Part shown: in pieces, positions 1 through 64,000 of the stretch | Layout of the letters: each line of letters opens with the position of its first letter | Position numbering within the stretch: the first letter of the stretch is position 1 | Assembly: GCF_011064545.1 (NCBI RefSeq) | Contig: NZ_JAAMFG010000028.1 | Span: 62,001 to 126,000 of the forward strand | Direction: 5' to 3' | DNA from: Wenzhouxiangella sp. XN24 | Lineage (GTDB): Bacteria > Pseudomonadota > Gammaproteobacteria > Steroidobacterales > XN24 | DNA: 64,000 bases | The notes under the pieces: generated by a model | Database searches by the model: none | The model's input: the letters and a program-made list of their open reading frames with translations, nothing else | What the model was told of the DNA's origin: nothing | Translations under genes and position numbers: made by a program

Positions 1-1625
1 CCGTCGGCCGCGAGGGTCGCGGCGAAGATGCGTGAGGCGTTGTTATAGAGATAGTTGAACTCGTAGGACGAGAACACGAGGTTCCAGTCGCGCGTGGAGG
101 TGAAGTACAGGTAGCGTCCCTCTGGATCGAAAGCCGGGCTCTGCTCGTTGGTGGCGTCGGACGTCAGCTGTATCACCTCGCCGTCGCGCACGGAGTAGAC
201 CCATATCGAACTGTTGTAGCTCTCGTTCACTTTCGTGTACGCGATCCATAGGCTGTCCGGCGACCAGGCGTACTGGGTGAGGTCACGAAACGACGCGTTG
301 GTGTGCCGCGTGGTATCGATCTGCCGGACACGACCCGAATCGACGTCGACCATGTTCAGGCGATTGGCGCTGTCCGCGAAGGCCAGCATCTTGCCGTCCG
401 GCGACCACACCGGAGGGAAACGCCAGGTGTTGCCGTCCCGGGTGATGCGCTTTGCTTCACCGCTGCCATCCTGCGGCCGCAGGTAGATTTCGTATTCTCC
501 AGTGGCGTCGGACAGGTAGGCGATGTGCTTGCCGTCCGGCGACCAGCTGACGCTGATCTCGCGTGCGGCCGGAGACCGGGAGATGTTGCGTATCTCACCG
601 TGTTCCGCCGGCACCGTGAAGATCTCCCCGCGCGCGCCGAACACGGCCCGCTCGCCATGCGGTGCGATGTCGAAACTCTCGATCTGCGCGGTCACGTTCT
701 TGAAGCCCGGCAAGGCATGCGGCCGGTCGCCGCGCACCTCGATGGGGACGCGCCGCGTCTCTCCGGTCGCCGGGTCGTGCAGCCAGACGTAACCGCCCTG
801 CTCGAACACGATGCGCTGCCGGTCCGAGCTCGGCCACAACACGTCGAAATCCTCGAAGCTCGTCACCTTGCTCAAGTTGGAGCCGTCCAGGTCCATGACG
901 AAGAGGTTGAGCGTGAAGTCGCGATCCGAGACGAAATAGATCCGGCCGTCCACCCACATGGGCTGGTGGTCCGTGCCGACGAAATCGGTCAGCTGGCGCG
1001 AGGTGTTATTCGCCAGGTCATAGGTCCAGACATCCTGGGCGCGCCCGCCGCGATGACGCTTCCAGGTACGGAATTCGCGGTCGATCGGCGTGTAGACGTA
1101 GAGCTGGCCGTCGGCCGAGAGCATGCCGCCCCCGGTTTCCGGCGGACCCAGTCGCTTCTCCATGCCCCCCTCGAAGGGGACGAGAAAGGGCACGCCGTCC
1201 CGCTCGCCGTAGGGCGTGCGATTGGCGCGCACGAGAATATGCTCACCGTCCGGCGTCCAGTCCAGGATCCGGTAATCGGTGCCGCCGCGCGGCGGCATCG
1301 GACCCACGTCGCCATAGAAGGTCAGCTGGCGCGGCGTGCCGCCCGCCGCCGGCATCACCCACACCTGGCGGGTCCCGGAGTACTCCGCCGAGAACGCGAT
1401 CCAGCGGCCGTCCGGGGAGAACCGCGGGTAGAGCTCCAGGCCCTCATGGGAAGTCAGCCGCTGGGCGACGCCGCCCTGGGCCGGCACCGTGTAGATATCG
1501 CCGCCGTAGACGAAGGCGATCTGCTCGCCGTGAATGGCCGGGAGGCGCAGCAGGCGCGTATCGGCCTGGGCGACGACAGGACCGATTCCGATGAGGGTGA
1601 TGAAAAGGACAAGCAAGGATCGCAT
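1..1625 (-). CDS. Tricorn protease homologue, N-terminal beta-propeller part (3' end outside window)
   Basis: A signal peptide (MRSLLVLFITLIGIGPVVAQA) is followed by tricorn-type propeller repeats such as HGEQIAFVYGGDIYTVPAQGG and FSPDGRWIAFSAEYSG, and later by TolB/WD40-like blades (SPDGKHIAYLSD). Tricorn-type proteins are large oligopeptidases whose propellers feed a C-terminal PDZ and S41 serine protease core; only about 541 codons are visible and the catalytic part lies beyond the left edge. The signal peptide suggests a periplasmic enzyme. The ATG has ACGGAG upstream. It lies 54 nt downstream of lspA on the same strand, where many relatives carry fkpB and ispH. Confidence 0.85.
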   Translation of the reverse strand, partial: MRSLLVLFITLIGIGPVVAQADTRLLRLPAIHGEQIAFVYGGDIYTVPAQGGVAQRLTSHEGLELYPRFSPDGRWIAFSAEYSGTRQVWVMPAAGGTPRQLTFYGDVGPMPPRGGTDYRILDWTPDGEHILVRANRTPYGERDGVPFLVPFEGGMEKRLGPPETGGGMLSADGQLYVYTPIDREFRTWKRHRGGRAQDVWTYDLANNTSRQLTDFVGTDHQPMWVDGRIYFVSDRDFTLNLFVMDLDGSNLSKVTSFEDFDVLWPSSDRQRIVFEQGGYVWLHDPATGETRRVPIEVRGDRPHALPGFKNVTAQIESFDIAPHGERAVFGARGEIFTVPAEHGEIRNISRSPAAREISVSWSPDGKHIAYLSDATGEYEIYLRPQDGSGEAKRITRDGNTWRFPPVWSPDGKMLAFADSANRLNMVDVDSGRVRQIDTTRHTNASFRDLTQYAWSPDSLWIAYTKVNESYNSSIWVYSVRDGEVIQLTSDATNEQSPAFDPEGRYLYFTSTRDWNLVFSSYEFNYLYNNASRIFAATLAAD

Positions 1626-1679
1626 GGCGAACTCCGTGACTTTTATAAAGACAATGTCGAGCGCATCGGCGCGCTCGTC

Positions 1680-2198
1680 TCAGATGATTTTTTCCTTCCG
1701 CCTGCCGTCGAAGAAACTTTCGACGAGAAGGATGACGGCGCCGACCGTGATGGCCATATCGGCCACGTTGAACGCCGGGAAGAACCAGCGCTCCCAGTGG
1801 AAACTGAGGAAATCGACCACGTGGCCGCGAAACAGCCGATCGAGCACGTTGCCGATGGCACCGCCGACGATGAGCGAGAGCGATGCCGCCAGCCAGCTCT
1901 CGCCGGTCCGCGGCATGCGTTTCAGCCAGACGCAGACGAGCACCGTCACGGCGATCGCGATGGCGACGAAGAACCACCGCTGCCAGCCGCCGGCCGAGGC
2001 CAGGAAACTGAACGCCGCACCCGTGTTGTGCAGCCGCGTGATGCCGAATATCGGCAGGACCTGCACCCGGTCGTAGAGTTCGAAGGTCGTGACGATGAGC
2101 GCCTTGGTCGCCTGGTCCGCGACCACGATGAACGCCGAGAGCCACAACCATGCGAGTGCGCCCCGCGGATCACGATCCGCCCCTGCCTGTTCGTTCAT
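1680..2198 (-). CDS. lspA: Lipoprotein signal peptidase (signal peptidase II)
   Basis: This inner-membrane aspartyl protease cleaves signal peptides from prolipoproteins after lipidation. The 172-residue product has about four membrane segments and the family motifs HNTGAAFSF, GNVLDRLFRG and FNVADM; the last two carry the catalytic aspartates. The start MNEQAGAD is chosen because its ATG overlaps the ileS stop (ATGA), giving translational coupling; a longer reading only adds ileS shadow sequence. It is the last gene of murJ-ribF-ileS-lspA. Several lipoproteins elsewhere in this window would be its substrates. Confidence 0.95.
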   Translation of the reverse strand: MNEQAGADRDPRGALAWLWLSAFIVVADQATKALIVTTFELYDRVQVLPIFGITRLHNTGAAFSFLASAGGWQRWFFVAIAIAVTVLVCVWLKRMPRTGESWLAASLSLIVGGAIGNVLDRLFRGHVVDFLSFHWERWFFPAFNVADMAITVGAVILLVESFFDGRRKEKII

Positions 2199-5020
2199 GC
2201 CCAGCGCCTCTGTTCGCCGTCGCCCGTGATGTTCCCGACACAGCGTCCGCAGATTTCCGGATGGGCGGGGTCGCTGCCCACATCGGGGCTGCGATGCCAG
2301 CAGCGCGCGCATTTCGGCGCATCCGTCGGCAACACCTGCGCATAGAGCTCGCCCTCGAAGCCTTCCAGGGCGATCGAATCGGGCGGGCGCTCGTCCAGGG
2401 CCGCGACACGCGCAGCGGAAGTCAGCATCAGGAAACGGAGTTCGTCACCGGTGCCCCGTAACTTGTCGCCGAGCTCGGCGCTCGCAAACAGGACCAGCGC
2501 GGCATCCAGCGAAGATCCGATCCGCCCGGCAGTCCGCAGGGCCTCGAGCTCGCGCAGCACGGCGTCTCGGACCGCGTGCACCAGCGTCCAGTCCGGATCG
2601 AACGCGTGCATGGTGACCTCGGGCAGCGGATGCCACGTGGAGAGCAGCACGGACTCGGCCCGTTCGCCCGGCAGTCGCGCCCAGATCTCCTCGGCGGTGA
2701 ACGCCAGGATGGGCGCCAGCCAGCGCACCATCGCTTCAGCGATATGCGCCATGGCGCTCTGCGCCGAGCGCCGCGGGTGGCCGTCGGCCGGCGTGGTGTA
2801 CAGCCGGTCCTTGATCACGTCCAGGTAGAACCCCCCCATGTCCAGCACACAGAAGTTGTGCACCTTCTGGTAGATCAGGTGGAACTCGTAATCGCGGTAG
2901 GCGCGGATGATTTCTTCCTGGAGCGCGGCGGTGCGCGCGACGGCCCAGCGATCCAGCGCAACCATCTCTTCCGGCGCCATCGCGTCGCGGTCCGGGTCGA
3001 AGCCGTCGAGATTGCCGAGCAGGAAACGCACGGTGTTGCGCATGCGCCGATAGGAATCCGACATGCGCTTCAGGATCTCGTCGGACACGTTCATCTCGCC
3101 GCGATAGTCGGTGGCCGCCACCCAGAGGCGGAGAATATCCGCGCCGAGCGAATTCAGGACCTTCTGCGGCGCGACCACGTTGCCGAGACTCTTCGACATC
3201 TTGCGCCCCTTCTCGTCCACGGTGAACCCGTGGGTGAGCACGGCGCGATACGGCGCGGTGCCATGCATGCCCACCGAGGTCAGCAGCGAACTCTGGAACC
3301 AGCCGCGGTGCTGGTCGGAGCCCTCGAGATAAAGGTCGGCCGGGAAACCCACCTCCTCCCGCGTCGCGCTCAGGCAATGATGCAGCAATCCGGAGTCCAC
3401 CCACACGTCCATGATGTCGCGCACCTTCTCGTACCGACCGGCCTCCTCCCCCAGGAGTTCCGCGGGGTCGAGGTCCCACCAGGCGTCGATGCCGTCGCGC
3501 TCGACACGGTCCGCCACCTGTTCCAGCAGGCGCACGGAGTCCGGGTGCGGTTCGCCGGTCTCACGTTCCACGAACAGCGCGATCGGCACGCCCCAGGTGC
3601 GTTGCCGGGAAATGCACCAGTCCGGGCGGCCATCGACCATCGAGCGGATGCGGTTCTCGCCCCAGGCCGGCATCCACTTCACGTCCCGGATGGCGTCCAG
3701 CGCCTGGGCGCGCAGCGCTTTTTTGTCCATGCTGATGAACCACTGCGGTGTGGCGCGAAAAATCAGCGGGGTCTTGTGGCGCCAGCAATGCGGATAGCTG
3801 TGCTTGAGCGGCTCATGGTGCAGCAGCGCGCCGCGTTCCTCGAGCAATGCGACGATCACCGGGTTGGCGTCGAACACCTTCAGGCCGCCCACGCCCTCGG
3901 TTCCCTCGCGAAAGCGCCCGTCGTCCTGTACCGGATTCTCGACCGGCAGCTGGTATCGCTGGCCGACGATGAAATCATCCTGCCCGTGGCCGGGCGCCGT
4001 ATGCACGGCCCCGGTCCCCGCCTCGACCGTCACGTGCTCGCCGAGGATCACCGGCACCTCGCGCGCCAGGAAAGGATGGCGCAGCACGAGTCGCTCGAGC
4101 GCCGCGCCGCGACAGACCGCGAGTTCCTCGAACTGCTCGATGCCGCAGCGGCGCGTCACCTGGGTCAGCAGGTCGCGGGCCACCACGATTCGTTCCGCGC
4201 CCGCCGGGCCCTCGAAGGCGACCAGGGCGTACTCCAGGTCCGGGTGCAGCGAGACGGCCTGGTTGGCGGGCAGCGTCCACGGCGTCGTCGTCCAGATGGG
4301 CACGGAGGCAGGGCCCGCCGTATTGCGATCCGCCCCGGACCCGAAGGCCTCGAGCAGCGCCGCCTCGTCCACCACGCGGAAGCGCACGTCGATGGCCGGC
4401 GACTTCTTGTCCGCGTATTCGACTTCGGCTTCCGCCAGCGCCGAACCGCAGTCGAGGCACCAGTGCACCGGCTTGAAACCCTTGTAGACGTGGCCGTTCT
4501 CGAAGATCTTGCCGAAGGCCCGCAACTGCTGCGCCTCGTAGGCGGGATCCATGGTGAGATAGGGTCGGTCCCAGTCGCCCAGCACGCCGAGACGGCGGAA
4601 ATCGCGCCGCTGGGCATCGACCTGCTGGCGGGCGAACTGCCGGCAGGCTGCGCGGAACGCCTTGGCGTCGAGCCGCGTGCCGACGGCACCGTGCTCGCGC
4701 TCGACGACGAGCTCGATCGGGAGGCCATGACAGTCCCAGCCCGGAATGTAGGGCGCATCGTAGCCGTCCAGCGTACGGGAACGGATCACGATGTCCTTGA
4801 GCACCTTGTTGACGCAGTGGCCGAGATGGATATCGCCATTCGCGTAAGGGGGTCCGTCGGGCAGCAGGAATGCCGGCCGCTCTTTGCCCGCCGCGCGCAA
4901 CTTGCCGTAGAAGTCCCGCGCTTCCCAGTCCGCCAGCATGTCGGGTTCGCGCTGGGCCAGCGCCGCGCGCATCGGGAAATCCGTGCGCGGCAGGTTCAGC
5001 GTGTCCTTGTATTCAGCCAC
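2195..5020 (-). CDS. ileS: Isoleucyl-tRNA synthetase
   Basis: Charges tRNA-Ile with isoleucine in the cytoplasm. The 941-residue class I synthetase shows the HIGH-type motif HLGH near residue 70, the CP1 editing domain with WTTTPWTLP, the KMSKS motif, and a C-terminal zinc finger with CARCWH and CGRC. The start is GTG at 5018-5020, giving VAEYKDTLNLP, which aligns with the usual N-terminus and has AGAGGA 7 nt upstream; an ATG-type start at 5077 would add 19 residues overlapping ribF. It lies 13 nt after ribF and shares 4 nt with lspA. Confidence 0.97.
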   Translation of the reverse strand: MAEYKDTLNLPRTDFPMRAALAQREPDMLADWEARDFYGKLRAAGKERPAFLLPDGPPYANGDIHLGHCVNKVLKDIVIRSRTLDGYDAPYIPGWDCHGLPIELVVEREHGAVGTRLDAKAFRAACRQFARQQVDAQRRDFRRLGVLGDWDRPYLTMDPAYEAQQLRAFGKIFENGHVYKGFKPVHWCLDCGSALAEAEVEYADKKSPAIDVRFRVVDEAALLEAFGSGADRNTAGPASVPIWTTTPWTLPANQAVSLHPDLEYALVAFEGPAGAERIVVARDLLTQVTRRCGIEQFEELAVCRGAALERLVLRHPFLAREVPVILGEHVTVEAGTGAVHTAPGHGQDDFIVGQRYQLPVENPVQDDGRFREGTEGVGGLKVFDANPVIVALLEERGALLHHEPLKHSYPHCWRHKTPLIFRATPQWFISMDKKALRAQALDAIRDVKWMPAWGENRIRSMVDGRPDWCISRQRTWGVPIALFVERETGEPHPDSVRLLEQVADRVERDGIDAWWDLDPAELLGEEAGRYEKVRDIMDVWVDSGLLHHCLSATREEVGFPADLYLEGSDQHRGWFQSSLLTSVGMHGTAPYRAVLTHGFTVDEKGRKMSKSLGNVVAPQKVLNSLGADILRLWVAATDYRGEMNVSDEILKRMSDSYRRMRNTVRFLLGNLDGFDPDRDAMAPEEMVALDRWAVARTAALQEEIIRAYRDYEFHLIYQKVHNFCVLDMGGFYLDVIKDRLYTTPADGHPRRSAQSAMAHIAEAMVRWLAPILAFTAEEIWARLPGERAESVLLSTWHPLPEVTMHAFDPDWTLVHAVRDAVLRELEALRTAGRIGSSLDAALVLFASAELGDKLRGTGDELRFLMLTSAARVAALDERPPDSIALEGFEGELYAQVLPTDAPKCARCWHRSPDVGSDPAHPEICGRCVGNITGDGEQRRWA

Positions 5021-5033
5021 CGATTGGTCCTCT

Positions 5034-5969
5034 TCAATAGCCTGCGTCGGCGAGGATTCGCCGCGCAAGTTCGGCATCGCGATGCATCTGCGCCGTGAGG
5101 CACTCTACATCGTCGAAGCGTTCTTCATCCCGCAGGCGCGCGACGAACTCGACGGTGAGACGCCGACCGTACAGGTCGCCCGAGTAATCGAACAGGTGCG
5201 CCTCGAGCAGCCTCTCGCGGCCGTCCACCGTGGGGCGCGTGCCGAGATTCGCGACCGCCGGGCGCGGCCGCGGTCCCAGGCCGCGCACCAGCACGGCGAA
5301 CACGCCCGTCATGGGCACCACGCGGCGTCCGGGGCGGAGGTTGACCGTCGGGAATCCCAGCTTGCGGCCCAGGCGCTGGCCTTGCACGACCCGGCCCGTC
5401 ATGCCGTAGTGTCGTCCGAGCAGGCGCGTGGCGAGTGCCACGTCTCCGGCCGCGAGGGCCGCGCGCACCGCCGTGCTGCTGACGCGAATCCCGTCGAGCA
5501 GGCACGTCGGCGTGTCCTCGACGTCGAAGCCCTGGCGCCGTCCCGCCGCGCGCAGCGTCGCGAAATCGCCCGCCCGATTCCGGCCGAAGCGAAAATCGTC
5601 CCCGATCGCGAGGTAGCGCGTGCCGAGTCCCTCCACCAGGTATTGATCGATGAAGGCCTGCGGTTCGAGTGCGGCCATTTCCCTATCGAAACGCGCGACT
5701 AACAGGCGGTCGATGCCGAGGGCCTGCAGGCCTGTGAACTTCTCGCGAAAGCTGGACAGGCGTGGCGGCGCCTCGGGGCCCATGAAATACTCGCGCGGCG
5801 TGGGTTCGAAACTCATCACCACCGACGGCACGCCCAGCGCCTTCGCTCGGTCGGCCAGGCGCGCGAGCACGGCGCGATGCCCGAGATGAAGGCCGTCGAA
5901 ATTGCCGATCGTCACCGCGCAGCCCCTGTGGCCAGGACGCAGATTGTGCTTTCCCCGAATCAGTTCCAA
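5034..5969 (-). CDS. ribF: Bifunctional riboflavin kinase / FAD synthetase
   Basis: Phosphorylates riboflavin to FMN and adenylates FMN to FAD. The 311-residue protein has the N-terminal nucleotidyltransferase motif TIGNFDGLHLGH, and a C-terminal kinase domain with GFPTVNL and the PTVDG region. The start is TTG at 5967-5969; MELIRGKHNL matches the typical RibF N-terminus (MKLIRG in E. coli), so the rare start is credible although the ribosome-binding site is weak. It sits between murJ and ileS in the conserved order. Confidence 0.95.
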   Translation of the reverse strand: MELIRGKHNLRPGHRGCAVTIGNFDGLHLGHRAVLARLADRAKALGVPSVVMSFEPTPREYFMGPEAPPRLSSFREKFTGLQALGIDRLLVARFDREMAALEPQAFIDQYLVEGLGTRYLAIGDDFRFGRNRAGDFATLRAAGRRQGFDVEDTPTCLLDGIRVSSTAVRAALAAGDVALATRLLGRHYGMTGRVVQGQRLGRKLGFPTVNLRPGRRVVPMTGVFAVLVRGLGPRPRPAVANLGTRPTVDGRERLLEAHLFDYSGDLYGRRLTVEFVARLRDEERFDDVECLTAQMHRDAELARRILADAGY

Positions 5970-6017
5970 GGTGAGGGTTCCAGGTCTCGTCGCGCGCGGG
6001 ACGCCAAAGATCCCGGA

Positions 6018-7598
6018 TTATACGGAATGGGAGGACGGTGGCGCGCCCGGCCGGCTGCGCAGGTGGCGGGGCCGCATGCCGAGCGCGAGCAAGGCGCCGA
6101 CGTACACCAGCAGGCCCAGCCCGATGCACGCCGCCAGCCTGAGTCCGCGCGCATGCCAGGCAGCCGCCAGCCAGCCCTCCAGGGGACCCGCCACCAGCCA
6201 GAGTGCGGCCCCCATGGCCAGGTTCGCCAGCACCACGCGGACTGCCAGCGCCCGCCAGCCCTCTCCCGGGACGTAGATCCCCGTCCCGCGCAGCCCGGCG
6301 TACAAGGCACTGGCGTTATAGATCGCCGCCAGCCCGGTGGCGGCGGCCAACCCGGCATGCGCCCCCGGAATGCCGAGCATGATCATGGGCACGACGAAGA
6401 CGAGGTTGAGGCCGATGTTGACGAACATGGCGCGGATGCTGACGCGCACGGGGGTGCGGATGTCCTGGCGACTGAAATAACCGGGCGAAAGCACCTTGAC
6501 GAGAGTGAACCCGACCAGCGCCACCGAGTAGGCCATGAGGCTCAGGCGTGCCATCTGCGTATCCGTCGGGGTGAACTCGCCGTACTGGAACAGCGTCGCG
6601 ATCATCGGGCCGGCCAGCATGAACAGGCCCACGGCGGCCGGCAGCGCGATCACGGCCACCAGCTTGAGCGCCCAGTCCAGCGTGGCCGAGAATGCCGCCA
6701 TGGACTGCTCCGCATGGCGCCGCGACAAGCCGGGCAGGATCACCGTGGCGAGTGCGATGCCGAAGATGCCCAGCGGAAACTCCAGCAGGCGGTCCGAGTA
6801 GTAGAGCCAGCTGATGCTGCCCGTCACCAGGAAAGAGGCGATGATGCGATCGACGATGAGGTTGATCTGTGCCACGGACGAGCCGAGGATCGCCGGCAAC
6901 ATCAGTCGGCCGATCCGCCGCACCCCCGGGTGATTCCATCCCCAGCGGGGCCGCGGCAGCAGCCCCAGCGCGCGGAGAAACGGCAACTGGAAGCCGAGTT
7001 GCACGACGCCGGCGACGAACACGCCGATGGCCAGGCCGAAGATCGGGTCTTCGAAACGCGGTGAAATCCAGATCGCCGCGCCGATCAGAACCAGGTTGAG
7101 GAACACCGGGGTGAACGCCGGGACGCCGAACCTGCCGTAGGTGTTCAGGATGCCGCCGGCGAACGCGGTCAGGGAGATGAAAAACAGGTAAGGGAAGGTC
7201 AGGCGCAGCATATCGCTGGCGATTTCCAGCTTCTCCGGCTCGTCCGAGAACCCGGGCGCGAACAGCAGGATGAACAGCGGCGCCGCGACGACCCCGATGA
7301 GCGTCACGACGAACAACAGCGCTCCGAGGGTGCCGGCCACCCGGTCCGCCAGCGCCTTGACGTCCTCGTGTGATCCGCGCGACTGCGTTTCCGCGAGTAC
7401 CGGCACGAAGGCCTGCGAGAATGCGCCTTCAGCGAACAGGCGCCGCAGGAAGTTCGGGATCTGGAAGGCCACCACGAACACGTCCATGCCTGCGCCCGCC
7501 CCGAACATCCTGGCGAACACGACATCCCGCGCGAACCCGAGCACGCGCGAGGCCAGCGTATTGCCGCCGACGACGGTGGTGGACTTCGCGAGGCTCAT
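6018..7598 (-). CDS. murJ: Lipid II flippase MurJ
   Basis: Flips undecaprenyl-linked peptidoglycan precursor (lipid II) across the inner membrane. The 526-residue product has about 14 hydrophobic segments and begins with the family signature SLAKSTTVVGGNTLASRVLGFARD. The first gene of murJ-ribF-ileS-lspA, it starts 86 nt after the hisIE stop on the same strand. That gap holds a GC palindrome (7644-7657) and a TATGAT -10-like hexamer (minus strand, 7629-7634) without a good -35, so murJ may be partly transcribed from the his operon. Confidence 0.96.
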   Translation of the reverse strand: MSLAKSTTVVGGNTLASRVLGFARDVVFARMFGAGAGMDVFVVAFQIPNFLRRLFAEGAFSQAFVPVLAETQSRGSHEDVKALADRVAGTLGALLFVVTLIGVVAAPLFILLFAPGFSDEPEKLEIASDMLRLTFPYLFFISLTAFAGGILNTYGRFGVPAFTPVFLNLVLIGAAIWISPRFEDPIFGLAIGVFVAGVVQLGFQLPFLRALGLLPRPRWGWNHPGVRRIGRLMLPAILGSSVAQINLIVDRIIASFLVTGSISWLYYSDRLLEFPLGIFGIALATVILPGLSRRHAEQSMAAFSATLDWALKLVAVIALPAAVGLFMLAGPMIATLFQYGEFTPTDTQMARLSLMAYSVALVGFTLVKVLSPGYFSRQDIRTPVRVSIRAMFVNIGLNLVFVVPMIMLGIPGAHAGLAAATGLAAIYNASALYAGLRGTGIYVPGEGWRALAVRVVLANLAMGAALWLVAGPLEGWLAAAWHARGLRLAACIGLGLLVYVGALLALGMRPRHLRSRPGAPPSSHSV

Positions 7599-7684
7599 AA
7601 AGAATCCGACCCGGCTGCGATGGGCGGCATCATAGTGCAGTCACGCCGCCGGCGGCGACTCGCGTCCGGACTTCAGCGGCGCGC

Positions 7685-8290
7685 TCAGCGACGCCGGTCG
7701 GCCAGCTTGTCGAGCACGTCCTGCAGAGAGATCCCGCGGATACGCAGCAGGACCAGCAGGTGAAACACCAGGTCGGCCGCCTCCGACGCAAGGCCGTCCG
7801 CGTCGCGCGTCACCGCGGCGAGGGCCGTCTCGACGCCCTCCTCGCCGACTTTCTGCGCTGCGCGTGCGGCACCCGCGGCGGCGAGCCGGGCCACGTAGCT
7901 GTCCTCGGGCCGCTGCGCGAGCCGGTCCTCGATGACGCGTTCCAGCTCATCGAGCAACGTCGCCGCCACGGGCTCGCCGAAGCAGCTGCGCGTCCCCAGG
8001 TGGCAGGTCGGGCCGGCCGGCTCGGCGCGCAGCAGCAAGGTGTCGTGATCGCAGTCGCTGCGGATCTCCACCACGCGCAGCACGTTGCCCGAGGTCTCTC
8101 CCTTGCGCCAGAGCGCCCCGCGGCTGCGGCTGAAGAACACGGCCTCGCCGCAGGCCAGCGTCGCCTCGTAGGCCGCCCGGTTCATGTAGCCGAGCATCAA
8201 CACGCCGCCCGTGACCGCATGCTGGACGATCGCCGGCACCAGGCCGTCGCTCTTCGCCCAGTCGAGGCTGTCGATGTCGGGGGCCTTCAT
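7685..8290 (-). CDS. hisI: Phosphoribosyl-AMP cyclohydrolase / phosphoribosyl-ATP pyrophosphohydrolase
   Basis: A fused HisI-HisE enzyme for steps 2 and 3 of histidine synthesis. Of 201 residues, the N-terminal half is the zinc cyclohydrolase ([36 protein letters not shown]) and the C-terminal half is the MazG-like pyrophosphohydrolase ([28 protein letters not shown]). The ATG at 8290 overlaps the hisF stop (ATGA). It is the last gene of the his operon. Confidence 0.96.
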
Positions 8291-9054
8291 TGCCGCACCT
8301 CCACGCCGTTGGCCGCGAGCAGGGCCTTGAGGTCCGGGATGGCGATCTGGCCGGAATGAAACACGGTCGCCGCGAGGGCGCCGTCCACCCGCGCCCGGTG
8401 AAACACTTCGATGAAATGGCGTGCCTCCCCGGCGCCGCCGGAGGCGATCAGCGGGACGGTGCAGGCTTCGCGCACCGCGGCCAGCTGCTCCAGGTCGTAA
8501 CCGTCGCGCACGCCGTCGGAATCCATGCAGTTGAGCACGATTTCCCCCGCCCCCCGCTGCTGTACCTCGCGCACCCAGTCGAGGGTGGCGCGCCGGCCAT
8601 AGCGGGTGCGCTCGGGATCGCCGGTGTGGCTCGCGACGCGCCATTCGCCCGATTCGCGGCGGCTGTCGATCCCGATCACGACGCACTGGCTGCCAAAACG
8701 GCGCGCCAGGGTGTCGACCAGCTCCGGCGTCTCGAGCGCGGGCGTGTTGATGCTGATCTTGTCCGCGCCGTCGGCGAGTACCGCCTCGGCGGCCGCGACA
8801 TCGCGGATCCCGCCGGCGACGCAGAACGGGATGTCCAGCAACTCCGCGACCCGCGTCACCCAGCTGCGATCCACGCTGCGTCCGGCCGGGCTCGCGGCGA
8901 TATCGTAGAAGACCAGCTCGTCGGCGCCCTCGTCACGGTAGCGTCCCGCGAGCTCGAGGATGCCGCCCATGTCCCGGTGGTCGCGGAACTTCACGCCCTT
9001 GACGACGCGCTCGCCGCGCACGTCCAGGCAGGGAATTATGCGTTTTGCAAGAAT
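8287..9054 (-). CDS. hisF: Imidazole glycerol phosphate synthase cyclase subunit, apparent ATT start
   Basis: A TIM barrel that uses ammonia from HisH to make imidazole glycerol phosphate and AICAR. The core ([37 protein letters not shown]) is complete at 255 residues. No ATG, GTG, TTG or CTG lies in frame near the expected N-terminus. The codon where homologues have Met of MLAKRIIPC is ATT (9052-9054), with GAGGAG exactly 8 nt upstream. I therefore read an AUU start, as known for infC and pcnB. It overlaps hisA by 19 nt and hisI by 3 nt. Confidence 0.93.
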
Positions 9055-9782
9055 GAGCGGATCTCCTCGTCCGTGATGCGGCCGTCGAGCAGCGCCTTGC
9101 CGATGATCGCGCCGCTCGCCCCCGTGGCGCGCAGAGCCTCGACGTCGGCGAGATCGCGCACCCCACCCGAGGCCTGCAGGCGGATCTCGGGATAACGCTT
9201 GGTGCACTCCGTGTACAACGCGATGTTGGGTCCGGTCATCGCGCCGTCGCGAGCCACATCGGTACACAGCAGGTGTTGCAGCCCGGCCTCCTGGTAGGCC
9301 TCGATCGCATCCCACAGTGACAGGCCCGCGTCCTCGGTCCAGCCGCGCGTCCTGCACCAGGGGACGCCGTCGTCGTCGATCTGCACGTCGAAAGCCAGTA
9401 CCAGCCGCGCCGCGCCGAAACGCGGGAACCAGCCCGCGACTTCGTCGGGACGCTCCGCCGCCGCGCTGCCGATCACCACCCGGCCCACGCCGGCTGCGAG
9501 CATCGCCTCCACGTCCCCGGCCGTGCGGATGCCACCCCCGACCTGGATGCGCCCCCGCGCCAGCCCGGCCATGCGCCCGATGACTTCGCGGTTGCCGCCC
9601 GCTCCGTCCCGCGCGCCGTCGAGATCCACCACGTGGACCCAGTCCACGCCCAGCGAAAGGTAACGCCCCGCCAGGTCTTCGGGGCACGCCTCGTACTCGG
9701 AGACCTGGTCGAAACGCCCCTGGTACAGGCGCACGCAACGGCCGTCCTTGAGGTCGATGGCGGGGATGGGTTTCAGTGACAT
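9036..9782 (-). CDS. hisA: ProFAR isomerase (phosphoribosylformimino-5-aminoimidazole carboxamide ribotide isomerase)
   Basis: Catalyses the Amadori rearrangement of ProFAR to PRFAR. The 248-residue TIM barrel is paralogous to HisF. Visible are [17 protein letters not shown] with the first catalytic Asp, [17 protein letters not shown], and the second catalytic Asp in [14 protein letters not shown]. The ATG is 22 nt after hisH, and the 3' end overlaps the hisF start by 19 nt; the GAGGAG serving hisF lies inside this gene. Confidence 0.96.
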
Positions 9783-9804
9783 GGCGGGACGGGTTTCCTG
9801 TGGA

Positions 9805-10407
9805 TCAGAGCGCGAGGAAGTTCTGCAGGACTCGCGCGCCGGCGGGCCCCGAGCGTTCCGGGTGAAACTGGGTGCCGTGGAAATTGCCGTGCGAAACCAC
9901 GGCGGTGAATTCGCCGCCGTAATCGGCCACGGCCACCGTGTCCGGACCCACCGGCGCGGCATAGCTGTGCACGAAATAAAAATGTGCGGCAGGGGGCAAA
10001 TCGGCGAACAGGGGGCAATCCGGCGCGAGCTGCGTCAGGTTCCAGCCCATGTGCGGGACCGGCCGGTCCGGCGCGGCCAGCATGCGCACCACACGCCCCG
10101 GAACGAGACCCAGGCAATCGCGCCCGCCGTCCTCGGCCGAGGCCTCGAACAACAGCTGCATGCCGAGACAGATGCCGAGCACCGGTTGGGTGAGGCTGCG
10201 CACCACGTCGGCCAGCCCGTTGCGCTCCAGCCGGTTCATGGCGTCGTCCGCGGCGCCGACGCCCGGGAGAAACACGTGGCTCGCGTGGCGGATCAGGTCC
10301 GCATCGGCGCTCAACGGCGGCGTGCAGCCCAGCCGTCCGAGCGCGAAGCGCAGCGAACTGATATTGGCGCCGCCGGAATCGACGATCACCGGGCCGCCGG
10401 CGCTCAT
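9805..10407 (-). CDS. hisH: Imidazole glycerol phosphate synthase glutamine amidotransferase subunit
   Basis: A class I glutaminase that supplies ammonia to HisF. The 200-residue protein has the nucleophile motif GICLGMQLLFE with the catalytic Cys, and the His-Glu pair in FHGTQFHPE. The N-terminus (VIVDSGGANISSLRFAL) and the LPGVGAA oxyanion segment are typical. Its ATG overlaps the hisB stop (ATGA). The order hisB-hisH-hisA-hisF-hisI matches the enterobacterial operon. Confidence 0.96.
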   Translation of the reverse strand: MSAGGPVIVDSGGANISSLRFALGRLGCTPPLSADADLIRHASHVFLPGVGAADDAMNRLERNGLADVVRSLTQPVLGICLGMQLLFEASAEDGGRDCLGLVPGRVVRMLAAPDRPVPHMGWNLTQLAPDCPLFADLPPAAHFYFVHSYAAPVGPDTVAVADYGGEFTAVVSHGNFHGTQFHPERSGPAGARVLQNFLAL

Positions 10408-11486
10408 GCCAGCATTCCCTTGGTGGACGGGACGCCGCCCCCCTCATGGCGGAAGGCGTCGCGCAGCGCGCGCCCCAGCGCCTTGAATGACGCCTCCACC
10501 TGGTGGTGGTCATTTTCGCCCGCGAGGCGAACGTGTATGGAGGCCCGCAGGCTGTCCGACAACGAGCGATAGAAGTGCGGCACCAGCTCGGTCGGCAGTT
10601 CGCCGACCCGCTCGCGCTGGAACTCGCCCTCGAATACCAGGTACGGCCGCCCGCCCAGGTCCACGGACAACTCGGCCCGGGCCTCGTCCATCGGCAGCAC
10701 GAAACCGTAGCGGCGTATCCCGCGCCGCGCCCCGAGCGCCTCGCGCAGCGCTTCGCCGAGGGCCAGCGCAACGTCCTCGACCGTGTGATGCTCGTCCACG
10801 TGCAGGTCGCCGCTGCACTCGATCTCCATGGAGAAGCCGCCGTGCTTGGCGACCTGTTCGAGCATGTGATCGTAGTAACCGATGCCGGTTTGCGCACGCA
10901 CCGGACCATGCGGATCGTCCAGGTCGACCTCGACCCGGATACGGGTCTCCGCCGTGCCGCGCACCACGGTGGCGCGCCTCAGCCCGCCCAGCACGCGGCG
11001 GGCCACTTCCGGCCAGGTGAGGCTGTCGCCCGTCCCGTCGCCGACCTTCAGCCCGACAAGGCCGAGGTTCTCCGCAAAGGCGAGATCGGTCTCCCGATCG
11101 CCGATGACGAAACTGCGGTCGAGATCGGGCGGATGACGCGCGATGAAGCGCGTGATCAGTCCGGTGGCCGGCTTGCGGCACGCGCAGCCGTCGCCGGGAA
11201 AGTGCGGGCAGATGAATTCGGCCTCGAAACGGATGCCCTGGCTGGCGAACAGCGCGATGATGAAATCGTGCGTGCCCTGGAAAGCCTCCTCGGGGAAAGA
11301 GTCCGTGCCGCGCCCGTCCTGGTTGCTTACGAGCACCAGCCGGTAGCCTGCATCCACGAGGCGGAGCAGCGCGGGGATCACGCCCGGCAGCAACCGCACC
11401 TTGGACACGGCATCGACCTGCTCGTCCGCGGGTTCCTCGACGAGCGTGCCGTCGCGATCGATGAACAACAACAGCGCTCTATCCAT
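10404..11486 (-). CDS. hisB: Histidinol-phosphatase / imidazoleglycerol-phosphate dehydratase
   Basis: A bifunctional enzyme for steps 6 and 8. The N-terminal HAD phosphatase has the FIDRDGT nucleophile loop (Asp10, Asp12) and the zinc loop CPHFPGDGCACRKP; the C-terminal dehydratase has the metal-binding repeats DHMLEQVAKH, DEHHTVED and NDHHQVEASFKALG. Length is 360 residues, close to E. coli (355). The start MDRALLLFIDRDG at 11484-11486 overlaps hisC by 8 nt. The fused form is typical of gammaproteobacteria. Confidence 0.96.
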   Translation of the reverse strand: MDRALLLFIDRDGTLVEEPADEQVDAVSKVRLLPGVIPALLRLVDAGYRLVLVSNQDGRGTDSFPEEAFQGTHDFIIALFASQGIRFEAEFICPHFPGDGCACRKPATGLITRFIARHPPDLDRSFVIGDRETDLAFAENLGLVGLKVGDGTGDSLTWPEVARRVLGGLRRATVVRGTAETRIRVEVDLDDPHGPVRAQTGIGYYDHMLEQVAKHGGFSMEIECSGDLHVDEHHTVEDVALALGEALREALGARRGIRRYGFVLPMDEARAELSVDLGGRPYLVFEGEFQRERVGELPTELVPHFYRSLSDSLRASIHVRLAGENDHHQVEASFKALGRALRDAFRHEGGGVPSTKGMLA

Positions 11487-12570
11487 TCGCTCGTCCCCTG
11501 GTCGCGCCGCCGAGGCGGCCGAGTGCCCTGAGCAGGCGGCGGTTCTCGGCCGCCGTCCCGACCGTGATGCGCAGGCAACCGCGCAGGCGCGGCTGGCTGC
11601 TGAAATCCCGCACGAGGATGCCGGCCGCCTCGCAGGCCGACATTGCACGGGATGCATCGGCGAAGCGTACCAGCAGGAAATTGCCCTCGCTCGGCCATAC
11701 CCGCTTCACCTCGGGCAGGCTTCGCAGAGTAGCGGCGAGTTGCTCCCGCCGTCGCACGACACCCGCCGTGCGACGTCGTGCGCCGGCGAGTTCGGCCGGT
11801 TGCAGCCGGCGCAAGGCGGCCTCCACGGCCAGCGACGGCAGGGGATACGGCGGCGCGAGCCCGCGCAGCGCCGTGACCAGTTCCGGCGCCGCCAGGATCG
11901 CGCCGATGCGCGCACCCGCCAGGCCCCAGGCCTTGGACAGTGTGCGCAGCAATACGAGGTTCGGCAGCGCCGCAAGACGCGATGCAAGACCTTCGAATGC
12001 GGCGAACTCGATGTAGGCCTCGTCCACCACGACCACGCTGCGCCCCTGCAGCGTACGACACAGCCGCGCGACTGTGGCCGGCGCAATGGTGTTGCCCGTC
12101 GGATTGTTGGGCGAACAGAGGAACACCAGTTTCACATTCGACCGGCCGGTAGCCGCCGTCGCCACAGCCGGCGCATCCAGGGCGAAATCCCGCTTCAGGG
12201 GGACTTCCACTATGGCGGCACCCTGCAGGCGCGCCGCCACCGAGTACATCCCGAAGGTCGGCGGACAGACGAGCACCGCATCCTCACCGGCACGGCAGAA
12301 GGCGCGGACCAGCAGGTCGATCGCGTCGTCGCTGCCGCGGGTGGCGAGCACGGCTTCGGCCGGCACCGAGTAGAGCGCCGCGAGCGCCTCCAGCAAGGCC
12401 GCGGGACGCGGGTCGGGATACCGGTTCAGGCCGTCGTCCGTTTCATCCCACGCCGCTCGCCAGGACGACTCGTTGGCATGCAGGCGCAGCACGCCGCGAC
12501 GCGGAGAGCCGGCCGCATACGCCACGAACTCCCGCAACTCCGGGCGCAGCAGCTCGATGCTCGAAGTCAC
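11479..12570 (-). CDS. hisC: Histidinol-phosphate aminotransferase
   Basis: A PLP enzyme that transaminates imidazole acetol phosphate. The 363-residue protein shows LHANESSW at the N-terminus, CSPNNPTGN, VVVDEAYIEFA, and TLSKAWGLAGARIG with the Schiff-base lysine, plus the C-terminal LRITVGT. The start is GTG at 12568-12570 (VTSSIELLRPELREF), overlapping the hisD stop as GTGA; an upstream in-frame extension would run through hisD and is not supported. Confidence 0.95.
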   Translation of the reverse strand: MTSSIELLRPELREFVAYAAGSPRRGVLRLHANESSWRAAWDETDDGLNRYPDPRPAALLEALAALYSVPAEAVLATRGSDDAIDLLVRAFCRAGEDAVLVCPPTFGMYSVAARLQGAAIVEVPLKRDFALDAPAVATAATGRSNVKLVFLCSPNNPTGNTIAPATVARLCRTLQGRSVVVVDEAYIEFAAFEGLASRLAALPNLVLLRTLSKAWGLAGARIGAILAAPELVTALRGLAPPYPLPSLAVEAALRRLQPAELAGARRRTAGVVRRREQLAATLRSLPEVKRVWPSEGNFLLVRFADASRAMSACEAAGILVRDFSSQPRLRGCLRITVGTAAENRRLLRALGRLGGATRGRANG

Positions 12571-13925
12571 TGGCGGGTTCCCGGCCCGGGCTCGTCCGCC
12601 GCGTGCAGTGCCAGCGCCTTGAGTCGCAGCTTTACCGCGAGAGCGTGGGCGTCGAGCCGTTCCATTTCCGCCAGCGTACGGGCGGTCGGCCCGATCAGGC
12701 GGAATCCGGCGGGGCTGGCCTGCTGCACCGAAATGGCCAGCTGGAAATCGGCCACCGACAAACCGCTCCAGGCACGGGCGTAGCCGTAAGTGGGCAACAC
12801 GTGGTTCGTGCCGCTGCAATAATCTCCCAGGGATTCCGGAGTCCAGTCGCCGAGGAACACGGAACCCGCGGTCTCGATCTGAGGCAGCCATGACTCCGCC
12901 TCGGGCACCTGGACGATGAGGTGCTCCGGCGCATAGCGGTTGCTGATGGCGAATGCCTCCTCCAGGTCCGCGGCCAGCAGCGTGCGGCCGTGTTTCAACG
13001 CCTCGAGCACGACCGCATTGCGCGGCAGCAAGGCCAGCTGGTTCTCGATCGCCGCCTCCACGGCATCGGCCAGGGCGACGGAGGTCGTGACGAGCACCAC
13101 CTGGGAATCCGGCCCGTGCTCGGCCTGGGAAAGCAGGTCGGCGGCCACGAAACCCGGGGCGGCCCGCTCATCCGCGATCACCAGCACCTCCGAGGGCCCG
13201 GCCGGCAGATCCAGCGCCGCCCCGTCGGGATCGCGGGACACCTGCATCTTGGCCTCGGTGACCCAGGCGTTGCCGGGGCCGAAAATCTTGTCCACGGACG
13301 GAATCGATTCCGTGCCGTAGGCCATCGCCGCCACCGCCTGGGCGCCGCCGGCCAGGTAGACCGCATCGATGCCGCAATAGCGTGCCGCAGTCAGCACGGC
13401 GGGATCGGCCCGCCCGTCCTCCTGGGGCGGGGTACACAGGACGCGCCGGGGACAGCCCGCGAGCGCCGCCGGGACCGCCAGCATGATCACGGTGGACGGC
13501 AACGGCGCCGAACCCGCCGGCACGTAGAGCCCCACGGCGCGAATCGGGCGGGTGATGCGACGGCAGACCACGCCCGGCATGGTCTCCACCTCGATGGGCG
13601 GCATGAGCTGTGCGGCGTGGAAGGCCCGCACATTGTCGATCGCGATGCGCAGCGCGCCGCGCTGAGTGTCGTCGAGCGACGCCTCGGCCGCATCGAAATC
13701 CGCCGGCGGCACGCGCAATGCGTCCAGTGCCACGCCGTCGAACCGGGCCGCGAACTTCAGCAGCGCCTTGTCGCCATCGCGGCGGGTCTCGGCGATGATC
13801 GCCGCGACCTCGTCGGCCAGCGCGTCACGCCGCGCCGCCTCGGGGCGCGCCAGGGCCGCAGCCCGGCCGGGCTCGTCGAGCTCAGCCCAGCGATAACGAC
13901 GGAGGATTGGATCGTTTTCAGGCAA
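12567..13925 (-). CDS. hisD: Histidinol dehydrogenase
   Basis: A zinc enzyme that oxidises histidinol to histidine in two NAD-dependent steps. The 452-residue protein shows VPAGSAPLPSTVIM, IDKIF-type VDKIFGPGN, LPAGPSEVLVIAD, SQAEHGPDSQ and the C-terminal GTNHVLPT and SV-DF signature regions. The start is TTG at 13923-13925 (PENDPILRRYRWAELD) with GGAGAAG upstream, overlapping the hisG end by 8 nt; no ATG or GTG fits better. Confidence 0.95.
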   Translation of the reverse strand: MPENDPILRRYRWAELDEPGRAAALARPEAARRDALADEVAAIIAETRRDGDKALLKFAARFDGVALDALRVPPADFDAAEASLDDTQRGALRIAIDNVRAFHAAQLMPPIEVETMPGVVCRRITRPIRAVGLYVPAGSAPLPSTVIMLAVPAALAGCPRRVLCTPPQEDGRADPAVLTAARYCGIDAVYLAGGAQAVAAMAYGTESIPSVDKIFGPGNAWVTEAKMQVSRDPDGAALDLPAGPSEVLVIADERAAPGFVAADLLSQAEHGPDSQVVLVTTSVALADAVEAAIENQLALLPRNAVVLEALKHGRTLLAADLEEAFAISNRYAPEHLIVQVPEAESWLPQIETAGSVFLGDWTPESLGDYCSGTNHVLPTYGYARAWSGLSVADFQLAISVQQASPAGFRLIGPTARTLAEMERLDAHALAVKLRLKALALHAADEPGPGTRQ

Positions 13926-14796
13926 GCATCTTCTCCACGGGCAACACCAGCATCGAGCTTGCGCCCGCGGCCTTCAGCCCTTCCAGGGTTTCCCAGAACA
14001 CGTTTTCGCGGCACACGGCGTGCACCGCCACCTTGTCGTCCCGTCCTTCGAGCGGCATGACCGTCGGCGATTCACTGCCGGGCAGCAGGCGGCGGATCTC
14101 GGCCAGGGCCGAGCGCGGTGCGTGCAGCATGATGTACTTGCTCTCCCGCACGCTCAGCACCCCGCGCATGCGGCTGACGAGCCGTGCCGGCCAGCCCTCC
14201 GCGGGCCCGCCGTTGCTGGAGATCAGCGCCGCCATGCTCTCGAACACCACCTCCGCTTCCACGAGATCGTTCGCCAGGAGCGTCGAGCCGGTGGACACGA
14301 GGTCGCAGATGACATCGGCCCGGCCCAGCCGCGGCGCGATCTCCACGGCGCCGGACAACATCACGATCTCGGCGTTCACCTGCTGCGTGTCCAGCCAGTC
14401 CTGCAGGATACGCGGATAGGTCGTCGCGATGCGCAGTCCCTCCAGGCTTTGCGGCGATCGGTAGTCGAAACCGCGAGGCACGCCGATGGACAGGCGACAG
14501 CGGCCGAAATCCAGTTCGAGTTCGGGCCGGACGTCCATGCCGTCGGCGACTTTTTCCCGGAACACGTTCATGCCCACGATGCCGAGATCGCAGATGCCCT
14601 CCGCCACCAGCTCCGGGATGTCGTCGTCGCGCACCAGCAGCACATCGACCGGCATGTTCTCGCCGAAGCAGATCAGCTGGTCGCGACCCCGGCTGTAGAC
14701 GAGGCCGCAGGTCTCCATCAGGTGCAGTGAATTGTCGGTGAGCCGACCGGACTTCTGCACCGCGATCTTGATGCGTTGCTGTGGCGGGACCGTCAT
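13918..14796 (-). CDS. hisG: ATP phosphoribosyltransferase, long form
   Basis: Catalyses the first, feedback-inhibited step of histidine synthesis (ATP plus PRPP). At 292 residues it is the long HisG form, with a C-terminal regulatory domain and no need for HisZ. Motifs include IAVQKSGRLTDNS, VRDDDIPELV, DLGIVGMNV and the PRPP loop DLVSTGSTLLAND. Its ATG overlaps the stop of the TrpR-like gene (ATGA). Confidence 0.96.
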   Translation of the reverse strand: MTVPPQQRIKIAVQKSGRLTDNSLHLMETCGLVYSRGRDQLICFGENMPVDVLLVRDDDIPELVAEGICDLGIVGMNVFREKVADGMDVRPELELDFGRCRLSIGVPRGFDYRSPQSLEGLRIATTYPRILQDWLDTQQVNAEIVMLSGAVEIAPRLGRADVICDLVSTGSTLLANDLVEAEVVFESMAALISSNGGPAEGWPARLVSRMRGVLSVRESKYIMLHAPRSALAEIRRLLPGSESPTVMPLEGRDDKVAVHAVCRENVFWETLEGLKAAGASSMLVLPVEKMLA

Positions 14797-15107
14797 TTAT
14801 TTTCTCCATCCAGTCGTGCGGCGACGGCGAGGTAACCCCCATGACCGTCAGCCAGGAAACGGGCGACACGCCCGATCGTCGTGACGCTGATCCCGGTCTG
14901 CTCGTTGATCTGCCGGTAACTCAGCCCCTGGCGCAGCAGGCCGACCACGCGCCAGCGATCGACCAGGGCCTGCAGTTCCGCGGGGGTGCACAGGTCGTGG
15001 AAATAGCTGCGCGCCTCCGCCTCGTCGCGCAGGGCGAGCACGGAGCGGTACAGGGCCTCCTCCGCACGCTGCTCATCGAGCTTGGATGGTGTGCTGCGAT
15101 TCTTCAT
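14793..15107 (-). CDS. TrpR-like (YerC/YecD family) regulator, likely repressor of the his operon
   Basis: A 104-residue protein of the Trp-repressor fold. The core CTPAELQALVDRWRVVGLL and the helix-turn-helix YRQINEQTGISVTTIGRVARFL match the TrpR/YerC family. It is the first gene of the his operon and translationally coupled to hisG. TrpR-family regulators at this position are predicted histidine repressors in Xanthomonadales. A perfect palindrome sits on the operon's -10 box, so I infer autorepression with histidine as the likely co-repressor. No his leader peptide is visible. Confidence 0.85.
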   Translation of the reverse strand: MKNRSTPSKLDEQRAEEALYRSVLALRDEAEARSYFHDLCTPAELQALVDRWRVVGLLRQGLSYRQINEQTGISVTTIGRVARFLADGHGGYLAVAARLDGENK

Positions 15108-15154
15108 AATGGGAGCTAAGCTGGGTTATGTGCTCAAGGGCTTGGCGCTGTCAC

Positions 15155-15170
15155 AGCGTATTAATACGCT
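15155..15170. promoter_or_regulatory. Perfect 16-bp palindrome, candidate operator of the TrpR-like regulator
   Basis: AGCGTATTAATACGCT is identical to its reverse complement and covers the his -10 hexamer. It is followed on the plus strand by CTAGTAC (15169-15175), a sequence that also occurs in E. coli TrpR operators. Position and symmetry suit a dimeric repressor occluding RNA polymerase. It also lies upstream of the divergent cytochrome c gene and could affect it. Confidence 0.55.
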
Positions 15171-15189
15171 AGTACATTGAAACTGGCAA
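15161..15189 (-). promoter_or_regulatory. Sigma-70-type promoter of the his operon
   Basis: On the minus strand TTGCCA (15184-15189) and TATTAA (15161-15166) are separated by exactly 17 nt. Transcription would start near 15154, leaving about 45 nt of leader, too short for a classical his attenuator. The -10 lies inside the 15155-15170 palindrome. Confidence 0.65.
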
Positions 15190-15278
15190 GCCCGGAAAGC
15201 CGAAAGCAGCTACGTTCCCCGACCACTCGGCGTCCATGACCGAGGGTCCGACACCAGATTTCCCCAGGAGTTAAAGGC

Positions 15279-15626
15279 ATGCGCAAGTTCTACCTCGCGG
15301 TCGGCATGGCCGCTCTCTGCCTGCTTTCAGCGCCGGCCGTTGCGGCCGACGTGGAAGCCGGCAAGGCCAAGTTCCAGCAGCTCTGCGCCACCTGTCACGG
15401 ACCCACCGGGGCCGGAGACGGTCCCGCGTCCGCCGCGCTGAATCCGAAACCCCGCGCGCTCTCCGACGCGGAGTGGCAGGCCTCGGTCGATGACGCGTAC
15501 CTTGGCAAGGTGATCAAGGAAGGTGGTCCGGCGGTGGGCCTCTCGCCGATGATGGTCGCGCAACGCGGCCTCAGCGACGAGGAGCTGGCCAACATCATCG
15601 CTTTCATCCGCAGCCTCGATAATTGA
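15279..15626 (+). CDS. Periplasmic mono-haem cytochrome c (class I)
   Basis: 115 residues with a signal peptide ending VAADVEAG and one CATCH haem-binding motif near residue 37, followed by GPTGAGDGPASAALNPKPR. A Met ligand could come from the LSPMMVAQ segment. It resembles small c-type cytochromes that shuttle electrons to terminal oxidases. The ATG has AGGAG 10 nt upstream. It is divergent from the his operon and alone between two regulatory regions; its partner is unknown. Confidence 0.85.
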   Translation: MRKFYLAVGMAALCLLSAPAVAADVEAGKAKFQQLCATCHGPTGAGDGPASAALNPKPRALSDAEWQASVDDAYLGKVIKEGGPAVGLSPMMVAQRGLSDEELANIIAFIRSLDN

Positions 15627-15631
15627 CCCGT

Positions 15632-15670
15632 GCCGGCCCGGCTGCTGGTTGAAGGTGGGGCCGGGCCGGC
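15632..15670 (+). terminator. GC-rich hairpin after the cytochrome c gene
   Basis: GCCGGCCCGGC (15632-15642) and GCCGGGCCGGC (15660-15670) form an 11-bp perfect stem with a 17-nt loop directly after the stop codon. No T-run follows; instead TTGACA (15671-15676) begins immediately, a likely -35 for rpsT. It is probably a transcription barrier between the genes, but not a standard intrinsic terminator. Confidence 0.45.
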
Positions 15671-15764
15671 TTGACAAAGCAATGCGCCTCGACGACGATA
15701 TGCGGCTCCGCGCGGCGGACCTGCAGGTCTCGCGCACACTGACGATTCAACGGGAGTCGGTACT

Positions 15765-16031
15765 TTGGCGAACATCAAGTCGGCCCAGAAACGCGCTCGG
15801 CAGAACATCAAGAACAGGACCCATAACATGGCGATGCGCTCCAAGATGCGCACCTTCCTGAAGAAAGTCTCGACCGCGATCGAGTCGGGCGACCGGGCCG
15901 AGGCCGAGGCCAGCTACAAGGCCGCGGTGCCCGTGCTCGACTCCATGGTCAACAAGGGCATCGTGCACAAGAACAAGGCCGCACGGCACAAGAGCCGGCT
16001 GAACGCCCGCATCAAGGCCCTCTCGGCCTGA
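15765..16031 (+). CDS. rpsT: 30S ribosomal protein S20, TTG start
   Basis: A primary-binding protein of the small ribosomal subunit that contacts the 5' domain of 16S rRNA. The 88 residues begin MANIKSAQKRARQNIKNR, a typical S20. The start codon is TTG (15765-15767) with GGGAG upstream. E. coli rpsT also uses UUG, where the weak start takes part in autogenous control, so the feature seems conserved. TTGACA at 15671 is a plausible -35. A strong terminator follows. Confidence 0.97.
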   Translation: MANIKSAQKRARQNIKNRTHNMAMRSKMRTFLKKVSTAIESGDRAEAEASYKAAVPVLDSMVNKGIVHKNKAARHKSRLNARIKALSA

Positions 16032-16062
16032 GCTGGCCGCCGCAGGGCGGCACCCTGGCACG

Positions 16063-16090
16063 AAAAAGCCGGCGCATGCGCCGGCTTTTT
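16063..16090. terminator. Bidirectional intrinsic terminator between rpsT and obg
   Basis: The 18-nt perfect palindrome GCCGGCGCATGCGCCGGC (16068-16085) is flanked by AAAAA on the left and TTTTT on the right. It can therefore end transcription from rpsT (plus) and from obg (minus). Confidence 0.9.
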
Positions 16091-16118
16091 GTTTTCCCCG
16101 TCCAGGCCGCGGTATGTC

Positions 16119-17291
<1,173 letters not shown>

Positions 17292-17310
17292 TTACCAGCA
17301 ACGGGCTGGC

Positions 17311-17568
17311 CTACTCCGTGACGATGCTCACGAACTTGCGGTTGCGCGGCCCTTTCGTCTCGAATGCCACTTTGCCATCCGCCTTGGCGAACAGCGTGTA
17401 GTCCCGTCCGCAGCCTACGTTGACGCCGGGATGAAAGCGCGTGCCCCGCTGGCGCACTATGATGTTGCCGGCCAGCACCTGCTCGCCGCCGAACTTCTTG
17501 ACGCCAAGTCGCTTGGACTCGGAATCGCGGCCGTTACGAGTACTGCCGCCTGCTTTCTTATGTGCCAT
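17311..17568 (-). CDS. rpmA: 50S ribosomal protein L27
   Basis: L27 reaches the peptidyl-transferase centre with its N-terminus. The 85-residue protein begins [20 protein letters not shown] and contains [13 protein letters not shown], as in the family. It follows rplU by 31 nt in the conserved rplU-rpmA operon. Confidence 0.98.
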
Positions 17569-17599
17569 TTCGCATTACCTCCGCGGTAGCCGCCCCAGC

Positions 17600-17914
17600 T
17601 CAGCTGGCGGCGATCCCGGTGATCTTGATCTGGGTGAAGTTCTGCCGATGGCCCTTGGTCCGCCGGTAGTTCTGGCGACGATGGAACTTCACGATTTCCA
17701 CCTTGCGCGCCTTGCCCTGCGCCATGACGGTGGCCTGCACCTTGCCACCTTCGAGGTAGGGCTTGCCGACGCTGACGTTGTCCCCGTCGCCGACCAGGAG
17801 GACCCGGTCGAACTCGACGCTGGCGCCTTCCTCGGCGTCCAGCTTCTCGACACGCAGGACAGCGCCCTGGCTGACCCGGTACTGTTTTCCGCCTGTGGCG
17901 ATCACGGCGTACAT
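17600..17914 (-). CDS. rplU: 50S ribosomal protein L21
   Basis: L21 binds 23S rRNA. The 104 residues start [14 protein letters not shown] and end with [20 protein letters not shown], typical of the family. The ATG at 17912-17914 with GGGAG upstream is preferred over an in-frame start six codons earlier. A good sigma-70 promoter lies about 55 nt upstream. Confidence 0.98.
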
Positions 17915-17967
17915 GGATGCTCCCATAAACACGGGTCCAGGCCGGATTGGCCCGGAGAAAGCCGGCT

Positions 17968-17996
17968 ATTCTATGGATTTAACCCCTGCGGGTCAA
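17968..17996 (-). promoter_or_regulatory. Sigma-70 promoter of rplU-rpmA
   Basis: On the minus strand TTGACC (17991-17996), a 17-nt spacer and TAGAAT (17968-17973) form a strong match to the housekeeping consensus, as expected for ribosomal protein genes. The leader to the rplU ATG would be about 45 nt. Confidence 0.75.
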
Positions 17997-18110
17997 ACCT
18001 TCCGGGCGCGAATCCAGCCGCCCGCGAACATCGAAGCTGCGAGTTGACGCGCAATCCGGGATAATGTTCCGTCCGGGCACACCACGCCCGCCCCAGCGCC
18101 AAGAGCGAGC

Positions 18111-19127
18111 ATGTCTACACCACTTTCCGCGCCCGATCCCGAAAACCTCCCCGACCTGCTGTCGCTCGACCAGATCCGGGCGCTCGTGGCCGACGATCTG
18201 CGGGACCTGGATCGATGCATCGCCGGCAGCCTGGACAGCGACGTCATGCTGGTCAACCAGGTCGCACGTCACATCGTGAGCGGCGGCGGCAAGCGGCTCC
18301 GCCCCTTGCTCGTGCTGCTGGCGGCGCGCGCCTGCGGCTACGAGGCCGGCGCCCACGTGCAGGCCGCGGCCATCGTGGAGTTCATTCATACGGCGACGCT
18401 GCTGCACGACGACGTGGTGGACGGTTCGGATCTGCGCCGCGGCCGGGACACCGCCAACGCGGTGTTCGGCAACGAGGCCAGCGTGCTGGTCGGCGACTTC
18501 CTCTATTCCCGCGCCTTCCAGATGATGGTCCGGATCGGCGAGATGCGGCTCATGGAAGTGATGGCGCACGCCACCAACGTGATCGCGGAAGGCGAAGTCC
18601 TGCAGTTGATGAACTGCAACGACCCGGACACCGACGAAGAACGTTACTTCGCGGTCATCCGCAACAAGACCGCCAAGCTGTTCGAGGCGGGGGCGCGGGT
18701 CGCCGGCATCCTGGCCGGAGCCGACGCGACCGCCGAGGCCGCGCTGGCGGATTACGGCATGCGCCTCGGCGTCGCCTTCCAGCTCGTGGACGACGCGCTG
18801 GACTATGGCGGCGCCACGGCCGAAATGGGCAAGAACATGGGCGACGACCTTGCGGAAGGCAAGCCCACGCTGCCGCTGATCCACGCCATGCGCGAGGGCA
18901 GCGCCGTGCAGCGGGCGACGATCCGGCGCGCCATCGAGCAGGGCGGCCTCGAGGAACTCGACACGATTCGCGACGCTATTGAATCCACCGGATCGCTCCA
19001 CTACACTGCCCGGCTTGCGCGCGAGCAGGCCGAGGCCGCGGTGAACTCACTGGCGGCGCTTCCCGAATCGCCGTTTCGCGATGCCCTGGCATCCCTGGCG
19101 CGCATTGCCGTCGAAAGAACGGCCTAG
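18111..19127 (+). CDS. ispB: Octaprenyl (polyprenyl) diphosphate synthase
   Basis: Elongates farnesyl diphosphate to the long isoprenoid tail of ubiquinone. The 338-residue protein has the first aspartate-rich motif DDVVD at 100-104 and the second DDALD at 227-231, plus GGGKRLRP and the QxxD-type region of trans-prenyltransferases. It diverges from rplU, the arrangement also found in Pseudomonas and E. coli. GATAAT lies 45 nt upstream, without a clear -35. Confidence 0.95.
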   Translation: MSTPLSAPDPENLPDLLSLDQIRALVADDLRDLDRCIAGSLDSDVMLVNQVARHIVSGGGKRLRPLLVLLAARACGYEAGAHVQAAAIVEFIHTATLLHDDVVDGSDLRRGRDTANAVFGNEASVLVGDFLYSRAFQMMVRIGEMRLMEVMAHATNVIAEGEVLQLMNCNDPDTDEERYFAVIRNKTAKLFEAGARVAGILAGADATAEAALADYGMRLGVAFQLVDDALDYGGATAEMGKNMGDDLAEGKPTLPLIHAMREGSAVQRATIRRAIEQGGLEELDTIRDAIESTGSLHYTARLAREQAEAAVNSLAALPESPFRDALASLARIAVERTA

Positions 19128-19150
19128 TACAGCGGTCCGATGACCGTCGA

Positions 19151-19227
19151 CGGGGTGTAGCGCAGCCTGGTAGCGCGTCTGCTTCGGGAGCAGAAGGTCG
19201 GGAGTTCGAATCTCCCCACCCCGACCA
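19151..19227 (+). tRNA. tRNA-Pro (anticodon CGG)
   Basis: A 77-nt cloverleaf: acceptor stem CGGGGTG/CACCCCG, D-arm GCGC-AGCCTGGTA-GCGC, anticodon loop TTCGGGA with CGG at positions 34-36, T-arm GGGAG-TTCGAAT-CTCCC, and an encoded CCA end. It reads CCG codons, frequent in this GC-rich genome. No integrase or direct repeat nearby suggests use as an attachment site. Confidence 0.96.
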
Positions 19228-19280
19228 CTTGGCCCGACGGCCCTTCCTCAGGATGTCGACCGATTCCTGAAGGCGCCGCC

Positions 19281-20117
19281 TCAGGACGCCACCTGGTGAA
19301 GGTGCACGTCCCGTTGCGGGAACGGGATGCTGATGCCTTCCTTGTCGAAGCGCTTCTTCATGGCTTCCTGCAGGTCGAAATACACGCCCCAGTAGTCGCT
19401 GCTGCGCACCCAGGGACGCACGGCGAAGTTCACGCTGTTGTCGCCCAGGGTCAACAGGCCGATGGTCGGCGCGGGGTCCTCGAGCAGGCGCTCCTCGGCA
19501 TCCAGCACTTCCTTGATCACGCGCCTCACATGGTCGAGATCGTCGCTGTAGCTGACGCCGAACTGGAGGTCCAGCCGACGCGTATCCAGCGCGGAATAGT
19601 TCGTGATCGGCTCGTTCGTCACCTGGGCGTTGGGAATGATGATGATCTTGTTGTCCGGCGTGCGCAGCTTCGTCGTGAACAGGTGCAACTCCTCGACTGA
19701 GCCGGCCACGCCCGCGACCTCGACATAATCGCCCGCCTTGAACGGGCGGAAGATGATCATCAACACGCCGGCCGCGAAATTGGCCAGCGAGCCCTGCAGG
19801 GCCAGGCCGATGGCGAGGCCGGCGGCACCGAGCACCGCGATGAACGAGGTGGTCTGCACGCCCAGCTGACTGACCGCGGCGATCACGACCATGGTCAACA
19901 GGCCGAAGTAAATGATATTGCGGAAGAAACTGATCAACGTCGGATCGGTGTCCGCGCGCTTCATGCCGGCCTCGAGCAGGCGGGTCACACGGCCCACCAG
20001 CCAGCGGCCGACCACGAATACGACAATTGCGGCGAGCAACTTCAGGCCGAAAGCGGAGACCGCCGCCACCAGCGCATCCATGTTGTCCTTGTTGAGCAGG
20101 CCCGTGATTTCTTCCAT
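19281..20117 (-). CDS. Small-conductance mechanosensitive channel, MscS family
   Basis: Releases solutes during hypo-osmotic shock. The 278-residue protein has three N-terminal membrane helices; TM3 is GAAGLAIGLALQGSLANFAAG, the Ala/Gly pore helix, followed by the beta domain FRPFKAGDYVEVAGVAGSVEE and the NAQVTNEPITNYS segment. Length is close to E. coli MscS (286). The start MEEITGLL at 20115-20117 has GGGAGA upstream. About 100 nt separates it from the PDZ gene, so it may be a separate unit. Confidence 0.93.
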   Translation of the reverse strand: MEEITGLLNKDNMDALVAAVSAFGLKLLAAIVVFVVGRWLVGRVTRLLEAGMKRADTDPTLISFFRNIIYFGLLTMVVIAAVSQLGVQTTSFIAVLGAAGLAIGLALQGSLANFAAGVLMIIFRPFKAGDYVEVAGVAGSVEELHLFTTKLRTPDNKIIIIPNAQVTNEPITNYSALDTRRLDLQFGVSYSDDLDHVRRVIKEVLDAEERLLEDPAPTIGLLTLGDNSVNFAVRPWVRSSDYWGVYFDLQEAMKKRFDKEGISIPFPQRDVHLHQVAS

Positions 20118-20218
20118 TTTCGATCTCCCTTGATGCGGAACTGCCCCCCATGACAGCGCGCATAGTCTGCCGCCAGACGGCGCCGGGTGCAAAAACCGGC
20201 CCCGGCCACACCATCGAT

Positions 20219-20878
20219 TCAGGGTGCGACGGGCTCCGCCACGGACACCAGGAGAGAGGTGGGACGTCCCGCGCGAAGCAGTTCCAGGACGAAACTGTCC
20301 GCATCCGGCAGCGCCCTGAGTGCCGCCATGAAAGCCTCGGGCTGCCCGGCCGGCGCGCCATCGACGGCCACCACCAGGTCGTGAGGCTGCAGACCGGCCG
20401 CACTCACCGGGCTGCCGGGGTCGAGACGCGTCACGGCCCAGCCGATCACGTCTCCGGCCCGGCTCACCGGCACCAGGTCGATGCCCAGGGCGCTGGCCTG
20501 GGGGTTCTGCATGATCGCGCGCAGTCCGGCAGGCGGGAGCCGGACGCTGTGCATTGCGGGCCTGAGGTTTTCCGCCGCGTCCCCATGCGTGGGGCTGGCA
20601 GCACCGGCCGCGAGTCGCACCCGGCGTTCTGCCGCCCCGCACACGAGGCTGGCGCTGCTCGCATCGACCTGCAGGAGGCGGCAATCACCGACGAATTCGC
20701 CCGGCACGGTCCAGGCCTGGCCGGCTGCCGACTCCAGCAGCGCGGCCGCATGACCCGGCGTGACCAGGGTCGCTGCGAGCCGCGGCAGCGGCTCGGCGAG
20801 TGCCCCCCACGGCATGACCAGCCCGAGCGCCAGTCCCGCCAGCGCCGGGGCGCGCCGCTGGCGATCCCCCCTGGCCAT
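20219..20878 (-). CDS. GspC-like PDZ-domain protein of the envelope operon
   Basis: A 219-residue exported protein: a signal-peptide-like hydrophobic N-terminus ending ALAEPL, a central beta-rich region, and a C-terminal PDZ domain (LGIDLVPVSRAG, VTRLDPGSPVSAAGLQPHDLVVAVDGAP). The layout recalls GspC of type II secretion, but no other gsp gene is near. It is the seventeenth and last gene of the riboswitch-led operon; its ATG overlaps the AgmX-like stop (TGATG; a GTG one codon earlier is possible). I infer a periplasmic connector. Confidence 0.75.
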   Translation of the reverse strand: MARGDRQRRAPALAGLALGLVMPWGALAEPLPRLAATLVTPGHAAALLESAAGQAWTVPGEFVGDCRLLQVDASSASLVCGAAERRVRLAAGAASPTHGDAAENLRPAMHSVRLPPAGLRAIMQNPQASALGIDLVPVSRAGDVIGWAVTRLDPGSPVSAAGLQPHDLVVAVDGAPAGQPEAFMAALRALPDADSFVLELLRAGRPTSLLVSVAEPVAP

Positions 20879-21825
20879 CACGCCGGGAAGAACTCGATGG
20901 GCTTGGTGGTCGTCACGGTCGCCACGTCCTTGTCCTCGAAGCGGAACATTTTCACCCGCGCCACGAGCCTGCGTTCGAATTCCGGGTCGAGCAGTTCCGA
21001 GGACACCACGTTGCAGTCGGTCACCTGGCCATCGGGCGCGATGGTCAACTCGAGGACCAGCCGGCCCCGCAGCGTGGGATCGTTGCGCAACGCCCGGTTG
21101 TAGAGCGCGTAGATGGCCGCCTTGTTGCGATCGAAGACCAGTTCGATCTCCTCGCGACTGCGGGCATTCAGGCCGTCGCCGCCGCCGCTGCCGCCGCCTG
21201 CGGCCGTTCCATCGCCGCCGCCCGAAGGCGCGCTGACCTGCGTCACCGTCCGTCCGCCCAGGCCCGAGCCGCCCGTGTTGCGCGACAGCCCGGCCGTGTT
21301 GATACCGCCGCTGGCGCGCCCACCCTGCGCCGTGATGACGCTGCGCTCATTGTGCCGGGTCTCTCCGGCCCCGGCGGCCAGCCCGTCAGCGCTGGTGGCC
21401 GCAGCCACCGCATCGCTGGACCGCAGGTCGGCCAGTGTGTCGGCGAACGCCATGACGCCCTTGGTGGCCGCACGCTCGCGCGCACTGGGCACGGGCGGCG
21501 CGGGCGTCTCCGGTCTCGGATCCGGCACGGCGTCTGGCACCGCGGCCACTTTTTCCTCGACCACCGGTTGCGGCTCGGGCTCCGGTTCCGGCGCCGTCAC
21601 GGGGGGCGGCGGTGGCGGCGTGCGTTCGATCAGCAGGCGCGCATAGCGCTCCGGCACTTCCGGCGGCAGCAGGGAGTCACGCTCCGGGATCGGCAGCCAG
21701 GGCACGAGCAGGCCCAGCAACAGGGCCACCAGGGCCGTGCGGCCGGTGATGCGCCGAAAGCGCTGCTCCACGACCGGGTCCACGCTCCAGGGCAGCTCGG
21801 TCCAACGTATGGCGGTCGTCGTCAT
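20878..21825 (-). CDS. AgmX/PglI C-terminal-domain (TonB-like) protein
   Basis: 315 residues: a short cytoplasmic tail, one membrane helix around 30-46 (TALVALLLGLLVPWLP), a Pro/Glu-rich periplasm-spanning stretch (RTPPPPPPVTAPEPEPEPQP), a Gly-rich linker, and a C-terminal AgmX/PglI-type domain (AIYALYNRALRNDPTLRGR, LELTIAPDGQVTDC). Such proteins transmit force from ExbB/ExbD-type motors; Myxococcus GltJ (AgmX) in the gliding machine is the best-known relative. It directly follows the exb genes, fitting that role. Confidence 0.82.
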   Translation of the reverse strand: MTTTAIRWTELPWSVDPVVEQRFRRITGRTALVALLLGLLVPWLPIPERDSLLPPEVPERYARLLIERTPPPPPPVTAPEPEPEPQPVVEEKVAAVPDAVPDPRPETPAPPVPSARERAATKGVMAFADTLADLRSSDAVAAATSADGLAAGAGETRHNERSVITAQGGRASGGINTAGLSRNTGGSGLGGRTVTQVSAPSGGGDGTAAGGGSGGGDGLNARSREEIELVFDRNKAAIYALYNRALRNDPTLRGRLVLELTIAPDGQVTDCNVVSSELLDPEFERRLVARVKMFRFEDKDVATVTTTKPIEFFPA

Positions 21826-21835
21826 AAAGCCTCCC

Positions 21836-22330
21836 TCAGACAGCGTCCGTGCTGCGTTGCACGACGGCCAGCGAGACGCGCCCGTAGTCCGCGCGGGTGC
21901 AGGTCACCATGACCTTGCGCAGGAGGCGGTAGGGCAGGTCGCGATCACCGAGAATGGTCACCTCGGGAGACAAGGCCTCATCGGCCCGCAGGCGGCGTGC
22001 ACTCAGTTGCTCGAGCGCGGCAGCCAGCGCGGGAATGAACTCGGCCTCGGCCTCCATGACATCGGCCGTGATGGCGACCACTTCGCCCTGGACGAGAATC
22101 GCGTCGGTGCCGACGGTGACCACGACGGTTTCCCGCGGGGGCTGCTGTGCCATCGAATCGGGCATCTGCAACGATTTCGGCGTGGTGAGTTGCTGCACGT
22201 CGGAGGAGTTGACGAGCAGGAAGAACACCAGGATCGTGAAGATGTCCATCAACGAGACCAGGCTGAGCGGAGCCCCGCGCCGGCGCTTGTGGTGCGCCTC
22301 CATGCGGCGCGCGCGATGCGATGCTTTCAT
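21836..22330 (-). CDS. ExbD/TolR-family protein, second paralogue (membrane Asp kept)
   Basis: 164 residues with a basic N-terminus (HHKRRRGAP), one membrane helix SLMDIFTILVFFLLV that keeps the proton-carrying Asp of the ExbD/TolR family, and a periplasmic domain. It forms a proton channel with ExbB. Its start overlaps the stop of the first ExbD gene. One ExbB with two ExbD paralogues is also the AglR-AglQ-AglS composition of the Myxococcus gliding motor. Confidence 0.85.
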   Translation of the reverse strand: MKASHRARRMEAHHKRRRGAPLSLVSLMDIFTILVFFLLVNSSDVQQLTTPKSLQMPDSMAQQPPRETVVVTVGTDAILVQGEVVAITADVMEAEAEFIPALAAALEQLSARRLRADEALSPEVTILGDRDLPYRLLRKVMVTCTRADYGRVSLAVVQRSTDAV

Positions 22331-22827
22331 TTCCGACCTCCCGCCGGCAGCGGCGCGTCACCGATGGAGATATCCGGGAACAGCTCGGCTGAACCGTGCT
22401 CGACCCGGGCGACGCGGAGCGTATCCATGACGTCCACCAGGCGCTGGTAATCGATGTCCGGTTCGAGCAGGATCATCGCTTCCCGGGTATCCGGATGCCT
22501 GAGCTTCACCTGGGCCAGGAACTCGGACAGCGCCGCGTAATCGAAGCGGCCTTCGGCGTCGGCCTCGAAGCGCTGCAGCAGGCCGCTGCGCCGGTCGCCG
22601 ACCTCGAGCGCCGTCTCGCGGACGACGACCTCGAGATTGAGCCCGGTTTCCTCGGCCGCCGTGGTCTCCGCGCTCGGCCCGGGCAGGCTCAGCTCATGGA
22701 CGGCGATCCGCGAGAACACCGCCGTGATGAGCAGAAACGGGACCAGCACCACCATCAGGTTCATGAAGGCGGTGATGTCCAGTTCGCCCGGCTCGCGCTG
22801 TCGCCGGCGCCGCTTCAGCATGCGCAT
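22327..22827 (-). CDS. ExbD/TolR-family protein, first paralogue (Asp replaced by Asn)
   Basis: 166 residues: MRMLKRRRRQREPGELDITAF leads into the helix FMNLMVVLVPFLLITAVF. Where ExbD and TolR carry the essential membrane Asp, this protein has Asn (FMN versus the usual IDV or MDI). The periplasmic part is about 110 residues. I infer a structural rather than proton-conducting subunit paired with the second paralogue. The ATG at 22827, 1 nt after the exbB stop, is chosen; a start 11 codons earlier is possible. Confidence 0.83.
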   Translation of the reverse strand: MRMLKRRRRQREPGELDITAFMNLMVVLVPFLLITAVFSRIAVHELSLPGPSAETTAAEETGLNLEVVVRETALEVGDRRSGLLQRFEADAEGRFDYAALSEFLAQVKLRHPDTREAMILLEPDIDYQRLVDVMDTLRVARVEHGSAELFPDISIGDAPLPAGGRK

Positions 22828-22828
22828 C

Positions 22829-23488
22829 TCAGGCGCCCGTCGCCTTCGGCTGCGCGCCACCGGGTTCGGTCACGGCATTCAGGAACTTCACCGCGGCCAT
22901 CTCGAGGCTGTCGACGATTTCCGTGGTCTTGCTCATCAGCACGGTGTGCGCCAGCAGCAGCGGGATCGCGACCATCAGGCCGAACGCCGTGGTGTTCATC
23001 GCCACAGAAATACTCGCGGAAAGCATGTCGGCTTTCTCGGCCGGATTCGCCGCCGCGACGGCGGTGAAAGCGCGAATGAGCCCGATGATCGTACCGAGCA
23101 GGCCGAGCAGCGTGGCGATGTTCGCGAAGGTCGCCAGGTAATGGGTGCGCTTCTCGATCCTCGGCAAGGTCTCCAGCAGGCTCTCCTCCATGGCTTTCTC
23201 GACATCGTCGCGCCGCCGGGCCGTGCCGAGGCGCGCCAGCCCGTAGGACAGGATGTTGCCGATGGCCAGCTTGGAACGCCCGGCCACGGTCATCGCCTCC
23301 GTGTACTTGCCCGCCTTGACCATGGGCATCAGTTGCAGCCACAGCTTGCGGTTACTCGCTCCCGTCGCGGACAGGTAGACGTATCGCTCGATCGCGATCG
23401 CCGCCCCGAGCACGAGCACCACCACGATGGGGTACATGAACACCCCGCCCTGTTGAAAGAAACCGACTATCGTCGTGTAAACGTCCAT
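22829..23488 (-). CDS. ExbB/TolQ-family proton channel protein
   Basis: 219 residues with three membrane helices: GGVFMYPIVVVLVLGAAIAI near the N-terminus, and the MotA/TolQ/ExbB domain TFANIATLLGLLGTIIGLI plus TAFGLMVAIPLLLAHTVL. It should assemble as a pentamer around ExbD helices and use proton-motive force. The ATG at 23486-23488 follows GAGGAG. It is first of the exbB-exbD-exbD-agmX block inside the envelope operon. Confidence 0.9.
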   Translation of the reverse strand: MDVYTTIVGFFQQGGVFMYPIVVVLVLGAAIAIERYVYLSATGASNRKLWLQLMPMVKAGKYTEAMTVAGRSKLAIGNILSYGLARLGTARRRDDVEKAMEESLLETLPRIEKRTHYLATFANIATLLGLLGTIIGLIRAFTAVAAANPAEKADMLSASISVAMNTTAFGLMVAIPLLLAHTVLMSKTTEIVDSLEMAAVKFLNAVTEPGGAQPKATGA

Positions 23489-23491
23489 CAC

Positions 23492-23839
23492 TCACTCCTC
23501 CTCACTGACTTCCGGGCGACGTGTGCCGTCCGGGACTTGAAACTGTGCCTCGCGCGCTGCCTGCAGCGCCTGGCGCTGGCGAACCTCGCGGCGCATCACC
23601 AGCCGGTCGACAGGGGTCAGCGCCTCGTCCAGCAGGCTCCGCGCCGGGCGCCCAGGCAACTCGCCGGGCGGCGCCTTCTTCCACGGCACGATGGCCATGA
23701 TCCGCGGCAGCTCGCGATTGCCCGTCACCTTCGCGGTCTCCAGCTCGAGCCGTTCCTCTTCGGCGGGCAGCGACGCGGGTGCACCCCCTGCGGCGATGAG
23801 CAGGATGGTCAAAGCGATACATGGCTTGTGCAGGTTCAT
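23492..23839 (-). CDS. Small exported protein of unknown function
   Basis: 115 residues with a signal peptide (CIALTILLIAAGGAPASLPA) and a mature part of about 90 charged residues (LELETAKVTGNRELPRIMAI, VPWKKAPPGELPGRP). I recognise no domain. It starts on the ATGA overlap with the TPR lipoprotein gene and directly precedes exbB, so it probably acts with the motor in the periplasm. Confidence 0.7.
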   Translation of the reverse strand: MNLHKPCIALTILLIAAGGAPASLPAEEERLELETAKVTGNRELPRIMAIVPWKKAPPGELPGRPARSLLDEALTPVDRLVMRREVRQRQALQAAREAQFQVPDGTRRPEVSEEE

Positions 23840-24420
23840 CTCGTCGCCACCCGTGAATTGCTGCGCAGCTGCAGTTCGGCGACCCAGCGCGCGACCTGCT
23901 CGTCACCCTCGAGTCCGCCGACGAGATCGAGGTAGCGTTCGTAGCACTGCAGCGCCTCGGCGGGGCGACCCAGGTAGAGATCCAGCAGGACACCGCGATT
24001 CCGCCACGCCAGCGCGTAATCGGGTTGCAGCGCGAGCGCTTCGCGATAGGATGCATCCGCTTCCGCAAAGCGGCCCTGCCGGCGCAGCACGATGCCCAGT
24101 TCCGCATGCGCCACGGCATCGGCGGGCGCCATTTCCAGGACTTGCCTGAAGGCCGCCTCCGCGGCTTCGAGGCGGCCCGCGGCGGCGTGCAGGATGCCGA
24201 GGTTCAACAGCGGCCCGGACAGCTCCGGATAATCGGTCGCGAGGCCATCCAGCAATTGTTCGGCTTCGTCCGCAACCCCGGCTTGCAGGGCGTGTGTGGC
24301 GCGATCGAAACGCGGGTCTGCAGAGAGATCGTCGCCGCTTCCGGCGCCGGGCAAGGTGCCGCACCCGGCGAGCAGGAGCATCGCCATCAAGGCGGTTCCG
24401 GCCGGGGCCCGCCGGATCAT
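23836..24420 (-). CDS. TPR-repeat lipoprotein
   Basis: 194 residues: a lipoprotein signal (MAMLLLAGC, lipobox Cys) and about three tetratricopeptide repeats (LLNLGILHAAAGRLEAAEAAF, AHAELGIVLRRQGRFAEADA, AWRNRGVLLDLYLGRPAEAL). The start MIRRAPAG (24418-24420) is preferred over one 14 codons earlier because it gives a compact signal peptide. A likely scaffold on the inner face of the outer membrane, comparable in type to the TPR proteins of Agl-Glt machines. Confidence 0.8.
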   Translation of the reverse strand: MIRRAPAGTALMAMLLLAGCGTLPGAGSGDDLSADPRFDRATHALQAGVADEAEQLLDGLATDYPELSGPLLNLGILHAAAGRLEAAEAAFRQVLEMAPADAVAHAELGIVLRRQGRFAEADASYREALALQPDYALAWRNRGVLLDLYLGRPAEALQCYERYLDLVGGLEGDEQVARWVAELQLRSNSRVATR

Positions 24421-24439
24421 CGGCAGTCCCCGCAGGTCG

Positions 24440-27289
24440 CTAGCGCAGCAGTTCGACAACATGCTCTCCGGTCTCCTTGCGGTTCCAGCGGGCCGGCACG
24501 AGTTCCGCCAGCGTCTCGAAACTGGCGATCACCCAGCGGTCGTAAAGGCCGTCACGGGCGCGCGCCGCATTCGCCTCGTGGATGGCGATGGCGTCTTCCT
24601 CGAAGGGGAACGCCTGCTCCTCCAGGAGCATCACGTACTGTTCGAGCGTGTCCTCGTCCAGGTCGGGCGGCGGCGGTGAATCGAGCAACGCGCTCGCCAT
24701 CCCCCGATAGATCTCGGCCATCCTGAACGCGGCCTCGGTCGTCACCTCGGCCACCCCGTAGTCGGCCGCCGCACCCAGGCTGTCGACGGCGGCGCGCATC
24801 CGGGCCGCCTTCTCGGGCACGGTTTTTTCGAGAGGCAGGTCGAGCGCATAGCCCGTGAAGCGCTCGACGACCGGCATCGCCAGTTCCAGGGTCGCCGCGG
24901 CCGCCAGGGTCCGGCTGCGCGCCGTGGCCAGCTCGCCAGCCTGCTCGTGCGCGGTGACGATCGATTCCAGCCAACGCGTGCGCGCCGCGTGGTCCGCGCG
25001 CATGTCCGCACTCTCGGCGAGGCGGTGACGTGCTTCGAGGGCCGCATCCCAGGGTGTCGGAAAACGCTCGAGATAGTCGCGCAAGGCCTGGTCGGCGCGG
25101 GCGCTGTCGCCGGCCTCCGCGTACAGCTCGGCTGACTGCCACAAGGCGGCGCGGCGGACGTCTTCGCTTTCCCCGGCCAGGCGGGACACGGCGGCAAGCG
25201 CAGGGGCGGCGCGCTCCGCGTCACCCAGCTCGACCAGCGCCGCCGCCCGACTGACCTGCGCCGCCGCAGCCAGGGCGTGCTCCGGCCAGCCGCCGATGAA
25301 GCTTTCGTAGGCCGCGGCCGCGGCCGACCACTCCGCCGCACTGAACAGCAACGCAGCCGCATCGTACTGCCCGGTGGCGGCCACCGGGCTGGACGGCGCC
25401 GCCGCGGCGATTCTCTGGAAGTGCCCGACCGCGGCGGCGAGTTCGCCGCTTTCAGCAGCAGCCTGGCCCTGCCGGTAGATGCTCGCCGCCAGCCGTTCGC
25501 GCACCGTGGCGGCGAGTTGCGCCGCGGCGTCGTCGGGCCTGGCGCCAGGCTCGATCGCGACGGCCCGCTCGGCTTCCCAGGCCGCATAGTCTGCCTCCGC
25601 GAGCGCGAAAGCACCGAGGTCGAAGGCAGAGTGCGCACTGACCAGTAACGCGGCCGAGCGGATCGCAGCATCGACCGATTCCCGCGCCAGCACACGGGCG
25701 GAGGCTGAACGCGCCGCCTCGAGTTCGCCGAGCGTCATGAGGCGCTCGGCGGCCTCCAGTTCGACCTGCGGTGCGCGGGAGTCCGCGGCAAACGTGTCGG
25801 AAAACGCCAGCGCAGCCTCGACCACGGCGGCGGACGTGTCGGCGACGGACATGTCGACGGTGGCGGTTTCGGCGGCGACACCGCTATCTGCGGCAGCGGC
25901 CGAGGCGGCGATGTCACGCCGCGCGACCACCGCGGCATAACCGGCCTCCGCGGCGCCCGGATGCTCGCCGTAACCGTAGGCCACCGCCCAGTAGGCCTCC
26001 GCGGCCTCCGTGAGCGCCCCCGCGCCGTAGTGCAGCTCGGCCAGCAGGAAATGACGCTCCGGCGCCTCGACGGCTGCCGGGAACTCCTCGAGCCAGCGGC
26101 GATACCAGTCGGCCGCGACCGCCGCGCTGCCCTCCCCGGCCTGGAACGCGGCGTGGTGATGCGCGGCCAGGGTATCCAGGCTCAGCTTCAGGCGCTCCGC
26201 CACGCTCTCGTGAGCGGCAGGATCGCGGCCCTGCCACCACGCCCGGTGACGCGAGAAGCTCGCGGCAAACACCTCCATCGCGGCCAGCGCCTCGCCCATG
26301 AAGCCGCCGGCCGACAGCGCGTCGATGGCCTGGGCCTGCAACACCGGCGCCATATCGTCCAGCGGGGCACGCGCCGCCCACGCGCTGTACGCGGCGGCCG
26401 CATCCGTCCAGCGCTGCTGCTCGACATACATCGCGCCCAGCCGTTCATAGACACGCCAGGCCCAGTCAGGGTCGGGCGCATCCCGGCCATCGAGCCAGCG
26501 ATCCACCGCGGCGGCACCATCGAGGGCCGAGAAGCCGATCGCCATGGCGCGAAAACTGTCATCCACGAGCTCCCGCCCGGCACGATCCAGCTCTTCGAGA
26601 TCGGTCGTATCCAGGCGGTCACCGATGACGGCGGCGAACGGGGTGAAGCTCTGCTCGTGCAGCGATTGCTTGAACAGCGCCCAGCCGAGCTTGTAGCGCG
26701 ACTGTTCTGCGAAAGGGCCCGCCGGCTCGAGCGCGAGGGTCTCGAGATAGGCCTGCTCCGCGGCCATCCAGTCACGCGCCATGAAGCGCATCTCGCCGAT
26801 CCGGAACCAGGCCTCGGGGGCCAGCGACGACGCGGGGCGCGCGGCCACCAGCGACTCGAGCACCGCCTCAGCTTCCGCGTCGCGCCCTGCCATCGCCTCA
26901 GCGCGGGCCAGCTGGTAGCGCCAGTGATCCCGCCACCCGGCATCCGCGCCGCCGAGCGCGGAATCTCCCAGCAACTCGCGATACAGGCGGATCGCCTCCG
27001 CCAGGTCGGCGTCGGGGGATGCGCCCTCCATCAGCGCGGCCTCGGCAGACTCGAGGCGCAGGTCGGCAAGCCGACGCAATGCCGTCAGGCGCATCCCGGG
27101 ATCCGCTGCGGCGGGGGAATCCAGGAACGCGGCATAGGCGTCGGCTGCGGCCGCCGGATCGGCCGGGGGCGGGGCCGCATTCGGTGCCGTGAGCGTGGCG
27201 CCGATGTCCGCGACCGTGGCGGCGGCCGGCTCGGGGGCGCGCGCGAAGGGCCACAGGCCGGCCATGACGACGAGCGCCGCGACGCTCAC
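24440..27289 (-). CDS. Large Ala-rich TPR protein
   Basis: 949 residues with an N-terminal hydrophobic segment (VAALVVMAGLWPFARA), then helical repeats of TPR type over nearly the whole length (for example AWFRIGEMRFMARDWMAAEQ and QYDAAALLFSAAEWSAAAAA). Alanine is unusually abundant. The start is GTG, overlapping the upstream stop as GTGA. No enzymatic motif is visible; I infer a periplasmic scaffold for the Exb-driven complex. Confidence 0.8.
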   Translation of the reverse strand: MSVAALVVMAGLWPFARAPEPAAATVADIGATLTAPNAAPPPADPAAAADAYAAFLDSPAAADPGMRLTALRRLADLRLESAEAALMEGASPDADLAEAIRLYRELLGDSALGGADAGWRDHWRYQLARAEAMAGRDAEAEAVLESLVAARPASSLAPEAWFRIGEMRFMARDWMAAEQAYLETLALEPAGPFAEQSRYKLGWALFKQSLHEQSFTPFAAVIGDRLDTTDLEELDRAGRELVDDSFRAMAIGFSALDGAAAVDRWLDGRDAPDPDWAWRVYERLGAMYVEQQRWTDAAAAYSAWAARAPLDDMAPVLQAQAIDALSAGGFMGEALAAMEVFAASFSRHRAWWQGRDPAAHESVAERLKLSLDTLAAHHHAAFQAGEGSAAVAADWYRRWLEEFPAAVEAPERHFLLAELHYGAGALTEAAEAYWAVAYGYGEHPGAAEAGYAAVVARRDIAASAAAADSGVAAETATVDMSVADTSAAVVEAALAFSDTFAADSRAPQVELEAAERLMTLGELEAARSASARVLARESVDAAIRSAALLVSAHSAFDLGAFALAEADYAAWEAERAVAIEPGARPDDAAAQLAATVRERLAASIYRQGQAAAESGELAAAVGHFQRIAAAAPSSPVAATGQYDAAALLFSAAEWSAAAAAYESFIGGWPEHALAAAAQVSRAAALVELGDAERAAPALAAVSRLAGESEDVRRAALWQSAELYAEAGDSARADQALRDYLERFPTPWDAALEARHRLAESADMRADHAARTRWLESIVTAHEQAGELATARSRTLAAAATLELAMPVVERFTGYALDLPLEKTVPEKAARMRAAVDSLGAAADYGVAEVTTEAAFRMAEIYRGMASALLDSPPPPDLDEDTLEQYVMLLEEQAFPFEEDAIAIHEANAARARDGLYDRWVIASFETLAELVPARWNRKETGEHVVELLR

Positions 27290-29151
27290 GGCGCAGTCTC
27301 CGTGGCCGGTCCCGGCAAGGCTTCACGGGCCGCGCGGGGCTGGGTCGCCTGGTCGTAGGCCGCGGCGAGCGCGAACCTGGCCTGGCCCAGGTAGGCGGCG
27401 ACGCGCTGCTCGCGTGCCTGCAGTTCTTGCAGCGCGAGCGCACGCAACGCTTCGGTGCGGCGTCCCTGGTCCTGCTCCACGCGCAGCAGCAGGTCCTCGA
27501 CACGGGCCGCCGCGGCATCGATACGTGCGTCGAAGCCTTCGAACCCCGCGGGTCCCGCGGCGAGTGCGGCTGTGAGACTCGCGCGCGCAGCCGCGCCCGC
27601 CTCCAGTTCGCGCCGCGCGTTCGCGAGACCGCGCTCCGCTGCGTAAATGCGCTTCGGCCAGGCGTGATTGAGTTGCCAGTGCAGGGCCCCCTCGAGACGT
27701 GCATGGCGCGCGTGCAGGTCCTCGCGGTCTGCTCCGTCCGGCAGGGCCAGGACCCGCATCTCCAGTACTTCGAGGCGCGACAGCAACTCCTGCTCGGCCG
27801 GCGTGGCGAGCCTGGCCTGCGCGCCGCTCGCCCGGAGCGTCGCGAGATGCGCCTCGGCGGCCCTGTACCGCGAACGCAGCGGACCGAGACGATCCTGTTC
27901 GAGACGGAACTCGGCACGCGGTGCCACTTGCTCGAAGCGGGCGCGACGCGTCTCGACCATGTCTCGCAACGCTGCCAGGCTGTGCCGCCAGGTCAGCAGG
28001 TTTTCACGCAGCTGTGCGAGGTCGCGAAGATCCGAGGCCACGGCGCGGAAAGGATGGTCCGCGGCCAGGGCATGGAGATAGGGCGCCAGGGGACCATCGA
28101 CCGGCGGCAGGTCGTTGTCGGCCAGGGCGATGGACAGCAGCGCCTCGCCGCGCGCAAGCGACTGCGCCGCGCCGAGGCGCAGCAGCTCGGCATCGCAGGC
28201 TGCCGCCGCGCGCTCATAGCCCGCCACGCTCTCGCCGGTCTCGTCGAGCTGGTGCCACGCCCAGGGAATCGCAAGCATGGCCTCCAGCGCCGCGCCGTCG
28301 AAGTCGGCCGCCGCGGTCAGCGCAGTCCAGGGACCGAGCGCCCCCCGGTAGTTCTCCCGTTGCGCCTCTGCCCAGCCGGCTGCCAGCAGCGCCCGCGCCG
28401 CATAAGGCCCGTCCAGCCTGACGCGATCGAGGGCGGCCCGGGCACCGGCCGGATCGTTCGCATCGAGCCGCGCCAGGCCGAGCGCCAGGTTGGCGCGGTC
28501 GCGCAAGACGGCGCTCTCGGGGCCGCCGGCCGCCTCGCCCCCCAGTTCCTCCAGGATCGGCAACGCGGCTTCCAGGTGATCCGAGCGGGCCAGCGCGACG
28601 GCCCGGTTGAACTCGGCGAAGCCACGCCAGGCCCCCGGCTGGGCACTGCCGGCGAACAACTCCGCAGCGTCGGCATTGCGCCCCAGCGCGATCAGCACCC
28701 GGCCCTCGAGGTCGACGCGGTCGGCCTGCATGGCAGCCGGCAACGGCGCACCGATCCTGCCGAGGGCCGCGGCAGCCTTGGCGTGCTCGCCGCGCTCGTG
28801 ATGAATGCGCGCCAGCCAGTACCACGCTGCATCCCGCTGCGCGGGGCGCGCCGTGCCGGCCAGCAGCGCCGTAAAGATCTCCGCCGCTTCATCGCGCAGG
28901 CCCCAGGCGAGATAGAGCCCACCCTTGAGCAGTTCGGCTTCCGCACCGTGGTGCGCCAGTTCGCCACGCACCTGGCCGACCGACAACCGCACCAGGGCCT
29001 CCATCCGTCGCCCCTGGTAATGCTCGAACAGGACTTCACCCCACGCCAGGTCCCGCACCGTCGGCGGCGCCTCGGTGGCGCGCACGCCGGCCGCCGCGGC
29101 GAGCAGCACGGCAGAGAGCAGGATCCCGGCGAGCATGAATCGATATCGCAT
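27286..29151 (-). CDS. Periplasmic TPR/helical-repeat protein
   Basis: 621 residues with a clear signal peptide (MLAGILLSAVLLAAAAGVRA) and repeats such as YWLARIHHERGEHAKAAAAL. The C-terminal third is rich in Arg, Glu and Ala and likely a long helix or coiled coil (REQRVAAYLGQARFALAAAY). It lies 12 nt after the small exported protein gene and overlaps the next TPR gene. I recognise only the repeat architecture. Confidence 0.78.
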   Translation of the reverse strand: MRYRFMLAGILLSAVLLAAAAGVRATEAPPTVRDLAWGEVLFEHYQGRRMEALVRLSVGQVRGELAHHGAEAELLKGGLYLAWGLRDEAAEIFTALLAGTARPAQRDAAWYWLARIHHERGEHAKAAAALGRIGAPLPAAMQADRVDLEGRVLIALGRNADAAELFAGSAQPGAWRGFAEFNRAVALARSDHLEAALPILEELGGEAAGGPESAVLRDRANLALGLARLDANDPAGARAALDRVRLDGPYAARALLAAGWAEAQRENYRGALGPWTALTAAADFDGAALEAMLAIPWAWHQLDETGESVAGYERAAAACDAELLRLGAAQSLARGEALLSIALADNDLPPVDGPLAPYLHALAADHPFRAVASDLRDLAQLRENLLTWRHSLAALRDMVETRRARFEQVAPRAEFRLEQDRLGPLRSRYRAAEAHLATLRASGAQARLATPAEQELLSRLEVLEMRVLALPDGADREDLHARHARLEGALHWQLNHAWPKRIYAAERGLANARRELEAGAAARASLTAALAAGPAGFEGFDARIDAAAARVEDLLLRVEQDQGRRTEALRALALQELQAREQRVAAYLGQARFALAAAYDQATQPRAAREALPGPATETAP

Positions 29152-29163
29152 GGCGCGGCCCGG

Positions 29164-29727
29164 CTACTCCCAGGCGCGGACGACGAAGTCGGGTTGCTGG
29201 AGCGCTTCGCTGTCGCTGAGCACCAACTCGAGTTGCTGCGGGCCGAGACCCTTCTCGAAATCCAGGCTGGTGGCGCGGCGATATTCCCGGCCCTGCGGTC
29301 CGCGTCCCGTGAGCACGGCAACGAGCTCGTGCGACCCGCTCTTGATGTTCCCGACATAAAGGCGATGCACGCCGCCGCGCCGCAAAGCGTCGAGCTCGCG
29401 CTCCGTGTAGAGATACTTCGCGACCTGTCGATCGTCGATCGAGAGCTCCACCGCATCGAGCGCGAAGTACTTGCCGACGTCGAGCGACAGGTACACCGCA
29501 ACCTGCGTGCTGGCCGGGAACAACAGCTCCTCTTCCAGCAGGAACAGCTCGCGATTGAGCGCCACGAGTTCCTGCTTGAGGGCCCGCAGCTCGGCGTCCG
29601 CCGCGGTCTCCTCGGCGTGCGCCGGAGGCAGCGCCGCCACGCAGGCGAAGCATGCCGCAAGCAGCACGATGCAGCCGCGCGCGCGCCGGCTAGAACCAGC
29701 CGCCGAACCAGACCTGGAATACATGGC
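29164..29727 (-). CDS. Small exported protein with an N-terminal coiled coil
   Basis: About 187 residues. The start ATG at 29727 gives a basic n-region (SSRRARG), a hydrophobic core (CIVLLAACFACVAALPPAHA) and a signal-peptidase site, at the price of 38 nt overlap with the DUF3570 gene; a GTG nearer 29665 is the alternative. The mature protein opens with a Leu-heptad stretch (ALKQELVALNRELFLLEEEL), followed by a beta-rich domain (VGNIKSGSHELVAVLTG). Family unknown to me. Confidence 0.65.
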   Translation of the reverse strand, partial: AMYSRSGSAAGSSRRARGCIVLLAACFACVAALPPAHAEETAADAELRALKQELVALNRELFLLEEELLFPASTQVAVYLSLDVGKYFALDAVELSIDDRQVAKYLYTERELDALRRGGVHRLYVGNIKSGSHELVAVLTGRGPQGREYRRATSLDFEKGLGPQQLELVLSDSEALQQPDFVVRAWE

Positions 29728-30805
29728 TGTCGAATCCATAGAGTTCACCATTACGGATGTCCGTGAAATCGTCGTAATCGAAACGGATGAGGTCATAGCC
29801 CAGGCTCACCGAGCTGCGGCCCAGGGGTCCGAGGCGCGGGCCGAAGTCCCAGGTGAGCCGCGCGCCCACGGTCTGGCTGTCGAAGGTGGACAGTTCCTTG
29901 TCCCGCGCCATGAACTCGAACTCCGCATCGAAGTCATCGGCATAGAAGGACGCCGCGTCCTGGGTCGTGTAGCGATAGGCGAGCTCGGCGGTGAGCCGCG
30001 GCGTGATCCGACGGGCGACGGCGGTCTCCAGCGTGTGCGCCTGGACCTGCCAGGTGTCCCGGTACCAGCGATAGCCGAGTTCCAGCGACGTGGCCTCCGC
30101 CACCATGCCGATACCCCGCAGGGCGACGGTATGACTGTTGCGGGCTCGGGGGTAACGCTCCGGGATCTGCGCCCCGAGGATGCGCGCCGAACGATAGGGG
30201 TTGTTGAGGAACCCGGTTTCGAGGATCGCCTCGTAATCCAGGCTGGCCACGATCCTGGAGGTCAGGACCTGCGACCAGCTGAACTGGTAGTTGTTACGTT
30301 CCACCTCGTCTTCGAAGTCCGTATCGACCCGCGAGACCACGTCGTCGCCGCGCACGTAGCCCAGCGTGAGCGTGCTCATGCCGCCGAAGAAATCCTGCGC
30401 CACGCTGAGGGCCCACGTGTCGGACTCGTAGTCGTTCTCCTCGCTGCGGATGTAGCCGACGCTCATCAGCGAATCGCCCTGCACCCAGTCGAGGCCGAGC
30501 CCGAGCTCCTCGCGCCGCTCCGTGTAGGGACTGGCACTCGTGACCACGTCGATCGATGCCGAGCTGATGCTGTCGACATAGTGGCTGGCCGAGGCGGAAA
30601 AATCGCCGGCGAAGGACTTGCGCAGGCTCAGCGCCGGTCCGGTGACCTGGACGCCGCCGCCGTCGTAGCTGTGGTACATGAGCTCGGCGAGATCCTCGGG
30701 CAGGGTGGCGGCGAAACCCACCACGCACGCCAGCAGCAGGACCGCTGCGAAGCCGCCGCGGACGCCGGCCCGCAAAGGCACAGGCACGGGCTCAGTTGCA
30801 GCCAC
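29690..30805 (-). CDS. DUF3570 outer-membrane beta-barrel protein
   Basis: 371 residues with a signal peptide (GGFAAVLLLACVVGFAA) and alternating aromatic/hydrophobic strands ending in Phe (FQVWFGGWF), the signature of an outer-membrane barrel. The segment YDGGGVQVTGPALSLRKSFAGDFSASASHYVDSIS is typical of DUF3570. The start is GTG, overlapping the DUF4266 gene by 14 nt. DUF4266-DUF3570 pairs with TlpA-like proteins recur in proteobacteria, often near the flavin transferase gene apbE, which is absent here. Confidence 0.85.
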   Translation of the reverse strand: MAATEPVPVPLRAGVRGGFAAVLLLACVVGFAATLPEDLAELMYHSYDGGGVQVTGPALSLRKSFAGDFSASASHYVDSISSASIDVVTSASPYTERREELGLGLDWVQGDSLMSVGYIRSEENDYESDTWALSVAQDFFGGMSTLTLGYVRGDDVVSRVDTDFEDEVERNNYQFSWSQVLTSRIVASLDYEAILETGFLNNPYRSARILGAQIPERYPRARNSHTVALRGIGMVAEATSLELGYRWYRDTWQVQAHTLETAVARRITPRLTAELAYRYTTQDAASFYADDFDAEFEFMARDKELSTFDSQTVGARLTWDFGPRLGPLGRSSVSLGYDLIRFDYDDFTDIRNGELYGFDSHVFQVWFGGWF

Positions 30806-31022
30806 AGCCGCCTCCCCCGCCGTCCGTGGCGCCGCGCCCGCCCTCGCGGACGTCGAACACGTGCTGCCGGTGCTTGTCCATCAATGCATTGCGCGAGAAG
30901 GACATCAGCGGGTCGGCGAGCGCCTCGCGTTCGAACGGCGCCACCCAGGGACTCGGGGCCGCGCATCCGCTCGCCGCGATGCAGATCGACACCAGGAACA
31001 GCTGTGCGGCACGGCGTCTCAT
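30792..31022 (-). CDS. DUF4266 small lipoprotein with a Gly-Cys-rich tail
   Basis: 76 residues: a lipoprotein signal (LFLVSICIAASGC), a conserved WVAPFEREALADPLMSF core, HVFDVREGGRGAT, and the C-terminal tail DGGGGGCGCN. The family is defined by this short layout and ending. The ATG at 31020-31022 is chosen because GGGAGG lies 7 nt upstream; a TTG two codons earlier overlaps the tlpA stop. It is always or nearly always coupled to DUF3570; the function is unknown. The tail cysteines could bind metal or form disulfides. Confidence 0.85.
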   Translation of the reverse strand: MRRRAAQLFLVSICIAASGCAAPSPWVAPFEREALADPLMSFSRNALMDKHRQHVFDVREGGRGATDGGGGGCGCN

Positions 31023-31024
31023 CT

Positions 31025-31561
31025 TCAATCCTCCCGCAGCAGCGCGCGGACTTCCTCGAGATAGAGCCGCTCCATGCCGGGCCGGTAGCCGTAATGGACG
31101 CTGCGCACGGTCCCGCTCCGATCGACCATGACCGTCATCGGCATCGCCTGGACGTCATAGAGCCGGCTCACGTCCTGGGTGTCGTCGAACAGCAGCGGGA
31201 AACTGACGCCGAGTTCCTCGGCGAGGCGCAGGGCCCGGGCGGAATCCTCGTCGATGTTCACCCCGAGCAGGGTGAAACCGGCCGGCTCATAGCGGGCAAA
31301 GATCTCTTCCAGCTGGGGCATCTCCTGCCGGCATGGACCGCACCACGTCGCCCAGAAGTTGATCATCACGACCTGGCCACGATGCTCCGACAGGCGCAGG
31401 TTCGGACCCGCAGCGCTGCGCAGGGCGAAGTCCGGCGCCTCGGCGCCGACGTTCACCGCGGGAGCGCTCGCGACGACGCCGGCGAGCCCGCCCATGGCCA
31501 GCAGGCTCGAGATCAGAAATAAACGCCGAGGCCAAGATTGATTTCGAAGTTGTGTTTCCAC
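31025..31561 (-). CDS. TlpA/ResA-like thioredoxin-fold protein
   Basis: 178 residues: an N-terminal anchor or signal (LFLISSLLAMGGLAGVVASA) and a thioredoxin domain with the active site WCGPC in FWATWCGPCRQEMP, then LLGVNIDED and the cis-Pro segment MPMTVMVD. Such proteins reduce disulfides outside the cytoplasm, for example in apocytochrome c maturation. The GTG at 31559-31561 overlaps the preceding barrel gene by 49 nt; a later start would destroy the signal segment. It probably keeps Cys residues of DUF4266 or the haem proteins reduced. Confidence 0.88.
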   Translation of the reverse strand: METQLRNQSWPRRLFLISSLLAMGGLAGVVASAPAVNVGAEAPDFALRSAAGPNLRLSEHRGQVVMINFWATWCGPCRQEMPQLEEIFARYEPAGFTLLGVNIDEDSARALRLAEELGVSFPLLFDDTQDVSRLYDVQAMPMTVMVDRSGTVRSVHYGYRPGMERLYLEEVRALLRED

Positions 31562-32172
31562 TCGTTTTCCCCGAGCAAGTCAGATTCGAAGAGGGTGTCC
31601 CGGGCTTCCAGCCGCAGGCTCAGCCAGTCGGTCGGCAACACCTTGAGACCGAAACCGAAGGCGTAACTGGTGCTGTCTCGATCGGCGAACTCCAGTCGCC
31701 CGGCGCCGAATTTCAGGTAGACGCCGCTGGTCCGTGCCCACCGTGTCCCGAGGAACACTTCCCCCGGCAACACCATCACGCCAACCGCGAGGTCGTAGGC
31801 CACCAGGTCCTCCTCCTCCGCATCGAAAAGCGGCGCGCCGATGCGACGAAAACTGGTGTCGCGCACGGACGAGCTGGCATAGCGACCCTCGAGAAAGACA
31901 TCCTCGGTAGCGTGGTAGGCGACGCGCAGGCCATAGACAGTCTCGGCGCCGAAGTCCTCGACCGAGTTGATGCCGGCGAACAGACCGATCTCCCAGTCCT
32001 CGGTGTCCACGGCCGGACGGATGATCTCCCGCCGGTCGAGGAGCGGATCGATGACGGCCGGCACCGGCCCCTCGACGGGTTCGTCTGCCGGAGGCGCGTC
32101 CCGCCATACGCTGCAACCGCCGGCGGTGCAGGCGGTGATCGCGAGAAGAAACAGGCGCAGTGCGGCTTGCAT
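31513..32172 (-). CDS. Outer-membrane beta-barrel protein with lipoprotein-type signal
   Basis: 219 residues. The N-terminus LRLFLLAITACTAGGCSVW carries a lipobox Cys. The rest consists of alternating strands (GLRVAYHATEDVFLEGRYAS, GVYLKFGAGRLEFADRDS) and ends NLGLGVYF with a terminal Phe. It fits the outer-membrane beta-barrel domain seen in small OmpA/OmpW-like barrels. It lies 9 nt after the SH3 barrel gene. Confidence 0.78.
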   Translation of the reverse strand: MQAALRLFLLAITACTAGGCSVWRDAPPADEPVEGPVPAVIDPLLDRREIIRPAVDTEDWEIGLFAGINSVEDFGAETVYGLRVAYHATEDVFLEGRYASSSVRDTSFRRIGAPLFDAEEEDLVAYDLAVGVMVLPGEVFLGTRWARTSGVYLKFGAGRLEFADRDSTSYAFGFGLKVLPTDWLSLRLEARDTLFESDLLGENEWKHNFEINLGLGVYF

Positions 32173-32181
32173 GGCTCGTCC

Positions 32182-32964
32182 TCAGAAGAACACCGAGAAT
32201 CCCAGCGTGATCTCGGTGAAGTCGTCGTTGTTGTTGATGTCCCGCGTGAGGACGTACTGGCGCACGTCGCCGCGCAGGATGAAGCGCCGTGTCAGCCAGG
32301 CCCGCACGCCGACACCGGCATTGCCAGCCCATTCATCGACCTTGACCGCGTCCACCAGCGTGCTCTTCGGCTCGTTGCTGATGCGCCCCGCGCCGATGCT
32401 GAAAAATGGCGTCACGCGGCCGTCGAGGAAGGGCAGCACCTGGATATTCGTGTGATAGGCGCTGGTGCTGGAGAAGCTTCCCGCGGCCTGCAGCAACTGG
32501 CCTTCCACGACGAAGTGCGGCCCGACCCGATAGCCGGCACGGAAACTGAACATGGGATCGCCGGAAAAATCTCCCGCGGCGAAACCGATCTCGAAGCGCC
32601 GGTCGCGCCATTGTTCCCGCCCGGCGCGCCCGAACTGCACGCGCTCGCCGCCCGGCCCCTGGCTGCCTTCGACGGTGTTCCGGTGCATCCAGCCGCGCTT
32701 GCCGTCCGCAGTCTCCACCTGGAGCCAGTCGGCCCGCTGGCGCAGCAGGGTGAACGCCTCCCCGCGGCTCACGATGTTGAACACCGGGTAGCCCCGTCCG
32801 GGGCCGGTGTGCATCTCGGCGTACGGCCGCGTGACCGTCAACCAGAGCCGGTCGTCCTCGCCGGCGGCTGCCGGGTCGGCGCACGCGAGGACCAGGAACA
32901 ACAAGGCCAGGGGCAGTGCGATGCACTGGAGGGGGTGGCTGGCGTGCCGGGCGCATGCGTGCAT
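32182..32964 (-). CDS. SH3-domain outer-membrane beta-barrel protein
   Basis: 260 residues: a signal peptide (LALLFLVLACADPAAAGE), a bacterial SH3 domain at about 38-95 (VTRPYAEMHTGPGRGYPVF, GEAFTLLRQRADWLQV, GKRGWMHRNTVEG), and a beta-barrel ending EITLGFSVFF. The SH3 part may bind peptidoglycan or a partner while the barrel sits in the outer membrane. It lies 3 nt after the preceding lipoprotein gene. Confidence 0.8.
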   Translation of the reverse strand: MHACARHASHPLQCIALPLALLFLVLACADPAAAGEDDRLWLTVTRPYAEMHTGPGRGYPVFNIVSRGEAFTLLRQRADWLQVETADGKRGWMHRNTVEGSQGPGGERVQFGRAGREQWRDRRFEIGFAAGDFSGDPMFSFRAGYRVGPHFVVEGQLLQAAGSFSSTSAYHTNIQVLPFLDGRVTPFFSIGAGRISNEPKSTLVDAVKVDEWAGNAGVGVRAWLTRRFILRGDVRQYVLTRDINNNDDFTEITLGFSVFF

Positions 32965-32967
32965 GGC

Positions 32968-33489
32968 TCAGTACCCGCACTCGGCCAGGGGCGGGGGGGT
33001 GCAGAAGCCGCAGCTGGCCGCCTCCTCGTCCTCGACGCGTACCGCGATCCAGTTGCGGATCGCGAGGTAGCACGGGTCCTCGACGTCGGGGAAGATGTCC
33101 CCTCCGGTGTGGGTGCCCGAGATCGAGAAGACGCCCTGCAGCGGCTCCAGCAACAGCTTGCTCTGGGCCGGGTTGTCGAGATTGGCGAAGGCCTTCGCCG
33201 AGAAGAAGTTGGCCATCATCTCCACCGAGCCGGGTTCGGCCTGCGGGAAGATCTTGAAGGCCCCGCCGGAACCGGCGCCGACGTCATGACAGCCGCTCGC
33301 CGCACAGGTCGTCTGCCCGGTGCGGCCGTTGATCACGGCATCCATGACGGGGTTTACACAGTTGCTGTAATCCGCGACGCACAGGGTGCCGCCCGTGGCG
33401 GACACCGGGGTATTGTCGACCTCGCCGCCGCACCCGCCCAGCAGGACGGCGGCGATCATCGCGAGCGAATAACACCCTGTGCTACGCAT
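32968..33489 (-). CDS. Lipoprotein with a CX4CH haem-like motif
   Basis: 173 residues: lipobox LLGGC, then a domain with CAASGCH at about residues 62-68, a CX4CH spacing known for some c-type haems, and a C-terminal Cys pair (SCGFCTPPP). NPAQSKLLLEPLQG resembles the haem-binding region of cytochrome c domains in HzsA-like partners. It follows the HzsA-like gene by 9 nt. I infer a mono-haem or disulfide-bearing partner; haem attachment is unproven. Confidence 0.7.
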   Translation of the reverse strand: MRSTGCYSLAMIAAVLLGGCGGEVDNTPVSATGGTLCVADYSNCVNPVMDAVINGRTGQTTCAASGCHDVGAGSGGAFKIFPQAEPGSVEMMANFFSAKAFANLDNPAQSKLLLEPLQGVFSISGTHTGGDIFPDVEDPCYLAIRNWIAVRVEDEEAASCGFCTPPPLAECGY

Positions 33490-33498
33490 AGGCCATTC

Positions 33499-36384
33499 CT
33501 AGGTCCCGCACTCGCCCGCGGCGATCCAGTCGAAGATCGCCTGCCACTCCGGCTGGTCCGGCGAAAGCACGGGCGTACCCGATGCGGGATCAGCAGGGTC
33601 CACGCCGATGCGCGGATGCGGCGGATCGTCGGCCTCGGTCGAAGTCGGACGGCGCAGCAGGGCATTGGCCTCCGGGTCGCAGACATCCGCCACCATCGTC
33701 ACCGAGACGTTGAAATCACCCTCGATGTTGCCGGTCAGCACATAGCGCGAAGAGCTGAAGCTGGCGTTCAACGGCTCGTCCGGCAGGGATGCCGTCCCCG
33801 TATTGCCGAAGGGCTGGTGACAGGACGCGCACTGCTCCATCAGCACGGGATGGACGGTGGCCGCGAAAACGCTCTCGGAGAGTCCCTGCAGGCCGCCGCG
33901 CACTTCGGAAAGCGCCCGGAAGCCGTCGTTGTCGGCGTCGTCGAAGGGGTCGTTGTAGTACTGCCCGCCGAGATCGATCCACTCGGCGACCAGGCGCAGC
34001 TCGCTCGCGTTCAGCATGGCGCTGTGATCGACCGTGGGCGGCTCGACGCGCTCGCCGCCGGCGCGCAGCGGCGCTTCGAAGAGCTTCGCCATCAACGCGC
34101 TGGCCCGGGCGCCGTCCCGCGAGCCGCCGCTGCTGACCAGCGGCGCCTCGCGCGCCAGTTCCAGCTCGCCATCGGGCCGCACGTTGATGGTCGGCAGGCC
34201 GGTGTCCGGATCGAGGATGGGGTCCCCGACCATGATCTCCTCGTAGGACTTCAGTCGCCCGGACCCCGAGGTCGTGCCACGCAGGTCGAGGCCCGCGGCG
34301 AGCGGATCCTCCGGGTCATCGCTCAAGTGGCAGCCGATACAGGTATCGGCGCCGCGGTCGGCCTCCCAGATCGGCTGCACATGGTCGGGATAGTTGATGA
34401 TCCCGTCCACCGGCGCGGGCACGCCCGGCGGCAGATCGGCATAGCTGATCAGCAAGGGCGGATCCGCGGGGCGGCCGGCCTGGACGGGATCCGTCCACAC
34501 GTCCTCGTACACGATATCGGCATCCAGCTCGAGCGCGGTCGGATCGAGCCGGGTCCGGGTCTCGGCCATGGATTCGCCGAGTTCGCCGGTCCAGTTCGCG
34601 TTCGGATGAAAGCCGGCGATCGGCGCCGAGTTCAACGCGCTGCCGCGCCGCGGCGAATGACAACCGTTGCATGTCCGGGTCTCGCCGGGGCGCACCTGCA
34701 GCCAGTTCGTGTGTACCTGGATCGCACGGCCGTGCGCATCCACCGCGACGACGCCGAGCGGCGTATCCGCCGGCACCTTGACCCGGAAGGAGCCATCCGG
34801 CTCGATCTCGGCGTAGCCGACGATCTGCTGCATCTCGAGGTTGGTCTCGCCGATCGCCTCGCGGGACACCCCGGGCGGCGTCGGCACGGCCTCGGTGACG
34901 CGTACGAAGCGTGCCGGTCGCTGGGCCGCGGTCGTCAGCGCGGGGTCCTTCAGCGTCATGAGATCGGCCACGGCACTGCGCGTGTCGTCCGGCGGCGGGG
35001 TGGTCATCGGAATGCTCTCGTCGCCGACGAGCATGCGCGCACCCATCAGGCCGAGGCCGTCGGTGTCATAGACGCTCTTCACGTTGAGTACGCCCATGCC
35101 CTCGGCCGCCAGTGCGGCGTCGAGCGGCTTGTCCGTAACGGTGTTCGGCGCCGGGCGCGCCTGGATCGCGATCGGGTCCGTGTAGGCCCAGCCTTCCTCC
35201 GGCAACGCGATCGGACGGAGGCTCTTGTTGGCGATATCGAACATGTAGACGCCATAGAGCGGCGGGCCCTCGACTTCTTCTTCGAGGCCGGTGACCGGGT
35301 CGAGCTCCATCTCGGGACGAAATGGCGACCAGCTGACCAGGGCCCGGTTCGTGCCGTCCCACAGCGGATAGGGGGTCGTGTAGCGGCCGAACTCGGAAAC
35401 GCCGCGACCCGTTTCCACCGGGAACAATGTCAACTGCTCCTGCCCCACCGCATCGGCCGCGGCGCCCGGCACGGGTTCTCGGGATTCGGCAAAATTGCGA
35501 ATATCCACCGCCATCAAGGCGCCACCCTCGCGGGTACCGGATAGCGGCATCAGCGAGGTCATGACGCGTCCGTCGGGCATTTCGCGCGGATGCAGAAAGC
35601 TGTTGCCCGGACTGAAGGCACCGTACTGGACGAAGATATTGGTGCCATCCGGGTTGGTGATGAACAGCGGGAAATGGTTGCGGTTGCCGACATGGTCCCA
35701 GCGCGCAAACAGGATTTCCCCAGTCGCGAGCACGGTGGGATTACGGTCATGGCTCTGGTTGAAGGAAATCTGCCGGATGTCCTCGCCGTCGGCGCCCATG
35801 ACATGCAAGGCAGCCACGCGCTCGCGCTCGTATTCGTCGCGGTAGGCATAAGGCTGGATGTTGCGCTCGGCCAGCAGCTCGCGGGATTTCTGCTGCCGGT
35901 TGGAACTGAACACGATGCGGCCGTCCGGCAGGTAGGCGGGGTCGATGTCGTCGCCCGCATTCGCGACCGCATCGTCGGCGATCAGGCGCCGCAGGCTGCG
36001 GCTCGGCAGGTCCAGTTCGAAGATGTTCCAGCTGGGGTTGCCGGGCCCCCGCATCGAGAACAGCACGCGCTCGCCGTCGTAAGACACCTCCGGATCCGAG
36101 ACGTCACCCTCGCCCTGCGTGAAGGGGGCGGTGAGGTTCTCCAGCGGCGCGCTGGGCGAAGACAGGTCCTTGAGCATCAGGTCGCCGCCGGCGGCGAAAT
36201 TGGCCGCATCGGTGGGATTGCCCAGCGCGGAGACCTGGCGCTTGGCGAACACGATCGGGAAATCCCCTTCCACCACGATCGCGGACGAGACGCTTTCCTC
36301 TTCGCCGCCGCAGCCCCCCAGGGCCAGCAGCGAAAACGAAAGCAATGCAGAGACGGTCAGCTTGTATCCGTTGGCCCCAGCCAT
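33499..36384 (-). CDS. HzsA-like multihaem lipoprotein with propeller repeats
   Basis: 961 residues: a lipoprotein signal (LLSFSLLALGGC), a PD40/TolB-like propeller region (YLPDGRIVFSSNRQ, YDGERVLFSM), a middle domain of hydrazine-synthase-alpha (HzsA) type, and three CXXCH motifs: CNGCH near 572, CIGCH near 681 and CASCH near 854. Homologues occur in many non-anammox bacteria, so the name describes fold, not activity. The ATG at 36382-36384 with GAGGGGGG upstream is chosen over a start 31 codons earlier. It is the first gene after the riboswitch. I infer an outer-membrane or periplasmic electron carrier. Confidence 0.8.
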   Translation of the reverse strand: MAGANGYKLTVSALLSFSLLALGGCGGEEESVSSAIVVEGDFPIVFAKRQVSALGNPTDAANFAAGGDLMLKDLSSPSAPLENLTAPFTQGEGDVSDPEVSYDGERVLFSMRGPGNPSWNIFELDLPSRSLRRLIADDAVANAGDDIDPAYLPDGRIVFSSNRQQKSRELLAERNIQPYAYRDEYERERVAALHVMGADGEDIRQISFNQSHDRNPTVLATGEILFARWDHVGNRNHFPLFITNPDGTNIFVQYGAFSPGNSFLHPREMPDGRVMTSLMPLSGTREGGALMAVDIRNFAESREPVPGAAADAVGQEQLTLFPVETGRGVSEFGRYTTPYPLWDGTNRALVSWSPFRPEMELDPVTGLEEEVEGPPLYGVYMFDIANKSLRPIALPEEGWAYTDPIAIQARPAPNTVTDKPLDAALAAEGMGVLNVKSVYDTDGLGLMGARMLVGDESIPMTTPPPDDTRSAVADLMTLKDPALTTAAQRPARFVRVTEAVPTPPGVSREAIGETNLEMQQIVGYAEIEPDGSFRVKVPADTPLGVVAVDAHGRAIQVHTNWLQVRPGETRTCNGCHSPRRGSALNSAPIAGFHPNANWTGELGESMAETRTRLDPTALELDADIVYEDVWTDPVQAGRPADPPLLISYADLPPGVPAPVDGIINYPDHVQPIWEADRGADTCIGCHLSDDPEDPLAAGLDLRGTTSGSGRLKSYEEIMVGDPILDPDTGLPTINVRPDGELELAREAPLVSSGGSRDGARASALMAKLFEAPLRAGGERVEPPTVDHSAMLNASELRLVAEWIDLGGQYYNDPFDDADNDGFRALSEVRGGLQGLSESVFAATVHPVLMEQCASCHQPFGNTGTASLPDEPLNASFSSSRYVLTGNIEGDFNVSVTMVADVCDPEANALLRRPTSTEADDPPHPRIGVDPADPASGTPVLSPDQPEWQAIFDWIAAGECGT

Positions 36385-36529
36385 ATCGATCCCCCCTCTC
36401 GGAGTATCGTCGGCGGGAAGGGACGCAAAGCTGGAAGCCGGTGGATGGCACCATCCATCGACCGGCGGGTCGGACAACCGGGAAAACGCGACTCGTGCGC
36501 CCGGGCAAGCTAAGCCCGTTATCGTTTTC

Positions 36530-36622
36530 CATGGCCGGCAACCCCGCTGTCGTGGATCTCGGATCCCTTAGACCGGTGGCTTTGCGTCCCCGCCTTTCGA
36601 CGGGTTTGCCTTTGTCAGCGAC
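36530..36622 (-). ncRNA. Cyclic-di-GMP-I (GEMM-I) riboswitch
   Basis: The minus strand reads GGCAAACC, then the six-bp hairpin CCCGTC-GAAA-GGCGGG, then GGACGCAAAGCC, ACCGGTCTAAG, a second arm GGATC-CGA-GATCC, and ACAGCGGGGTTGCCGG. Order, the GAAA tetraloop and its CTAA receptor-like segment match the Vc2-class aptamer almost element by element. The base corresponding to Vc2 G20 is G, and the intercalating A47 is kept in GCAAAG, so c-di-GMP rather than cGAMP is the expected ligand. It lies about 145 nt before the HzsA-like ATG. The downstream leader has hairpins (for example CGGGC/GCCCG and GGATGG/CCATCC) but no clear U-tract, so the on/off sense is open. Confidence 0.92.
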
Positions 36623-36626
36623 GCCA

Positions 36627-36655
36627 CGGATGCCAGAGAGCCCGCAAGCTGTCAA
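36627..36655 (-). promoter_or_regulatory. Possible promoter of the riboswitch RNA
   Basis: TTGACA on the minus strand (36650-36655) is a perfect -35. About 17 nt later (36627-36632) only a poor -10 (ATCCGT or CATCCG) is present. The implied start near 36620 would coincide with the 5' end of the aptamer, which supports the placement. Confidence 0.35.
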
Positions 36656-36885
36656 GCAACTGGTCGAGATGTTGCGTCATCGGATCGTGCGGCGGGCGGG
36701 ACTTTCGACACCTGGACTCGGTCCAAGCTGCGGATTTTACTTACGATTCCTCACGCAGGGCCCGACCGGGGCGCGGCGCCGCCCGGAGTCCGGTGCCGCC
36801 CGGGCCACGCTGCCTGGCGCCAGGTGACGCTGCGCGTCACTTTCCGTCCGACACACCGCCCGGGGGTGTAGCGGCAAATCAGTAG

Positions 36886-36914
36886 TTGGAGGCCGTTGGC
36901 GGGTCGAGTATTCT
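36886..36914 (+). promoter_or_regulatory. Candidate sigma-70 promoter of lemA
   Basis: TTGGAG (36886-36891) and TATTCT (36909-36914) are separated by 17 nt, about 30 nt before the lemA start codon. Each hexamer matches four of six consensus positions. Confidence 0.4.
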
Positions 36915-36945
36915 CAGGCACGCAAAACGCGCCGAGGAGATCGCC

Positions 36946-37530
36946 ATGGAGTTCTGGATTCTGATTGCAGTGCTTGCCGCCGTCGTGCTCTGGGCGATCG
37001 CGACCTATAACAAGCTCGTCAACCTGCGAAACGCGGTGAAGAACGCCTTCGCGCAGATCGATGTCCAGCTGACGCGGCGCTACGACCTGATCCCCAACCT
37101 CGTGGAAGCGGTCAAGGGCTACATGAAGCACGAGCGCGAGACGCTCGAAGCGGTCATCGCCGCCCGCACGCGAGCCGTCTCCGGCCTGCAGGCCGCGGCC
37201 GCTCATCCCGAGAGCGCGGCCGCGATCGCGGAGCTGTCGGGTGCGGACTCCGCTCTCTCGTCGGCACTGGGCCGCCTGTTCGCCCTGTCCGAGTCCTATC
37301 CGGACCTGAAGGCCGATCGCAACATGATGCAGCTGCAGGAAGAACTCACGAGCACGGAGAACCGCGTGGCGTTCGCGCGCCAGGCGTTCAACGACAGCGT
37401 CATGCAGTACAACAACACCCGGGAGAATTTCCCGAACAACCTCGTCGCGAACTCCTTCAACTTCGACCCCGCTGCATTCCTGGAGATCGAGTCCGAAGAG
37501 AAACGGCAGGTGCCGCAGGTCACCTTTTGA
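36946..37530 (+). CDS. LemA-family protein
   Basis: 194 residues: one N-terminal membrane helix (FWILIAVLAAVVLWAIATY) and the LemA helical bundle (NKLVNLRNAVKNAFAQIDVQ, RRYDLIPNLVEAVKGYMKHE, ENRVAFARQAFNDSVMQYN). Its role is unclear in bacteria; it is often paired with an M48 metalloprotease, as here, suggesting envelope quality control. The ATG at 36946 has GAGGAG upstream. Confidence 0.92.
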   Translation: MEFWILIAVLAAVVLWAIATYNKLVNLRNAVKNAFAQIDVQLTRRYDLIPNLVEAVKGYMKHERETLEAVIAARTRAVSGLQAAAAHPESAAAIAELSGADSALSSALGRLFALSESYPDLKADRNMMQLQEELTSTENRVAFARQAFNDSVMQYNNTRENFPNNLVANSFNFDPAAFLEIESEEKRQVPQVTF

Positions 37531-37567
37531 TTAGCGACCGCTAGCCGGCTCGCGGGCCCGGCCAGGC

Positions 37568-39460
37568 ATGGACTTCTTCGGCAGGCAAGCGGCGGCACGC
37601 GGGCGTTCGCGCTGGCTGCTGGGGGCGTTCACCATCGCGGCCGGTGCCGTGGCGCTGTCGGTCGCGGCGGTGCTGACACTCCTGTTCGGTGCTGCCAACA
37701 CGCCCCCGGGGCAACTGCCGCGCACCGCGCTCGATCCCGCGGTGTTCGTCGTCGCGGCCATGGCCACGGCCGCATTCATCGGCATCGCTTCCCTCTGGCG
37801 TCTGCGCAGCCTGCGCAGCGGCGGGGGCGCCGTGGCCGTCTCGCTGGGCGGGGAACGCGTCACCGGCCTCGAGCAGGATCCGCTCAAGCGCCGCCTGCAC
37901 AACGTGGTCGAGGAAATGGCGATCGCCGCCGGACTGCCGGTTCCCGAGGTCTACGTGCTGGAAAACGAGCCCGGCATCAATGCCTTCGCGGCCGGGCTGC
38001 ACCCTTCCAACGCGGCAGTGGCCGTCACCCGGGGCGCACTCGAACGGCTGGCGCGTGATGAATTGCAAGGCGTGATCGGGCATGAGTTCAGTCACATATT
38101 GAATGGTGACATGCGGCTCAATGCCCGTCTCATGGGCTACGTGTTCGGCCTGGTCGCCGTCAGCATGACCGGCCGGCTGCTGTTGCGCGGGGCGGCGCTG
38201 GGCGGGGGCCGGCGACGGGGCCCGGGCGGCCGGGGCGGGGCTTCAGGCGCGGGCGCCGCCCTGCTTGCCGCAGGGCTCGCCATCGTGGTGCTCGGCTCGA
38301 TCGGCGTGCTCGCGGGACGCATCCTCCAGGCCGCCGTGTCACGCCAGCGCGAGGTGCTCGCCGACGCCTCCGCAGTGCAGTTCACCCGCAATCCCGAGGG
38401 CCTCGCCAATGCCCTGAAAAGAATCGCGGCATCGCCGTTGTCCTCCGCCGTGCGTGCGGTGCGCCGCGAAGAAATCGGCCACATGCTGTTCGCCACCGGC
38501 CGGCGGAGCCTCGCGGGGCTGCTGGCCACCCATCCGCCGGTCGCCGCACGCATCCGCGCCCTGGATCCGCACTGGCGCCCGGGCGACCCGCCACCGCCGG
38601 CGCCTCCGCCGCCCGTCACGTCTCCTGCGCCCACCGCCCCGAGCCCTGTCGCGCCGGAGCTTGCGACGGCATCGATCGGCCAGGTCGACCTGGCGATGGG
38701 GCAACACCTGCTCGCGCTCATGCCGGATGCACTCCACGCGGCGGTGCTTGAACCGGAGGGCGCAGCCGTCACCGCGCTCGCCCTGCTCCTGGATGCCGAC
38801 GCCGGTCTGCGAGCCCGACAACTCGCACTGCTCGACACCCGGTTGGGCGCGGTCGTCGCAGCCCGGGTCGGGGACACATGGGACGCGATCGAAGAGATCA
38901 CGCCGACGCTGCGTCTCGCGCTGCTGGACCTGTCATCGCCCGCGCTGCAGCACCTGCCCGAAGCGCGGCGGGACGATCTCGTCCACCTGGCGCAACGACT
39001 CGTCGAACTCGACGGTGTCGTTAGCCCTTACGAGGCCACGCTGGCCGCGGCGCTCGAGTCGCGCCTCTCGAGAGCTTCCACGGCACATGCGGATGCCGAT
39101 GGCGCACTGGCCATGCTGGCGCTCCTCGCAAGTGCGGGACACGAGGACCAGGCAGCGGCGGCCGCCGCCTGGCGGCATGGGGTGACGAAGCTCGCCGCCG
39201 GCGGGTTTACTCTGCCGTCGCCCGAGCCGTCTTTTGCCGCCGTGCTGCCCGGCGCGGGGGCAAAGACCGCCGCGCATGCGCGGCGCCTCGCAGCCATGGA
39301 TCCGGCGCTGCGCCGCCTGCTGGTGGCGGCACTCGCCGAAGTGGCGGCCCACGACGGCCGCATCCATCCCCGCGAACTGCAGTTGCTGCGCAATGCAGCG
39401 ACGGCGCTCGATTGCCCCATGCCGCCCCTTGCGGATCAGCGCGCGGACTCGACCCGGTAG
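37568..39460 (+). CDS. M48-family (HtpX-like) membrane zinc metalloprotease
   Basis: 630 residues: two N-terminal membrane helices, the zinc site HEFSH (His172, Glu173, His176), third ligand Glu262 in REVLADASA, two further hydrophobic segments around a Gly-rich loop at 213-230, then a long C-terminal extension beyond the HtpX length (about 290). The end (LLVAALAEVAAHDGRIHPRELQLLR) resembles a TerB-like helical domain. It is 37 nt after lemA, probably one operon. Its 3' end overlaps the convergent dehydrogenase gene by 25 nt. Confidence 0.9.
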   Translation: MDFFGRQAAARGRSRWLLGAFTIAAGAVALSVAAVLTLLFGAANTPPGQLPRTALDPAVFVVAAMATAAFIGIASLWRLRSLRSGGGAVAVSLGGERVTGLEQDPLKRRLHNVVEEMAIAAGLPVPEVYVLENEPGINAFAAGLHPSNAAVAVTRGALERLARDELQGVIGHEFSHILNGDMRLNARLMGYVFGLVAVSMTGRLLLRGAALGGGRRRGPGGRGGASGAGAALLAAGLAIVVLGSIGVLAGRILQAAVSRQREVLADASAVQFTRNPEGLANALKRIAASPLSSAVRAVRREEIGHMLFATGRRSLAGLLATHPPVAARIRALDPHWRPGDPPPPAPPPPVTSPAPTAPSPVAPELATASIGQVDLAMGQHLLALMPDALHAAVLEPEGAAVTALALLLDADAGLRARQLALLDTRLGAVVAARVGDTWDAIEEITPTLRLALLDLSSPALQHLPEARRDDLVHLAQRLVELDGVVSPYEATLAAALESRLSRASTAHADADGALAMLALLASAGHEDQAAAAAAWRHGVTKLAAGGFTLPSPEPSFAAVLPGAGAKTAAHARRLAAMDPALRRLLVAALAEVAAHDGRIHPRELQLLRNAATALDCPMPPLADQRADSTR

Positions 39461-40578
39461 AGACCTCCGTCGTCCTCGTCGGTCAGCACGTAGATGCTGC
39501 CGTCCGCGCCCTCGCGGACATCGCGGATCCGCCCGACGCGTCCGAGCAGCAGTTCTTCTTCGTGGACCACCACGTCGTCTTCCAGCACGACGCGGCGGAT
39601 TCGTTCGGCGGCGAGACCGCCGGCGAGCAGGTTGCCGCGCCAGCGCGGGAACTGGTCACGCGTCACCAGCGCGAGGCCGGAGGGCGCCAGCGTGGGCAGG
39701 AACTCGTAGACGGGATCGACGTAACCGGGGCGGCTGCGCGCCTCGCCGTATTGTTCCTCGGTACGGTAGTCGCGCGCCTTGCTGACCACCGGCCAGCCGT
39801 AGTTCTGGCCGGGCTCGATACGATTGAGTTCATCGCCGCCGCGCGGGCCGTGTTCCGTGACCCAGACGACATCGCCCTCCGCCACGACGATGCCCTGGAT
39901 GTTGCGGTGGCCATAGGACCAGATCTCGGGCAAGGCGCCGTCGCGCCCGACGAAGGGATTGTCCTCGGGCACGGTGCCATCGTCATTGAGCCGGATCACC
40001 TTGCCGGCATGATCACCGAGATCCTGGGCCCGGGAGGGCTCCGAGCCACGATCGCCGATGGTCATCAGCAGCGTGCCGTCCGACAGCCAGGCGATCCGCG
40101 AGCCGTAGTGCCGGCCCGGTTCCGAGCGGCGGTCCTGGACGAAGATCTGCTCGAAATCGACCAGTTGCGTGCCCTCGAGCCGCCCCCGGCCGAGTGCGGT
40201 GGCCGTACCGTCCTCGTCGCCGGACGAATAAGTCAGGTAGACCCAGCCGTTGGACGCATGCTCCGGGTGCAGCACGACGTCCAGCAAGCCACCCTGGCGA
40301 AAGGCATGCACCTCGGGCGTGCCGGAAATCCGGCGGATCTCGCCGTCGATGACGAGGTTCAGTCGCCCGGGGCGCTCGGTCACGAGATAGCCCTCGGGCA
40401 GGAGCGCCACGCCCCAGGGATGTTCCAGCCCTTCGGCCACGCGCAGGACCCGAAGGGGTTCGTATTGCGTGCGGATCTCGTCCGCGAGCACTTTGGTGTC
40501 TGCGCTCGCGGGGCCGGTCGCCAACAGGATGGCGGCCAGGGCCAGGCCCGTCATGCGCACACCGATCTGCTTCAGCAT
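39436..40578 (-). CDS. PQQ-dependent aldose-sugar dehydrogenase (YliI/soluble GDH family)
   Basis: 380 residues with a signal peptide (LALAAILLATGPASA) and a six-bladed propeller: GLEHPWGVALLPEGYLVTERPG, DVVLHPEH, GDRGSEPSRAQDLGDHAGKV, SYGHRNIQGI and EHGPRGGDELN, the usual YliI motifs for calcium and PQQ binding. Periplasmic sugar oxidation to lactones is expected. The ATG at 40576-40578 is chosen for its AAGGAGCGAGGAAG; an ATG eight codons earlier has none. No PQQ biosynthesis genes are in the window. Confidence 0.9.
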   Translation of the reverse strand: MLKQIGVRMTGLALAAILLATGPASADTKVLADEIRTQYEPLRVLRVAEGLEHPWGVALLPEGYLVTERPGRLNLVIDGEIRRISGTPEVHAFRQGGLLDVVLHPEHASNGWVYLTYSSGDEDGTATALGRGRLEGTQLVDFEQIFVQDRRSEPGRHYGSRIAWLSDGTLLMTIGDRGSEPSRAQDLGDHAGKVIRLNDDGTVPEDNPFVGRDGALPEIWSYGHRNIQGIVVAEGDVVWVTEHGPRGGDELNRIEPGQNYGWPVVSKARDYRTEEQYGEARSRPGYVDPVYEFLPTLAPSGLALVTRDQFPRWRGNLLAGGLAAERIRRVVLEDDVVVHEEELLLGRVGRIRDVREGADGSIYVLTDEDDGGLYRVESAR

Positions 40579-40616
40579 CTTCCTCGCTCCTTGTTTATTC
40601 ATGTTCGCGTTCGCCG

Positions 40617-41597
40617 TCACGCGCGCAGCGGCAGCGGCGTATCTCCCAGCAACCCGTCGATCTCCTCCTGCGTCGGGCAGGCCAGCGCCTCCCTGACCGT
40701 ATGTTCGTCCAGATGCGCGGCAAAGAGTTCGAAAAAATGGAACATGTACTTGCGCAATGCGATATCCCGACGAAAGCCGATCCACGTGGTGCAGCGCGGA
40801 AACAGCCCCGTGGTTTCCAAGGCCACCAGTCCGCCCTGGGATCGTACCGTCTGGGCCATGCGCGCCACGATGCCGATCCCCAGTCCCATGCCGACATAGG
40901 TCTTGATGACATCCGCATCGCGCGCCGTAAACGCCACCTGGGGGTCTAGCCCGCGCGCCGCGAACGCCTGCTTCAGGCTGGATTCTCCTTCGAAATTGAA
41001 AACATAGGTCACCAGCGGATGCGCAGCCAGCTCCTCCAGCGAGGGGGGTCGATCCAGGGTGGCGAGCGGGTGGTTTTCCGGCACGAGGACGATCCGGTCC
41101 CAGAGAAAGCACGGCAGGACGACGAGATCCGGAAAACGTTGCCGCGACTCCGACGCAATGACGAAATCCACCTGCCGCTTGTCCGCCATTTCCGCCAGTT
41201 GCTCCGACGTGCCCTGGTGCAGGTCAAGGGTGACGTCCGGATAGCGCTTCCTGAACCGGGCGATCACATCCGGCAATACATAGCGGGCCTGCGTGTGGGT
41301 CGTGCCGATCGACAGCCGCCCGGCGGATTCCGAATAGAGATGCGGAGAAATACCTCGAATGGCTTCCACTTCGTGCAGGATGCGCGCCGCGTGGTGCGCC
41401 ACCTGTTCGCCCTCGCCGGTCAGGCGCACGAGGCTCCGCCCTTTGCGCACGAACAGGCTCAACCCGAGTTCCTGCTCCAGCAATTTGAGTTGTTTGCTGA
41501 CCCCGGGTTGCGATGTTGCGAGCCGCTCGGCGGCCACGGTCATGTTCAGGCCGTTGTCGATGACCGCCTGGAAATAGCGTAATTGCTGCAGTTTCAT
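40617..41597 (-). CDS. cysB: CysB-type LysR-family transcriptional regulator
   Basis: 326 residues, close to E. coli CysB (324). The N-terminal winged HTH (KLQQLRYFQAVIDNGLNMT, TSQPGVSKQLKLLEQELG) and the effector domain (TTHTQARYVLPDVIARF, DADVIKTYVGMGLGIGIVA) are the CysB/Cbl signature. It activates cysteine and sulfate-assimilation genes with N-acetylserine as inducer. It diverges from a cysteine synthase gene with an inverted repeat between them. Confidence 0.92.
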   Translation of the reverse strand: MKLQQLRYFQAVIDNGLNMTVAAERLATSQPGVSKQLKLLEQELGLSLFVRKGRSLVRLTGEGEQVAHHAARILHEVEAIRGISPHLYSESAGRLSIGTTHTQARYVLPDVIARFRKRYPDVTLDLHQGTSEQLAEMADKRQVDFVIASESRQRFPDLVVLPCFLWDRIVLVPENHPLATLDRPPSLEELAAHPLVTYVFNFEGESSLKQAFAARGLDPQVAFTARDADVIKTYVGMGLGIGIVARMAQTVRSQGGLVALETTGLFPRCTTWIGFRRDIALRKYMFHFFELFAAHLDEHTVREALACPTQEEIDGLLGDTPLPLRA

Positions 41598-41712
41598 AGA
41601 CTTGGCTCAAGCCGGCCAGGGTGATGCACCTGGCTTCGAATCTTGGTGATCATTGTTATAACCAAAGCGCATACGAATCGGAACAAAGATTATTTCCAAC
41701 CGCCGGCGCATA

Positions 41713-41736
41713 GCTTATATGCTTTTGGATATAAGC
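41713..41736. repeat. Inverted repeat in the cysB / cysteine-synthase intergenic region
   Basis: GCTTATAT (41713-41720) and ATATAAGC (41729-41736) are exact reverse complements separated by 8 nt, in an AT-rich stretch 15 nt before the cysteine synthase ATG. It could be a CysB site or a promoter element; the position so near the start favours an operator. Confidence 0.45.
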
Positions 41737-41751
41737 AAATCGGATCCCCCC

Positions 41752-42714
41752 ATGATTCACGACAGCATTCTTTCCACGATCGGCCGTACGCCGGTGGTCC
41801 GTCTCAACAAGATCGGCCCCGGGCACACGACGATCTACGTGAAGATCGAGTCTTTCAATCCCATGGCCTCGGTGAAGGACCGGCTCGCCTTCGCCATCAT
41901 CGACGACGCGGAGAAACGCGGCGTTCTCAAGCCGGGACAGACGGTGGTGGAGGCCACCTCCGGCAATACGGGCATCGCTTTGGCCATGGTCTGCGCCGCC
42001 CGCGGTTATCCTTTCGTCGCCACCATGGTCGAGACCTTCTCGGTCGAGCGGCGCCGGGTGATGAAGGCGCTCGGCGCGAAGGTCATCCTCACGCCGGCCG
42101 CCGAGCGCGGCACAGGCATGGTGCGGCGCGCCGAGGAACTCGCGAAGAAGCATGGCTGGTTCCTGGCGCGACAATTCGAGAACGAAGCGAATCCGGCCTT
42201 TCACCGCAACACCACCGGACCCGAGATCCTCAGCGATTTCGCCGGCCGGCGACTGGACTACTGGGTGAGCGGCTGGGGTACGGGCGGCACGCTCACGGGT
42301 GCCGGCGAGATGCTCAAGCTCGCGCGGCCCGACCTGAAGATCGTGGCCACCGAGCCGGAGGGCGCCTCTCTCCTGGCGGGCAAGGAATGGAAACCGCACA
42401 AGATCCAGGGCTGGACGCCCGATTTCATTCCGCCGGTCCTGAACCGGCAGGTGTTCGACGAACTGGTCACGGTGACGGACGAGGAATCACGGGACTGCGC
42501 TCGCGCGCTTGCCACCCAAGAAGGCATCCTGGTGGGACTGTCCGCAGGCGGCACCCTGGCCGCCGCATTGAAGGTCGCGGAACAGGCCGAGCCCGGTGCG
42601 GTGCTGCTGGCCATGCTGCCCGATACCGGCGAACGTTACCTCAGCACCTACCTCTTCGAGGGGATCGACGAAAGCTCCGATGATGCGTGGCTGGAGGGTC
42701 TAGACTCGGATTGA
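41752..42714 (+). CDS. Cysteine synthase (O-acetylserine sulfhydrylase), CysK-like
   Basis: A PLP enzyme that joins O-acetylserine and sulfide to cysteine. The 320-residue protein has SFNPMASVKDRLA with the PLP lysine, the substrate loop EATSGNTGIALA, the phosphate loop GWGTGGTLTGAG and the serine motif GLSAGGTLAA. The start MIHDSILSTIGRTPVV (41752) is family-typical; an in-frame start 11 codons earlier lies in the inverted repeat and is unlikely. It faces cysB, consistent with CysB control. Confidence 0.94.
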   Translation: MIHDSILSTIGRTPVVRLNKIGPGHTTIYVKIESFNPMASVKDRLAFAIIDDAEKRGVLKPGQTVVEATSGNTGIALAMVCAARGYPFVATMVETFSVERRRVMKALGAKVILTPAAERGTGMVRRAEELAKKHGWFLARQFENEANPAFHRNTTGPEILSDFAGRRLDYWVSGWGTGGTLTGAGEMLKLARPDLKIVATEPEGASLLAGKEWKPHKIQGWTPDFIPPVLNRQVFDELVTVTDEESRDCARALATQEGILVGLSAGGTLAAALKVAEQAEPGAVLLAMLPDTGERYLSTYLFEGIDESSDDAWLEGLDSD

Positions 42715-42747
42715 GCGGTTTGCTCGAGGCCACGAGGAGCACACCCG

Positions 42748-43338
42748 ATGGGGAAGCGCATCGTCATCGTCCAGGGCCACCCCGACCCGGGCGGCGGCCA
42801 TTACGGCCATGCACTCGCACAAGCCTATCTCGAGGGCGCCGACGCGGCCGGCCACGAGGTCGAGATCCTGCCCGTCTCCGAGCTGGATTTCCCCTTGCTC
42901 AGGTCCAAGCTGGACTTCGAGAGCAACGAACCGCCGCCGGACATCGTGCGCTGCCAGGCGTCCATCGCGCGGGCCGACCACGTGGTCATCATTCACCCCC
43001 TGTGGCTGGGCTCGATGCCGGCACTCCTGAAGGGATTCCTCGAACAGGTTTTCCGGCCCGGCTTCGCTTTCGCCAAGCCGGACACGCCCGGCCGGCCGGG
43101 CGCCAAGCTCCTCAAGGGCAAGAGCGCCCGTGTGATCGTCACCATGGGCATGCCGGGCTTCGCCTACAAGTGGTTCTACCGTGCGCACGCAGTCAAGAGC
43201 CTGGAGCGCAATATTCTCGCCTTCACCGGCTTCGGGCCGATTCATCGCACTCTCATCGGCATGGTGGAAGCCAACGGCGACCGGGGCCGCAAGAAACGGC
43301 TGGCGGAGGTGCGCAAGCTGGGAAGCGAAGGCGCCTGA
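42748..43338 (+). CDS. NAD(P)H-dependent flavin oxidoreductase (KefF/MdaB-like, flavodoxin-2 fold)
   Basis: 196 residues with the fold's markers: IVIVQGHPDPGGGHYGHAL at the N-terminus, IIHPLWLGSMPALLKGFLEQV and FRPGFAF in the middle, and TMGMPGF near the flavin site. Such enzymes reduce quinones or azo compounds by two electrons, protecting against redox stress. The ATG has GAGGAG upstream. It follows the cysteine synthase gene by 33 nt, so co-transcription is possible. Confidence 0.87.
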   Translation: MGKRIVIVQGHPDPGGGHYGHALAQAYLEGADAAGHEVEILPVSELDFPLLRSKLDFESNEPPPDIVRCQASIARADHVVIIHPLWLGSMPALLKGFLEQVFRPGFAFAKPDTPGRPGAKLLKGKSARVIVTMGMPGFAYKWFYRAHAVKSLERNILAFTGFGPIHRTLIGMVEANGDRGRKKRLAEVRKLGSEGA

Positions 43339-43433
43339 CGCCCCGGACTTTGGTCCGGCGACATTTTCCCTGACAATGGGGGCCCGCGGTGCGACCCTTT
43401 CCGGTCGCCGTGCATACCAATCGGGAGCCTGAT

Positions 43434-43961
43434 GTGAGTTTGGAAACGCTGATGCGTCGTGTTCGTCTTCCTGCCGTGCTGAGCGCGGTCCTGCTGGCCG
43501 GTTGCGGCCAGCGCGCGGAACCGCCCGCAACGATTCCCCCGCCGATCGAGCCGCCCGCCGCCGCGGAGCAGAACGCGCCGGACGCGGACGAAAAAGACAC
43601 GCCGCCCGCGGCCGGGCAGCCCGCGGCAGCAGCCGACGCATCGCCGATCACCGTCACCGATGAGGACGACGGCCGGAGCCTGCGCCTGCAGACAGGCGAG
43701 GCGGTGATCGTGAAACTCCCTGCGGATCGCGCCGGCGGCATGACATGGATTCCGGCCGGCAACGCCCTCCCGGTGGTGGCCACCGACGGCCTGCCGGGCT
43801 TCGAGCCCGACACGGGCGCCGGCGGCGCGGGACCGGGCCTCGAGACCTGGCGTTTCATCGCCGCGGAGCCGGGGCAGGCCGAACTCGCGTTCGAGTACCG
43901 CGACCTGCAGGGAGGCGGCCCGCCGCTGAAAACCGTGGTGTATCGCTTCGAAGTGGAGTGA
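43434..43961 (+). CDS. Chagasin-like (I42) protease-inhibitor lipoprotein
   Basis: 175 residues: a lipoprotein signal (LSAVLLAGCGQ), a Pro/Ala-rich linker of about 55 residues, and a domain with GGMTWIPAGN, GAGGAGPGLETWRF and LAFEYR, resembling loops 2 and 4 of chagasin-type cysteine-protease inhibitors; loop 6 (usually RPW) is only RDL. The GTG at 43434 has GGGAG 6 nt upstream and gives the best signal peptide. Inhibitory activity is inferred from fold motifs only. Confidence 0.72.
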   Translation: MSLETLMRRVRLPAVLSAVLLAGCGQRAEPPATIPPPIEPPAAAEQNAPDADEKDTPPAAGQPAAAADASPITVTDEDDGRSLRLQTGEAVIVKLPADRAGGMTWIPAGNALPVVATDGLPGFEPDTGAGGAGPGLETWRFIAAEPGQAELAFEYRDLQGGGPPLKTVVYRFEVE

Positions 43962-44003
43962 TCCCGCCGCGCCGGGGCGCGTGCAAAAAACTGGGAGAAG
44001 ATC

Positions 44004-44351
44004 ATGTGGCGACTGGTTGCGCCGGCGCTGGCCTTGCTGCTCTTGGGCGCAAGTTTTTTTCGCGCCGGCAACGACATCATGGTGGGGGTGGTGGCAGGGC
44101 TGCTGGTGCTGCTCGCCGTGCCGCAGCCCTGGGCCGCGCGTGTCGTTCAAGGCGCGCTGGCACTGGGGGCGCTGCGCTGGCTGTGGCTGGCGTGGGCCAT
44201 GGCCAGCGTGCGCATGGCGGCCGACGTGCCGTATCTGCGCATGGTGCTGATTCTGGGCGCCGTGGCGGTACTCACGCTGCTGGCCATGGCCGTGTTCCGC
44301 AGCCGGCGGCTGCGGCGCTATTACCGCCTCGACACCGGCCCTGCGCCATGA
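44004..44351 (+). CDS. Small integral membrane protein
   Basis: 115 residues with about four hydrophobic helices (APALALLLLGASFF, MVGVVAGLLVLLAVPQPWA, ALRWLWLAWAMASVRMAA, MVLILGAVAVLTLLAMAVF) and a basic C-terminal tail (RSRRLRRYY). GGGAGAAG precedes the ATG. I do not recognise the family; it lies between a lipoprotein and a YbaN-like gene. Confidence 0.7.
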   Translation: MWRLVAPALALLLLGASFFRAGNDIMVGVVAGLLVLLAVPQPWAARVVQGALALGALRWLWLAWAMASVRMAADVPYLRMVLILGAVAVLTLLAMAVFRSRRLRRYYRLDTGPAP

Positions 44352-44391
44352 GTGACTTCCCCGCGGCCTCCCGGCCAGCTCCCGGCCAGCG

Positions 44392-44820
44392 ATGACGGAA
44401 CCACCGCGCCGGCGCCACCGGCTTCATACGCCCGAGACCTACCTGGATCATGCGGCACGCTGGATGCTGATCACCGCAGGCATGATCTGTGTCGGGCTGG
44501 GTGCGCTCGGCATCCTCTTGCCGGGACTGCCGACGACACCGTTCCTGCTGCTTGCCGCCTATTGTTTCGGGCGCAGTTCGGAACACTTCCACGGCTGGCT
44601 GCTGAATCACCGGTGGTTCGGCAGCTACGTGCGGAATTTCGAGGAGGGGCGCGGCATGACACGCCGCGGCAAGGCCACGACGCTGCTGGTCATGTGGCTG
44701 TCCTTCGGGGTGACGATCATCTTCTTCGTCCCGGTCGTGGTCGGACAGGTGGCCATGTTCCTGCTCGCGCTGGCCGTATCCGTGTACCTGCTGCGCCTGC
44801 CGACGCCGCCGACCCCCTGA
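44392..44820 (+). CDS. YbaN-family (DUF454) membrane protein
   Basis: 142 residues with the DUF454 signature: an N-terminal helix GMICVGLGALGILLPGLPTTPFLLLAAYCFGRSS, then FHGWLLNHRWFGSYVRNFEE and two further helices. The function of the family is unknown. Its stop codon abuts the stop of the convergent metallo-hydrolase gene at 44820/44821. Confidence 0.88.
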   Translation: MTEPPRRRHRLHTPETYLDHAARWMLITAGMICVGLGALGILLPGLPTTPFLLLAAYCFGRSSEHFHGWLLNHRWFGSYVRNFEEGRGMTRRGKATTLLVMWLSFGVTIIFFVPVVVGQVAMFLLALAVSVYLLRLPTPPTP

Positions 44821-45687
44821 CTAGAGGGTGTCGAGCGGGATACGCAGATAACGGGTGCCGTTGTCCTCGGGGTCCGGCAGCCGTCCGGCACGGATATTGA
44901 CCTGTACCGCCGGCAGGATCAGCGCGGGCATCCCCAGGGTCTCGTCCCGCGCCTGGCGCATCGCCACGAACGCCTCTTCCGTGGTGTTCGCGGTGATGTG
45001 AACGTTCTCCTGGCGCTGCTCGGCTACGCTCCATTCGCAGCGTGGATCCCGGTCCGCCGGTGGGTAGTCGTGGCACAGGAACAAGCGGGTCTCCGGCGAC
45101 AAGCGGTAGAGTTTCTGCACGGAACGAAACAGCTGTGCCGCGTCGCCGCCGGGGAAATCGCAACGCGCCGTGCCGTAATCCGGCGCGAACAGCGTATCGC
45201 CGACGAAAGCCGCATCGCCGAACAGGTAGGTGATGCTGTCGCTGGTATGACCCGGCGTGGCGAGAATCTCCAGGGGAATGTTTCCCACCATGAGTCGGTC
45301 GCCTTCGCCGAACAAGCGCTCGAACTGCCGGCCATCAACCGGGAAATCCTCGCCCAAGCCGTATATTTCGCTGAAAGCAGCCTGCACCGAGGCGATGCCC
45401 CGGCCGATGCCCACCGGCGCCCCGGTCCAGCGATGCAGGACGTGCGCGGCCGAAAGATGATCGGCATGGGCATGCGTCTCTAGAATCCAGGCCACCTGCA
45501 GGGCCTCGGCCGCCACGATCGCCATCAATGCCGCGGCGCTTGCAGTATCCGTCCGCGCGGCCGCGCCCTCGTAGTCGAGCACCGGGTCCACGATCACCGC
45601 CTGCCTGCTTTCGGGGTCCCAGGCGACGTAGGAAAAGGTGGATGTCGGCGGGTGATAAAAGCCGCGGACTTGCGGTGATCGAGCCAT
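44821..45687 (-). CDS. Metallo-beta-lactamase-fold hydrolase, persulfide dioxygenase-like (Blh/ETHE1 group)
   Basis: 288 residues. Metal ligands are visible in ETHAHADHLSAAHVL, ATPGHTSDSITYLF and FVGDTLFAPDYG, with LFLCHDYPP near the end, the ETHE1/Blh type rather than a lactamase. Such enzymes oxidise glutathione persulfide with a mononuclear iron. The ATG at 45685-45687 has GGAG 7 nt upstream. The divergent neighbour is a BigR-like sulfur-responsive repressor, matching the Blh-BigR arrangement of Xylella and Agrobacterium. Confidence 0.87.
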   Translation of the reverse strand: MARSPQVRGFYHPPTSTFSYVAWDPESRQAVIVDPVLDYEGAAARTDTASAAALMAIVAAEALQVAWILETHAHADHLSAAHVLHRWTGAPVGIGRGIASVQAAFSEIYGLGEDFPVDGRQFERLFGEGDRLMVGNIPLEILATPGHTSDSITYLFGDAAFVGDTLFAPDYGTARCDFPGGDAAQLFRSVQKLYRLSPETRLFLCHDYPPADRDPRCEWSVAEQRQENVHITANTTEEAFVAMRQARDETLGMPALILPAVQVNIRAGRLPDPEDNGTRYLRIPLDTL

Positions 45688-45811
45688 GCAGCACTCCATG
45701 TCGCTTCTGCAAGCCGCCGACCGGGCGGGGTCTGTAAGCGGCTTTATTATTTCCGATTTTACTAATTTAGGGAACTTCTCTTTTTTTTTACGATCGACTA
45801 GCATAGCGCTT
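45688..45811. promoter_or_regulatory. AT-rich divergent control region of the sulfide/persulfide pair
   Basis: The stretch 45741-45795 is far more AT-rich than its surroundings and contains TTATTATTT, TTTTACTAATTTAG and a run of ten T. On the minus strand TAAAAT is a possible -10 for the hydrolase gene. BigR-type repressors bind AT-rich dyads, so the operator probably lies here, but I cannot define a perfect palindrome. Confidence 0.4.
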
Positions 45812-46168
45812 ATGAGTACACGACCACATGATCTGCAGCCGAACAGCGGCAAGCTGTTGTCCTTCGATCCGGAGGAGATGCGTGCCCATGCGGACGAAGC
45901 GACGCGGCTGTTGAAAGCCCTGTCCAACAGTTCCCGGCTCATGGTCCTCTGCAGCCTCGCCAAGGGCGAACTCACCGTGGGACAGATCAACGAACGCGTA
46001 CCCCTGTCGCAATCCGCGCTGTCGCAGCACCTGGCGGTCCTGCGCCGCGATGGTCTCGTCCATACGCGCCGTTCGGCGCAGACCATCTACTACAGCATTG
46101 CCGACGGCCCCGCCGGGCGGCTGATCGAGACCCTGCACGACATCTTCTGCGGCAACAACGCAGACTGA
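45812..46168 (+). CDS. ArsR-family reactive-sulfur-species sensor (BigR/SqrR type)
   Basis: 118 residues with a winged helix (LKALSNSSRLMVLCSLAKGE, SQSALSQHLAVLRRDGLV). Two cysteines, Cys47 in VLCSLA and Cys113 in DIFCGNN, are 66 residues apart, the same spacing as the sensing pairs Cys42/Cys108 of BigR and Cys41/Cys107 of SqrR, which form a tetrasulfide or disulfide with persulfides and release DNA. It should repress the divergent hydrolase gene until sulfide or persulfide appears. Confidence 0.88.
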   Translation: MSTRPHDLQPNSGKLLSFDPEEMRAHADEATRLLKALSNSSRLMVLCSLAKGELTVGQINERVPLSQSALSQHLAVLRRDGLVHTRRSAQTIYYSIADGPAGRLIETLHDIFCGNNAD

Positions 46169-46427
46169 CCGTCCCCCGCCCTCCGGCGCATCACCCGATC
46201 GCGCCCGTCACAAGACACCTGCCTGAATCCGGTTGCGCCGTCACCGGCGAACTGCGCCTGGTGGCGGCCGTCATTCTGTAGAACCCGCGTACACGTTGCC
46301 CGCCTGTCGTGGCGAAGAGGCCGGGAATGGCCGCTCGCCAGCAGCGGCGAGGCCTGCATCGGAGTAACGATCATTGAATCCGAATCGTGCCGGCCGACGA
46401 TGTATAGCTTGTGGGTAACTTTTGCGG

Positions 46428-47006
46428 ATGAAAATCATGGCGCTGAAAACACCGTTCCCGATGCTGCTGGCCGTCTTCGGCGTGCTCCTGGCCGGCAGTG
46501 CCCCCGCGGCGATATCCGAGCCGGCCCCGGCAGGCGGCACCCCGGCGCTCGAAGGGCTGGTCGAGATCGGCAGCGGCGAAATGACATGGTTCGGCCTGGA
46601 GGTTTACGACGCGAGACTGCTCGATCCCGACGGCCAGTACGACGGTTCCGGCCAACAGGGGGCGCTTGCGCTCGAAATCACCTATCGACGGAACATCCCC
46701 CGGTCACGCCTGCTGGACACGACGGAGCGGGAGTGGAACCGCCTGGAGCGGGAACTCAACATCAGCGGACGATCGATGGTGCAGGACTGGCTCGGCCAGC
46801 TTGAGCAGATCTGGCCCGACGTGGCGCCGGGCGACCGCATCATCGCGGTCTACGAACCGGACGGCGCCACTCGCTTCTACGGCAACGACGGCCTCCTCGG
46901 TGTAGTAGAGGATCCGCGCTTCGGGCCGGCTTTCCTCGGCATCTGGCTGCATCCCGACACGCGAGCGGGCGACCTGCGCACCGCGCTGATCGGGGAACAG
47001 CAGTGA
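46428..47006 (+). CDS. Chalcone isomerase-like exported protein
   Basis: 192 residues: a signal peptide (MLLAVFGVLLAGSAPAA) and a chalcone-isomerase-like domain (GSGEMTWFGLEVYDARLL, LALEITYRRNIPRSRLL, FLGIWLHPDTRAGDLR). Bacterial members do not make flavonoids; they may bind fatty acids. It opens a seven-gene operon for lipid modification. The start is uncertain: ATG at 46428, or TTG two codons earlier. The preceding 259 nt hold no gene; TGTATA at 46401 is the only motif I note. Confidence 0.85.
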   Translation: MKIMALKTPFPMLLAVFGVLLAGSAPAAISEPAPAGGTPALEGLVEIGSGEMTWFGLEVYDARLLDPDGQYDGSGQQGALALEITYRRNIPRSRLLDTTEREWNRLERELNISGRSMVQDWLGQLEQIWPDVAPGDRIIAVYEPDGATRFYGNDGLLGVVEDPRFGPAFLGIWLHPDTRAGDLRTALIGEQQ

Positions 47007-47545
47007 TCGCGCGCCGCTACGCACTGTTGCTGCTGGTGTTGCTGGCCGCCGGCTGCACCACAGCGGTGGAGGACTACGCCGGCCGCGAGCCGAATCTTCA
47101 GCTGGACGAGTATTTCGATGGTCCGCTGGTGGCCTGGGGCATCCTCCAGGACCGCTCCGGCGAGGTCACGCGCAGCTTCCGCGTAGACATGGTCGGCCGC
47201 TGGGACGGCGATTCCGGGGTGCTGGAAGAGGACTTCGTCTGGAGCGACGGCGAAACGGAGCGCCGCGTATGGCGCTTTCGCAAGCTCGACGAGCACAACT
47301 ACATCGGCACGGCGGGCGACGTCGTCGGCGAGGCCGAGGGTCGCGCCTTCGGCAACGCCCTGCGATGGCGTTACACCCTCTCCCTGCCGTGGCGGGACGG
47401 CACGATCGACGTGCGTCTCGATGACTGGATGTGGCTGATCCAGGACGAGATCCTGGTGAATCGCTCGGAGATCCGCAAGTTCGGGTTCCGGGTCGCCGAA
47501 CTGACGATTTTTTTCCAGAAGCTGGAGCCCGACAATGCGCCTTGA
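47003..47545 (+). CDS. DUF3833 lipoprotein
   Basis: 180 residues: lipobox LLLVLLAAGC, then a lipocalin-like domain (LDEYFDGPLVAWGILQDRSG, DDWMWLIQDEILVNRSEIRKFG) typical of DUF3833. It starts at GTG overlapping the preceding stop. DUF3833 proteins travel with chalcone-isomerase-like, DUF1365 and CFA-synthase genes in many gammaproteobacteria; a lipid-carrier role is inferred. Confidence 0.87.
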   Translation: MIARRYALLLLVLLAAGCTTAVEDYAGREPNLQLDEYFDGPLVAWGILQDRSGEVTRSFRVDMVGRWDGDSGVLEEDFVWSDGETERRVWRFRKLDEHNYIGTAGDVVGEAEGRAFGNALRWRYTLSLPWRDGTIDVRLDDWMWLIQDEILVNRSEIRKFGFRVAELTIFFQKLEPDNAP

Positions 47546-48497
47546 TTCATCCATGGACACAGCCACTTCTTCTTCCCCCGACGCGCCGGTACGGGCCGGG
47601 CGCGACCACGGTGGTCATGACCGTATCGGCCGTCGCCCGATCAGCAACGCACAGGTCGTGACAGCTGCCGTGGGCGCGGGCGCAGGCGTGGCCGCGCTGT
47701 TTCCGATCCGCGTCGTTTCCCGCCTCACCGGCATCAACCCGGTCACGATCCGCGCGTGGGAGCGACGCTACGGCCTGGTCATGCCCGAACGTACGCCCGG
47801 TGGCCACCGACTCTACAGCCGCGCCGACGTCGAGGTGCTGCGCGCCGCCTCCCGCCTGGTCGAACAGGGGGTCTCCATCAGCCGGGCCAGCCGCCTGCTG
47901 GATGATCCCGTGCATCCTCGCGAGCATCGCGAAGACCGCTTGCTCGAACGGTTCCAGGAACGGCTCCATGCGCTCGACGAGGATGGCATGAGCGCGGTCC
48001 TCGAAGCATCGCTCAGCGCCGACGCGGAGGGTACCGACGAGCAATTGCTGGATCGGCTGCCGGGCCTCGTTCCGACCCTGCCACGCCTCGAGCAAAGGTT
48101 TCTCGATGGCTGGCTCGAGGGCCTGCTGGCCTTCCGCATCTACCAGCGTGTCGCCCAGCCGGGAGAGCGCCGCGTGCTCGTTTGCAGCCCCACAGATCCC
48201 GCCCATCGCACCTGGGCGCTGGTATTCGCGCTCGGACTGGTGGGTTCGGGCCTGCGTCCGGCGATGCTGTATGCCCCGCGACTCGACGACCTGGCCGAAG
48301 CCGTCCAGCGCATCGACGCGGTGGCGGTCGTACTGGGCGGCGGGGCACGCGCCTGGGCCGGCCTGGCGCCGGGAATGCTTGCCGCCCCCGCCTTTGTCGA
48401 AGACGCGGGCGAAGGTTTCCTCCCGCTCGGGCAGGAGATGGGCGATGCCAGGGCCCGGGTGATCAGCTTCCTCAGCACGGATGCAGACCCGTCGTGA
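47535..48497 (+). CDS. MerR-family regulator with a degenerate B12-binding-like C-terminal domain
   Basis: 320 residues. The MerR HTH is FPIRVVSRLTGINPVTIRAW, ERRYGLVMPERTPGGHRLYS at about 57-100. The C-terminal half has the layout of the B12-binding regulators LitR/CarH (RVLVCSPTDPAHRTWALVFAL) but not the cobalamin signature E/DxHxxG. A light or singlet-oxygen response like that of LitR is possible by position; B12 photochemistry looks unlikely. The ATG has GGAG 8 nt upstream and overlaps the DUF3833 gene by 11 nt. Confidence 0.85.
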   Translation: MRLDSSMDTATSSSPDAPVRAGRDHGGHDRIGRRPISNAQVVTAAVGAGAGVAALFPIRVVSRLTGINPVTIRAWERRYGLVMPERTPGGHRLYSRADVEVLRAASRLVEQGVSISRASRLLDDPVHPREHREDRLLERFQERLHALDEDGMSAVLEASLSADAEGTDEQLLDRLPGLVPTLPRLEQRFLDGWLEGLLAFRIYQRVAQPGERRVLVCSPTDPAHRTWALVFALGLVGSGLRPAMLYAPRLDDLAEAVQRIDAVAVVLGGGARAWAGLAPGMLAAPAFVEDAGEGFLPLGQEMGDARARVISFLSTDADPS

Positions 48498-48940
48498 CGC
48501 CGTCGCTCCGCTCTGCCGGGCCGGCGCCTGATGTCGTTGGTCGCCTCCAGGCGTTGTTCCAGGAACTGCGTGCAGACAATCTCGCCTTGCTGGACGGCGT
48601 GTACGCGACAGGCGTCACCTTCGAGGACCCGCTGCACCGCGTGGAAGGCCTCGCGGAACTGAAGGCCTATTTCGGCCGGCTCTATGCGGCAGTCGAATCC
48701 ATACGCTTCGACTTCGACACCGTCATCGCCGGCCCCGGGGAGGCAATGCTCACCTGGACCATGCGCATGAGACACGGCCGCCTGCGCAGCGGCGAGGAAC
48801 TGGCGCTTCCCGGCGCCACCCACATTCGCTTCGCGGAGCGAGTGCACTACCACCGAGACTATTTCGATGCCGGGGCATTGCTCTACGAGCGGCTCCCCGT
48901 GCTCGGGACAGTCATCCGGGCCATCCGCCGTCGCGTCTGA
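48494..48940 (+). CDS. NTF2-like / SnoaL-fold protein
   Basis: 148 residues starting at GTG, overlapping the regulator stop (GTGA). The cone-shaped fold is suggested by LFQELRADNLALLDGVYATG, VTFEDPLHRVEGLAELKAYF and HYHRDYFDAGALLYE. Such proteins accompany the FAD oxidoreductase in this conserved cluster; no catalytic role is known to me. Confidence 0.82.
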   Translation: MTPSLRSAGPAPDVVGRLQALFQELRADNLALLDGVYATGVTFEDPLHRVEGLAELKAYFGRLYAAVESIRFDFDTVIAGPGEAMLTWTMRMRHGRLRSGEELALPGATHIRFAERVHYHRDYFDAGALLYERLPVLGTVIRAIRRRV

Positions 48941-48963
48941 CGCGGAGAAGGAAAACAAGCATC

Positions 48964-50241
48964 ATGAAACTCGCCATCATCGGCAGCGGGATCTCCGGCC
49001 TGACGGCCGCCCACAAGCTCTGCCGGCAGCACGACATCACGGTCTTCGAGGCCAACGACTACATCGGTGGCCATACGAACACCGTGGACGTGGCGCTCGA
49101 GGGCCGCGACTGGGCGGTGGACACGGGGTTCATCGTCTTCAATGACTGGACCTATCCGAACTTCATTGCGCTGATGGATGAGATCGGGGTCGAGTCTCAA
49201 CCGAGCAACATGGGCTTCAGCGTGCAGTGCGAGCGCAGCGGACTCGAATACTGCGGCAGTTCGACCGCCCAACTGTTCGCGCAGCGGCGCAACCTGGTCA
49301 ACCCGGGCTTCTGGATGATGATCCGCAGCATCCTGCGCTTCAATCGAGAATCCCGAAAGCTGCTCTCCGAGGCCGACGATACCCTGGAGCTCGGAGCTTA
49401 TCTCGTCCGCGAAGGCTACTCGCGCCGCTTTGTCGAGCACTACATCGTGCCGATGGGCGCCGCGATCTGGTCCACGGACCCGCAGACGATGCTCAGTTTC
49501 CCGGCGCGGTATTTCGTCGAGTTTTTCGCCAACCACGGCCTGCTGTCGGTGAACGACCGGCCGCAGTGGCGCGTCATCCGTGGCGGCAGCCGCAGCTATG
49601 TCGGCCCCCTCACGGCGCCCTTTGCGGAGCGCATCCGCTTGAACGCGCCAGTCGCGCGGGTGCATCGCGACGAGTTCTCCGTGGAACTGGTGTTGCGTGA
49701 CGGCGAGCGCGAGACCTTCGATGCCGTGATTTTCGCCTGCCACAGTGACCAGGCCCTGGCGATGCTGGCGACGCCGACGGCGGCGGAGCGCGACGTGCTC
49801 GGCGCCATCCCGTACCAGCCCAACCTGGCCGTTCTCCATACGGACGAGCGCCTGTTGCCGCAACGCAGAAACGCGTGGGCCGCCTGGAATTACCGGATTC
49901 CAGCCTCGCCAAGGGACGCGGTATCCGTGACCTACAACATGAATATCCTGCAGGGCCTCGACGCACGCGCACAGTTGCTGGTCACGCTGAATCCGACGGT
50001 GGCGATCGATCCCGCGAAGATCATCCGAAAATTCGTCTACCAGCACCCCGTCTATACTCCGGAAGGGGTCGCGGCACAGCGCCGGCGGGATGAACTGATG
50101 GGGCAGGAGCGGAGTTTCTACTGCGGCGCATGGCTGGGCTACGGCTTTCACGAGGACGGCGTCAAGAGCGGACTTGCCGCCGCCGAAGCGGTACAGGAAT
50201 GGAGCCGGAATGCAGAGCTGCCTCTACTTCGGGCGGGTTAG
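48964..50241 (+). CDS. FAD-dependent amine-oxidase-like oxidoreductase
   Basis: 425 residues with the Rossmann dinucleotide motif AIIGSGISGLTAAHKL, the second FAD segment EANDYIGGHTNTVD, and the flavin-containing amine oxidase layout (RVIRGGSRSYVGPLTAPFAE). Proteins of this group lie next to CFA-like methyltransferases and may desaturate or oxidise methylated fatty acyl chains, as in furan-fatty-acid pathways; this is inference. GGAGAAGG precedes the ATG. Confidence 0.9.
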   Translation: MKLAIIGSGISGLTAAHKLCRQHDITVFEANDYIGGHTNTVDVALEGRDWAVDTGFIVFNDWTYPNFIALMDEIGVESQPSNMGFSVQCERSGLEYCGSSTAQLFAQRRNLVNPGFWMMIRSILRFNRESRKLLSEADDTLELGAYLVREGYSRRFVEHYIVPMGAAIWSTDPQTMLSFPARYFVEFFANHGLLSVNDRPQWRVIRGGSRSYVGPLTAPFAERIRLNAPVARVHRDEFSVELVLRDGERETFDAVIFACHSDQALAMLATPTAAERDVLGAIPYQPNLAVLHTDERLLPQRRNAWAAWNYRIPASPRDAVSVTYNMNILQGLDARAQLLVTLNPTVAIDPAKIIRKFVYQHPVYTPEGVAAQRRRDELMGQERSFYCGAWLGYGFHEDGVKSGLAAAEAVQEWSRNAELPLLRAG

Positions 50242-50998
50242 CCATCGCCGCCATGGCGGCGGGCGGGACCCGGTGTCCAATGCCTTCGAGTACGGCATGT
50301 TCATGTTGTGGCTGGACCTCGACGAACTGGACACGGTGTTCCGCGGCCGCTGGTTCTGGTCCACGCGCCGCAGGGCGCTGGCCTGGCTGAAGCGTGAGGA
50401 CCATTTCGGCGACCCGGCGACATCCATGGCGCGGGCCGTGCGCGAACTCGTCGCCAGGCGCACGGGGCGCACACCGGCGGGTCCGATCCGCATGCTGGCG
50501 CACCTGCGCTATTTCGGGCACTGCTTCAACCCGGTCAGTTTCTTCTATTGCTATGACGAGAGCGGCACGCGCGTCGAGACGATCGTCGCCGAGGTCAGGA
50601 ACACGCCCTGGGGCGAAACGCATTGCTACGTATTGCCGCGCAACGAGGCGCGCATGCGCGGTCCGCTGCAGGAATTCGAGCTGGAAAAGCAGTTTCACGT
50701 GTCGCCTTTCCTGCCGATGGAAACCCATTACCAGTGGCGTTTCTCCGAGCCTGGCGAGCGCCTGTCCGTACACCTGCGCAACGAGCAACAGGGCCGACAC
50801 GCTTTCGACGCGACCCTGCGGCTGCGGCGCCGCGAGATCACGGGGCCCTCGCTCGCCGGCGCGTTGCTGCGCTTTCCCTTCATGACCTTGCGTGTCGTGA
50901 CCTTGATTTACTGGCAGGCCCTGAAGCTGAAACTGAAGGGCGCCGCCTTTTATACGCATCCGGCCAAGCGTGATCCCGGCATGGAGAATCCAGGATGA
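50210..50998 (+). CDS. DUF1365 protein
   Basis: 262 residues with the family motifs FEYGMFMLWLDLDEL, LRYFGHCFNPVSFFYCYD and EVRNTPWGETHCYVL. DUF1365 genes are nearly always beside CFA synthases and amine-oxidase-like genes, and a lipid-related role is assumed. The ATG at 50210 lies inside the preceding gene (32-nt overlap) with GGAG upstream. Confidence 0.9.
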   Translation: MQSCLYFGRVSHRRHGGGRDPVSNAFEYGMFMLWLDLDELDTVFRGRWFWSTRRRALAWLKREDHFGDPATSMARAVRELVARRTGRTPAGPIRMLAHLRYFGHCFNPVSFFYCYDESGTRVETIVAEVRNTPWGETHCYVLPRNEARMRGPLQEFELEKQFHVSPFLPMETHYQWRFSEPGERLSVHLRNEQQGRHAFDATLRLRRREITGPSLAGALLRFPFMTLRVVTLIYWQALKLKLKGAAFYTHPAKRDPGMENPG

Positions 50999-52278
50999 GA
51001 GAAGACATCATTCCCGCCAATGAAGCACCCGTCGTGGAAGACACGCGCGTCCGTCCGACGCGCATGCAGCGCTTTGCACGCAGCCTGCTGCTGAAGAGGA
51101 TGGCGCGCATCGAGCATGGCGTGCTCGAGATCCACGACGGGGAAGGCTCGCTGCGATTCGGCGGGGAGCCGGGACCCGAAGGCCTGCATGCACACATCGA
51201 GGTGCTGCACCCGCAATTCTGGGCGGACGCAGCATTCGGCGGTACCACCAGCGCCGGAGAGGCCTATATCCACGGCTTGTGGAAATGCGACGACCTGACG
51301 GCGCTCGTGCGCATGATGGTCGCCAACCGGCATGTCCTGGAAGACGTCGACGGCAGCGCCACGCGGCTGGCGGGGCTGGGTCGGCGCGTCGCCCACTGGC
51401 TGAACCGCAACAGTCGCCAGGGAAGCCGACGCAACATCTCCGCGCACTACGACCTGGGCAACGAATTCTTCGCCCTGTTCCTCGATCCGACCATGAACTA
51501 TTCCTGCGGCATCTTCGAATCGCCAGAGGCCACGATGGAAGAGGCGTCGCTCGCCAAGATGGACGCGATCTGTCGCAAGCTCGAGCTCAAGCCCGGGGAC
51601 CACCTGCTGGAAATCGGTACCGGCTGGGGCGGCCTCGCCCTCCACGCCGCGGGGCGCTACGGCTGCCGCGTGACCACGACCACGATCTCACGCGCGCAGC
51701 ATGAACTGGCGGCCGAACGGATCCGCGCGGCCGGGCTCGAGGAGCGCGTGGAGCTGCTGCTCTGCGACTATCGTGACCTCGAGGGAAGCTACGACAAGCT
51801 CGTCTCGATCGAGATGATCGAGGCCGTCGGCCACGAATACCTGGACACCTACTTTCGCCGCTGTTCACGCCTGCTGAAGCCGGATGGCCTGATGCTCCTG
51901 CAGTCCATCACGATCCGCGACGAGCTGTACGCGCAGGCGCTGAAATCGGTCGACTTCATCCAGCGCTTCGTCTTTCCGGGCGGCTTCCTGCCTTCGGTGG
52001 CGGCGATGAGTGCCAGCCTCGCCCGCACCACCGACCTGCAGATGCTCCACCTGCAGGACATCGGCCTGCATTACGCCCGGACCCTCAACCGCTGGCGCGA
52101 GCGTTTCTTCGAAAACGTCGACGCGGTGCGCTCGCTGGGCTATCCGGACAGCTTCGTGCGGCTCTGGGAGTATTACCTCTGTTACTGTGAAGGGGCCTTC
52201 CTGGAGCGCAATATCGGCAACGTGCAGCTGCTGCTGGCCAAGCCGCGCAACCGGCGCGAATCGCTCGGGTACGCCTGA
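50995..52278 (+). CDS. Cyclopropane-fatty-acid-synthase-like phospholipid methyltransferase
   Basis: 427 residues. The SAM-binding motif LLEIGTGWGGLALHAAG, ISAHYDLGNEFF, MNYSCGIF, SIEMIEAVGHEYLD and FVFPGGFLPS are CFA-synthase hallmarks. It transfers a methylene or methyl group to unsaturated acyl chains of phospholipids. In this cluster type the enzyme may instead make branched precursors of furan fatty acids (UfaM-like). It is the last gene of the operon, overlapping DUF1365 by 4 nt. Confidence 0.92.
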   Translation: MREDIIPANEAPVVEDTRVRPTRMQRFARSLLLKRMARIEHGVLEIHDGEGSLRFGGEPGPEGLHAHIEVLHPQFWADAAFGGTTSAGEAYIHGLWKCDDLTALVRMMVANRHVLEDVDGSATRLAGLGRRVAHWLNRNSRQGSRRNISAHYDLGNEFFALFLDPTMNYSCGIFESPEATMEEASLAKMDAICRKLELKPGDHLLEIGTGWGGLALHAAGRYGCRVTTTTISRAQHELAAERIRAAGLEERVELLLCDYRDLEGSYDKLVSIEMIEAVGHEYLDTYFRRCSRLLKPDGLMLLQSITIRDELYAQALKSVDFIQRFVFPGGFLPSVAAMSASLARTTDLQMLHLQDIGLHYARTLNRWRERFFENVDAVRSLGYPDSFVRLWEYYLCYCEGAFLERNIGNVQLLLAKPRNRRESLGYA

Positions 52279-52308
52279 CCGGGCAGCAACGCCTGTGCGG
52301 GCTGCGAC

Positions 52309-55300
52309 TCAGTTCGGATAGGTCTGCAGCAGGGCGGCGACGCCCTCCTGCATGCGATCGATGGCGACATGCAGGACGGGCAACTGTTTCCTCGCCTCCT
52401 CCAGCCTGCCCTGGCCGTTGGCGTCCTTGAGGGCCTGGATGGCGAGCATGAACTGCATGTAATTCGCTTCCAGCGAATCGAAATCGGCCTGCCGGCGCTG
52501 CCTGCGATCGTGGTCCACGTTGTCCAGCCAGCGACGCAGTTTCCAGCCGTCCGCACGCGGCTCGGCGGGAAAACGTCCACCGGTGTTGAGAGATTCCTCG
52601 ATGCGGCGAATCCATGCGCGCTGCTGGCTGATGCCGTGAATCACCGGCACGTCTTCGCGCCGGACGCGCCGCGCCTGGACCCAGCCCGGTGGCGGATGCC
52701 ATGCGTCCAGCCACCGGGGAATGTCCTTGCCCGGCATGGGCCGGGCGATGCCGTAGCCCTGGGCGACGTTGCATCCCATCTGGATCAGCAACTCTCCAAG
52801 GGCCGGCGTCTCCACGCCTTCCGCCACGACCTCGCGACCGAAGGCCTTGGCGAGACCCAGCACCCCGTCGAGAATCGCGAGGTCGTCCGGGTTGTCCAGC
52901 AGGTCGCGGACGAAACTCTGGTCGATCTTCAGCGCCCGGGCCGGGAGGCGACGCAGGAACGTCAGCGATGAATAGCCCGTGCCGAAGTCGTCGAGCGCGA
53001 AACCGACGCCGATCTGGTCGCAGGCGTCGATCACCTCGGAGACGCGGCCGATATCCTCCAGTGCGCTGTCTTCGAGCACTTCGAGTTCCAGCCGGCCCGG
53101 CCGGACACCGGGGTGGGCGGCGAGAAAGTCCTGCAGGCGGCTGACGAATTCCGGGTGCTGCAGATGCAAGCCGCTGATATTGACGCTGACGGGGATGTCG
53201 AGGCCGACGGCCCGCCAGGTCTCGACCTGGCTGAGCGCCTCGTTGAGCACCCATTCTCCGATCTTGATCTCCAGGTCGTGGCCATGCACATCGGCGAACA
53301 GGACCACCGGCGGAATGTAGCCGCGCTCCGGGTGAAACCAGCGAATCAACGCCTCGACACTGCGCAGGTGGCCGGTCCTGAGATCGACCTGCGGCTGGTA
53401 GTGCAATTGGAACTCGTTCCTCTCCAGGGCCTGCTGAATGCGATCGAGCGACTCGTGCCGACCTCGAATGTCGCGATCCCTGGCGATATCGAAGACGTGG
53501 TAACGGTTCTTGCCCGCGATCTTCGCCTGGTACATCGCCTGGTCCGCCTGGCGCAGCAACTGGTCGGCGTCCACGCGCTCCGCCTGCGGATAGAAGGTCA
53601 CGCCGATGCTGGCCGACACCTGGAGCACCCGGTTGTCCAGGAACACGGGCTGGCTCGCCGCCGTCAGCAGGCGGCCGATCATCTCGTCCGCCACGCCTTC
53701 GTCAGGCAGGTCGACGAAGACGGCCACGAACTCGTCGCCCCCGAGTCGCGAGATCGTGTCGCCCTCCCGGAGGTTGCGCTGCATGCGTTCGGCGACACAG
53801 GTCAACAGGCCGTCACCGACCTCGTGCCCGTTGAGATCGTTGATGTCCTTGAAACCGTCGAGATCGACGAAAGCCACGGCCAGTTTGCGATCGTGGCGTC
53901 GGGCCTGGGCCATGGCCTGGTCGAGACGATCGGAAAACAGGATCCGGTTGGGCAGGTTGGTCAATGCATCGTAATGCGCGATGTGCTCCAGCTTGCGCTG
54001 GTCTTCCTTCTGCAGGGTGATATCGGAGAACAGTCCGACATAGTTTCGCGGCAAGCCGTCTTCGTCCCAGATGACCGTGATGGTCAGCATCTCGACGTAG
54101 ATCTCGCCGTTCTTGCGCCGATTCGACACTTCGCCCTGCCAGTAGCCGTCGTCCTGGAGGCTGCGCCACATTGCACTGTAGAAAGCCGCATCGTGACGAC
54201 CCGAACTGAGAATGCTGGGGTTCTGGCCGATCACTTCCTCGCGGTCGTAGCCGGTGATGCGCGTGAACGCGTCGTTGACATCGACGATGTTGCCGTCCGG
54301 GTCGGTGATGGTGATGCCGTCCCGGGTATGCACGAAGACGCTGGCGGCGAGCTCCAGGCGCTGCTCGGTCCGCTTGCGTCGCGTGATGTCGTGGAAGATG
54401 ACGATCCCGGCCATGATCTCGTCTTCGGGCCCGCGGATCGGCGCCGCGTTGACGCTCAGCCAGCGCTCGGTGCCGGTCTTGTCGCGCACGATGATTTCCT
54501 CGCCGACCGTCTGCTCGCCGGTGCGCAGCGCGCGCATCAGGGCCATGTCCCTGCCCGGGTAACGCATGCCGTCCGGACGAAGCACCTCGTAACCGGTCAT
54601 GTGCTCCTTCCAGGCCGCATCGTCGAGGAACTGCTGCCGCTCGTCGCCGGCATGAAGTCCGAAGGCCGCGCGGTTCGCGAGCCGGATCGTACCGTCAGGG
54701 GCATCGGCGATCAGGATCCCGGAGGGCGAATTCGCCACGGCGGCCTCCATGAGCGCTTGTGACCTGAGCTTCTCCTCCTGGGCCGCCATGCGTTCCGTGA
54801 TGTCGCGCAGCACAAACACGAAACTCGGTTTCCCGCCGTTCGCGGGCGGCTTCAGCGCGGCGCTGAGTTCGAAATAGCGCGATTCCGCCGCGGTCTCGAT
54901 GGCGTATCGATGTCCGCCGGAGAATCCGGATTCCAGCGCCTCGGCCATGGCCCTGCGGGATTCCGCGGCGGCGGGCTGCGGCAACACGTCCTCGAGACTG
55001 TGACCGATGACCTGTTCCGGCGGCGGAAAGCAGGAGGTCGCTCCCGAGGCATGAAAATCGATGAAATACCCGTCGAGGTCGATGACGCAGAGCGTATCGG
55101 GAATCGCATCCAGGGTGGCGCTCAGCTGGCTGCGGGCTTCCTGCAACGCATCCATGGCCTGCTTCCGCTCGCTGATGTCGGCGAGGGTGCCGGAGATGCC
55201 CGAGGCTACCCGGTCCGGAGCAGGGACCCGCCGTGCCCTGAATTCCATCCAGCCCACATGCCCGGAGGAACGACGGTAGCGGAGTTCGACATGGCCGTAG

Positions 55301-56967
55301 TCCGAACGGCCGGCGACCAGGTCATGAAGAGTCGTCTCGAATCGGGGGCGGTCGGCGGGAAACACGAAGTCCGACAACGGGGCGCCGATGCAGTCGGTGA
55401 CGGGGAAACCGGTGACGCGCACCCAGGCCTGGTTGAGGAAACTCAGCGTCCCGTCGGGGCCGGCCTGGAAGATGACGTCGCGTGCGTTCTCGACGACCGA
55501 GCGATAGCGCGCCTCGCTGGCGTCGAGCGCCTCGCGCACCCGCATTTCCTCGCTGATATCGGCAAAGGACGTCACGGAGCCGATAAAGCGCCCATCGAGA
55601 ATGATGGGACGGCTGGTGAGCTGGGCGATGAACCGCGAACCGTCCGCCCTTTCTAACAGCTCGCGTCCCTGGTACTCCTCGCCGCGCTTCACGGCCATGA
55701 GGATCGGGCACTCGCTGTCCGGCGTGGCGTAGCCGTCGGCATGACGGTGGAACAACGGATGCGCGAACTTGCCCAGCAATCCGCGCACGCCATGGCCCAG
55801 GAGCTCTCCGGCCCGGCGGTTGGCATGCGTGATGTGACCCTGGGCATCCATGACATAGAGACCCTCGCCCATCGTATCGTTGATGGTCTGCAGGCGACGC
55901 CGCTCGAGCAGCTTGATGCTGTTCTCCCGCAACACCACATAGCCCGCGCCGGCCAGCAGCAGCAGCAGCAGCGTGGACATCGCCATGTTCAGCGTGAAGG
56001 TCCATTCGATGTCGGCGAGATCCGGCTCGGGCCCGTAGGACGCGACCTGCCCGATCTCGCGGCCGGATGCATCCTCGATCGGGGTCAGCACCGCCGAGAA
56101 ATGCGCCGTGCCGAGGTGCGACACGGCCCGCCCGCGCTGCAGGAAATCATCGGCCTCGTGCAGCCTGGCGAGGTTCTCGATCACGTCATCGGCGAAGCGG
56201 GCCAGGGGTGGCCCTGCGTCCGGCAGCACCCGGCCCGGATCCTCCACGACGAAGCGTTCCGAGACCGGCCACGGGGCGTAAAGCATGAGCTGGTCGTCCA
56301 GCACCGCGCGCTCGACCACCGCGCGGCGCAACAACATCTGCAGTTCGCGCTCTGGCAGCAGGCGCGTCATCTCCTGTCGCAAGGCATCGAAGGACACGCC
56401 GAACTCGACACTCCCCAGGTGGCGGCCGGAAGCATCGACGACCGGGAATATATGGCGCAAGCCGGTCGCCGTGCGGCCGACTTCGAAACCGCTGACCGGC
56501 TCGAGCGAGCTGTTGGCCTGCCCGACCGCGGGCCGGACTTCGTCGAGCGCATCGTCGAAGCGGTCGGGCAGATGAAAGCGCAACAAGCTGCGACTGTCGG
56601 GAAGATGGAAATGCAACTCGCGCAGCCCGCGTCCCTGCAGGCGACTGTAGGTATCGTAGAGGTGACGGTAAAGCTGGATTCGCGCGCTGTCGCGCAGAGC
56701 GGGTTCCTGCGCCTGGCGCAACAAGTCCAGCGTGGTCGGCTCGAGCACGTATTCGTCGAAATAAGTCTGCACGCTGTCGCGGTACATCGACTGCGCCGCC
56801 GCCCATGCCAGCGCCTGGCTGGTGGAGGCCTGCGTCAGGAGATAGTCGGTGGCCTGGGCACGACGATGATTGAAATAGCCGAAGGTCACCAGCCACATGA
56901 TCGCCAGTAACAGCAGGACGAATCCGATCAGGGAGGGCCGGTGGCGGTAGTTGCGCGTAAAACCCAT
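52309..56967 (-). CDS. dCache-PAS(x5)-GGDEF-EAL cyclic-di-GMP signalling protein
   Basis: 1552 residues. A first membrane helix (IGFVLLLLAIMWLVTFGYF) precedes a periplasmic dCache_3-like sensor (HFHLPDSRSLLRFHLPDRF), then a second helix near 325-345 and five PAS domains to about 1000. The GGDEF domain has intact RLGGDEF near 1075; the EAL domain keeps EALIRW near 1204, VNIS, DDFGTGYSS near 1325, KIDQSF and EGVET. Both activities look possible, with phosphodiesterase most likely. The C-terminus resembles a CZB zinc-sensing domain without its Cys/His ligands. It is coupled to the PhnD-like gene (2-nt gap). Confidence 0.93.
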   Translation of the reverse strand: MGFTRNYRHRPSLIGFVLLLLAIMWLVTFGYFNHRRAQATDYLLTQASTSQALAWAAAQSMYRDSVQTYFDEYVLEPTTLDLLRQAQEPALRDSARIQLYRHLYDTYSRLQGRGLRELHFHLPDSRSLLRFHLPDRFDDALDEVRPAVGQANSSLEPVSGFEVGRTATGLRHIFPVVDASGRHLGSVEFGVSFDALRQEMTRLLPERELQMLLRRAVVERAVLDDQLMLYAPWPVSERFVVEDPGRVLPDAGPPLARFADDVIENLARLHEADDFLQRGRAVSHLGTAHFSAVLTPIEDASGREIGQVASYGPEPDLADIEWTFTLNMAMSTLLLLLLAGAGYVVLRENSIKLLERRRLQTINDTMGEGLYVMDAQGHITHANRRAGELLGHGVRGLLGKFAHPLFHRHADGYATPDSECPILMAVKRGEEYQGRELLERADGSRFIAQLTSRPIILDGRFIGSVTSFADISEEMRVREALDASEARYRSVVENARDVIFQAGPDGTLSFLNQAWVRVTGFPVTDCIGAPLSDFVFPADRPRFETTLHDLVAGRSDYGHVELRYRRSSGHVGWMEFRARRVPAPDRVASGISGTLADISERKQAMDALQEARSQLSATLDAIPDTLCVIDLDGYFIDFHASGATSCFPPPEQVIGHSLEDVLPQPAAAESRRAMAEALESGFSGGHRYAIETAAESRYFELSAALKPPANGGKPSFVFVLRDITERMAAQEEKLRSQALMEAAVANSPSGILIADAPDGTIRLANRAAFGLHAGDERQQFLDDAAWKEHMTGYEVLRPDGMRYPGRDMALMRALRTGEQTVGEEIIVRDKTGTERWLSVNAAPIRGPEDEIMAGIVIFHDITRRKRTEQRLELAASVFVHTRDGITITDPDGNIVDVNDAFTRITGYDREEVIGQNPSILSSGRHDAAFYSAMWRSLQDDGYWQGEVSNRRKNGEIYVEMLTITVIWDEDGLPRNYVGLFSDITLQKEDQRKLEHIAHYDALTNLPNRILFSDRLDQAMAQARRHDRKLAVAFVDLDGFKDINDLNGHEVGDGLLTCVAERMQRNLREGDTISRLGGDEFVAVFVDLPDEGVADEMIGRLLTAASQPVFLDNRVLQVSASIGVTFYPQAERVDADQLLRQADQAMYQAKIAGKNRYHVFDIARDRDIRGRHESLDRIQQALERNEFQLHYQPQVDLRTGHLRSVEALIRWFHPERGYIPPVVLFADVHGHDLEIKIGEWVLNEALSQVETWRAVGLDIPVSVNISGLHLQHPEFVSRLQDFLAAHPGVRPGRLELEVLEDSALEDIGRVSEVIDACDQIGVGFALDDFGTGYSSLTFLRRLPARALKIDQSFVRDLLDNPDDLAILDGVLGLAKAFGREVVAEGVETPALGELLIQMGCNVAQGYGIARPMPGKDIPRWLDAWHPPPGWVQARRVRREDVPVIHGISQQRAWIRRIEESLNTGGRFPAEPRADGWKLRRWLDNVDHDRRQRRQADFDSLEANYMQFMLAIQALKDANGQGRLEEARKQLPVLHVAIDRMQEGVAALLQTYPN

Positions 56968-56969
56968 GC

Positions 56970-57836
56970 TCAGTAACCAGGTCCGGCGGGAACACGGAAT
57001 CCGGTTTCACGGATCATGCGCTCGATCGTCCCCAGGGATAGTTCGTCGACCGGAGCAAAACCGTGGCGACCGAGTTCCAGTCCGGACAGTATGTTTGCAT
57101 CGGTGGCGAGCAAGCCCGCACGCAGTGTCTCGATCTGCTCGAGCGTCATGGTGCGCCCATTGGCGACGAGCACGAAACCCGGCAGGGGATCCGTCTCCGC
57201 GATGACACGGAGGCCCAGTTGGCTGTAGCGGTCGGCGATCTTCCGCTTGAGGCCGCCCAGGGCGTACTTGCCCCCCACCAGCGCCAGCGCCACCGCCTCG
57301 TGGCTGCCGAGATAGTCTGCGGACATCTCGTCGATGTCGGCGCCGCCCTGTTGCAACAACCAGCCGCTGGCCAGGTAGCCGCAGGTCGATATCGGCTGGG
57401 TGAGCGCGATCCGCGCGGGCGCCCGGGGCCCTTCGGACGACCCCGGCTCACCCGGCTCGGGCACGCTGTCGGTCGGTGAGGCGAGCGCGCAGGTGTACCG
57501 TGCCTCCCCGTCGCTCCCGAGAAGGGCGACCACGGCGACGGCATGGGGTGCCATGCGCTGCAACTCGTGCAACGGCAGCGGGCCAAGATGCAGCAAATCG
57601 ATCTCGTCCGCCACGAAGGCGCGCAGGATCTCGTCGTAATCCGCAAGGTGCCGAACGGCCACCGGCCCGCCATGCAATCGCTGGAAGTGCGCCGCCAGCG
57701 CCTTGCTGTGCGCCACCGTGTTGCGCGGGTTTTCCATCGGCAGGGGCACGAAAACCAGCGACTCCGCCGGCATCGCGGCGGCGGGCGAGCACAAGAGCAG
57801 CGTCGCGATCCAGCCTTGGAACCTGTGCCCAACCAT
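56970..57836 (-). CDS. PhnD/SsuA/transferrin-family periplasmic binding protein
   Basis: 288 residues: a signal peptide (IATLLLCSPAAAMPA) and a type 2 periplasmic binding fold (SLVFVPLPMENPRNTVAHSK, VADEIDLLHLGPLPL, TQPISTCGYLASGWLLQ). No ABC transporter genes are adjacent; instead it is translated just before the GGDEF/EAL protein. I infer that it presents a ligand to the dCache sensor rather than importing it. Confidence 0.88.
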   Translation of the reverse strand: MVGHRFQGWIATLLLCSPAAAMPAESLVFVPLPMENPRNTVAHSKALAAHFQRLHGGPVAVRHLADYDEILRAFVADEIDLLHLGPLPLHELQRMAPHAVAVVALLGSDGEARYTCALASPTDSVPEPGEPGSSEGPRAPARIALTQPISTCGYLASGWLLQQGGADIDEMSADYLGSHEAVALALVGGKYALGGLKRKIADRYSQLGLRVIAETDPLPGFVLVANGRTMTLEQIETLRAGLLATDANILSGLELGRHGFAPVDELSLGTIERMIRETGFRVPAGPGY

Positions 57837-57837
57837 G

Positions 57838-57892
57838 AAAAAACCGCCCGAAAACTCCGTATCTGCCTGAGTTATCGGCAGATTGCGGGCGG
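57838..57892 (-). terminator. Hairpin with T-run after the S9 peptidase gene
   Basis: On the minus strand CCGCCCG (57886-57892), ATCTGCC, GGCAGAT and CGGGCGG (57844-57850) form a nested stem followed by TTTTTT (57838-57843). It fits an intrinsic terminator for the S9 peptidase gene. The T-run ends one base before the PhnD-like ATG, so the right arm also hides that gene's GGGCGG region and could affect its translation. Confidence 0.55.
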
Positions 57893-57899
57893 AACTTGA
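57872..57899 (-). promoter_or_regulatory. Candidate sigma-28 (FliA) promoter of the phnD-EAL operon
   Basis: The minus strand carries GCCGATAA (57872-57879), a perfect flagellar sigma-28 -10 element, and TCAAG (57895-57899) 15 nt upstream, close to TAAAG of the -35 element, where 14 nt is usual. Transcription would begin near 57865, about 30 nt before the PhnD-like ATG. It would place this c-di-GMP protein in the flagellar regulon. Confidence 0.55.
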
Positions 57900-57906
57900 G
57901 GATTAG

Positions 57907-60027
57907 CTAGCCTTCTCCCTCGAGCAGCCACCGCTGCAGCCAGGTGGCGATCTCCCCGTAGAAGTGCCGGCTGTTGTGGCCGTTCAGGATCCAGTGGTTC
58001 TCGTTCGGATAGACCAGCAGGCGGCTTTCCACCTGTTGGCGCTGCAACGCGGTCCAGTATTCGAGCACGTTATTGATCGGCACCCGGTAGTCGAGCTGCC
58101 CGATGGTCACCAGCACCGGCGTTGACCATTCGGCGGCGAAGCGGATCGGATTCTGCTCCTCCCACAGGGCAGGCACTTCCCATGGCGGCCCACCGATATT
58201 CATCTCGCGATGGTAGACCGCGTCGCTGGTGCCCCACTGGGTCATCAGGTTGACCAGGCCCGCATGACTGACCAGGCAGCGATACCGGTCGGTCGTGCCC
58301 TGCAGCCAGTTGGCAAGATGCCCTCCGTAACTGGCCCCGGCGGCACACTGCCGCTCGCCATCGATGAAAGCGAAGCGCTCGATAGCCACGTCCGCGGCCT
58401 GGTTGATCTCCTCGGCGGGTCCCCGCAACGGATCGCCCTGGATGGCCTGGGCGAAGGCCTCGCCGAAGCCCGTCGAACCCGTGTAGTTGGTCGCGAGCAC
58501 CACGTAATCCGAGCCGGCCAGCAGGTGGTAGTTCCAGCGCAGGTGGAAATAGTCCCTGAACATCCCGTGCGGCCCCCCGTGGATAAGCACCAGCAGGGGG
58601 TAACGCCGCTCGGGGTCGAAGCCGGCCGGGCGCACCAGGAGGCTGTGGATGGGAGTGCCGCGCTCGCTGTCGAACCAGAAATGCTCCGGCGGCTGCAGGT
58701 CCAGCGGCGCCACATGCTCGGCGGTGAATGACGTCAGTGCCTCGTGCCCGCCGTGGCCCAAATCGATCCGGACGACTTCCCCCGGGCTCACCGAGCTTTC
58801 GAAGCGCGCCAGGAGCACCGGGCGTCGTCCGCGGCTGGAAATGGACAGGTCGCTGTAGATCCCCGCCTCCATGTCGAATGCCGGCCGCGCGCGCCCGTCC
58901 CGGACTTTCGCGCGGTAAAGCTGCACATGGCCGGCGTTTTCCGCAAGGATGAACACTTCCCGGCTGTTGGGCGCGACAGCGAAACGGAGCACCCGGCGCT
59001 TCTCCGGCATCTCGATCTCGCCGGCGACGGACGCGGTCGGCCAGTCGAGCCGCACCAGCCGCGCGGCGTTGAACACGCGATCGGTGCGCGGCGTGCGGGT
59101 GGCGTAAAGGCTGCGGCCGTCGGGACTGAAAGTCGGGGAACCCCAGTTGTCGCCTTCTGCGTCGATCGATCCGCCGGTCAGGCGGCGCGGCTCGCCGCCG
59201 GTTGCAGCGACGTGCCACAGGTCGGTGTGGGTGAAGGCGAACGCGGCACGGTGGCGATTGGTGCTCGCGACGAACACCAGCGACTCGCCGTCGGGCGTCC
59301 AGCGGGCGTCGAGCTCACTGCCGCCCGGAGTCGGCCGGCCGTCGTAACCGGGTAATGCGACCAGGTCACTGCCGGCGAGGAGATCCCGCGCCTCGCGCTC
59401 ATCCAGCCCCTGCACCATCAGGCGTGGCTGGCGCTCGATGCGCCACCGATCCCAGTTGCGGATCGGGAAGCCGGTGTAGGTCAGGACCTCGTGCTTGCGG
59501 GCCTTCTCTTCCTCGCTGATGCGCTGGCTGTCCGCGTCGCTGCGACTGTCGGGGTGCACGTCGCTGACGAAGGCGATGCGCCGGCCATCGGGCGAGAAGA
59601 CCGGCTGGCGCGCGCCGGTACTGATCGAAGTGATTCTCCGGGCTTCACCGCCCACCGCCAGGTCGAGCACGTAGACCTGGGGCGCCTCGTCACCTTCGCG
59701 CTGCGTGGTGAACGCGATGCGCTTGCTGTCGGGACTCCAGCTGGTACCGGACTCCCCGCCACGCGCGAAGGTCAGTTGCCGGGGCGACTCGCTGCCGTCG
59801 GTCGGCACCAGCCAGAGGTGGCTCGCCTGTTCGTCGCTGTCGTACGCAGGCCGGGTGACCGCCACGACGGCCCACCGGCCGTCGGGACTGACCTCGGGGG
59901 CGCCGACCCGCGGCATCAGCCACAGGTCCTCGTGCGTGATGGGCCGCTGCGGATCGGCGGCGACAGCCGGCGCGACGACGGCCAAAGCGCCGAGGAACAG
60001 GGCAAGCAGGCGAAACAGATTCAGCAT
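57907..60027 (-). CDS. S9-family (prolyl oligopeptidase-type) peptidase, exported
   Basis: 706 residues: a signal peptide (LLALFLGALAVVAPAVAA), a TolB-like propeller (APEVSPDGRWAVVAVTRP, FSPDGRRIAFVSD) and a C-terminal alpha/beta-hydrolase domain. The catalytic triad is visible as Ser566 in GASYGGH, Asp646 in GQLDYRVP and His678 in NENHWIL. It likely degrades peptides in the periplasm. Downstream of the universal stress gene on the same strand (38-nt gap). Confidence 0.92.
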   Translation of the reverse strand: MLNLFRLLALFLGALAVVAPAVAADPQRPITHEDLWLMPRVGAPEVSPDGRWAVVAVTRPAYDSDEQASHLWLVPTDGSESPRQLTFARGGESGTSWSPDSKRIAFTTQREGDEAPQVYVLDLAVGGEARRITSISTGARQPVFSPDGRRIAFVSDVHPDSRSDADSQRISEEEKARKHEVLTYTGFPIRNWDRWRIERQPRLMVQGLDEREARDLLAGSDLVALPGYDGRPTPGGSELDARWTPDGESLVFVASTNRHRAAFAFTHTDLWHVAATGGEPRRLTGGSIDAEGDNWGSPTFSPDGRSLYATRTPRTDRVFNAARLVRLDWPTASVAGEIEMPEKRRVLRFAVAPNSREVFILAENAGHVQLYRAKVRDGRARPAFDMEAGIYSDLSISSRGRRPVLLARFESSVSPGEVVRIDLGHGGHEALTSFTAEHVAPLDLQPPEHFWFDSERGTPIHSLLVRPAGFDPERRYPLLVLIHGGPHGMFRDYFHLRWNYHLLAGSDYVVLATNYTGSTGFGEAFAQAIQGDPLRGPAEEINQAADVAIERFAFIDGERQCAAGASYGGHLANWLQGTTDRYRCLVSHAGLVNLMTQWGTSDAVYHREMNIGGPPWEVPALWEEQNPIRFAAEWSTPVLVTIGQLDYRVPINNVLEYWTALQRQQVESRLLVYPNENHWILNGHNSRHFYGEIATWLQRWLLEGEG

Positions 60028-60065
60028 CGGAAACTCCGTGAGCAGGGAAGCTGTGACGGGAAACG

Positions 60066-61019
60066 CTATTCGATGGGGCAGCGGAAGCCGGGGGGCTTGA
60101 CGACCAGGAGATCGCAGGCGACGTGATCGAGCAGTCGCTCCGCCGTGCCGCCGATGAAGACCTGCTCGAGACGGCTGCGGGAAACCCCGCCCGTCACGAG
60201 GACATCGACGCCGAGCTCATCGACCAGGCGGGGCAGTTCCTTCTCCGGCCGACCCTCGACGATCCGCACGTGCGCCGCGGGGATGCCCCGTCCTTCCACG
60301 AGTCTCAGGATCGCGCCCCTGAGCTGCTGGACCAGGTTGCCGAAGTACTCTTCCGGTGGCGTGCCGAGCGCCTCGGGCATCAGTGCCAGGGCAGCCGTGG
60401 ACTCGAGCGCGGCCATAGACAACACGCAATGCGCCACCCAGGTCTCTGCACCCATCGCCGCACCGAGTCGGTCGCTCAGTTCAAGAATGGCCTGGTCCAG
60501 CTCGGCATGCTGGTCGTCGCGATGACTCGGATCGACCGCGGCCAGCAGCGTCGGGCGAGCCGCCCATCGCCGCCCCTTGACGAGCAGCAACGGCGCCGGA
60601 CAGGTGCGGATCAGTTGCCAGTCAGCGGCGCTCAGCGTGGCGCGCTTCAGCCACTCGTGGTGGTGCGTGCGCATCACGACAAGGCGCGCCTCGGTCGCCA
60701 GGGCATGGCGGGCGATGGCTTCGTCGCGCGGATTCGCGTAGATCGCCGTGGTGCGCACCTCCAGGCCCTTGTCCCGCCAGGGTGCCGCACAGGTCTCCAG
60801 CCATGCCCGCCGCGCCGCAACCCGGGCCGCCCGCGCCGCCTCGACGCGCTCGGTGACCCGGAAATGGCTGCCCTCCATGGCCTGGTCGAACTCGCAGGCG
60901 AACAGCTCGAGCGGGGCGTGCAGTGCCGCCGCCAGCGTAGCGGCCCGTTCGAGCGCGACGGCCCCATCATCACCGGGATCGACGGCAGCGAGCACGGGTG
61001 CGGCGGAGTCTCGGTTCAT
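60066..61019 (-). CDS. Tandem universal stress protein (UspE-like)
   Basis: 317 residues with two Usp domains: residues 1-150 (VLAAVDPGDDGAVALERAAT, LVVMRTHHHEWLKR) and 155-317 (TLLAAVDPSHRDD, VDVLVTGGVSRSRLEQVFIGGTAERLL, CDLLVVKPPGF). The second half keeps the G-x2-G-x9-G(S/T) nucleotide loop in part. The ATG at 61017-61019 is preferred over a TTG two codons earlier. UspE next to fnr is a common gammaproteobacterial pairing, and FNR lies 6 nt upstream here. Confidence 0.9.
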   Translation of the reverse strand: MNRDSAAPVLAAVDPGDDGAVALERAATLAAALHAPLELFACEFDQAMEGSHFRVTERVEAARAARVAARRAWLETCAAPWRDKGLEVRTTAIYANPRDEAIARHALATEARLVVMRTHHHEWLKRATLSAADWQLIRTCPAPLLLVKGRRWAARPTLLAAVDPSHRDDQHAELDQAILELSDRLGAAMGAETWVAHCVLSMAALESTAALALMPEALGTPPEEYFGNLVQQLRGAILRLVEGRGIPAAHVRIVEGRPEKELPRLVDELGVDVLVTGGVSRSRLEQVFIGGTAERLLDHVACDLLVVKPPGFRCPIE

Positions 61020-61025
61020 CGGCAA

Positions 61026-61799
61026 TTACCTCAGGCGCGGGCTCCGTTGCTTGTCATCGCCATCCTCGAGATCGAAGGACGCCCCAAGCGCCTGCAAGGC
61101 CGCCATATCGAGGATCGTCACCTCCCGACGTCTCACGGCCACGATGCCATCGTCCTGGAAACGGGCAAACAGCCGGCTGACCGTCTCGGTCGCCAGGCGC
61201 AGGTGGCTCGCGATATCTCGCCGCGGCATCGGCAGGCTCAGGACGGCGGCCGACAGCCCACGACGGTGATATCGCCTCGACAGGCCCAGCAGGAATCCGG
61301 CCAGGCGCTCCTCCGCGCTGTGGTCGGTCGCCAGTTTCGCGCTGGCCGCGAGCTCGCGGCTCATGATGCGGAGCACCTGGGCCTGCAGACCCGGGACGTC
61401 GTGGATCAGCTGCTCGAGGCGCGCGAAAGGCAAAGCGCAGACCGAGGCCGTCTGCAGGGCCACTGCATTGCAGCGGTTGCGGCCTGAATGGATGCCGTCG
61501 AGGCCGGCCAGTTCGCCCGCGAGGTGGAATCCGAGCACATGCTCGCGGCCCTGGCTGTCGATCGTGTAGGTCTTGAGCGCACCTTTCTTGACGGCATACA
61601 GCGCATGGAAATCGTCGCCTTCGCGGAACAGGTGATCACCGGGGCGGATCGGCCCGCGGGTATGGACGATGGATTCGAGACGCTGCATGTCTTCGTTGTC
61701 CAGCCCCAGGGGCAGGCATAAGTCGCGAAGCGTGCAGCTGCGGCAACTCTGGCGGAGATGCGCGATGCTGATGATGTTCGAGTTCCCGTCCGCTGCCAC
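61026..61799 (-). CDS. fnr: FNR-type oxygen-sensing transcriptional regulator
   Basis: 257 residues. Cys19, Cys22 and Cys28 (SCRSCTLRDLC) and Cys121 (TASVCALPF) match the four ligands of the E. coli FNR [4Fe-4S] cluster; Cys110 is extra. The HTH PRRDIASHLRLATETVSRLF keeps the Glu-Ser-Arg residues that read TTGAT. It activates anaerobic and microaerobic genes. The start is GTG at 61797-61799. A perfect TATAAT on the minus strand (61828-61833) is its likely -10; the -35 is poor. Confidence 0.93.
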   Translation of the reverse strand: MAADGNSNIISIAHLRQSCRSCTLRDLCLPLGLDNEDMQRLESIVHTRGPIRPGDHLFREGDDFHALYAVKKGALKTYTIDSQGREHVLGFHLAGELAGLDGIHSGRNRCNAVALQTASVCALPFARLEQLIHDVPGLQAQVLRIMSRELAASAKLATDHSAEERLAGFLLGLSRRYHRRGLSAAVLSLPMPRRDIASHLRLATETVSRLFARFQDDGIVAVRRREVTILDMAALQALGASFDLEDGDDKQRSPRLR

Positions 61800-61827
61800 C
61801 CCAACCCCAAAATATTAGCGTCTGTTC

Positions 61828-61833
61828 ATTATA
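61828..61833 (-). promoter_or_regulatory. -10 hexamer of fnr
   Basis: TATAAT on the minus strand, about 28 nt before the fnr GTG. No good -35 is found 16-18 nt upstream (GGCTGG). Confidence 0.4.
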
Positions 61834-61900
61834 AACAAAGGGTTGCGCTACCAGCCTAGTGGAAACACTTATTTACCCTTCGGAAGACCGCAGTCCAGAA

Positions 61901-61914
61901 TTGATCCAGATCAA
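61901..61914. promoter_or_regulatory. Perfect FNR box
   Basis: TTGATCCAGATCAA is an exact TTGAT-N4-ATCAA dyad. Its centre lies 41 nt before the start predicted from the ompW -10 element, the class II activator position. Confidence 0.92.
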
Positions 61915-61935
61915 TTCCAGGCTGGCCAGCATGAC

Positions 61936-61941
61936 TAGAAT
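61936..61941 (+). promoter_or_regulatory. -10 element of ompW
   Basis: TAGAAT (five of six consensus bases) lies 21 nt after the FNR box. Transcription would start near 61948, placing the FNR box centre at about -41 and leaving about 32 nt of leader. No -35 is needed in this arrangement. Confidence 0.7.
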
Positions 61942-61979
61942 TCCATGTAAATTCAACAACAAAGCATGGGAGCTTCAAA

Positions 61980-62666
61980 ATGCGTACGTTTGCTTCAACT
62001 CTCGCCCTCGCCGCCGCCCTCGGACTTGCCGCACCGGCCTATGCCCACGAGGCGGGCGACTGGCTGGTTCGCTTCGGCGGCAGCAATATCGACCCGAAGA
62101 GCGACAACGGCTCACTCGACCTGACAGCGGCCGGCCTCGAAGGCGTGGCCGTCCAGGATGTGAATGTCGACAGCCAGATCGGCGTGACCTTCAACATCAC
62201 CTACATGTACACCGCCAACCTCGGCATCGAACTGCTCGCGGCGCTGCCCTACGAGCACGACATCGAAGTGGCGGGGCTGCCCGGCACGGCCGCGACGGTG
62301 ACCCATCTGCCGCCCACGCTCAGCCTGCAGTACCACTTCATGCCCGATGCGGTGTTCCAGCCCTATGTCGGCGCCGGCCTGAACCTGACCTGGTTCCTGG
62401 ACGACAGCAAGGAAGAAGGGCTCGTTGCAGCGGACGGACTGCTGGGGGCGACCACCGGCCTCGACGTGGACAGCACTTCGGTCGGCCTCGCCGCCCAGGT
62501 GGGCTTCGACTACATCGTCAACGACACCTGGTTCATCAACTTCGACGTGCGCTGGATCGACATCAGCACCGACGCGACCCTGACGGTCGACGGGGCCGAC
62601 TTCAGCACGGCGAAAGTGGATATCGATCCGATCGTGTACGGCCTGCACATCGGCTATCGCTTCTGA
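61980..62666 (+). CDS. ompW: Outer-membrane protein OmpW
   Basis: 228 residues: a signal peptide (LALAAALGLAAPAYAHEAGD) and an eight-stranded barrel (DWLVRFGGSNIDPKSDNG, GVTFNITYMYTANLGIELLA, YVGAGLNLTWFLDD) ending VYGLHIGYRF with terminal Phe. OmpW is a narrow hydrophobic channel, FNR-activated in E. coli, and a textbook FNR promoter stands here too. The ATG has GGGAGC upstream. Confidence 0.94.
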   Translation: MRTFASTLALAAALGLAAPAYAHEAGDWLVRFGGSNIDPKSDNGSLDLTAAGLEGVAVQDVNVDSQIGVTFNITYMYTANLGIELLAALPYEHDIEVAGLPGTAATVTHLPPTLSLQYHFMPDAVFQPYVGAGLNLTWFLDDSKEEGLVAADGLLGATTGLDVDSTSVGLAAQVGFDYIVNDTWFINFDVRWIDISTDATLTVDGADFSTAKVDIDPIVYGLHIGYRF

Positions 62667-62706
62667 ACCCTGCGCGGGGTCGGATCCCCGCGGCCCGCGA
62701 AAAGTC

Positions 62707-62728
62707 CCGGGGCGAGACCGCCCCGGGC
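62707..62728 (+). terminator. First hairpin after ompW
   Basis: CCCGGGGCG (62707-62715), loop AGAC, CGCCCCGGG (62720-62728): a perfect 9-bp GC stem about 40 nt after the ompW stop, without a T-run. Confidence 0.45.
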
Positions 62729-62731
62729 ACC

Positions 62732-62765
62732 ATGCAGAGAGCCGCGCGAGCGGCTCTCTGCATGT
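62732..62765 (+). terminator. Second, 15-bp perfect hairpin between ompW and ccoN
   Basis: The arms 62732-62746 and 62751-62765 (CATGCAGAGAGCCGC and its complement) enclose a GCGA tetraloop. The stem is very stable, but no U-tract follows, so it may be a Rho-independent barrier, an mRNA-stabilising element or a processing site before ccoN. Confidence 0.5.
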
Positions 62766-62845
62766 CGATGTCGCCTACAGATTCCCATATCCCCGGGCGC
62801 GCTTACCTGCCGCCCGTTTCATCCTCAGGCAGCCGGTAGAGGACT

Positions 62846-64000
62846 ATGACGACAGCAAGCGCATATAACGACAAGGTCGTCCGCCAGTTCACAATCATGA
62901 CCATCGTGTGGGGCGTGGTCGGAATGTTGGTGGGAGTGATCATCGCCGCCCAGCTCATGTGGCCGGCGCTCAACTTCGACGTGCCCTGGCTCAGCTACGG
63001 ACGGCTCCGGCCGCTGCACACCAACGCGGTGATTTTCGCCTTCGGCGGCTCCGCACTGTTTGCCTGTTCCTACTACGTCGTGCAGCGCACCTGCCATGTG
63101 CGGCTGTTCGCCGACAAGCTGGCGGCCTTCACTTTCTGGGGCTGGCAGGTCGTCATCGTGCTGGCGGCCATCACCCTGCCGCTCGGCCTCACGCAGAGCA
63201 AGGAATATGCCGAGCTGATCTGGCCGATCGACATCCTGATCGCCGCGGTCTGGGTGTCCTATGCCGTCGTGTTCTTCGGCACCCTTGCGATCCGCAAGGT
63301 CAAGCACATCTACGTCGCCAACTGGTTCTTCGGCGCCTTTATCCTCACCGTGGCGGTGCTCCACATCGTCAACAGCCTGGCGCTGCCGACGAGCATGGTG
63401 CACTCCTACCCGATCTACTCCGGTGTCGTGGATGCCATGGTGCAGTGGTGGTATGGCCACAACGCCGTCGGCTTCTTTCTCACCGCCGGCTTCCTGGGAA
63501 TGATGTACTACTTCGTGCCCAAGCAGGCCGGCCGCCCCATCTTTTCCTATCGACTGTCGGTCGTGCACTTCTGGGCGCTGATCTCGCTGTACATGTGGGC
63601 GGGGCCGCATCACCTCCATTACACGACCCTGCCCGACTGGGCACAGACGCTCGGCATGGTGTTCTCGCTGATGCTGCTGGCGCCCTCCTGGGGCGGGATG
63701 ATCAACGGCATCATGACGCTCTCGGGCGCCTGGCATAAGCTGCGCACGGACCCGATCCTGAAGTTCCTCATCGTCTCGTTGTCGTTCTACGGCATGTCGA
63801 CCTTCGAAGGACCGATGATGTCGATCAAGACGGTCAACGCCCTGTCGCACTACACCGACTGGACCATCGGCCATGTGCACTCCGGCGCGCTGGGCTGGGT
63901 GGCGATGATTTCCATCGGCTGCGTCTACATGCTGATCCCGCGGTTGTTCGGCAAGCAGGAGATGTACAGCGTCAAGGCCATCGACATTCATTTCTGGGTG
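62846..64000 (+). CDS. ccoN: cbb3-type cytochrome c oxidase subunit I (3' end outside window)
   Basis: The first 385 codons of CcoN, the haem-copper subunit of the high-affinity microaerobic oxidase. Visible are the haem b ligand His in [12 protein letters not shown], the CuB region [20 protein letters not shown], the His pair in [13 protein letters not shown] and the haem ligands in [10 protein letters not shown]. The ATG at 62846 has AGAGGA upstream. I see no FNR box of its own in the 179-nt gap; expression may rely on the ompW FNR promoter or on sites not recognised. Confidence 0.96.

Follow-up and report, generated by a model that had tools for sequence, protein, structure and literature searches.

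Seventeen tightly packed genes, each an open reading frame, lie on the minus strand between positions 36384 and 20219 of the window, the whole 64,000-nucleotide stretch of DNA that was analysed (Table 1). The spacing between neighbouring genes ranged from −49 to +12 nt in the pairs with both ends certain, and g08, which has start candidates at 29739 and 29724, would overlap g07 with either start. This confirms the 17-gene operon proposed in the original prediction, and family matches also confirmed the HzsA-like, barrel, TlpA, DUF4266, DUF3570, ExbB, paired ExbD, and AgmX parts that it listed. A scan for promoters and terminators returned sites no more numerous than those in shuffles.

Table 1. 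Genes of the operon, with positions in the window.
Gene	Position	Strand	Product and features
g01	33499..36384	-	HzsA-like lipoprotein, 961 aa; lipobox read from sequence; HZS_alpha
g02	32968..33489	-	Lipoprotein, 173 aa, one CX4CH motif (CAASGCH); no family match
g03	32182..32964	-	SH3 domain and small outer-membrane beta-barrel (OMP_b-brl)
g04	31513..32172	-	Outer-membrane beta-barrel, lipobox-like start; TIGR04565
g05	31025..31561	-	Periplasmic thioredoxin-like protein, TlpA/ResA type; AhpC-TSA
g06	30792..31022	-	DUF4266 lipoprotein, 76 aa, CGCN at C-terminus
g07	29690..30805	-	DUF3570; predicted 16-strand outer-membrane beta-barrel
g08	29164..29724 (start uncertain)	-	Conserved secreted protein; signal, long helix, Ig/transthyretin-like sandwich; no family match
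g09	27286..29151	-	TPR-like secreted protein, 621 aa; TPR_16 below cut-off; position conserved
g10	24440..27289	-	TPR protein, 949 aa, BamD/YbgF-like repeats
g11	23836..24462	-	TPR lipoprotein, Tgl/GltE-like (below cut-offs)
g12	23492..23839	-	Conserved secreted protein, 115 aa; no family match
g13	22829..23491	-	ExbB/TolQ-type proton channel subunit; MotA_ExbB
g14	22327..22860	-	ExbD paralogue 1; membrane Asp replaced by Asn34
g15	21836..22330	-	ExbD paralogue 2; Asp29 retained
g16	20878..21825	-	TonB-like transducer, AgmX/PglI C-terminal domain
g17	20219..20881	-	PDZ protein, GspC-like, below cut-offs

In terms of the motor, one ExbB-type gene (g13, matching MotA_ExbB) and two ExbD-type genes (g14 and g15) stand in tandem, and the motor parts score above the curated cut-offs. 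Counterparts of g13, g14, and g15 were found downstream of g08 in 43, 41, and 43 of 48 relatives, respectively, among the best 80 of at least 540 loci. The g16 protein matched the AgmX/PglI C-terminal domain (NF033768) with 63.9 bits (cut-off 40), and the full GltG model with 18.9 bits of 650. Three TPR-like genes are in place as candidate equivalents of GltC, GltD, and GltE: in comparisons with family models, g10 exceeded the cut-offs for TPR_6 and YfiO, whereas g09 matched a TPR model and g11 the Tgl/GltE models only below cut-off (g11 against GltE, 48.5 bits; cut-off 225).

The available text of Luciano et al. (2011; PMC3169522) describes a 'core complex' in Gammaproteobacteria (gltC, D, E, and G and aglR, Q, and S), a relative of the Myxococcus Agl-Glt/Nfs systems and 'of unknown function'. 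Its clustered genes for one ExbB, two ExbDs, an AgmX-type transducer, and TPR proteins are shared with the window, and its inclusion of a gene without a Myxococcus homologue is a further likeness. Judged from sequence, the Exb half (g08–g16) appears to fit this gammaproteobacterial complex, which supports the predicted likeness to AglRQS-Glt. However, the window adds HzsA-like, small-barrel, TlpA, DUF4266, and DUF3570 proteins, whereas no haem or thiol genes are named in the available text of that paper, in which the word 'cytochrome' has zero occurrences. The Agl-Glt gliding and Agl-Nfs spore-coat machines of Myxococcus xanthus likewise have a proton-driven motor of the ExbBD type and an envelope module that can be exchanged, but the cargo given for them in the available part of PMC3858216 is polysaccharide, in place of the haem and thiol proteins found here. 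For g08, no known fold with a function was recovered: Foldseek gave no match at E ≤ 0.001, and the best VIA-align Z was 9.4 (PepT2), with about 8 to transthyretin-like sandwiches, which represent a common arrangement. A phylum-wide search found g08 in 12 of 299 genomes, all 12 of them in the window's class, the number of out-of-class genomes among the 299 not being given.

In the thiol part of the operon, g06 matched DUF4266 at 2.8e-18 and g07 matched DUF3570 with 106 bits (cut-off 25). The g07 protein models as an outer-membrane-type barrel of long antiparallel strands; the predicted structure has 16 of these (pLDDT 85.6), and the sequence terminates in GGWF, that is, with an aromatic end. 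All 50 listed PDB matches of the model are outer-membrane barrel entries by title, including chain B of 6r2q, from the Mtr complex, which we take to be MtrB. The locus resembles the MtrCAB porin–cytochrome conduits in that an outer-membrane barrel adjoins haem lipoproteins, although the DUF3570 barrel has 16 strands and no multihaem plug was seen in the window; as a guess, the DUF4266 tail might plug the barrel. The DUF3570 proteins near HzsA or g08 score approximately 80–155 bits, and other DUF3570 copies score up to 448.

A thioredoxin-like protein, a DUF4266 protein with a C-terminal CXC, DUF3570, and ApbE constitute a published redox module, known from DsbD/thioredoxin-DUF4266-DUF3570-ApbE flavinylation clusters (Meheust et al. 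2021; PMC8238504, available part). The window holds the first three, the DUF4266 protein ending in CXC beside a thioredoxin-like gene, but differs from those clusters in its altered flavin motifs, its linked motor, and the lack of ApbE in the operon. A family scan found no ApbE within the operon, and the single copy in the genome is on another contig. Compared with the flavin motif [S/T]GA[S/T], both g07 copies, SSAS (81–84) and TSAS (89–92), which lie in and beside the strand 3–4 loop, have Ser in place of Gly, leaving neither of the two motifs intact; of the 23 rows in g07's DUF3570 class, 6 retain the Gly in one of the motifs, as read from the alignment. Because ApbE is absent from the operon and Ser replaces Gly in both motifs, the flavin step may be missing here. 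Among the best 80 of at least 540 loci, ApbE was found upstream of g08 in 12 of 54. The presence of ApbE does not track intact motifs: relatives with SSAS (L048, L060, and L062) have ApbE, and relatives with SGAS (L041, L050, and L052) have none in the stretch covered for each, which for L050 stops at a contig end.

The g01 protein matched HZS_alpha with 69.6 bits (cut-off 26.6) and carries three CXXCH sites, at residues 572, 682, and 852; a PD40 match falls at residues 173–198 of a longer, 992-aa frame. HzsA (5c2v_A) is the sole PDB sequence match for both g01 and its profile. The alignment covers the middle domain and pairs two CXXCH sites in matching order, whereas g01, the window's variant, has an extra haem site at its C-terminus. 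Furthermore, the Tyr of 5c2v that lies 8 residues after the first Cys of the first haem site (4 after the haem His), presumably the ligand Tyr591, is absent in all 18 aligned HzsA-like relatives. That g01 is a working subunit of hydrazine synthase might be suggested by this single PDB match and by the hzs-like genes of Planctomycetota and KSB1, from which others have suggested a broader enzyme family (PMC10732223, available part). Given the missing Tyr, a score of 54.7 bits against the HzsA equivalog model NF052339 (cut-off 800), and the absence of any HzsB or HzsC family match in a profile search of the operon's 17 genes, this is almost certainly wrong.

Among the other outer-membrane parts, g03 matched SH3 and OMP_b-brl, and g04 matched TIGR04565 with 127.9 bits (cut-off 60). 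Among 276 Gammaproteobacteria, a LamG-cytochrome lipoprotein (c0) was strongly matched in 35 of the 41 genomes with HzsA and in 1 of the remaining 235. The threshold of 467 bits retained 36 of 40 genomes with a c0 match (G057, G069, G111, and G222, with 45–118 bits, were left out). It is absent from the window's genome, which has an extra haem domain in the HzsA-like protein together with g02. The same core is accompanied by different haem sets, one being c0-c1-c3 and the other g02 together with the HzsA extension.

The two halves were inherited together across the class. Of the 276 gammaproteobacterial genomes, 36 carried both a strong g08 and an HzsA-like gene, 2 only g08, 5 only HzsA, and 233 neither (Fisher p 2.7e-37, uncorrected for kinship). 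The 36 carriers span 23 families. These counts support the predicted combination of haem and Exb halves as real. The HzsA threshold of at least 359 bits retained 41 of 44 genomes (three with 43–64 bits were dropped), and the g08 threshold of at least 200 bits retained 38 of 61 and parts the kinds imperfectly, G089 (150 bits) and G159 (199 bits) being HzsA-linked; when all g08 matches were counted, the numbers were 40 with both, 21 with g08 only, and 1 with HzsA only. The two genes lay within 9 kb of each other in 26 of the 36 genomes and on different contigs in 8, in 7 of which no HzsA match above 35 bits occurred in the 9 kb around g08. HzsA and DUF3570 were no more than 6.5 kb apart in 36 of 41 HzsA genomes, based on 49 DUF3570 rows comprising the divergent class and one canonical row. 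Four genomes with divergent-class DUF3570 and no HzsA (G016, G069, G117, and G196) all had a g08 match; rows of similar score from G123 (weaker g08, no HzsA) and G085 (neither) were left out. In G068, HzsA was present and neither g08 nor DUF3570 was found.

A similar association was seen locus by locus. The best 80 of at least 540 confirmed genome_contigs loci, some from species also among the genomes counted above, yielded 54 in which the sequence upstream of g08 extended for 5 kb or more, after removal of L096 and L129 (no g08 gene call) and 24 with shorter upstream stretches. HzsA, a small barrel, or DUF3570 was found upstream in 51 of these 54; the match reached 60 bits in 50, and HzsA reached 100 bits in 45, with DUF3570 within reach in only 21. 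The 51 redox-linked loci, again from the best 80 of at least 540, were co-directional in 19 cases and divergent in 32. Pseudohalioglobus lutimaris HF004 (L072) and Mangrovimicrobium sediminis SAOS 164 (L071) are two strains with the divergent arrangement. Chance adjacency or hitch-hiking of two unrelated operons could draw on the existence of kin of each half without the other (PMC8238504, available part), but the persistence of both in 8 genomes that hold them on separate contigs, and across two gene arrangements, rejects a merely local adjacency and largely refutes this explanation, which we regard as extremely unlikely.

The original prediction proposed a comparison of genomes for separate occurrence of the halves; they proved to be together in a large carrier set, but the Exb core also occurs without the redox half, often in genomes that carry the redox half too. 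In 20 standalone loci, none of g01, g03, g04, and g07 was found in the 7–10 kb upstream; these loci had been chosen because their g08 match was weaker and their contig lacked HzsA, meaning that the absence of HzsA is by choice and that of g03, g04, and g07 is not. As the core occurs alone, the motor can do without the redox module. On a g10 tree (96 rows, quick method), the two kinds clustered: the redox-linked label required 14 changes against a shuffled mean of 29.1 (0 of 500 as low). The label means only roughly 'linked', because the 'standalone' rows L169–L172, L174, and L176 derive from genomes with HzsA elsewhere, and because L173 owes its redox-linked label to a single match of 35 bits. 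The redox-linked cores do not form one clade, since 10 changes fell between redox-linked and standalone rows.

The system had originally been considered one that could not be named. In fact, the Exb half can be named as the core complex, and TlpA-DUF4266-DUF3570 as a recognised ApbE-linked module, whereas no description of the joined system was recognised in a literature search whose scope excluded subscription papers and preprints. To our knowledge, an ExbBD motor tied to an outer-membrane haem/thiol module would be the first known case. The proton-driven surface redox or secretion apparatus that was proposed as a candidate remains the leading class of explanation. Within it, we give an even chance to one functional system, a proton-driven envelope machine of the core-complex type whose outer module is a redox-active complex at the outer membrane or surface. 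Sequence and structural model support its parts, gene order, co-inherited modules, and barrel; we infer how force is transmitted, by what path and in which direction electrons flow, what is exposed at the surface, and what the substrate is. ExbB and the two ExbD paralogues would draw on the proton gradient to set the TonB-like AgmX transducer in motion. Force would travel from the transducer via a periplasmic g08–g12 scaffold to the small barrels and the TPR lipoprotein of the outer membrane, and there it may drive or remodel surface HzsA-like lipoproteins (and, in most relatives, the LamG-cytochrome). In parallel, TlpA could hand electrons or disulfides to the DUF4266 CXC tail, from which they would reach the haem lipoproteins by way of the DUF3570 barrel, either through it or across it.

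The same parts could instead form a surface assembly machine, in which the motor serves to export or position the haem lipoproteins, and TlpA, DUF4266, and DUF3570 form no electron path but act in maturation, by the thiol reduction that haem attachment requires. Proteins of the TlpA type are classical partners in the maturation of cytochrome c, and the different haem sets around one core also favour assembly. So does the modular cargo logic of Agl-Glt and Agl-Nfs, the latter of which moves spore-coat polymer (PMC3858216, available part). However, assembly leaves the ApbE genes upstream of g08 and the DUF3570 barrel unexplained, and we consider it somewhat unlikely. A TonB-like system for polymer uptake or surface processing (e.g., of polysaccharide), in which LamG, propeller, and Tat proteins bind or oxidise the polymer and the motor opens an import barrel, would account for the LamG domain of c0 and the TonB-like C-terminal domain of g16. 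It is quite unlikely, because a TonB-dependent receptor is not constant (there is one in L061), a receptor-like neighbour cluster (cluster 12, judged from sequence) occurs in only 5 loci, and no glycoside hydrolase family match was found in the 1 c0, 17 c1, and 17 c3 proteins scanned. Gliding motility, to which the kinship of the core complex and the TPR and barrel parts point (PMC3169522, available part), seems very unlikely.

The machine might represent a new class of envelope machine, with a proton-powered ExbBD motor that mechanically operates a thiol-(flavin)-haem relay across the outer membrane; ancestrally, the gliding and spore-coat core complex might then have served surface redox chemistry and not movement. 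We put this forward as speculative and on balance unlikely. The core complex behind the myxobacterial gliding and sporulation machines was left without an assigned function in Gammaproteobacteria in 2011 (PMC3169522, available part). Its most constant partners in one large carrier set are now identified as redox and outer-membrane proteins, which offers a concrete lead on what the motor may do in these bacteria and narrows the question to a few gene deletions. Among the best 80 of at least 540 loci, g02 occurred in 13, all 13 with g01, and g17 occurred in 12, of which 10 also had g02.

The 17 minus-strand genes g01–g17, numbered in the order of transcription, run from position 36384 to position 20219 of the window, and their spacing (−49 to +12 nt between genes whose adjoining ends are certain) bears out the tightly packed run described in the original prediction, whose ExbB, two ExbD and AgmX/TonB-like parts were recovered as g13, g14, g15 and g16. 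Divergent LemA and M48 peptidase genes lie upstream, and a gene for an MscS-type channel lies downstream. Together with its relatives, this gene set defines a system of three modules: an outer module (g01 and g03–g07), a core related to the Agl-Glt/Nfs machinery (g08–g16), and a third module, c1–c0–c3, named after the LamG-cytochrome lipoprotein c0 and its two neighbor families.

Genes of the 17-gene set, with coordinates in the window
Gene	Product or family	Position	Strand
g01	HzsA-like lipoprotein		minus
g02	lipoprotein with CX4CH motif	32968-33489	minus
g03	SH3 + barrel		minus
g04	barrel, TIGR04565		minus
g05	TlpA type		minus
g06	DUF4266		minus
g07	DUF3570	29690-30805	minus
g08	conserved protein		minus
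g09-g11	TPR type		minus
g12	conserved protein		minus
g13	ExbB		minus
g14	ExbD paralogue	22327-22860	minus
g15	ExbD paralogue	21836-22330	minus
g16	AgmX/TonB-like		minus
g17	PDZ protein		minus

A genome_contigs scan with a 12-row g08 alignment confirmed at least 540 relatives, of which the best 80 were taken as loci; 78 g08 loci were analyzed, with genes called by our own heuristic and search profiles built from the members. In 54 loci the sequence extended 5 kb or more upstream of g08; this stretch held an HzsA-like gene, a small barrel or DUF3570 in 51 of them, the match reaching at least 60 bits in 50, and HzsA-like matches of at least 100 bits were present in 45. The redox genes were oriented relative to g08 as in the window in 19 of these 51 loci and diverged from it in 32. 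None of the three was found upstream in L075, L125 or L139, the last of which had c1, c0 and c3 instead. The entire cassette, in the gene order of the window, was present in the fetched neighborhoods of L049, L053, L055, L057 and L058, and that of L056 starts within the cassette. In L048, which lacks g02 and g17, ApbE sits between the two halves; in L060 and L062 it is joined at this place by a second TlpA-like gene, and L061 additionally has a TonB-dependent receptor. The first half occurred without a nearby Exb half in eight loci (L041, L042, L045, L047, L050, whose neighborhood ends at the contig end, L051, L052 and L059), and in two of these genomes covered by the class search (G029 and G012), g08 was located elsewhere. 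The DUF3570 Pfam model matched in 24 of 39 genomes. Many carriers are MAGs; the named ones include two Halieaceae strains, and the top g08 match among those listed from the named collection was the gammaproteobacterium Thioalkalivibrio sp. XN8.

One set of 276 gammaproteobacterial genomes was searched with g08, HzsA-like, c0 and DUF3570. g08 (at least 200 bits) was detected in 38 genomes and HzsA-like in 41; the two occurred together in 36 genomes from 23 families (Fisher p = 2.7e-37, with genomes counted without kinship correction). The proposed union of the haem and Exb halves stood insofar as both are present in these 36 genomes, but the core also stands alone in 20 selected loci. In the joint genomes, g08 and HzsA lay within 9 kb on the same contig in 26, 17 and 23 kb apart in two, and on separate contigs in eight. 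One of these eight splits (G096, with g08 550 bases from the contig start) may be an assembly break; in the other seven, no HzsA above 35 bits was found in the fetched 9 kb around g08. Five HzsA genomes lacked a strong g08: four had a weaker one, and none was found in G068. Of the 41 HzsA genomes, 35 have c0, which otherwise occurred in a single genome of the set; in 36 of the 41, DUF3570 and HzsA are no more than 6.5 kb apart.

The standalone cores (L146–L165) were picked among g08 matches of lower score (117–159 bits for the fetched ones) because no HzsA occurred on the contig. In all 20, g01, g03, g04, g07, c0, c1 and c3 were absent within 7–10 kb upstream, and 10 are in genomes that also hold HzsA. 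The core is thus a duplicated machine that may or may not be accompanied by the redox module, in agreement with the modular picture of Luciano et al. (PMC3169522), where the gammaproteobacterial 'core complex' received its name but no assigned function. A rearranged locus, L166 in G016, has the core and a TlpA-like gene on one strand and g03, g04, a TlpA-like gene and DUF3570 on the opposite strand; a search of this genome at E ≤ 1e-10 found no HzsA.

At many divergent loci, c1–c0–c3 is co-directional with the core and shortly ahead of it. In alignments, c0 is a lipoprotein with a LamG domain and two fully conserved CXXCH sites, and c1 has a single invariant CXXCH; of 17 c1 members, 8 have a PSD2 domain and 2 have PSCyt2. 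The c3 proteins (e.g., L062:53-1801, L084:5719-7332 and kin; alignment A6) are about 540 aa long with a Tat-like start; apart from a TAT signal in one, no Pfam domain was found in the 17 members, which we take, by impression, to resemble the DUF1501 group. In place of c1–c0–c3, the variant in the window has g02 and an HzsA whose C terminus is extended by a haem region, as in 6 of 18 aligned proteins. No c0 was found in the window's genome, and c1 and c3 were not found there or in 11 others (12 of 14 genomes, picked mostly for the window's variant; G077 and G226 are the exceptions). None of c0, c1 and c3 was found in the fetched stretches of the 13 loci with g02. We read c1–c0–c3 and the HzsA extension with g02 as a pair of interchangeable sets of haem cargo. 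The g02 motif is CX4CH rather than CXXCH.

The sole PDB match of the HzsA-like profile was 5c2v_A, the hydrazine synthase alpha subunit, with which both haem motifs align; the Tyr that follows the first of these motifs in 5c2v_A is absent in all 18 aligned HzsA-like proteins, and hydrazine chemistry is therefore unsupported. The g08 model comprises a signal, a long helix and then a sandwich (block pLDDT mostly 95–98). In counts that include some loci of the same species, the membrane Asp of g15 is conserved in 89 of 89 sequences, whereas the matching position of g14 is Asn in 67, Asp in 19 and Ser in 1 of 87, a difference also present in standalone cores. The motor may combine one proton-carrying and one silent ExbD. 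By family kinship, a proton-driven ExbB–ExbD–ExbD motor may move AgmX, the g08–g12 scaffold would pass the force to outer-membrane barrels and the TPR lipoprotein, and the cargo worked would be the set of haem lipoproteins.

TlpA, DUF4266 and DUF3570 would deliver or withdraw electrons at the outer membrane, a role proposed from PMC8238504 and the predicted DUF3570 barrel. The DUF3570 model of the window (25-row alignment; pLDDT 85.6, pTM 0.79) has 16 long strands, and all 50 PDB matches listed are outer-membrane barrel entries by title. A loop with SSAS and TSAS falls between modeled strands 69–82 and 94–109, with residues 88–91 at low confidence. Both termini of such barrels are usually periplasmic, and if so here, this loop would face outward. 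SSAS and TSAS are flavin acceptor motifs with Ser for Gly. The single ApbE in the window's genome is unlinked to the operon.
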